From the IMG/VR virus record IMGVR_UViG_3300042881_004038, positions 1 through 24,407 of that record: 24,407 bases of DNA. The stretch is one strand, 5' to 3'. Shown here one piece after another: positions 1-24,407 of this stretch. Each line of letters starts with the position of its first letter. The first letter of the stretch is position 1. Source of the DNA: a virus. The notes under the pieces are model-generated. The model was not told where the DNA came from. It saw nothing but the letters and a program-made list of their open reading frames with translations, and searched no databases. Made by a program: the position numbers and the translations under genes.

Positions 1-1
1 A

Positions 2-1132
2 ATCTCGAATGACAAGTCAGAGCAAAAACTCGAATGGCTTCTTGATACAACTGAAAAGTTCTGTCAAGAAAAGGCTGTGTACAATGCTATCATGGATTCC
101 ATTCAGATTCTTGACGGTAAAGACCCGAACCGTGGTAAAGGAAGCATTCCTACTCTCTTGTCTGATGCTTTGGGGGTTAGTTTCGATCCTCATATTGGTC
201 ACGACTTTTTGGATGGTTACGCTGATCGCTACGATTTCTATCATCGTATCGAAAAACGAATCCCCTTCGATCTTGAGTATTTCAACAAGATCACTAAAGG
301 TGGACTTCCGCAAAAGACCCTTAACATTGCTCTTGCAGGTACTGGCGTCGGCAAGTCTCTGTTTATGTGCCATGTTGCTGCTGGTTGCTTGGCTCAAAAC
401 TACAACGTTCTCTACATTACTCTAGAAATGAGTGAAGAGAAGATTGCTGAACGTATTGATGCGAATCTTCTCAATGTGACATTGGAAGATCTTATGAACA
501 TGCCAAAGGACATGTATGAGAAACGCATGGGTAAGATTAAAGAACGTATCAAAGGCAAGTTGATCATTAAGGAATATCCAACTGCCTCTGCCAATCCTGC
601 TCACTTCCGCGCATTGATCAACGATCTATCTCTCAAGAAGAATTTCCGACCAGATATTATCTTCATCGACTATCTAAATATTTGTGCGTCTGCTAGAATC
701 AAACCTGGTGCCAATGTTAATTCTTACACCTACATCAAAGCGATTGCAGAAGAACTTCGCGGCTTGGCGGTGGAGAATAACGTACCGATTGTGTCGGCTA
801 CTCAGACAACTCGATCTGGCTTTAGCAACTCTGACCCTGGACTGGAAGATACTTCTGAATCGTTCGGTCTACCTGCGACTGCTGACTTTATGTTTGCTCT
901 TGTTAGCACTGAAGAGTTGCAGCAACTTAATCAGTTACTCGTCAAGCAACTCAAGAATCGTTATAACGATCCCAACCTCCATAAACGATTTACGATCGGA
1001 GTCGATAGAGCCAAGATGAAACTCTATGATCTTGAACAGAAGGCACAAGACGCTGTGATGCAAGAAGCCGAATCAAAGCCAGTCTTTGATCGCGGTAAGA
1101 GTACAGATAAATTCAAGAATCTGAAAGTGTAA
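2..1132 (+). CDS. 41: Replicative DNA helicase, T4 gp41-like (DnaB family), 5' end missing
   Basis: This is the C-terminal RecA-like motor of a hexameric replicative helicase that unwinds DNA at the phage fork with a primase partner. The reading frame is open to the left edge (visible from base 2), so the GTG at 77 is not the true start; about 376 residues are visible, against roughly 475 in T4 gp41. Walker A GTGVGKS lies at bases 338-358. The Walker B strand DIIFIDYLN has its aspartate at 668-670. A SATQTTRSGF segment matches the H3/sensor region, and KNRYNDPN near the C-terminus fits motif H4 of DnaB helicases. The stop overlaps the next start (TAATG). Family assignment is firm; the T4 gene name is by homology of motifs and phage context. 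The primase and other replication genes are not in the window. Confidence 0.93.
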   Translation: MSNDKSEQKLEWLLDTTEKFCQEKAVYNAIMDSIQILDGKDPNRGKGSIPTLLSDALGVSFDPHIGHDFLDGYADRYDFYHRIEKRIPFDLEYFNKITKGGLPQKTLNIALAGTGVGKSLFMCHVAAGCLAQNYNVLYITLEMSEEKIAERIDANLLNVTLEDLMNMPKDMYEKRMGKIKERIKGKLIIKEYPTASANPAHFRALINDLSLKKNFRPDIIFIDYLNICASARIKPGANVNSYTYIKAIAEELRGLAVENNVPIVSATQTTRSGFSNSDPGLEDTSESFGLPATADFMFALVSTEELQQLNQLLVKQLKNRYNDPNLHKRFTIGVDRAKMKLYDLEQKAQDAVMQEAESKPVFDRGKSTDKFKNLKV

Positions 1133-1782
1133 TGAAACTTGAAAAGATAGAGAAGAAGGTAAATGCTCTCGCTGAAAATTGGGTGGGCAAAAAACACGTC
1201 CCTTCTATTATTCGATCTTTGAACGCAGCCTTCAAACGAAATATCGTTTGTTTCTCTTCCGAACGATTTGAGGGCGAATATTTCAAAGACCATAATGTGA
1301 TTGTCAATGCACATTATTGTGGCAGGATATCTAACTTCATCCCTGAACACATATACATTGAATTACACTTTCCCAAAAGACAGAAAAAGGTTCATCTCAC
1401 TAAAGTTAGTGCCAAAAACCTAGCATTAAAGATTATTCGCGCGATTCATCATGAGTATCGCCATAAGCATCAACAGCAAAAACGACCTCTTTTATTACAA
1501 AAAGAATACAAGCCTAGACCGAAACAGAATAAGATGAAGGCGATGTATTATGGAAATCCAGACGAAATCGACGCTCATGCCTATGAAACTCAGGCTGAAC
1601 GAATTGATATAAATAAACTTCGAACAGCGCATAAAATTGGCTGGCAAGATTCTGAAGCCATCTTTATGTATCGAAAGACTTTCCGAAATCAAGATCCGAG
1701 AGTCTGGAAAAGATTCTTGAAAAAGGTTTATAAACTAAATGAAAAAATTCAGAGAATACCTGAAGGAACAAGAAACCCATAG
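1132..1782 (+). CDS. HExxH zincin-like protein, function unknown
   Basis: A 216-residue basic protein. Residues 107-111 read HEYRH, the zinc-binding core of zincin metallopeptidases (two histidines bind zinc, the glutamate activates water). About 34 residues downstream is NPDEIDAHAYE, with E145 a plausible third ligand, as in gluzincins. The C-terminus is rich in Lys/Arg. It is translationally coupled to the helicase through TAATG, and its last 44 bases overlap the next gene in another frame. No signal peptide or membrane segment is visible, so any activity would be inside the cell or the virion. The substrate is unknown. A zincin-fold protein without peptidase activity is also possible. Confidence 0.72.
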   Translation: MKLEKIEKKVNALAENWVGKKHVPSIIRSLNAAFKRNIVCFSSERFEGEYFKDHNVIVNAHYCGRISNFIPEHIYIELHFPKRQKKVHLTKVSAKNLALKIIRAIHHEYRHKHQQQKRPLLLQKEYKPRPKQNKMKAMYYGNPDEIDAHAYETQAERIDINKLRTAHKIGWQDSEAIFMYRKTFRNQDPRVWKRFLKKVYKLNEKIQRIPEGTRNP

Positions 1783-2134
1783 CAGCATTCAAGACTTCAT
1801 GGGTTACTGCAAAGACAATTTAGGTATTGCGGAACTCCCAAAACTCGTAATTATTGACAATCGCGATACAGCGAGAGAGAATACGAGTTTCGGTGGTTAC
1901 TCTCCAAGTGAAAGAGTTATTCATCTAAACATCGCAGGACGTCATCTTGCTGACGTTCTACGCACATTGGGACATGAACTAGTCCACCACAAACAGAACG
2001 AAGATGGTGTACTACATAGTTATGCAGGTGAGACAGGCAGCGAGTTTGAAAACGAAGCAAACAGCAAGGCTGGTGTCATCATGAGAAATTATGGTAAATC
2101 AAATCCTGCAATTTATGAGGAAGTTGAATTGTAA
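1739..2134 (+). CDS. Small metallopeptidase-like protein with capsid-targeting-like N-terminus
   Basis: A 131-residue protein with two visible parts. Residues 1-10 (MKKFREYLKE) resemble the T4 internal-protein capsid-targeting peptide MKTYQEFIAE, which ends in a prohead protease site. The rest holds HELVHH, with H79-E80-L-V-H83 as the zincin HExxH, and FENEAN downstream, where E106 could be the third zinc ligand. The start overlaps the previous gene by 44 bases. This is long for phage overlaps, but the ATG start is favoured because the targeting-like peptide begins exactly there. It is the second HExxH gene in a row. Inferred role: a small protease packaged in the head and delivered to the host, or acting during head maturation. 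The fold call rests on the motif and spacing only. Confidence 0.75.
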   Translation: MKKFREYLKEQETHSSIQDFMGYCKDNLGIAELPKLVIIDNRDTARENTSFGGYSPSERVIHLNIAGRHLADVLRTLGHELVHHKQNEDGVLHSYAGETGSEFENEANSKAGVIMRNYGKSNPAIYEEVEL

Positions 2135-2144
2135 TTGAGGTTTT

Positions 2145-3095
2145 ATGACTACATTTGTGACTGGTGGTTTGGGATTTATTGGTTCTAATTTTGTAATCTC
2201 TCACCTACAAAAATATCCTTCTGATGAGGTTGTCATTCTCGACAACTTCTCATACGCTGCAAATGGCAGCAATCTAAATGGTTTCTATGACGACTGGCGA
2301 CTTAATATCAAAAAAGTCGACATTCGGAATCTTGAATTCTTAGACCACATGTATCATGACTATGAACCAGACATTACGTTTCATTTTGCTGCTGAGTCTC
2401 ATGTTGACAATTCTATTACTGGGGACGATGATTTCCTCAGCACTAATGTTAATGGCACTCATAACATTCTAAAGTGTATTCGCAAGTATGGTGGTAAACT
2501 TGTTCACGTTTCAACTGATGAAGTCTATGGAAGTTTAAATTCAGAAGATCCTTCGTTCACTGAAACAACTCCGTACGATCCACGCAATCCATACTCTGCA
2601 ACCAAAGCAGCCAGCGATCATCTCGTTCGTGCTTATGTAAACACACATAAGATTGATGCAGTTGTTACCAATTGCTCAAACAACTATGGTCCTCGCCAGC
2701 ATACTGAGAAATTTATTCCAACGATCATTCGCAATATTAAAAACAATACACCAATTCCAGTCTACGGCACTGGAACAAACATTCGTGATTGGTTGTTTGT
2801 TGAAGATCATTGTGAGGCATTACTCGCAATTGGTCAGAATTTTAAATCTGGTGAACGTTACAACATTGGCGGTGGTCATGAGATCACTAACTTAGAAATG
2901 GTAACATTGATTCTTGACTTAATGGGTAAACCAGTTCACATGTATCAAAACTGGATTAATTTTGTAAATGATCGTAAGGGTCATGATTTTAGATATTCTA
3001 TGAATTCGGATAAAATCTTCAAGGAACTTGGTTGGTCCGCAAAGACCAAGATCGTCCAAGGACTGGAGAAAACTTTGGAGTGGTATAATGCGTAA
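2145..3095 (+). CDS. rmlB: dTDP-glucose 4,6-dehydratase-like (RmlB)
   Basis: An extended short-chain dehydrogenase/reductase that would convert dTDP-glucose to dTDP-4-keto-6-deoxyglucose using bound NAD. The Rossmann motif GGLGFIGS is at residues 7-14. TDEVYG (T124, D125, E126) carries the Asp-Glu pair typical of 4,6-dehydratases. The catalytic YSATK has Y150 and K154. NNYGPRQ and the C-terminal INFVNDRKGHDFRY segment are characteristic of RmlB. At 316 residues it is somewhat shorter than bacterial RmlB (about 340-360). It opens a tight sugar operon, and its stop overlaps the next start by 8 bases. The dTDP preference is inferred from the RmlA neighbour. Confidence 0.9.
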   Translation: MTTFVTGGLGFIGSNFVISHLQKYPSDEVVILDNFSYAANGSNLNGFYDDWRLNIKKVDIRNLEFLDHMYHDYEPDITFHFAAESHVDNSITGDDDFLSTNVNGTHNILKCIRKYGGKLVHVSTDEVYGSLNSEDPSFTETTPYDPRNPYSATKAASDHLVRAYVNTHKIDAVVTNCSNNYGPRQHTEKFIPTIIRNIKNNTPIPVYGTGTNIRDWLFVEDHCEALLAIGQNFKSGERYNIGGGHEITNLEMVTLILDLMGKPVHMYQNWINFVNDRKGHDFRYSMNSDKIFKELGWSAKTKIVQGLEKTLEWYNA

Positions 3096-3963
3096 AGGGA
3101 TTATTTTATCAGGTGGATTAGGTACACGCCTCTATCCATGCACAAAGGTTATTTCAAAACAGTTATTGCCTGTTTATGACAAGCCATTGGTCTATTATCC
3201 AATTTCTACATTGATGCTTGCTGGCATTCGTGATATTATGATTATTACATCGCCAGCTGATCGCGCACCATTTGAGAAACTTATTGGTGATGGATCTCAG
3301 TGGGGATTGAATATTGTTTATGAAACTCAGTTGCAACCAAGAGGAATTGCTGAATGTTTCCGCATTGCAGCAAAATGGATTGATGATGATGAAGTCACTC
3401 TGATTCTCGGTGACAATATTTTCTATGGTAATGAATTGATCAATCGTTTCAATGCCGCAAAAAACAATCATGTTGGTTGCACAGTTTTCGCCTACCATGT
3501 CGCGGACCCTGAACGGTTTGGAGTGGTAGAATTAGATAATGATGGAAACCCAATTCGAATTGTCGAAAAGCCTAAATTTGCTCCAAGTAATTATGCTGTC
3601 ACTGGGCTTTACTTTTATGACAATAATGTAGTAGAATATGCCTGGAGGATCTCACCTTCTGCAAGAGGAGAATTGGAGATTACTGACATCAACAATCTTT
3701 ATATGCAAAACAATGATTGCAAGATTGAGTATTTGAATCGTGGTATTGCTTGGATTGACACAGGTACATTTGAGTCTCTCTCAGAAGCATCTGTATTTGT
3801 TGGTTCAGTGCAAAAGAGAACAGGTATGATGATTGCATGCCCTGAAGAAATCGCATACAAGAATGCATGGATTACAGAGCATGATGTTCGTAGTGCCGCT
3901 GAGAAGTATAGTAAATCAGATTATGGTAAATATCTTGGACAAATCTTGAGGATGAAAGTATGA
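3088..3963 (+). CDS. rmlA: Glucose-1-phosphate thymidylyltransferase (RmlA)
   Basis: Activates glucose-1-phosphate with dTTP to give dTDP-glucose, the substrate of the preceding gene. The N-terminus shows the nucleotide-binding GGLGTRLYP (G9-P17), followed by KQLLPVYDKP. LGDNIFYG, VEKPKFAPSNYAVTGLYFYD and the C-terminal QKRTGMMIACPEEIAY are all RmlA hallmarks. The length of 291 residues is typical. The ATG at 3088 was chosen because the family N-terminus starts there and GGAG lies just upstream; a longer in-frame ATG at 3028 would add 20 unrelated residues inside rmlB. It overlaps both neighbours (ATGCGTAA upstream, ATGA downstream), indicating translational coupling. Confidence 0.95.
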   Translation: MRKGIILSGGLGTRLYPCTKVISKQLLPVYDKPLVYYPISTLMLAGIRDIMIITSPADRAPFEKLIGDGSQWGLNIVYETQLQPRGIAECFRIAAKWIDDDEVTLILGDNIFYGNELINRFNAAKNNHVGCTVFAYHVADPERFGVVELDNDGNPIRIVEKPKFAPSNYAVTGLYFYDNNVVEYAWRISPSARGELEITDINNLYMQNNDCKIEYLNRGIAWIDTGTFESLSEASVFVGSVQKRTGMMIACPEEIAYKNAWITEHDVRSAAEKYSKSDYGKYLGQILRMKV

Positions 3964-5255
3964 GTGATGTGAAGCAAATGATTGAAGATTTGGTTGCCGC
4001 TGTTGGTACACCAAAGTATGCATACAATTGCAAAGAGTTCAATCCTGAGAAAGATACCGTATTCTATTCTGGTCCATATTGGGATGAGAAAGAAGTCATT
4101 GCTGGTGTCACTGCATTTCTAACAGGTAAGTGGCTCGTCTCTGGCGAGAATGTTGCGAAGTTCCAATGGGCATTCTGTCGCAAATTCAATGTGAAGCATG
4201 CTCACATGGTCAACTCTGGTTCCTCTGCCAATTTGACAATGGTTGCAGCACTCAAGAAGCATCTGAACTTGGAAGATGGCGTTGAGGTTCTTGTATCACC
4301 TGTCGGATTCCCGACGACTATTGCACCACTCGTTCAGAATAATCTAAAACCAGTGTTTGTAGACATTGAAATGGACACTCTTAATTTCGATCTTGATAAA
4401 CTTGAAGAAAAGATTACAGAACGTACAGCCGCTATTTTCGTTTCACCAGTGCTCGGCAATCCTCCTGATATGGATCGCATTAAAGAAATCTGTGATAAAC
4501 ATGATCTTCTTTTAATTGGTGATAACTGCGATTCACTTGGCACTCGTTGGGATGGTAAACTTCTTACGGACTATTACTATGCGTGGACAACATCTTTCTA
4601 TCCTGCTCACCACATTTCGACAGGCGAAGGCGGGATGGTTTGCTCAGACGACGAACAACTCATCAACACTGCTCGCAGCATTAGCTGGTGGGGTCGTGAT
4701 TGCCGTTGCGTCGGTGCTGCTAATCTATTGGCTTGTGGAACATGTGGTAATCGCTTTGATAAATGGCTTGAAGGATATAATGGAATAATTGATCACAAGT
4801 ATCTCTTCTCAAACATGGGATTCAATCTCAAGCCACTTGATCTTCAAGGTGCGATTGGTATTGAGCAGTTGAAGAAAATAGATGAGATTGATGTGAAGCG
4901 TCGTTTGAATTTCGAGCGCATCAAGAGCATCTTCTATCGTTCCGTTCCTGGTGTTCGCGTTGCCTCTGCTCTGGATAAGGCAGATCCTTCTTGGTTCGGT
5001 GTGCCGTTGATCACTGATACACCTGAACTCAAGGAAAAACTCCAAGCCTTCTGCGAAGCAAATCGTATTCAGACTCGCAACTACTTTGCTGGAAATATTC
5101 TGTTGCATCCTGGTTACAAACATCTTGACGATGCTTCGAAGTATCCAAATGCGAACAAGGCATTGAGTAACGTGTTCTTTGTTGGTTGCCCTCCACACTA
5201 TGGCGAAGATGTATTTGCCTATTACGAAAGCGTGTTTGCAAAATGGCAATCGTAA
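3960..5255 (+). CDS. RfbH/E1-like 4-keto-6-deoxyhexose 3-dehydratase (DegT family, PMP, Fe-S)
   Basis: A 431-residue aspartate-aminotransferase-fold protein of the DegT/DnrJ/EryC1/StrS family. The Lys that normally binds PLP is replaced by histidine (H217, in SFYPAHHIS), as in the CDP-sugar 3-dehydratase E1 (RfbH/DdhC), which uses PMP to remove the C3 hydroxyl. The cysteines also fit E1: C190 (DNCDSLG), then exactly 57 residues to C248, one to C250, and C259 after eight more (C262 is nearby). Known E1 enzymes use C-X57-C-X1-C-X7-C to hold a [2Fe-2S] cluster. Predicted product: a nucleotide-linked 4-keto-3,6-dideoxyhexose. GAGGATG upstream makes a good ribosome site. E1 needs an electron-donating reductase; none is encoded in the window. 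The substrate nucleotide is probably dTDP here because RmlA is next door, which is unusual for this family. Confidence 0.88.
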   Translation: MSDVKQMIEDLVAAVGTPKYAYNCKEFNPEKDTVFYSGPYWDEKEVIAGVTAFLTGKWLVSGENVAKFQWAFCRKFNVKHAHMVNSGSSANLTMVAALKKHLNLEDGVEVLVSPVGFPTTIAPLVQNNLKPVFVDIEMDTLNFDLDKLEEKITERTAAIFVSPVLGNPPDMDRIKEICDKHDLLLIGDNCDSLGTRWDGKLLTDYYYAWTTSFYPAHHISTGEGGMVCSDDEQLINTARSISWWGRDCRCVGAANLLACGTCGNRFDKWLEGYNGIIDHKYLFSNMGFNLKPLDLQGAIGIEQLKKIDEIDVKRRLNFERIKSIFYRSVPGVRVASALDKADPSWFGVPLITDTPELKEKLQAFCEANRIQTRNYFAGNILLHPGYKHLDDASKYPNANKALSNVFFVGCPPHYGEDVFAYYESVFAKWQS

Positions 5256-6148
5256 ACGTTTTTGGGGGATATGGTTTTGTCGGAAGTGAATACTGTAACG
5301 TTGCCAAAGGCTGGATCAAAAATTACAGGGATAATTACGAAGTACGGAGTGCAAATTGCGTTTACTTTATTAGTACCGTTGACAACTATAATGTACACGT
5401 CGATTCTCTCTTGGATATTAATACTAATCTCGTTGTCTTGATGAAAGTCCTCGATAACTATCGAGACTATATAAAACGAACTGGTGAACAAGGAGTGTTC
5501 AACTTCATGAGTTCCTGGTTTGTCTATGGACAAGACTCTGGATTTAGTGGTGGTCATCCATCACAAATTGGCAATGGACCGCGAGGAATTCCCGAAACCG
5601 ATCCATGTGAGCCAAAAGGTTTTTATTCCATCACGAAGAGATGCGCCGAGCAGTTATTGATGTCCTACTGCGAGACGTTTGGACTTCAATATCGAATTTT
5701 AAGGCTCGCAAATGTATTGGGTAAACAAGATAAAAAGGTATCTGCGAAAAAGAACGCTCTCCAATACTTACTGGCGGAGATCGCGTCCAATCGACCAGTG
5801 GATCTCTATGATAGTGGGTATTTTTATCGTGATTATATTGATGTTCGCGATTGCGCTCGAGCAATCGATCTCGTTGTTCAACGAGGAGAAATTAACTCAA
5901 TCTACAACATCGGAAATGGGAGACCAATAATCTTCCGAGACATTATTCGATACGCTCGAGATTCAATGGATTCGGCTTCTGAACTCCGCACTATAGAACA
6001 GAAAGAGTTTCACAAGAAAGTCCAATCCTCTCGTTCTTTCTTCATGGATAATACCAAACTTGAATCCCTGGGGTACAGACCGCAATACACGATTCAAGAA
6101 ACCGTCGACGACATTATTTACGGAATACTAACTGGTAAAAATAACTAA
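5243..6148 (+). CDS. Extended SDR: nucleotide-sugar epimerase or 4-ketoreductase
   Basis: A 301-residue NAD(P)-dependent extended SDR. The Rossmann motif GGYGFVGS begins at G8, a catalytic YSITK (Y128, K132) is present, and FYRDYIDVRDCARAI plus YNIGNGRP near the C-terminus match sugar epimerases and reductases. It is the last gene of the sugar operon. By context it would reduce or epimerise the 4-keto-3,6-dideoxyhexose made by the RfbH-like enzyme, as abequose or paratose synthases do; this step is inferred. The start at ATG 5243 (13-base overlap with the previous gene) is preferred because it puts the nucleotide-binding strand at the very N-terminus, as the family requires. Longer in-frame starts add residues encoded entirely within the upstream gene. 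Confidence 0.85.
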   Translation: MAIVNVFGGYGFVGSEYCNVAKGWIKNYRDNYEVRSANCVYFISTVDNYNVHVDSLLDINTNLVVLMKVLDNYRDYIKRTGEQGVFNFMSSWFVYGQDSGFSGGHPSQIGNGPRGIPETDPCEPKGFYSITKRCAEQLLMSYCETFGLQYRILRLANVLGKQDKKVSAKKNALQYLLAEIASNRPVDLYDSGYFYRDYIDVRDCARAIDLVVQRGEINSIYNIGNGRPIIFRDIIRYARDSMDSASELRTIEQKEFHKKVQSSRSFFMDNTKLESLGYRPQYTIQETVDDIIYGILTGKNN

Positions 6149-6151
6149 ATA
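6145..6151 (+). promoter_or_regulatory. Possible T4-type late promoter box (CTAAATA)
   Basis: CTAAATA sits at the end of the sugar operon, overlapping its stop codon, 32 bases before the next start. It resembles the T4 late promoter core TATAAATA, which is read by a phage sigma-like factor and needs no -35 element. The same heptamer occurs at two other gene junctions in the window. Function is inferred from recurrence and position. Confidence 0.4.
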
Positions 6152-6183
6152 GAAGCATATAAACTCCCATAGAGTGGATTAAT

Positions 6184-7530
6184 ATGCTACGATTTAGCCA
6201 ATATCTCACTGAAGCCGCAAAATTCGAAACCGAAGACATTAATGGCGGACACCTTGAACACGTTGAAGATCTTCCGATTAAACACGGAAAAGAAGGTGTA
6301 GATCTATCTCTAAATTTCTTAGATAACATTCACAAGTATCTAAAAGGAGAACCATCAGCTGCTAAAGTTTCTGTCAAACACGACGGTGCTCCAGCGATGG
6401 TTTTCGGTCGCCTACCAAACAAGAATGCTAAGAATAGCGGATATGCTCCTGGTCAATTCTTCGTTGCCACAAAATCTGCATTTAATAAAACAACTCAGAA
6501 GTTAATCACTTCTCCAGAGGATGTGCAGACACACTTTGGCGACCGCCCAGAACTTGCATCTAAAATGCTCGCTGCTCTAGAGCATCTCCCAAAGGTTACT
6601 CCAATGAAGGGAATCTATCAGGGAGATTTCATGCACACTCCTGATATGGTCAAGCAGGAGGGTGACGATGAGAATGGATATCGCTATTCTCTAAATCCAC
6701 AACTTATTAATTATTCTGCTCCAGCTGATTCTAAACTTGGGCAAAAGATTGCTCAATCTAAATTCGGAATCGTGGTTCATACTGCATACCCAAGCGCATC
6801 ATGGAAGCCGCATTCTAAGACTGGACAGATGATGCTTTCATTCCCAAAGAGACAATTTAATGTTCCTTTGAGATCATTTGGAAAACACTCAGACGTACAT
6901 GTCATTGATCCACGTTCAACAGCACCAAATCCAGAAAACTATGGATCAGATGCTCAGGCTGCTTATGACCGAGCAGTGAAGCAAGTTAAGATTATGTCTG
7001 AGAAACATGATTTCAATCATGCTATTCCTCATGCTGAACATCTATCAACTTATGTGAATGACACAGTTAAGACAGGTGCTCCTTCTACATACGAAGGTCT
7101 TGTTGACCATATTACTCAAAAATTCAATAGACAAATTGAAAATCCAAAGAACGCAAAGAAAGCACCAACCATCACTCAAAAGCGCGATGAGATTTTAAAT
7201 GATCTTAACATGAACTCTGTAAAGTGGAGACAAACTTTAAGAATTCATCAAGCTCTTACAGATGCAAAGAATGCATTGCTCCCATCACTTGATGCAAATG
7301 CTGTTAATAACTCTAACCTAATGCAAGGATCTATTAGCGATCCTGACACTGGAGAGAATGTAAATTCACAGGAAGGTCATGTTGTTGTAATGTCAAATCC
7401 AGAAACAGGAAATGACGTTCCAGTTAAGTTTATTGACCGTCCAAATTTCAGCAGACTTAATTTCAATCGCGGAAGATTCCAGAAACAACAAGCTGCTCAA
7501 CCAGAGCAAGAAGTTGAAGTTCAACAATAA
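6184..7530 (+). CDS. Ligase-like covalent nucleotidyltransferase candidate with capsid-targeting-like N-terminus
   Basis: A 448-residue protein; I think it belongs to a phage family catalogued as a domain of unknown function (possibly DUF6267). Residues 1-10 (MLRFSQYLTE, then AA) match the T4 capsid-targeting peptide pattern. The body shows, in order, motifs like those of ATP-dependent DNA/RNA ligases and capping enzymes: KHDG at 65-68 (motif I KxDG, K65 the possible adenylated lysine), QGDFMH from 146 (motif III-like), FGIVVHTAY from 194 (IIIa-like), EGHVVV from 397 (motif IV EGxVx) and PVKFID with K415 (motif V). The 200-residue gap between IIIa and IV is long and largely helical in look. 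The C-terminus is Gln-rich. It follows a putative late promoter. Inference: an RNA/DNA ligase-like enzyme carried in the head. The motif order is seen; activity is not proven. Confidence 0.6.
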   Translation: MLRFSQYLTEAAKFETEDINGGHLEHVEDLPIKHGKEGVDLSLNFLDNIHKYLKGEPSAAKVSVKHDGAPAMVFGRLPNKNAKNSGYAPGQFFVATKSAFNKTTQKLITSPEDVQTHFGDRPELASKMLAALEHLPKVTPMKGIYQGDFMHTPDMVKQEGDDENGYRYSLNPQLINYSAPADSKLGQKIAQSKFGIVVHTAYPSASWKPHSKTGQMMLSFPKRQFNVPLRSFGKHSDVHVIDPRSTAPNPENYGSDAQAAYDRAVKQVKIMSEKHDFNHAIPHAEHLSTYVNDTVKTGAPSTYEGLVDHITQKFNRQIENPKNAKKAPTITQKRDEILNDLNMNSVKWRQTLRIHQALTDAKNALLPSLDANAVNNSNLMQGSISDPDTGENVNSQEGHVVVMSNPETGNDVPVKFIDRPNFSRLNFNRGRFQKQQAAQPEQEVEVQQ

Positions 7531-7546
7531 GAGATAAGAGAAAACT

Positions 7547-8341
7547 ATGACAGCATATACACCACCAAAATGGGAAGATGTCAAGGACAAAGTCGCTGGC
7601 AAAGAAAGTTACGACTATGATACCATTGCATATGACAGACTTAACAAAGATGGATCAAAAAGAAATCTAGCAGGTATTGTTGCACCTAAACCAATCTCTC
7701 AAATGACGATTGGTGAGTTGAACGACTGGCAAGAATCCGAAATGAGAAATAAGTCTCGTGCTTACGGACTAAACATTCCAAGCCGTCAAGAAGAATTGCG
7801 TCGTCAGGGATTCAAAGGTGATCCAGGTAGCACAGGCGTTGGTCGTTATCAGTTTGAAAAAAGCACATTGATTGATACTGCAAAAAGTCTCTATGGTGAT
7901 AGTTATAGAGATGTTGTTTTCAATTCAGACGAACAAGAAAAACTCGCAAAGCATCTCTATACAAGAGCTGCTGCACGTGGACCAGAGGCATTAGGAAATA
8001 CGTGGCATGCATTGCGTGGTATCGGCAAGGGTGCATCATCAACAGTTTCTGCTCCAGCACCTATCGTAGCAGCTGCTGCAACTGGTGTCGTTGGTAGTGT
8101 ATTAGGCGGTGGTTCACCTGTAGAATCTAAAACAGACGACATTGGAACATTGGGACAGTATAGAGGAAAATTTGCTCTTCATTCTTCCAGAGACAAACTA
8201 AAAAGAAAATTGGCTCTGATGAGAAATAAATTAAATAAAAACCTTCCTGCTATGGCTGAAGGTGTGCGATTTAAAGATTTCAGAAAAAACATTTATGAAC
8301 AAATCATTATGAATGAATCTCTAGAAAAAGAGGACAAATAA
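7547..8341 (+). CDS. Lysozyme/transglycosylase-like virion protein
   Basis: A 264-residue protein whose N-terminal 150 residues resemble a phage lysozyme-fold muramidase. GKESYDYDTIAY offers E20 as the likely catalytic glutamate. GVGRYQFEKSTL (from G97) is the typical GxYQ..P/S.TL segment of lysozyme-like domains, and FNSDEQEKLAKHLY follows. After an Ala/Gly-rich linker (about 160-195) comes DIGTLGQYRG, a module also found in the 17270 gene. The C-terminus carries RFKDFRKNIYEQ, which looks like the capsid-targeting peptides of neighbours but sits at the end. No signal peptide is present. Since the window has a separate endolysin, this is more likely a structural or injected wall-degrading protein than the lysis enzyme. 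The catalytic call is moderate. Confidence 0.65.
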   Translation: MTAYTPPKWEDVKDKVAGKESYDYDTIAYDRLNKDGSKRNLAGIVAPKPISQMTIGELNDWQESEMRNKSRAYGLNIPSRQEELRRQGFKGDPGSTGVGRYQFEKSTLIDTAKSLYGDSYRDVVFNSDEQEKLAKHLYTRAAARGPEALGNTWHALRGIGKGASSTVSAPAPIVAAAATGVVGSVLGGGSPVESKTDDIGTLGQYRGKFALHSSRDKLKRKLALMRNKLNKNLPAMAEGVRFKDFRKNIYEQIIMNESLEKEDK

Positions 8342-8345
8342 TATT

Positions 8346-9953
8346 ATGAGTGAGAAAGAAGTAAAATCTCATGCAATGTTGGTTGGTGGATTCTCACCAT
8401 TCACTAAAGGACATGACGAAAATGTAAATCAGATGAAGTCTGGTGAACATACCAGCGTTAATGTCTTTACAACGCAATCTGCTCGCCGTCCAATCTCAGC
8501 AGAAAAGAAAGTCGAGTACATTAAAACTGCAGTTGGATCAGATGTAAACGTAGACACAACAGTCACTCCATTACATGCTGCATCTCAAGTTTATTCCTCT
8601 GGTAAAAGAGGAAAGTTAGTTATTTACGGTGGATCTGATCGTTCTTCAATTGCAGATCGCATCCGTGATTATAACAATAAAGAAGGTAAACACGGATTCT
8701 ATAAATTCGATGATATCGAATTCAAGCAAGTTGGCGGCGAAAGAAAGCAAGGGGCAAAAGGACTTGCTGGCATTTCTGGAACAGCAGCACGCAATGCAAA
8801 GAATCCTCGTGAACTCAAGAAGTTTCTTCCAAAAGCATTACACCCACATGCCGAAGATATCTTTAAAGAACTAAAAGAAGAAGTATGTCCAACAGCATTC
8901 TTTCTTATTGGTGGTCCAGGAAGTGGAAAGGATTTTGTTCTCAAGAATACTTTTGCCAAATATGACTTGATGGAAGTACAGATTGATCAGGTTCTAAATG
9001 GAACTGCAAATCAATTGTTCGAAGAAAAGAAAAATCTTGTCATCAATGGACCAATTGATGAAGGAAAGATCGAAGAAATTAAGTCACTACACGAAGATTA
9101 TAATTTCGATACAATCTATGTTTCGGTTACAAATAAGGTCAGCCGTCAACGCAACGAACAACGCGAAAATCCATTGCACGAGTCAAAGAGAATTCAAAAG
9201 TTATTAAACACAGAAAAGCTCGTTGAGTCTCTAGACGATGTATTTGTTTTTAACAATTCAATGAACTTCAATGCTGCAAGCGCATTTGAGAAACTAATCT
9301 TCGAAGATCAGACCGTGAAACTTGAGAGTAGAATTCAAGGTCATGGTATCAATCCTGTTGAAACACCTGAACTCAGATCATTCACTGTAATCACAGAAAG
9401 ATTTAAGAATCGTGTTGCAAAGGATAAAGAATCTGGTCTACCAAAGAAGTATGTTGCTGGACTAAGTTCATCAACTGCAAAGGCTCGCGCAAAACACTGG
9501 AAAGAAAAAGAAAAGTATTCAGATCGTGATTCACGCGCCTATGAACCAGCTCCAGGTGATGCTACAGCTGAAACCAAACCAAGCAAGCACACATTGGCAA
9601 TTCGGAAAGCGATGGATGAAGGAATCGACTTCAACAAGCCAATTCCACCAGTCGTAGATCCAAGAAAAAATCGTGTTGCTCGTACAGGTAACATTACGGC
9701 TGTGATGCAAAAACGTAGTATTCTAAAGAGAATGCAGTCACTTAAAGAAGCAACAAATTACAATCTTAAAGATCTAATTGATACAACAAAATCAATTACT
9801 AATCAATTGTCTATTCCTACAAATAGACTAACAAATGTATCAGAAAATAAAGCAGTCTATTATGAAAACAATGTGTTGTGGGAAGCCGTCAAGCATCCAT
9901 CCTCACAACGCTGGTATCTAACTGGAAATTATAACGAGAGCAACAATGAGTGA
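8346..9953 (+). CDS. Cytidylyltransferase-like domain fused to a P-loop kinase-like domain
   Basis: A 535-residue, multi-domain protein. Residues 10-175 form an HxGH-superfamily nucleotidylyltransferase: GGFSPFTKGHDENV (T20, H23), YGGSDRSSI and GISGTAARN, the counterpart of the ISxTxxR motif of NadM/cytidylyltransferase enzymes. A second domain begins at once with FFLIGGPGSGKD (Walker A at 189-196, K195), like small-molecule or nucleoside kinases. A third segment contains LPKKYVAGLSSSTAKARAKHW, a short conserved phage module (perhaps DUF5872, from memory). The tail has EATNYNLKDLI. LKEEV at residues 176-180 lies exactly between the first two domains and resembles a prohead-protease cleavage site. 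Coupled cofactor or nucleotide metabolism is possible; the substrate cannot be read from the sequence. It overlaps the next gene by 8 bases. Confidence 0.78.
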   Translation: MSEKEVKSHAMLVGGFSPFTKGHDENVNQMKSGEHTSVNVFTTQSARRPISAEKKVEYIKTAVGSDVNVDTTVTPLHAASQVYSSGKRGKLVIYGGSDRSSIADRIRDYNNKEGKHGFYKFDDIEFKQVGGERKQGAKGLAGISGTAARNAKNPRELKKFLPKALHPHAEDIFKELKEEVCPTAFFLIGGPGSGKDFVLKNTFAKYDLMEVQIDQVLNGTANQLFEEKKNLVINGPIDEGKIEEIKSLHEDYNFDTIYVSVTNKVSRQRNEQRENPLHESKRIQKLLNTEKLVESLDDVFVFNNSMNFNAASAFEKLIFEDQTVKLESRIQGHGINPVETPELRSFTVITERFKNRVAKDKESGLPKKYVAGLSSSTAKARAKHWKEKEKYSDRDSRAYEPAPGDATAETKPSKHTLAIRKAMDEGIDFNKPIPPVVDPRKNRVARTGNITAVMQKRSILKRMQSLKEATNYNLKDLIDTTKSITNQLSIPTNRLTNVSENKAVYYENNVLWEAVKHPSSQRWYLTGNYNESNNE

Positions 9954-12243
9954 TAAGAAAAAACCAGATTTATCTCTTGCTGGAAAAGCCAGAAAGTTTG
10001 GAGTGTCATTGGGCACACTCAAGAAAGTTTATAAGCGTGGTGTTGCTGCTTGGAATTCTGGACATCGTCCAGGAACAACTCCACAACAATGGGGTCATGC
10101 TCGTGTAAATTCCTTCCTTCGTAAAGGTAAGACCTATCATACAGCAGATAAAGATCTGCGCGAAGGTACAGAACAGTTGAATGAACTCAAGAAAGAAACA
10201 ATGCAGAGTTATCTTGAGAAACGCCCATCAGTAAAAATAAAAGATGTAACACCAAACATAAGTGAAAGTATTCCAAAACCAAAATACGATGAGTGGCCAG
10301 AACCCGAAAAAAAAGACGATGAAATCAAAACTATTAAACAACTATATAATAAGGACGGCAAAATTGTTGATGACGCTGGAAACGAATACGAACAAGTAGA
10401 GGTAAAATTACCTTTCAGCACTAAACGTGAAATACAATATGTGCCAAAACAAAAATCTGAGCCAAAATCTGAGCCAAAGCCCGATAAGCCACCTAAAAAA
10501 CCATACATACCTGGACCAAATGAAAGACTTGCAGAAGCAGTAGATATTAATCAATTATTTGAAAGATTAATTTTTACTGGTGCTGATGAGACACAAGTTA
10601 AATCTGCTCGTCAAATGCAAAGCACTGGTGCAAAGAAAGAGGATATTTGGAAAAAGACTGGTGCGTTCCAGCATCCACAAACAGGTCGTTGGTTACAGGA
10701 ACCAATTAGCGATGATAAGATGGAGCTTCCTGGTTACAAGCAACAAGGTCCATTAAGTGATTTGGGTGTTGGTAAACAACGTCAGCAACAAAATTGGAAT
10801 TCAGCCGCTAATGTTGTGAAGCATGACCAATTATTTAAAAAATTCCCAGGACTCTCTGGACTACCAACAGTTGCTAGAAGTTTAACTCCTGGACAAGCAC
10901 TATCAACTTCCCAAAGAGGAAAATTTAGTCGATGGGGTGGTAGAAAGTCTGGTGGCATTCAAGTTATGAGCCCAACAGAAAGTGGTGCTAAAGATGCTAT
11001 GGTTCATGAATTGCAGCACGCTGTACAGTACATGCAAGGAAGAGATGGTGGGGCAAGTCCAGAACAGTTTAAAAAGCAAGGTAGCGGCGACTTCATGTCT
11101 AAGATGAAATATTATGCAGATCCAGGTGAAAATGAAGCAAGAGCTGCAGCTGCACGCCGTACATTGACACCACAACAAAGAAAAGAAAGATATCCTGGAA
11201 AGGATTTTGGTATCGCCAATATCTTCGAAGATGAACAACTAGACGAGATGCAATTGGTTGGAACAGATGAATATCGTCAACATGCCATTGCAATGACACC
11301 AGGACAAGACCAGGAGATTGAAGATGTTTTCCCACCTGAAGCATATGGCAACAGCGTTCCTCAAACTACTTCGGAATCCGAACCCTCAGAAACCAGTGAA
11401 GGAAATGAATCCACTGGATCTGAAGTTAATGGAAATGATGGAGTTTCATTTAAACAACTCAGAAAAAACCTCAAAGAAGAACCGCAAGTCGAAGAAGATG
11501 AAAGCGAAGAAGAAATCGAGGACGAAGAAGAACTAGAAGATGATGGAGTAGAGGACGGCGTCGATTTCACTCCATCACTCAAGACTCGTAAGATTAAAAA
11601 TGTAACAGGCAATCAATATGCTGGTGATTCTGTTAGTGGATTTCCAGTCCTTGGTCTTTCTGAAGCAGTAGATTATCATCATCAGAATAATCTATCACTC
11701 ATCGAAAACGTTTATCGTCCAGGATCTGAAATGTTCTTTGCAATGATCTTGGAAGCAAAGAGATTATATGCTGAAGGTTTGTATACTCCAAAGGATGAGT
11801 ATGAGCAAGATCTTCTCGAAAGCGATATCGGAGAAGTGGCTGAATTCGAAGGCGAACAAGTTCTTCTAGATTATCCATATGAAGAAGATATGGAAGAATG
11901 TTGGAAAGGGTACACACAAAAAGGAATGAAGAAGAAAGGCGACAAGATGGTCCCTAACTGCGTTCCAATGGAAGAAGAAAATGATCCAACTAAAGGTAAA
12001 GGAATTGGCAAACCATTCCGTTCCAGAGGCGGTGGAGCTGTTTATGTTCGCAACGAAAAGGGTAATGTAATCAAGGTCAATTTCAGTCAGTCTGGTATGA
12101 AGAAGAGATTCAATGAGCCATCAAGAGTTAAGTCTTTCGTTGCAAGACATAATTGTTATGGCAATAAAGATAAAACCAGCGCATCCTATTGGGCTTGCCG
12201 TTGGCCAAGATACTTTAGTGATTCAGGGCAAAAGTGGTGGTAA
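9946..12243 (+). CDS. Large mosaic virion-type protein with HExxH metallopeptidase-like domain
   Basis: A 765-residue protein built from several phage modules. Residues 8-70 (GVSLGTLKKVYKRGVAAW, then TPQQWGHARVNSFL) form a conserved small phage domain I recall as DUF5824. The middle holds HELQH (H354, E355, H358) and GENEARA (E397 as a third ligand), a zincin pattern known from phage polyvalent proteins. An acidic stretch follows (about 500-530). The C-terminus has CWKGYTQKGMKKKGDKM and a Cys-containing RHNCYGNKDKTSASYWACRW segment, both recurrent in T4-like marine phage proteins. Internal LAEAVD, LSEAVD and ILEAK could be prohead-protease sites. An SEPKSEPKPDKP linker is low complexity. Likely role: head-internal or injected protein; alternatively a structural scaffold component. 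The A8 run at 10307-10314 is in frame. Confidence 0.75.
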   Translation: MSDKKKPDLSLAGKARKFGVSLGTLKKVYKRGVAAWNSGHRPGTTPQQWGHARVNSFLRKGKTYHTADKDLREGTEQLNELKKETMQSYLEKRPSVKIKDVTPNISESIPKPKYDEWPEPEKKDDEIKTIKQLYNKDGKIVDDAGNEYEQVEVKLPFSTKREIQYVPKQKSEPKSEPKPDKPPKKPYIPGPNERLAEAVDINQLFERLIFTGADETQVKSARQMQSTGAKKEDIWKKTGAFQHPQTGRWLQEPISDDKMELPGYKQQGPLSDLGVGKQRQQQNWNSAANVVKHDQLFKKFPGLSGLPTVARSLTPGQALSTSQRGKFSRWGGRKSGGIQVMSPTESGAKDAMVHELQHAVQYMQGRDGGASPEQFKKQGSGDFMSKMKYYADPGENEARAAAARRTLTPQQRKERYPGKDFGIANIFEDEQLDEMQLVGTDEYRQHAIAMTPGQDQEIEDVFPPEAYGNSVPQTTSESEPSETSEGNESTGSEVNGNDGVSFKQLRKNLKEEPQVEEDESEEEIEDEEELEDDGVEDGVDFTPSLKTRKIKNVTGNQYAGDSVSGFPVLGLSEAVDYHHQNNLSLIENVYRPGSEMFFAMILEAKRLYAEGLYTPKDEYEQDLLESDIGEVAEFEGEQVLLDYPYEEDMEECWKGYTQKGMKKKGDKMVPNCVPMEEENDPTKGKGIGKPFRSRGGGAVYVRNEKGNVIKVNFSQSGMKKRFNEPSRVKSFVARHNCYGNKDKTSASYWACRWPRYFSDSGQKWW

Positions 12244-12263
12244 ACCCATACGAACAAAAAAAC

Positions 12264-12270
12264 CTAAATA
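12264..12270 (+). promoter_or_regulatory. Possible late promoter box (CTAAATA)
   Basis: The second copy of CTAAATA at a gene junction, between the 765-residue gene and the cupin. It lies only 5 bases before the preferred cupin ATG, so a transcript starting downstream would have almost no leader for that gene. It may instead serve the gene at 12518, or be fortuitous. Confidence 0.3.
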
Positions 12271-12275
12271 ATGAT

Positions 12276-12515
12276 ATGTTCCTGCGCACATTCTCAAAGG
12301 ATGTACTGAGTGAAGAACTCGTTTGGCATAGGGATCATAATGACAGAATCGTAGAGGTTCTAGAAGGAGAAAACTGGGAAATCCAGTTTGAAAATCAACT
12401 CCCACAGACCCTCAAAGTCGGTGAGGAATATGTAATACCAGCATATACCTATCATCGAATTAAACGTGGAACGACAGATTTAGTAGTTAAAATTCAAGAA
12501 AATCTTGAGGGTTAA
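12276..12515 (+). CDS. Small cupin-like protein
   Basis: A 79-residue protein that looks like a minimal cupin. ELVWHRDHNDRIVEVLEG, GENWEIQFEN and GEEYVIPAYTYHRI follow the order of the two cupin motifs, with H/E residues that could bind a metal (WHRDH and YHRI). Such very small cupins recur in T4-like phages, but their function is not established. The ATG at 12276 is favoured because the conserved part begins directly after it (MFLRTFSKDV). A GTG at 12234, which has an AGGG upstream and overlaps the previous gene by 10 bases, would add 14 residues and is a real alternative. No Shine-Dalgarno is seen before 12276. Confidence 0.65.
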   Translation: MFLRTFSKDVLSEELVWHRDHNDRIVEVLEGENWEIQFENQLPQTLKVGEEYVIPAYTYHRIKRGTTDLVVKIQENLEG

Positions 12516-12517
12516 AG

Positions 12518-14542
12518 ATGGAAGGTTGGCAAAAAGGCGCACAAGCAGTATTGAAATTCTCCAGCGCTGGGAAGCAAAAGTATTTCAAGCAGTTTCCTGA
12601 AAGAGAAGCCTGGTTCAAGCAGACTTTTCCACAACACTTTGGTTCATCTGCCACAGTTGCTACAACAAGCCTCAAGAAAGTAAATAAAGCAAAGGTTCAG
12701 AAACAACGTCTTGCTTTAATTCGTCAGCAAGCATTAAAGCGCGATCAACTTAAAGTTTCTTCTGCTGCAGTTCAAGCCATGGGTGTTCGTCGCCGTGAAG
12801 GTGGCGAAGGACTTGGTGGTGGATTAGAAACAAATCGCGACATCATTTCTCACGTTCGTGGTGGCGGCACCATTGGTTCAGGTGGACTCGGAAGTCTATT
12901 TGAAGCAAAAACTGGTGTCTATAGCGAGGAAGGAAATTGGTACTATAACGGTCAATTATTTCCTTCTGAAAAAGAAGCGAGAGCAGCAGAAAAAAGTGAT
13001 AAGGGAGTTGGTGCAAACAAAGAAGCCATTGACAAATTTGGAACAGATATTGATAAATTGGCTTTTGGAGACAAACCAACAGAAAAATCAGGATCAAGAT
13101 TAATTTTACCACCAGACAGAGCAACTGGATTTCGCGACCCAATTACGGGACAGAGCGTAGATGGCGTAACTCAACCACCAGAAATGGGCAGAGATTGGCC
13201 AGAGAAAGGCACAGATCCAAATTGGGGTGCTATTCTAGGAATGAAGAGTGGTTGGATGGGTGATAGAGATGAACAATATGCAATCATCAAAACACCACCA
13301 GCTGGATCAGAAATTAATACACGAGGGAAAAGATTTCCATTCTCAACGATTGTACAGGGTGGTGACATGCCTGTAGATCAAGCAAAGAAGCGCGGCGGTT
13401 ATTACACAGGTCGCAATATGGAAGAACTTTCAAGAGTTAATGAGGAATCAGATAACATGAACAATGAAGAAAATGCATTATCACAAGCTGCAAAAGAACT
13501 TGCTGCAAAGGTAATGGAAGATAAGCGTTTGCAAGAATGCATGCCAATGGAAATGAATATGGAAAGCAAACCACCTGTCAAAGAAGCCGAAGATGAGCCA
13601 GGTGAGTATGATTACGAAGGCGACATGGCAAAGTCACAACTCCGCAGCATTGGTTATAATGCAAAAATGCTTCATGACATGTTAGAAGATAATACAAATC
13701 TCCCTGAATGGGTCCAGAGCAAGATTACTCTTGCTGAAGATTATATTCTCACTGCAGCAAATTACATGCGCAGTGAGATGAATATGAATGAAGAAGTCGA
13801 GCAGATTAATGAAGGAAGATTTAGAAGGTCAATGCAAGGATATAGAGTGCTCGGAGGATATGGATATGGAAATAAAGTTAGATACCAGAGTTCAGGTGAG
13901 CGTTCTAGAGAAATCAATGTTGGGCTAGATGATAAACAAGAGAAAGAAAATGCTCTTCGTGCTGCTGAAGCAGATGATAAAGATCTACCATTCGATCCAA
14001 ACGCAACAAGACCAGAAATGCCAGCAGGAAAGCAGCCAGCAGAATATCGCTATGTTCGCAACCTTGCTCGTAATGCGATGAAGGCAGGTATTGCTGCAAC
14101 AGCAGATGATTTAGTTGCTCAACATAATGCAATACATACTGTTGATGAAGAAGTAGATACAAACGATCTAGTTCCACGTTCAATGCTTCCAAGTAAATCA
14201 GTCATTCCTCCAGGAAAGGGATTTGGTGATGACATCAAGCGCGAAAAAATTATGCAAAAGACTATGAAGGCAATTCAAAAGAAAAAACCAGCACTTCCAA
14301 CAGATAATCCTTCAGAGAACGAACTAGTTCCACAGTCAATGCTTCCAGATAATCCAGCAGCATCTTATCCACCTGGATATATTTTACCAGAACCAACACC
14401 AACTGTTCCTGCAGTCCCTGCAGCAGCAAAAGGACAAAAGCCAATCGTAAAAGAAGAAGATGAAAGTCCATTTGTGAATGCTGCATCTAAATTCTTAACA
14501 AGAACATCAACACGTCTTGTCTACGGAGATAAAAATGATTAA
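12518..14542 (+). CDS. Modular virion-type protein, function unknown
   Basis: A 674-residue hydrophilic protein with no enzyme motif that I recognise. The N-terminus (GWQKGAQAVLKFSSAGKQKY) is basic and helical, suggesting nucleic-acid or scaffold contact. A central domain, EGDMAKSQLRSIGYNAKMLH through LPEWVQSKITLAEDYI, is a module I recognise from many T4-like phage proteins of unknown role. The C-terminal third repeats DLVPRSMLP and ELVPQSMLP about 50 residues apart in a proline-rich linker. SLFEAKTG and INEGRF look like prohead-protease sites, the second right after the central domain. GAGGGTTAAAG precedes the ATG. It overlaps the next gene by 8 bases. Context suggests a head-internal protein. 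Confidence 0.7.
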   Translation: MEGWQKGAQAVLKFSSAGKQKYFKQFPEREAWFKQTFPQHFGSSATVATTSLKKVNKAKVQKQRLALIRQQALKRDQLKVSSAAVQAMGVRRREGGEGLGGGLETNRDIISHVRGGGTIGSGGLGSLFEAKTGVYSEEGNWYYNGQLFPSEKEARAAEKSDKGVGANKEAIDKFGTDIDKLAFGDKPTEKSGSRLILPPDRATGFRDPITGQSVDGVTQPPEMGRDWPEKGTDPNWGAILGMKSGWMGDRDEQYAIIKTPPAGSEINTRGKRFPFSTIVQGGDMPVDQAKKRGGYYTGRNMEELSRVNEESDNMNNEENALSQAAKELAAKVMEDKRLQECMPMEMNMESKPPVKEAEDEPGEYDYEGDMAKSQLRSIGYNAKMLHDMLEDNTNLPEWVQSKITLAEDYILTAANYMRSEMNMNEEVEQINEGRFRRSMQGYRVLGGYGYGNKVRYQSSGERSREINVGLDDKQEKENALRAAEADDKDLPFDPNATRPEMPAGKQPAEYRYVRNLARNAMKAGIAATADDLVAQHNAIHTVDEEVDTNDLVPRSMLPSKSVIPPGKGFGDDIKREKIMQKTMKAIQKKKPALPTDNPSENELVPQSMLPDNPAASYPPGYILPEPTPTVPAVPAAAKGQKPIVKEEDESPFVNAASKFLTRTSTRLVYGDKND

Positions 14543-15461
14543 GACAGATAATTTATATTCAGAAGTTGTGATCAATGAATCACCTTTCTACTATGATGAA
14601 AATGGTAGACTACGTGCGCGTGTTCTTTCTGAAGAAAGTATTCGTGGAGAAAAGAAAGAAGAAGTCAAAATGATCCCAACACCAGAAAAGGAAAAGGAAC
14701 CAGTCATGCGTACTGCAGACTTCCAAGACCGTGACGGTAGCGGAACAGATGACAGAGATGAAAAACCAGAAGAAGTCAAGAAACGTATTGATGCTGGTGG
14801 CGGTAAAAAAATCCCAGTTCCTGAAAAACCAAATAAAGGCAAAGGACTCAAAGGTTTATTTGGTGGCGTAAAGCGTGGTATCGTTCCACAGAAAGGCGCT
14901 GTAAAGGGTCCAGGCAGAAATATCAATTCTCGTGAAGGATTGCGTGGAGTTGATGCTGCATTGGCTCGTGGCGCAGAATTGAAGAAGCGCGGAAAAGAAG
15001 TTCTTGCAAAAACTGCAGAACTCCGCAGCCAATTAGGTGTCAAACGCGATGAAGCTGGTAAAGCCGAGAAGAAAGGAATTAAGGCTGATATTCGCGCACT
15101 CAAAGATGAGAAGCGTTCAATGAAAGCTGCTGGTGAGAAGCCAGCTCCAGAAATGAAGAGAACACTCAAAGACATGCGCGCAAAATTGAAGTCCATGCCA
15201 AAGGGTGCACAACGCGCTATACCAGCTGCACAACGCGCTATACCAGCAAGAGGTAAGATGGTTGGACGTGGACGTCTAGAGATGCAAGAATCAGTTCTAG
15301 CCACAGATTATCTTGAAGAAAAGATGAATCTAAAGACTGCAAAGATGGGTGATGTAATCAAAGACTTTCAAGAGTCAGATGCACCACAGTTCGAGGGTAA
15401 GTCAAAGGCAAAGCGTCGTATCATGGCAATCGCTGCAAAGTTACAGGCAGAAAGAGGCTAA
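14535..15461 (+). CDS. Basic coiled-coil head protein candidate
   Basis: A 308-residue, strongly Lys/Arg-rich protein. Near the N-terminus is SPFYYDENGRLR, a module repeated in the next gene (SPYYYDNTGRLR). A long charged helix (about 150-220, AELKKRGKEVLAKTAELRSQ and after) is predicted to be coiled coil. AQRAIPA occurs twice in tandem at the end of it. The C-terminal GDVIKDFQESDAPQFEGKSK, then KRRIMAIAAKLQA, is a module conserved at the ends of T4-like marine phage virion proteins. The ATG at 14535 with CGGAGA upstream is preferred over a TTG at 14517. Composition suits binding to DNA or to the head scaffold. Function is unassigned. Confidence 0.7.
   Translation: MIKTDNLYSEVVINESPFYYDENGRLRARVLSEESIRGEKKEEVKMIPTPEKEKEPVMRTADFQDRDGSGTDDRDEKPEEVKKRIDAGGGKKIPVPEKPNKGKGLKGLFGGVKRGIVPQKGAVKGPGRNINSREGLRGVDAALARGAELKKRGKEVLAKTAELRSQLGVKRDEAGKAEKKGIKADIRALKDEKRSMKAAGEKPAPEMKRTLKDMRAKLKSMPKGAQRAIPAAQRAIPARGKMVGRGRLEMQESVLATDYLEEKMNLKTAKMGDVIKDFQESDAPQFEGKSKAKRRIMAIAAKLQAERG
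15207..15248 (+). repeat. 21-bp tandem duplication (two copies)
   Basis: Two adjacent 21-base copies (15207-15227, 15228-15248) encode AQRAIPA twice. They differ only at the last base, so the duplication is probably recent. It is in frame and lengthens the linker before the C-terminal module. Confidence 0.9.
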
Positions 15462-15464
15462 ATA
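15458..15464 (+). promoter_or_regulatory. Possible late promoter box (CTAAATA)
   Basis: The third junction copy of CTAAATA, overlapping the stop of the previous gene and 39 bases before the next ATG, the same layout as at 6145. The 42-base gap here is one of the largest in the window, which fits a promoter. An AGGAA ribosome site follows at about 15491. Confidence 0.42.
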
Positions 15465-15503
15465 ACTTTATTGATCTAACCAACACGTATTAGGAATAAC
15501 ACA

Positions 15504-17270
15504 ATGATCAACGATAACGAAAAATCAATTAATGAAGAAGAATCAGTGAATCCAACTGTGCAGGCAGTCATGGCTGCGCTTAATGGATCAGCTGGTGCTG
15601 ATGTTGGTAGAGTTGCAAGAATGGTTGCTGCAAAACAAGAAGCAGCAAAAGCTCTTGCAAATAAGAAAGAAGAAGAAGAGGCTCGCGCAGCTCTTGCTGG
15701 CAAAGTTTCTGATGAAACTGCAGAAAAACTTATTCAAAAGGGTAAGGATGATGCAGCAAACAGAGCAGCTCGTGCTATGATGAACGAATCTTTCGAAGAA
15801 ACTGGTGAGATCGTTATCGACATCGTTGAAGAAAATGGAAAGATTGTTGAGTTAGATAATGGTATTCTCTTCATTGAAGAAGATATCCCATTCATCGACG
15901 TAGTTGAGAAGTATTATGGTGCTGATTACATCGATGATGTGATCAATGAAGCCGTAACACAACAAAAGAAAACAGCTCCTGTGAAGGCAAAAGCACCAGC
16001 AAAAGCACCTGTTAAGGCTGCTGTAAAGGCTCCAGCAAAGGCTCCTGCCAAGGCTCCTGCCAAGGCTCCAGCTCCAGTAAATATGATGGCTTCTCAGAAA
16101 CCAAAAGGTGTTGTTGCAGCTGCTGCAAAACCAAAGGCTCCAGCAAAGCCAACTGGTGCAGCAAAAACAACAAATACGAAAACAACACCAAAGAAAACGA
16201 CAGCAAAATCCCCAACTCCTGCTCAAATTAGAGCAGGTGCTGATGCTCCTCCAAGTAAAACTGCTTCAAGTGTTACACAAAGAGCAAAACAAACAAAATT
16301 AGACACAGGTAATCTTGATCAAGCAATCGGCGATCAGTTAAAAGCAACTGATAAAGTTATTGCAGATAAAACAAAATCAGATATCGCTTCAATGAAGCCA
16401 GGACAAGTAAAGCAAAGTTTCTTGTCTAAGATTACTGGTGGTCGTCTCGGTAAGACAACATACACACCAGGAGACACTGGAACTCTAGGAGATTTTGGTA
16501 AGGACTTCACAAAGAAGATTTCTGACACTGCTGCAGATATTGCAAAAGAAAGAGAATTGAAACGTGGTGATTATAACGTAGGTGGTGGTGCAAGTGAACC
16601 ACAAAAAGGCACTGCTGCATTCCCAGGAGATAAGGATTATGATGATTCAGACGCATCAAGTTCAGGTCGCTCACAATCCTCTTCTGGTGCCGCACCAGCG
16701 GCTGGCGATCAACCATCAGGTGGTCGCGGATTGATTCCTATTCGATTCCGTCTTGACGGTCAAGAAATAAAACAAAGTGCTTATAAGAAGGCAAGACAGT
16801 CAGGCGAAGTTGAAAGTCAAGACGTTACATTCAATGTAAGAAATAAAAAGACTGGACAAGTTCGTCAAATTCGAAAAGGTGATGCAGAATATGATGCCTA
16901 TTATTCTGGTTACAAGAAGATGGGTCGTGCAGTTACTGAAGCATTGCTCCGTATGGGCGCAGTTCTTACAGAAGAAGGCTGGATGCTTGGCGACGAACTT
17001 CTAGAATCTGTATACACAGAATATGCTCCAGTTGAAATGAGATCACCATACTATTATGATAACACTGGTCGCTTGAGAATTATGACAGAATCAGAGTGGA
17101 CAGAACTCGGACTTGCAGAAGTTATTCTTGAAAGAGTAATTTCAGAAGCAATGGACGATGTTGGTTCAGAAGATGAAGACGTCGACAACGACGGCGATTC
17201 AGATAGCAGCGACGACTATCTAAAGAATAGAAGAGAAAAGATTGCTGCTGCAATTAAGGGTAAGAAATAA
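15504..17270 (+). CDS. Modular head-type protein with Ala/Lys/Pro tract and EF-hand-like loop
   Basis: A 588-residue protein. The N-terminal 150 residues are helical and acidic, with VIDIVEENGKIVELDNGILF a likely beta unit. Residues about 160-190 are an AKAP-type Ala/Lys/Pro repeat like the tails of histone H1, which may bind DNA electrostatically. TGTLGDFGKDF, KQSAYKKARQSGEVES and SPYYYDNTGRLR are short modules, the last shared with the previous gene. Near the C-terminus DVDNDGDSDSSDDYLKNRR (bases 17179 onward) has the DxDxDG order of EF-hand or dockerin calcium loops and recurs in T4-like phage proteins. INEAV, VTEAL and ISEAM could be prohead-protease sites. The TAATG junction couples it to the next gene. 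Probable virion or head-core component. Confidence 0.7.
   Translation: MINDNEKSINEEESVNPTVQAVMAALNGSAGADVGRVARMVAAKQEAAKALANKKEEEEARAALAGKVSDETAEKLIQKGKDDAANRAARAMMNESFEETGEIVIDIVEENGKIVELDNGILFIEEDIPFIDVVEKYYGADYIDDVINEAVTQQKKTAPVKAKAPAKAPVKAAVKAPAKAPAKAPAKAPAPVNMMASQKPKGVVAAAAKPKAPAKPTGAAKTTNTKTTPKKTTAKSPTPAQIRAGADAPPSKTASSVTQRAKQTKLDTGNLDQAIGDQLKATDKVIADKTKSDIASMKPGQVKQSFLSKITGGRLGKTTYTPGDTGTLGDFGKDFTKKISDTAADIAKERELKRGDYNVGGGASEPQKGTAAFPGDKDYDDSDASSSGRSQSSSGAAPAAGDQPSGGRGLIPIRFRLDGQEIKQSAYKKARQSGEVESQDVTFNVRNKKTGQVRQIRKGDAEYDAYYSGYKKMGRAVTEALLRMGAVLTEEGWMLGDELLESVYTEYAPVEMRSPYYYDNTGRLRIMTESEWTELGLAEVILERVISEAMDDVGSEDEDVDNDGDSDSSDDYLKNRREKIAAAIKGKK
15976..16077 (+). repeat. Degenerate Ala/Lys/Pro-coding repeat tract
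   Basis: About 100 bases of imperfect 12-base units of the form GCTCCNGCNAAG encode alternating Pro-Ala-Lys-Ala. They are arranged in frame as a flexible basic linker. A similar but shorter Ala/Pro/Lys linker joins the two domains of the endolysin at about 22635-22695. Confidence 0.75.
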
Positions 17271-18565
17271 TGAAGCACATCGTAACGGTAACAACTTCAA
17301 ATCCTGCGCATGAGCATGTCTCGCTTCGCCGCAGACAATCAACCACAAACTATATGGTTGAAGCAAGAAATGAAGATGAAGCACTTCTTCGTGCAACTGC
17401 TCACTTCCGTGGATTAGGTCACTACATCCACGAAGCAAAGATCTTTAAAAAAAAAGATGAGCAGTTGATTGAAGGGGCTGCAGCATTAAAGCGACCCTTC
17501 AATAAAGAAACAAATATTGGCTCAGTTGTTCCTGGAAGTTCCAAGAACGTTGGAACAGCCACACAACAAGTTGCTTCAAATCAATATTTCGATGTAACGA
17601 CTGGTAAGACGGTCACGCGCACCACTCAAAATGATATTGAGTGGGAAAAAGAAAAGCGTGACGCTCACACTCGCAATCTCATGGCTACCGACAAGCCAAT
17701 TGAACCACTTTTTCCTGAACTAGATATTCTCGGTGGCGTTACTAGAGCTGGAGCATCAATCCTCTCTATGATTAGAGGCGCAGCTGTTCCAAGACCATCA
17801 AGAACTCCACGAAGAACACCACGAAGAACACCAGCCAGACCACCAAGCCGTCCACAACGTCGTCGTCCTTCTGTGCCAACTCCAAATCCACAGGAGAAAC
17901 CAGTTAAAACTCCAAAGAAACCAGGTGAAGTTGTTCCGTTTCCTACAAAACCTGCTCCAGCTCCAGCACCTGTGCCGCCAGCAAAACCTGGTCCAGCACC
18001 TGCTCCAGCGCCAGCACCTGTGACATTGCCACCTGCTAAACCATCAACACCAGCTCCTGCTCCTTTGCCACCAGCAAAGCCAGCTCCAGCACCACAACCA
18101 AAACCTGCTCCAGCTCCAGCACCACAACCTGGTAAGTCACCATCACCACAACCAGTACCTGTGCCTAAAAAGTCACCTGTTGGTAAAACACCATCCTCAC
18201 CACCAGTGACTCGACCATCACCAATAGCAGGTCCAAAATCTGATCCACGTCAATTACCTGCGCCACGCGGTGGACCGCCACGCGGTGGACCGCCACGCGG
18301 TGGAAAGCCACGTCGTCCATTCGCACTTCCAAGACTAAGATTGGGTGATCGTCCAGATCAGGACATTGGAACATTAGGTCAATATCGCGGAATGTTCCCA
18401 TTGTATCAATTTGCTGATTTCAATTCTCTTCAAGAGAATCAAGTAAAGCCAATGAATGCCATTGGTCGAGTGATGACAAAGAGAAAAGAAAAAAGTAAAG
18501 AAAATGCCGAGGCTGAGAAAAACAAAATAAATATGGAACCAACTCTAAAGAGTGAAAAAAATTAA
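17270..18565 (+). CDS. Proline-rich virion-type protein with DIGTLGQYRG module
   Basis: A 431-residue protein. The first 60 residues form a compact domain (HIVTVTTSNPAHEHVSLRRR, then EALLRATAHFRGLGHYIHEA). A long Pro/Ala/Lys-rich region (about 175-345) follows, built from APAPAPxPPAKP units and a PRGGP triplicate; it should be extended and flexible. Then comes DIGTLGQYRGMFPLY, the same module as in the 7547 lysozyme-like protein, and a Lys/Glu-rich tail. An A9 run at 17447-17455 lies between the first domain and the linker and could be a slippage site, though the frame is intact without it. No catalytic motif is seen. Probably a virion protein; function unknown. Confidence 0.68.
   Translation: MKHIVTVTTSNPAHEHVSLRRRQSTTNYMVEARNEDEALLRATAHFRGLGHYIHEAKIFKKKDEQLIEGAAALKRPFNKETNIGSVVPGSSKNVGTATQQVASNQYFDVTTGKTVTRTTQNDIEWEKEKRDAHTRNLMATDKPIEPLFPELDILGGVTRAGASILSMIRGAAVPRPSRTPRRTPRRTPARPPSRPQRRRPSVPTPNPQEKPVKTPKKPGEVVPFPTKPAPAPAPVPPAKPGPAPAPAPAPVTLPPAKPSTPAPAPLPPAKPAPAPQPKPAPAPAPQPGKSPSPQPVPVPKKSPVGKTPSSPPVTRPSPIAGPKSDPRQLPAPRGGPPRGGPPRGGKPRRPFALPRLRLGDRPDQDIGTLGQYRGMFPLYQFADFNSLQENQVKPMNAIGRVMTKRKEKSKENAEAEKNKINMEPTLKSEKN
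18263..18302 (+). repeat. 15-bp tandem repeat (about 2.7 copies)
   Basis: The unit ccacgcggtggaccg occurs twice perfectly, followed by a partial third copy (ccacgcggtgga). It encodes PRGGP units, giving a basic Pro/Gly turn-rich linker. Near-perfect identity suggests recent slippage. Confidence 0.88.
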
Positions 18566-18579
18566 TTCAGGAGCATTTA

Positions 18580-19065
18580 ATGCAAACGTTTAAAACATTC
18601 ATCAATGAACAAGCACAAATGGATCCACTCTTTCTAGAAGTGGATAAAAGCATGATTGAAAACAATAAGGATGCTATGAATGCCGATTTTGATCGCCTCA
18701 CAGCTGCACCATATCAAAATTCAATCGTGTTTTACAATCAACTTCGCGGAACACTTGAGAGATACGGTATTCTCATTCCTCCAGGTGCCACAAGACATTT
18801 CCTAAACTTCGATTCTGAACTCTCATTTCAATTAGGCGATAGCGGATTGTATCTTTATGTTGTATTCAATACACACAAGAATGCTAAAGTCGAAGGATAT
18901 GTTCAAGTCGTTGATGAAGCAGAATTAAACAATCTTATGAATTCAGATGAAGAAGTTCCTCGTGAAGATGAAGAAGAGGGTGAAGAAAAAGAAGAAATGG
19001 AAGATGATGAAGAAGAAATGAGTTATGGCGAAAAGTATCGTAAAAGAATGGACGATGACGGCTGA
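18580..19065 (+). CDS. Small protein with capsid-targeting-like N-terminus and acidic tail
   Basis: A 161-residue protein. The first ten residues, MQTFKTFINE followed by QA, are the best match in the window to the T4 internal-protein targeting peptide MKTYQEFIAE, with a prohead-protease-type site (I-N-E) at the end. The middle (about 20-115) is a mixed alpha/beta domain I do not recognise (LERYGILIPPGATRHFLNFD). The last 40 residues are almost entirely Glu and Asp, apart from a short basic end (KYRKRM). An acidic tail could mimic nucleic acid or contact the scaffold; both are inference. A clear AGGAG site lies 8 bases before the ATG. Confidence 0.75.
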   Translation: MQTFKTFINEQAQMDPLFLEVDKSMIENNKDAMNADFDRLTAAPYQNSIVFYNQLRGTLERYGILIPPGATRHFLNFDSELSFQLGDSGLYLYVVFNTHKNAKVEGYVQVVDEAELNNLMNSDEEVPREDEEEGEEKEEMEDDEEEMSYGEKYRKRMDDDG

Positions 19066-19076
19066 TAAAGAATATT

Positions 19077-19466
19077 ATGTATTTTGTTAATTTGACTGAT
19101 TCGAATATATTATTATATGCTGCAAAATGCTATGATAAGCCCAATTACATTGACAGCGAATTCGATGAGGATTATAAACGAATTCGCTATGTTAAGCGAT
19201 TACTACATCGATATAGAATATCTGGTGTTTTAAAAGAGCGTTTGATTTTAAATCATATTATTGTTGCTCAGAATGTTTTTGGAATTGAAGCAAGTACAAG
19301 AATGATGTTTTGCAAAATAGATCCAAAGGATTATAGTACACTCAAAACATTTTTATCTTATACTTCTGCAATGCCTTCTATTGTTACTGGAATAAATGGT
19401 CGCGATATCTCAGCGAAAGACATTCCAGTAGATGTTAAAATTGTAGAGATTTTAAAGAAAATATAA
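19077..19466 (+). CDS. Conserved phage hypothetical protein
   Basis: A 129-residue protein without membrane segments or catalytic motifs. NILLYAAKCYDKPNYIDSEF, YVKRLLHRYRISGVLKERLI and LNHIIVAQNVFG are strongly reminiscent of a small protein found across many T4-like marine phages, for which I know no function. Base composition is more AT-rich than the flanking virion-type genes. The stop is directly followed by the next ATG, so the two are probably co-translated. Confidence 0.75.
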   Translation: MYFVNLTDSNILLYAAKCYDKPNYIDSEFDEDYKRIRYVKRLLHRYRISGVLKERLILNHIIVAQNVFGIEASTRMMFCKIDPKDYSTLKTFLSYTSAMPSIVTGINGRDISAKDIPVDVKIVEILKKI

Positions 19467-20204
19467 ATGAAAGAAATCAACGAATCTAAAAAATCCCGCG
19501 AAGAAAAACAAATAGCAGCGCGCACCAGAGCGCAAGGTATTTCTCAAAGTGCTGCGGAAAATAAACAAATGCAGCGTGCAAGAATGGCTGCAGATGTTGC
19601 CACCAAAAACGAAAAATATGCACGAAAACAATCGGCAAATGAAAGAGCTGCAAAAGCTGACCAGCGACAAAATCAAGAAGCATCAACTCAAACTTACTGG
19701 AGAGATGATGATGGCAACTTCCGTGTTGGTGGTGCAAAATATGCAGTGGCTGCAGCAAAGAATGTAAACCTAACTAAACATCAGCTCTTTTCTAAAAGTC
19801 AACAATTAGACGATACAGAAAAGAAAATTTTACAAGCTGCACAAGCTGCAGCTGCAAGTAAAGTTCAAGAAGAAGCACCAGCAAATGCAATGGGTACTGC
19901 AGGAATTAGCGGAGCAGACACAGCTGTCGATGTGGGTATTGCTGGTCGCGACATGCTTTTATCTCCTGGAATTCTTCGTCGCCCACCACCAAAGATGTTT
20001 GGTGGCAAAAGAGTATTCACAGTTCCAAGCGGCGACTATTATAAAGCAACTCTTGGAAGAAAGAAAGGTCAACATTGGCGTTCAATGGTCAATGGTCCAC
20101 TTGGCGAAGAAATTCGTCAATATGCACTCGAAAACAAAGAAGCACCAATCATTGTCGAAGATGAAATAACTGGTGCCATGATGTATCTAAGATATGGAAA
20201 GTAA
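19467..20204 (+). CDS. Conserved phage virion-associated hypothetical protein
   Basis: A 245-residue protein. The N-terminal 75 residues are a charged, helical, Lys/Glu/Gln-rich segment (probable coiled coil) beginning MKEINESKKS, where I-N-E-S looks like a prohead-protease site. An Ala-rich stretch and APANAMGTAGI follow. The C-terminal 60 residues (RVFTVPSGDYYKATLGRKKG, then HWRSMVNGPLGEEIRQYA, ending TGAMMYLRYGK) form a well-conserved domain that I recall from T4-like phages as an unnamed family. The start abuts the preceding stop. Function is unknown. Confidence 0.72.
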   Translation: MKEINESKKSREEKQIAARTRAQGISQSAAENKQMQRARMAADVATKNEKYARKQSANERAAKADQRQNQEASTQTYWRDDDGNFRVGGAKYAVAAAKNVNLTKHQLFSKSQQLDDTEKKILQAAQAAAASKVQEEAPANAMGTAGISGADTAVDVGIAGRDMLLSPGILRRPPPKMFGGKRVFTVPSGDYYKATLGRKKGQHWRSMVNGPLGEEIRQYALENKEAPIIVEDEITGAMMYLRYGK

Positions 20205-20205
20205 C

Positions 20206-21336
20206 ATGCATAACATATTAACATTCTCTACTTTTTTATCCGAAGGTGCTGCTAGATTAAGTGCTAAGACAGCTGCTCTTAAAGGTCCATTGCACGAATT
20301 GCTTGTTGGTAAGCATTTAAATCAGGGAAATTTTCCAGAAGATTATCGCGTGGAAGGAAAGAAACCAGAAGATATCCACCACGATTATGCAACACAAGTA
20401 TTTGGCAAGAATTATAAGAATAATGCCGAGTATAAGAGTATGCACAGCGCTGCATCTGATGTTGCATCAAAATTTAATAAGTTTGTGGGTGCTAAATCAC
20501 ACCATAGAGTTGCTTGGACATCACAACCTGCAGACCATGAAAAAGAAACAGGCGTGAAAGATTCATTGAGTAAGGCTGACTTAATTGTGACGAAGGGTGG
20601 AAAGGGTTCCACTGATCACACGAAAAGATCTAAGATGGCTGTCAGCATCAAATACTCATCTCCAGAAAGCGGTAAGAAAACTAAAACAAACTGGGCAAAT
20701 CATGGTCAGAAAACACTTGAGAGATTCTCTGGTGCAGATTTAAATGACTTACCAGAAAAAGAAGCACACAAGAAACTATTGGCATCGCATAAAATTAAAA
20801 ATAGAGGCGATTATAGAGAAATTAGAGATGCAGGCAAAACTAATTTAATTGATAAGATCGATGCAAGTCATCGTACAATGTCACAAACAGTAGCCAAGAA
20901 ATATGCTGAGGGTTTAAGCAAACGCTACCATGCTAAGAATCCAATACACCAAGATGAACACTTGAAGTCATTCATCAAACGCAGTATTGGTGCAGTTGGT
21001 CATACAGAAGGTGGTGACGTTGAAGCAGGAAAAACACACTTACCTCATATTATTGTAAAAACCACGCGCAATAATGATGCAAGCCACGATCATCACGTTA
21101 CAGACGTTGAATCTCACGTTCACAATTACTTGTCGCATTTTAAAAACCTAAAGGTTGAACACAAAGATGGTTCAACTGGAGTAGTTGTGACTGGCGAGCA
21201 TAAAAATACAAGCAAAAGAATGGAAGTGCATAGAACTCAAATTTATGGCGACCAGGCTACTGCAAATTATAGAACATCAACCACATTGGGTGCGGAAGAC
21301 CATAAAGATATCGATACAACAAAACATATTAAATGA
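20206..21336 (+). CDS. Capsid-targeting-like protein with possible restriction-endonuclease fold
   Basis: A 376-residue basic, His-rich protein. The ATG at 20206 has GGAAAG four bases upstream and follows the previous stop; an in-frame ATG at 20194 would add four residues. The N-terminus MHNILTFSTFLSEGAAR fits the capsid-targeting pattern with a cleavage site after LSE. The next 150 residues could be a PD-(D/E)xK-like nuclease: GPLHELLVGKHL (E31), KADLIVTKGG (D125) and MAVSIKYSS (K149), but the usual acidic residue two before the lysine is Ser here (S147). The rest contains HxH clusters such as ASHDHHVTDVESHVH. The nuclease assignment is tentative; the targeting peptide is clearer. It may act on host or competitor DNA after injection. 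Confidence 0.65.
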   Translation: MHNILTFSTFLSEGAARLSAKTAALKGPLHELLVGKHLNQGNFPEDYRVEGKKPEDIHHDYATQVFGKNYKNNAEYKSMHSAASDVASKFNKFVGAKSHHRVAWTSQPADHEKETGVKDSLSKADLIVTKGGKGSTDHTKRSKMAVSIKYSSPESGKKTKTNWANHGQKTLERFSGADLNDLPEKEAHKKLLASHKIKNRGDYREIRDAGKTNLIDKIDASHRTMSQTVAKKYAEGLSKRYHAKNPIHQDEHLKSFIKRSIGAVGHTEGGDVEAGKTHLPHIIVKTTRNNDASHDHHVTDVESHVHNYLSHFKNLKVEHKDGSTGVVVTGEHKNTSKRMEVHRTQIYGDQATANYRTSTTLGAEDHKDIDTTKHIK

Positions 21337-21349
21337 TAAGAGGTAGAAA

Positions 21350-21592
21350 ATGAAAGCGGTATTATTATTAACTGCTTTGTTATTAGTTGGATGCTCAGAT
21401 ACATATAGATATCCATGTCAAGATCCAGCAAATGCGAATAAAGAAGAATGCAATCGTCCTGCTTGTGAGGCAGATGGCATGTGTTATGATACGTTAAATG
21501 GTTTACCACCAAAAGAAAAAGAGGAAGCACCAGTTGTGGTTGAAGAAGCAGCTGCTGAAACACCTCATGATAATGAAACAACAGGAGAATGA
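21350..21592 (+). CDS. Small lipoprotein, possible outer-membrane spanin
   Basis: An 80-residue protein with a short basic start, a Leu-rich hydrophobic stretch and a lipobox LLVGC, predicting signal peptidase II cleavage before C15 and lipid attachment. The mature part has four more cysteines and an acidic, Pro/Glu-rich tail. It lies immediately before a membrane protein and the endolysin, so an outer-membrane spanin (o-spanin, Rz1-like) role is plausible, although no inner-membrane spanin partner is obvious. A superinfection-immunity lipoprotein is the alternative. The stop overlaps an ATG of the next gene. Confidence 0.72.
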   Translation: MKAVLLLTALLLVGCSDTYRYPCQDPANANKEECNRPACEADGMCYDTLNGLPPKEKEEAPVVVEEAAAETPHDNETTGE

Positions 21593-21594
21593 TT

Positions 21595-22002
21595 ATGTTA
21601 AAGGGTCCACGTTATACTGAATCAGAATTGATGGCTCGATTGAAGTTCATCGTCGGTCTTTCATTGGCATTTACGCTTACAGGTATTGTGTTTGTAGTTC
21701 TATATTCACTTATCTTTGTAACTCAGCCAATGTCACAGTCACCAAACGACGCAAAGTTTTTTGAATTGATCACACCAATTGCAACGTTCTTGACTGGTAT
21801 TCTTTCAGGCATTATGCTTGGTAAGAATGACGACAAGAAACAAGAAGAACCAAAGAGGGATGAGCCACTTGAACTCAGTCCACAAGATCTAGTTCCAGAA
21901 CCAAGTGCTGATGCAGCAGAAGTTGCACCGCTCGTAGTTGCTGGTGCTGTCGGTGCAGTTGCAGTTGCTGCAGCAGACGATGACGAAGATCAAATCGCCT
22001 GA
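21595..22002 (+). CDS. Holin-like membrane protein
   Basis: A 135-residue protein with two clear hydrophobic segments (FIVGLSLAFTLTGIVFVVLY and ITPIATFLTGILSGIMLG). A third, weaker Ala/Val segment lies near the end (VAPLVVAGAVGAVAVAAA), followed by an acidic C-terminus (DDDEDQIA). Its size, two to three membrane passes and position directly before the endolysin support a holin. The ATG at 21595 is chosen because AGGAG lies 7 bases upstream; the ATG at 21589 overlaps the previous stop and is too near that site. A holin usually ends in basic rather than acidic residues, so the role is not certain. Confidence 0.65.
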   Translation: MLKGPRYTESELMARLKFIVGLSLAFTLTGIVFVVLYSLIFVTQPMSQSPNDAKFFELITPIATFLTGILSGIMLGKNDDKKQEEPKRDEPLELSPQDLVPEPSADAAEVAPLVVAGAVGAVAVAAADDDEDQIA

Positions 22003-22010
22003 GGTGACTT

Positions 22011-23186
22011 ATGAGTTTACAATCACTTCAGCAAAAGATCGGAGTTAAAGCAGACGGCGCATGGGGTCCAGGAACTCTACGTGCCGCTGCTGCTTACTAC
22101 AAGTTGTCACCAGCTCGCGCTGCACACTTCTTCGGTCAAACATCCCATGAAACAGGTGGATTTAAGGCATTTTCTGAAAATCTAAATTACGGAGCCAAAG
22201 GCTTGCGTGGAATTTTCGGAAAGTATTTTCCAACAGATTCAGTTGCGCTTCAATATGAAAGAAAACCAGAAAAGATCGCCAATCGCGTTTATGCAAACCG
22301 TATGGGCAATGGTAATGAAGCGTCTGGAGATGGTTGGAAATACCGTGGTCGCGGTGCGCTTCAACTAACAGGACGCGACAATTATCTCGCGTTCTCAAAG
22401 TATTGCAATCGCCCAGATGTAATGACCAATCCAGATTTGGTTGCAACTGAGTTAGCATTCGAATCAGCCATGTTCTTCTTTGAGAGAAATAAACTCTGGG
22501 CACTCTGTGATCAAGGCGTAAATGATAATGCGATTCTTGCTATCACAAAGAAAGTCAATGGTGGAACTCATGGTCTTGAAGATCGTAAGTCCAAGACAAA
22601 GACTTACTATGCTCAGTTAAGTGCTCCAGGTTCCGCTGTTGCTCCTGCTCCTGCAAAGGCTCCAGCCGCTGCACCTGCTGCAGCACCAGCAGCTGGTCCA
22701 AAGATCAATCCAGAAATGCAGTTGACAGAGCACTTTAATCTTAAAGAGTTCACCAAGTCAGAAACAGCAATTCGCAAGAGAATTGACAATACTCCAAATG
22801 CCGCACACGCTGAGAATTTAAAAAATGTATGTGAGAAAATACTTGAACCAGTTCGCAATCATTTTGGCAAACCTGTTCGTATCAATAGTGGCTATCGCGG
22901 TCCTGCTCTTAATGCTGCTGTTGGTGGATCCTCCAAATCACAGCACTGCAATGGAGAGGCAGTCGACTTTGAAATTGACGGACTTGCCAATCCTGAACTA
23001 GCCAAGTGGGTTGCAGAGAATTGTGAGTTCGATCAAATCATACTTGAATTCTATGATCCAAAAGAAGGTCCAAACTCTGGTTGGGTGCATGCCTCTGTAA
23101 CAAGAAGCGGTAACAATCGTAAACAGAAATTAACAGCTGTCACAGAAAAAGGCAAAACAGTTTACAAACCAGGATTTATTTCATAG
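22011..23186 (+). CDS. Two-domain endolysin: GH19 muramidase/chitinase plus M15 peptidase
   Basis: A 391-residue peptidoglycan hydrolase. Residues 1-200 form a GH19-type glycosidase: HETGGF with catalytic E47, SENLNY with E56 as the second acid, and the family signature YRGRGALQLTGRDNY. An Ala/Pro/Lys linker (about 205-225) joins an M15-like D-Ala peptidase domain: SGYRGPALNAAVGGSSKSQH with zinc ligands H312 and D319 (in HCNGEAVDF), and H360 in GWVHAS. The two domains would cut glycan and peptide bonds respectively. No signal peptide is present, so release through a holin is expected, and a holin-like gene precedes it. GAGGTGA lies before the ATG. Both domain calls are secure; cleavage specificities are by family. 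Confidence 0.92.
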   Translation: MSLQSLQQKIGVKADGAWGPGTLRAAAAYYKLSPARAAHFFGQTSHETGGFKAFSENLNYGAKGLRGIFGKYFPTDSVALQYERKPEKIANRVYANRMGNGNEASGDGWKYRGRGALQLTGRDNYLAFSKYCNRPDVMTNPDLVATELAFESAMFFFERNKLWALCDQGVNDNAILAITKKVNGGTHGLEDRKSKTKTYYAQLSAPGSAVAPAPAKAPAAAPAAAPAAGPKINPEMQLTEHFNLKEFTKSETAIRKRIDNTPNAAHAENLKNVCEKILEPVRNHFGKPVRINSGYRGPALNAAVGGSSKSQHCNGEAVDFEIDGLANPELAKWVAENCEFDQIILEFYDPKEGPNSGWVHASVTRSGNNRKQKLTAVTEKGKTVYKPGFIS

Positions 23187-23195
23187 GAAAACAAA

Positions 23196-23585
23196 ATGAA
23201 CTGCGACGATAACAAGTATAATTTAACTATGTGGCAAGGATCGACTTTCGGTCTTGCAATCACTGTGAGGGATGCAAACAATGCGGTACAAAACCTCACA
23301 AGTTATACTGCACGTATGCAAATTCGTCCAGGATATAACTCTGGTGCAGTAACTGAGACATTAACTTCTGCAAATGGTGAGATCTCAATCACTGCAGCAA
23401 CTGGGAATGTTGCTCTGGAACTTGCCGCTTCACGAACAGCAAACATTGCAGTTGACATGGAATCATCCTCAAAGCCACCACGATCAACTTATGTTTACGA
23501 TCTTGAGTTGATCGATGGTGCTGGTAAAGTTTCTAAACTCCTCTTCGGCGATGTGGTCGTCTATGGTGAAGTTACAAGACTATGA
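23196..23585 (+). CDS. Small beta-rich tail or baseplate protein
   Basis: A 129-residue protein that is nearly all predicted beta strand: [34 protein letters not shown], then [20 protein letters not shown] and VYGEVTR. This order matches a small domain common beside phage tail-fibre and baseplate genes (BppU N-terminus-like). It overlaps the collagen-like fibre gene by 4 bases (ATGA), so it probably attaches to or assembles with that fibre. It could alternatively be a neck or fibre-base protein. Confidence 0.7.
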
Positions 23586-24407
23586 GCCTAGAAAATCCAA
23601 CGATTGTACAGGCAACAAGCAATACAGTCACTGTTGTCCTTAACCCTACACTGAATCAGATTGCGGTTGTTCAGCCGCAAACTGGCAGTACAGTCGTTCG
23701 TGATTCAGTCATCCGTGGTCCAGAAGGTCCGCAGGGTGCACAGGGAAATGTTGGACCACAAGGTCCAGCTGGATTAAATCCATGGTTAATTAAAAGCGCA
23801 AATTATACTGCAGTAAATAAAGACCGCATTATTGCAAACACGCTTGCTGTTAACACTTTCACCATTACTCTACCATATCCACCAGCCAATGGTGATTATG
23901 TTCAAATCACTGATGGTGGTGATTTCTCTGCAAATAATTTAAATGTTGATCCTGGCGCTGCCATAATTGAAGGTAATGATGGCGTGATGTATATTCCACT
24001 AAAAGGAATTACAACTGAATTAATCTATACAGGCACTCAATGGGAAGTCACTTCGACAACTGGTGCAAGAGGTCCACAAGGCGTCATTGGTCCACAAGGA
24101 CCACAAGGCGCATCAGTTACTGGTCCTCAAGGTCCACAGGGTGCTGCTGGCTCAACTGGTCCGCAAGGTCCACAAGGTGTAACTGGCGCACAAGGTCCAC
24201 AGGGTCCACAAGGTCCACAAGGCGTAACTGGTGCACAAGGTCCGCAGGGACCACAAGGTGCGTCAGTTACTGGTCCTCAAGGTCCACAAGGTCCACAGGG
24301 TGCGGCTGGTCCACAAGGTCCGCAAGGTCCATCTGGCGCAGCTGGTCCGACTGGTCCAGTGGGTCTCCCAGTAGCCAATGGCAATAGTAATATCGATATT
24401 GCTACAG
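23582..24407 (+). CDS. Collagen-like tail fibre or adhesin, 3' end missing
   Basis: The frame opens at ATG 23582 and runs off the right edge; 275 codons are visible. The N-terminal part ([20 protein letters not shown]) may be an anchoring domain, followed by a first short Gly-x-y segment ([20 protein letters not shown]). A beta domain of about 80 residues comes next ([20 protein letters not shown] to [12 protein letters not shown]). From 24062 there is a long run of GPQGPQG-type collagen triplets, expected to trimerise as a stiff shaft. A receptor-binding tip would lie beyond the window. It overlaps the preceding gene by 4 bases. The exact virion position is not shown. Confidence 0.88.
24062..24363 (+). 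repeat. Collagen-like Gly-Pro-Gln triplet repeats
   Basis: About 100 codons of Gly-x-y, mostly ggtccacaa units. A longer unit beginning at the Ala codon before tcagttactggtcctcaagg occurs twice, at about 24109 and 24259, which suggests block duplication as well as slippage of the 9-base units. Repeat number is likely to vary between relatives. Confidence 0.92.

Follow-up and report, generated by a model that had tools for sequence, protein, structure and literature searches.

A shared N-terminal leader resembling the T4 capsid-targeting sequence opens four unrelated proteins of a marine T4-like phage

A common leader opens the ORFs at 1739, 6184, 18580 and 20206 of a 24,407-nt stretch (the window) from an uncultured, marine T4-like phage represented by this 24-kb fragment, and no protein family is common to the four bodies behind it. 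The signal itself is already known from T4, and the leader is very probably a T4-type capsid-targeting sequence (CTS), cut by a prohead protease of the gp21 type, on proteins that would be packaged in the head and injected; for core binding, cleavage and injection this reading draws on T4. The virus was placed among marine T4-like phages because of its gp41-type replicative helicase (77..1132), which is 66.8% identical to that of Methylophilales phage Melnitz (Kyanoviridae). Leaders, bodies and context genes are as follows:

77..1132, + strand: gp41-type replicative helicase (context); phrog_19, E=1.4e-103
1739..1768, + strand: leader 1, MKKFREYLKE, then Q; predicted cut after Glu10; profile score 15.5, p=0.00011
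1769..2134, + strand: body 1, small zincin-like protein; HELVH; phrog_87 metallo-protease, E=2.4e-5
6184..6213, + strand: leader 2, MLRFSQYLTE, then A; predicted cut after Glu10; profile score 8.6, p=0.00077
6214..7530, + strand: body 2, DUF6267, predicted ligase-like nucleotidyltransferase; PF19782, E=4.5e-67
8346..9953, + strand: cytidyltransferase/kinase-like protein without leader (context, within-genome comparison); phrog_3041, E=5.7e-20
18580..18609, + strand: leader 3, MQTFKTFINE, then Q; predicted cut after Glu10; profile score 17.5, p=0.00011
18610..19065, + strand: body 3, acidic protein; no family
20206..20244, + strand: leader 4, MHNILTFSTFLSE, then G; predicted cut after Glu13; profile score 11.4, p=0.00033
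20245..21336, + strand: body 4; no match, called a possible nuclease in the original prediction

The aromatic residue at position 4 is F in all four leaders and that at position 7 is Y, Y, F and F, respectively, with a shift of three residues in leader 4, where the core is preceded by three additional residues. By sequence match, all four carry a predicted L/I-x-E processing site (LKE, LTE, INE and LSE); the Glu is followed by Q in leaders 1 and 3, and no leader gave a semi-tryptic peptide, both of which count against the CTS reading. A further ATG lies 12 bases upstream of leader 4 (20194) and would add MESN, but 20206 is the better start because GGAAAG lies just upstream of its ATG. Pairwise, the four leader DNAs are alike at 13 to 19 of 30 bases, and a DNA-level repeat or recent copying was rejected. 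The observation that one leader heads four unrelated proteins was thus confirmed at all four positions. A profile built from 91 leaders of other contigs (and inheriting the fixed positions of the census pattern described below) was scored against a null of 9130 internal Met windows; the top four starts of the window are exactly the four leaders (17.5, 15.5, 11.4 and 8.6; p <= 0.00077 each), separated by a wide gap from the fifth-best start (-4.8), so that the profile gives no fifth member in the window. The protein at 8346..9953, which starts MSEKEVKSHAM, scores -9.7.

Among relatives, leader 1 is unchanged at the amino acid level in three (1, 0 and 3 synonymous codon changes), and in two relatives leader 2 differs at position 3 or 5 only. 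The L298 ortholog of leader 3 is 80% identical, differing at positions 3 and 6, whereas identity falls to 40% over the 20 codons that follow, which include a gap of 2 residues; leader 4 has the same residues in L298, where 3 of its codons differ synonymously. Over the four genes and seven ortholog comparisons, all amino acid changes fall at positions 3, 5 or 6 and none at 4, 7, 8 or 10. For T4 IPIII, section 2.6 of PMC9026906 gives the first 10 residues as the required part, and the same source assigns residues 4 and 7 to targeting and 8 and 10 to processing, and gives L/I-x-E as the T4 processing-site rule (PMC9026906). Alignment of the N-termini across relatives therefore bears out conservation at the T4 targeting and processing positions.

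On the T4 model, the aromatics at positions 4 and 7 would anchor the tagged protein on the scaffold core of the prohead during head assembly, and a gp21-type prohead protease would then cleave [I/L]-x-E behind its Glu and release the mature body within the head before DNA packing. The body would leave the head into the host along with the genome, the load here being the DUF6267 ligase-like nucleotidyltransferase, the small zincin-like protein, the acidic protein and the 376-residue protein (leader 4 plus body 4).

The original prediction had tied the leader to a gp21-type protease. No gp21 gene was found in the 24-kb window, but gp21 is present in 12/12 T4-like phage records, versus 0/3 other phages. 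It was found in 0/9 fragment contigs of close relatives, in one of four fragments of more distant relatives and in 8 of the 16 larger contigs among the leader-scan matches listed. Its presence does not imply leaders: EniLVp02 carries gp21, yet has 0/255 leader starts at p<=0.001, and P-HM2 has 0/221. The predicted leader end looks like the propeptide end of gp23 in T4-like phages, whose N-terminal regions contain SFLTE followed by A at residue 65 in T4, FLSE followed by A in P-SSM2 and Melnitz, and FLTE followed by T in C48C1 (nine of ten genomes compared; for Syn9 the gene call yielded an antisense ORF in place of gp23).

In one published proteome, that of S-CREM2, the leader is linked to virion content. 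Its virion list comprises 52 of 219 proteins and includes all four top-scoring leader proteins (4/4, profile p<=0.001), a SAM hydrolase, a kinase (annotated start GTG) and a cytidylyltransferase among them, and 5/6 at p<=0.002. With the strict regex 5/7 are in the virion (Fisher 0.009; 7.5e-4 once the 24 named structural proteins are set aside) and with the loose regex 5/8 (Fisher 0.020; 0.0018 without those 24). Looser profile cuts dilute the link (8/12 at p<=0.005, 8/14 at p<=0.01), and when the core may lie anywhere in the first 40 residues 7/11 are in the virion, one of them a baseplate protein. In the shallower list available for S-SZBM1 (30 proteins), one of three leader proteins is present, while the small leader proteins gp191 and gp192 are absent. 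Both S-CREM2 and S-SZBM1 also encode DUF6267 proteins that lack the leader, and these do not appear in the two virion lists, although they may be less highly expressed. For S-CREM1, PMC9964418 gives 14 virion proteins. Conservation at the T4 positions, gp21 in T4-like phages, the gp23-like end and the S-CREM2 virion together lend good support to the capsid-targeting interpretation originally proposed.

A scan of viral contigs gave at least 109 leader ORFs, with bodies in at least 43 BLAST clusters (single-linkage BLASTP, E 1e-3; distant kinship between clusters is possible); 13 of the 122 matches listed were left out as ORFs of <45 residues. The census pattern fixed M1, K2, F4, F7 and E10, so conservation at these positions is no evidence. 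Families identified (scan input <=3 members per cluster, 60 of the 109 listed) include SAM lyase, ADP-ribosyltransferase, kinase-like and cytidylyltransferase-like proteins; two of the listed leader ORFs match an ADP-ribosyltransferase family. Among 45 distinct DUF6267 proteins, none of them fetched by leader, 14 carry it: 7/7 in the window's own group and 7/38 in the others (24/55 when 10 proteins fetched by leader are included). Against this reading, many DUF6267 proteins either lack the leader or carry a weakened form in which position 7 is not aromatic. Eight leaderless ones begin directly at the conserved domain, as in the start MSKNTHLEHLED of P-HM2 (leaderless) versus MKKFNQFIIE followed by AKNTHMEHVED (with leader). 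The leader is thus modular and separable from its bodies.

That the likeness reflects chance, or convergence on short amphipathic N-termini, is scarcely credible. Short motifs do recur: across 13 phage genomes, the loose regex matches 37/10,266 internal Met, and it also hits a single N-terminus of a non-T4 phage. However, the strict regex matches 21/2475 N-termini of ten T4-like genomes versus 9/9295 internal Met (Fisher 1.1e-8), and 0/236 N-termini of three non-T4 phages; the same scan recovered T4 IPII and IPIII as positive control (whole-genome genes were called by a simple script, except for the 219 annotated CDS of S-CREM2). Within the window, the loose regex matches 4/25 called genes versus 0/150 internal Met, and the strict regex 3/25 (20206 missed) versus 0/150 (Fisher 0.0026). 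The leader pattern matched at least 120 stretches in viral contigs, versus 18 for a permuted pattern in a full scan, and conservation sits precisely at the T4 key positions. A chance origin is disfavoured by the regex, permuted-pattern and profile comparisons alike.

The leader might instead only tether its bodies to the prohead core, as components degraded or lost at maturation rather than injected. The absence of gp191 and gp192 from the available S-SZBM1 list would fit this, but the S-CREM2 leader enzymes are present in purified virions according to the published list, and SAM lyase, ADP-ribosyltransferase, cytidylyltransferase and ligase-like folds seem unneeded by a scaffold, making loss with the core unlikely. 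Another destination for the leader (tail lumen, host factor), with the S-CREM2 enzymes present as lysate carry-over, appears very unlikely: the leader agrees with both the head signal of T4 and the head protease site, and the leaderless DUF6267 proteins are missing from the available virion lists, although their expression may be lower. On the other side, some phages with gp21 have no leaders, and the S-CREM2 authors allow for both high expression and incomplete CsCl separation, and could not exclude carry-over (PMC10665884). A T4-type CTS on head-packaged proteins is the preferred explanation.

Of the bodies, DUF6267 is the best characterised (448 residues with leader 2). K65-x-D67-G68 is invariant in 32/32 aligned homologs, and the structure model (pLDDT 86.2) gave as its best VIA-align match a Naegleria RNA ligase (Z 9.6, a modest value, Z 7 to 8 being common without kinship according to the tool's warning; rmsd 3.8, 186 aligned), with T4 Rnl2 at Z 8.2; all 50 matches listed are ligases or ligase-containing complexes. 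Foldseek alone returned nothing for this model at E<=0.001, and comparison of the DUF6267 profile with PDB sequences gave two weak ribosomal-protein matches only (E about 0.004), which were dismissed as noise. On the basis of VIA-align and the motif, an RNA/DNA-ligase fold of the adenylation-domain type is supported and ligase activity predicted, in agreement with the original assignment as a ligase-like nucleotidyltransferase. The name DUF6267 is absent from papers of the literature searched. For body 1, HELVH and the phrog_87 match hint at the proposed zincin; there is no Pfam or PDB sequence match, and an NCBIfam match falls far under the cut-off. Body 3 has no match in Pfam, PHROG or NCBIfam. 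The suggestion of a nuclease for body 4 found no support: searches against families, phage records and PDB sequences gave no match, and the structure model (pLDDT 38.7) is unusable.

T4 internal proteins likewise begin with ten leader residues, of which 4 and 7 are aromatic, 8 is I/L and 10 is Glu; IPII and IPIII share MKTYQEFIAE ahead of differing bodies, as in the window set. The T4 proteins are described as small (about 8, 10 and 20 kDa), and those of the T-even phages as anti-restriction proteins of diverse kinds (PMC3012670), whereas the tag in the window heads, among others, a zincin-like protein and a ligase-like protein of 448 residues; unlike T4 internal proteins, the same body (DUF6267) occurs tagged and untagged. 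T4 Alt is also a head-packed enzyme, an ADP-ribosyltransferase, trimmed by gp21 (PMC9026906, PMC5694885), but is reported to lose six N-terminal residues and a C-terminal piece. In P1, the N-terminal 30 residues of DarB direct a reporter to the head, but according to the authors P1 apparently encodes no separate scaffold, and they report no consensus among Dar N-termini (PMC9024508). Cytidylyltransferase/NMNAT-like proteins have been reported by mass spectrometry in virions of S-CREM2, S-SZBM1, S-SCSM1 and S-SM1; the published text available ties no packaging signal to them, and leaders were recognised for S-CREM2 and S-SZBM1 only.

That the CTS may let T4-like phages pack varied proteins has already been suggested in general terms (PMC9026906); no report of the leader on marine phage enzymes was found in the literature searched. 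A more speculative and rather doubtful extension is that the leader is a freely exchanged tag, gained and lost across dozens of families, which would give the head a swappable first-strike kit, in which ready-made DUF6267 would heal nicked phage DNA or host-cut RNA at genome entry, before phage expression. Enzymes in cyanophage virions had no known reason to be there, and the tag would make their packing predictable from sequence; since related phages bear it on dozens of further protein types, it may serve to predict the proteins that are carried and probably injected. A protein packed in the head would probably be delivered before phage gene expression, and the tagged families (SAM lyase, ADP-ribosyltransferase, kinase-like and cytidylyltransferase-like) would suit early takeover of the host or counter-defence.

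The window record comprises 24,407 bases in total and, judged on size and content, is a fragment. It comes from a marine T4-like phage or near relative, given that its gp41-type helicase shares 66.8% identity with the helicase of Methylophilales phage Melnitz (family Kyanoviridae). Four ORFs start with related peptides (leaders): MKKFREYLKE (1739), MLRFSQYLTE (6184), MQTFKTFINE (18580) and MHNILTFSTFLSE (20206). The original observation of one leader common to all four was borne out by a position profile trained on 91 distinct leaders taken from viral contigs other than the window and fetched by the pattern M K x F x x F, which matches 0/4 window leaders. Their profile scores (17.5, 15.5, 11.4 and 8.6) are the top four in the window, with a wide gap to the next gene (-4.8), and all four reach p ≤ 0.00077 when compared with 9130 windows at internal methionines of ten T4-like genomes. 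A strict regex matched 21/2475 N-termini versus 9/9295 internal methionines in ten T4-like genomes (Fisher 1.1e-8) and 0/236 N-termini in three non-T4 phages; the positive controls, T4 internal proteins IPII and IPIII, were recovered by the scans. The top-scoring leader of the T4 genome (26.6; MKTFKEFIKE|D) begins gp61.1 (L300, NC_000866 18966–19130), which is annotated as hypothetical, adjoins gene 61 and may be an unrecognised head protein.

Alignment of the four window genes with orthologs (seven comparisons) gave 80 to 100% amino-acid identity across the leader, with no more than three synonymous changes per leader and replacements confined to positions 3, 5 or 6. The positions retained are precisely those that PMC9026906 ties to targeting (4 and 7) and processing (8 and 10) in T4 IPIII. 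In the acidic protein (18580), the 20 codons after the Glu are only 40% identical to the ortholog, with a two-residue gap immediately after the Glu. These alignments argue that the leader peptide is under selection.

A scan of viral contigs in which the leader had to follow a ribosome-binding site identified at least 120 stretches (18 in the full scan with a residue-permuted pattern). Among the 122 matches listed, 109 head ORFs of ≥45 residues; with residues 1–14 removed, the 109 fall into 43 BLAST clusters, of which 34 have a single member. The leader is a separable module. Sixty representative bodies were scanned for families, and those matched include the following.

Families among representative census bodies
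DUF6267: 3 of 60 representatives
Cytidylyltransferase-like: 3 of 60 representatives
S-adenosylmethionine lyase: 2 of 60 representatives
ADP-ribosyltransferase: 2 of 60 representatives
Zeta-toxin/AAA kinase-like: 2 of 60 representatives
Acetyltransferase: 1 of 60 representatives, weak match

The leader is present in 24/55 distinct DUF6267 proteins, 10 of the 24 having been fetched by the leader itself; among those not so fetched it occurs in 14/45 (7/7 in the window's own group and 7/38 elsewhere). In other DUF6267 proteins it is weakened (MLSFKELLNED...) or absent, and eight leaderless proteins begin directly at the conserved domain, the predicted cut point of leader-bearing ones. The window's cytidyltransferase/kinase-like protein (8346–9953) lacks a leader, although a number of relatives have one; the preceding ORF has a loosely leader-like C-terminus, RFKDFRKNIYEQIIMNES....

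The DUF6267 body (6184) is likely ligase-like, as originally proposed, given a K-x-D-G motif invariant in 32/32 homologs and VIA-align matches of its model to Naegleria RNA ligase (Z 9.6) and T4 RNA ligase 2 (Z 8.2), all 50 listed rows being ligases or ligase-containing complexes; Foldseek alone was weak. The model is confident (pLDDT 86.2), with pLDDT < 50 over the first 21 residues, the expectation for a detachable leader. For the proposed zincin (131 residues; 1739), the HELVH motif is present and the metalloprotease match is weak. The acidic protein (18580) and the 376-residue protein (20206), originally put forward as a possible nuclease, had no Pfam, PHROG or NCBIfam match and are without a family assignment.

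Sugar-nucleotide genes (2145–6148) lie between gp41 and DUF6267; the ORFs at 2145 and 5186, which flank two others, match nucleotide-sugar epimerases. Several large ORFs (7547–18565) have short motifs in common: IGTLGQYRG (7547, which has a head-protein PHROG match, and 17270) and SP[FY]YYD..GRLR (14517 and 15504). Collagen-like G-x-y repeats occur in an open frame (23582–24407) that continues past the record end and adjoins an ORF (23196) with a weak tail-fibre-assembly match.

Published virion lists were compared with leader predictions. For S-CREM2 (52 virion proteins, PMC10665884 Table 3; background 219 annotated proteins), the list holds 4/4 proteins at profile p ≤ 0.001 (hypergeometric 0.0029), 5/6 at p ≤ 0.002, 8/12 at p ≤ 0.005 and 8/14 at p ≤ 0.01. 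It also holds 5/7 strict regex matches (Fisher 0.009; 7.5e-4 without 24 named structural proteins) and 5/8 loose ones (0.020; 0.0018 likewise). The five virion leader proteins are a SAM hydrolase, an APH/ChoK-like kinase, a cytidylyltransferase and two hypothetical proteins, and a Cas9-like virion protein has the leader core 18 residues in. The core is therefore present in 4/6 of the virion proteins classed by the authors as non-structural, the two endolysins being without it; the authors stated that carry-over could not be excluded. The S-SZBM1 list (30 proteins, PMC9146016 Table 1) includes one of three strong leader proteins, a cytidylyltransferase, two small proteins being absent. In both phages the DUF6267 proteins lack a leader, and neither list includes them. 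S-CRM01 has a possible cargo operon of five successive same-strand ORFs with leader-like starts (99847–104425, L310–L311; three with p ≤ 0.00044, two weaker, p = 0.0012 and 0.0015); the product of one shares 32% identity with the virion kinase of S-CREM2.

No gp21-type protease was found within the 24,407-base record or in nine fragments from its closest relatives. The protease and gp23 were each found in 12/12 T4-like phage records and 0/3 other phages, and the protease in 8/16 larger contigs of the leader scan, all fragments. A matching L-x-E site is present in gp23 N-terminal regions of 9/10 genomes (SFLTE|A, ending at residue 65, in T4; FLSE|A, FLTE|T, VLTE|A or similar, with presumed cutting, in others). 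The tag is patchy, because gp21 presence does not imply leaders (leader starts 0/255 in EniLVp02 and 0/221 in P-HM2).

Literature searches returned no report of the leader tag on marine phage enzymes, and none that invokes it to account for enzymes in cyanophage virions. According to PMC3012670, the capsid-targeting sequence (CTS) is the sole shared feature of T-even internal proteins, and PMC9026906 suggests that it lets T4-like phages package varied proteins. On the T4 scheme, the leader would attach its protein to the prohead core, gp21 would then remove it, and the body would stay in the head and go out with the DNA. This scheme is the best reading of the leader, with core binding, cutting and injection taken over from T4, and packaging of leader proteins has support from sequence and from virion proteomics.
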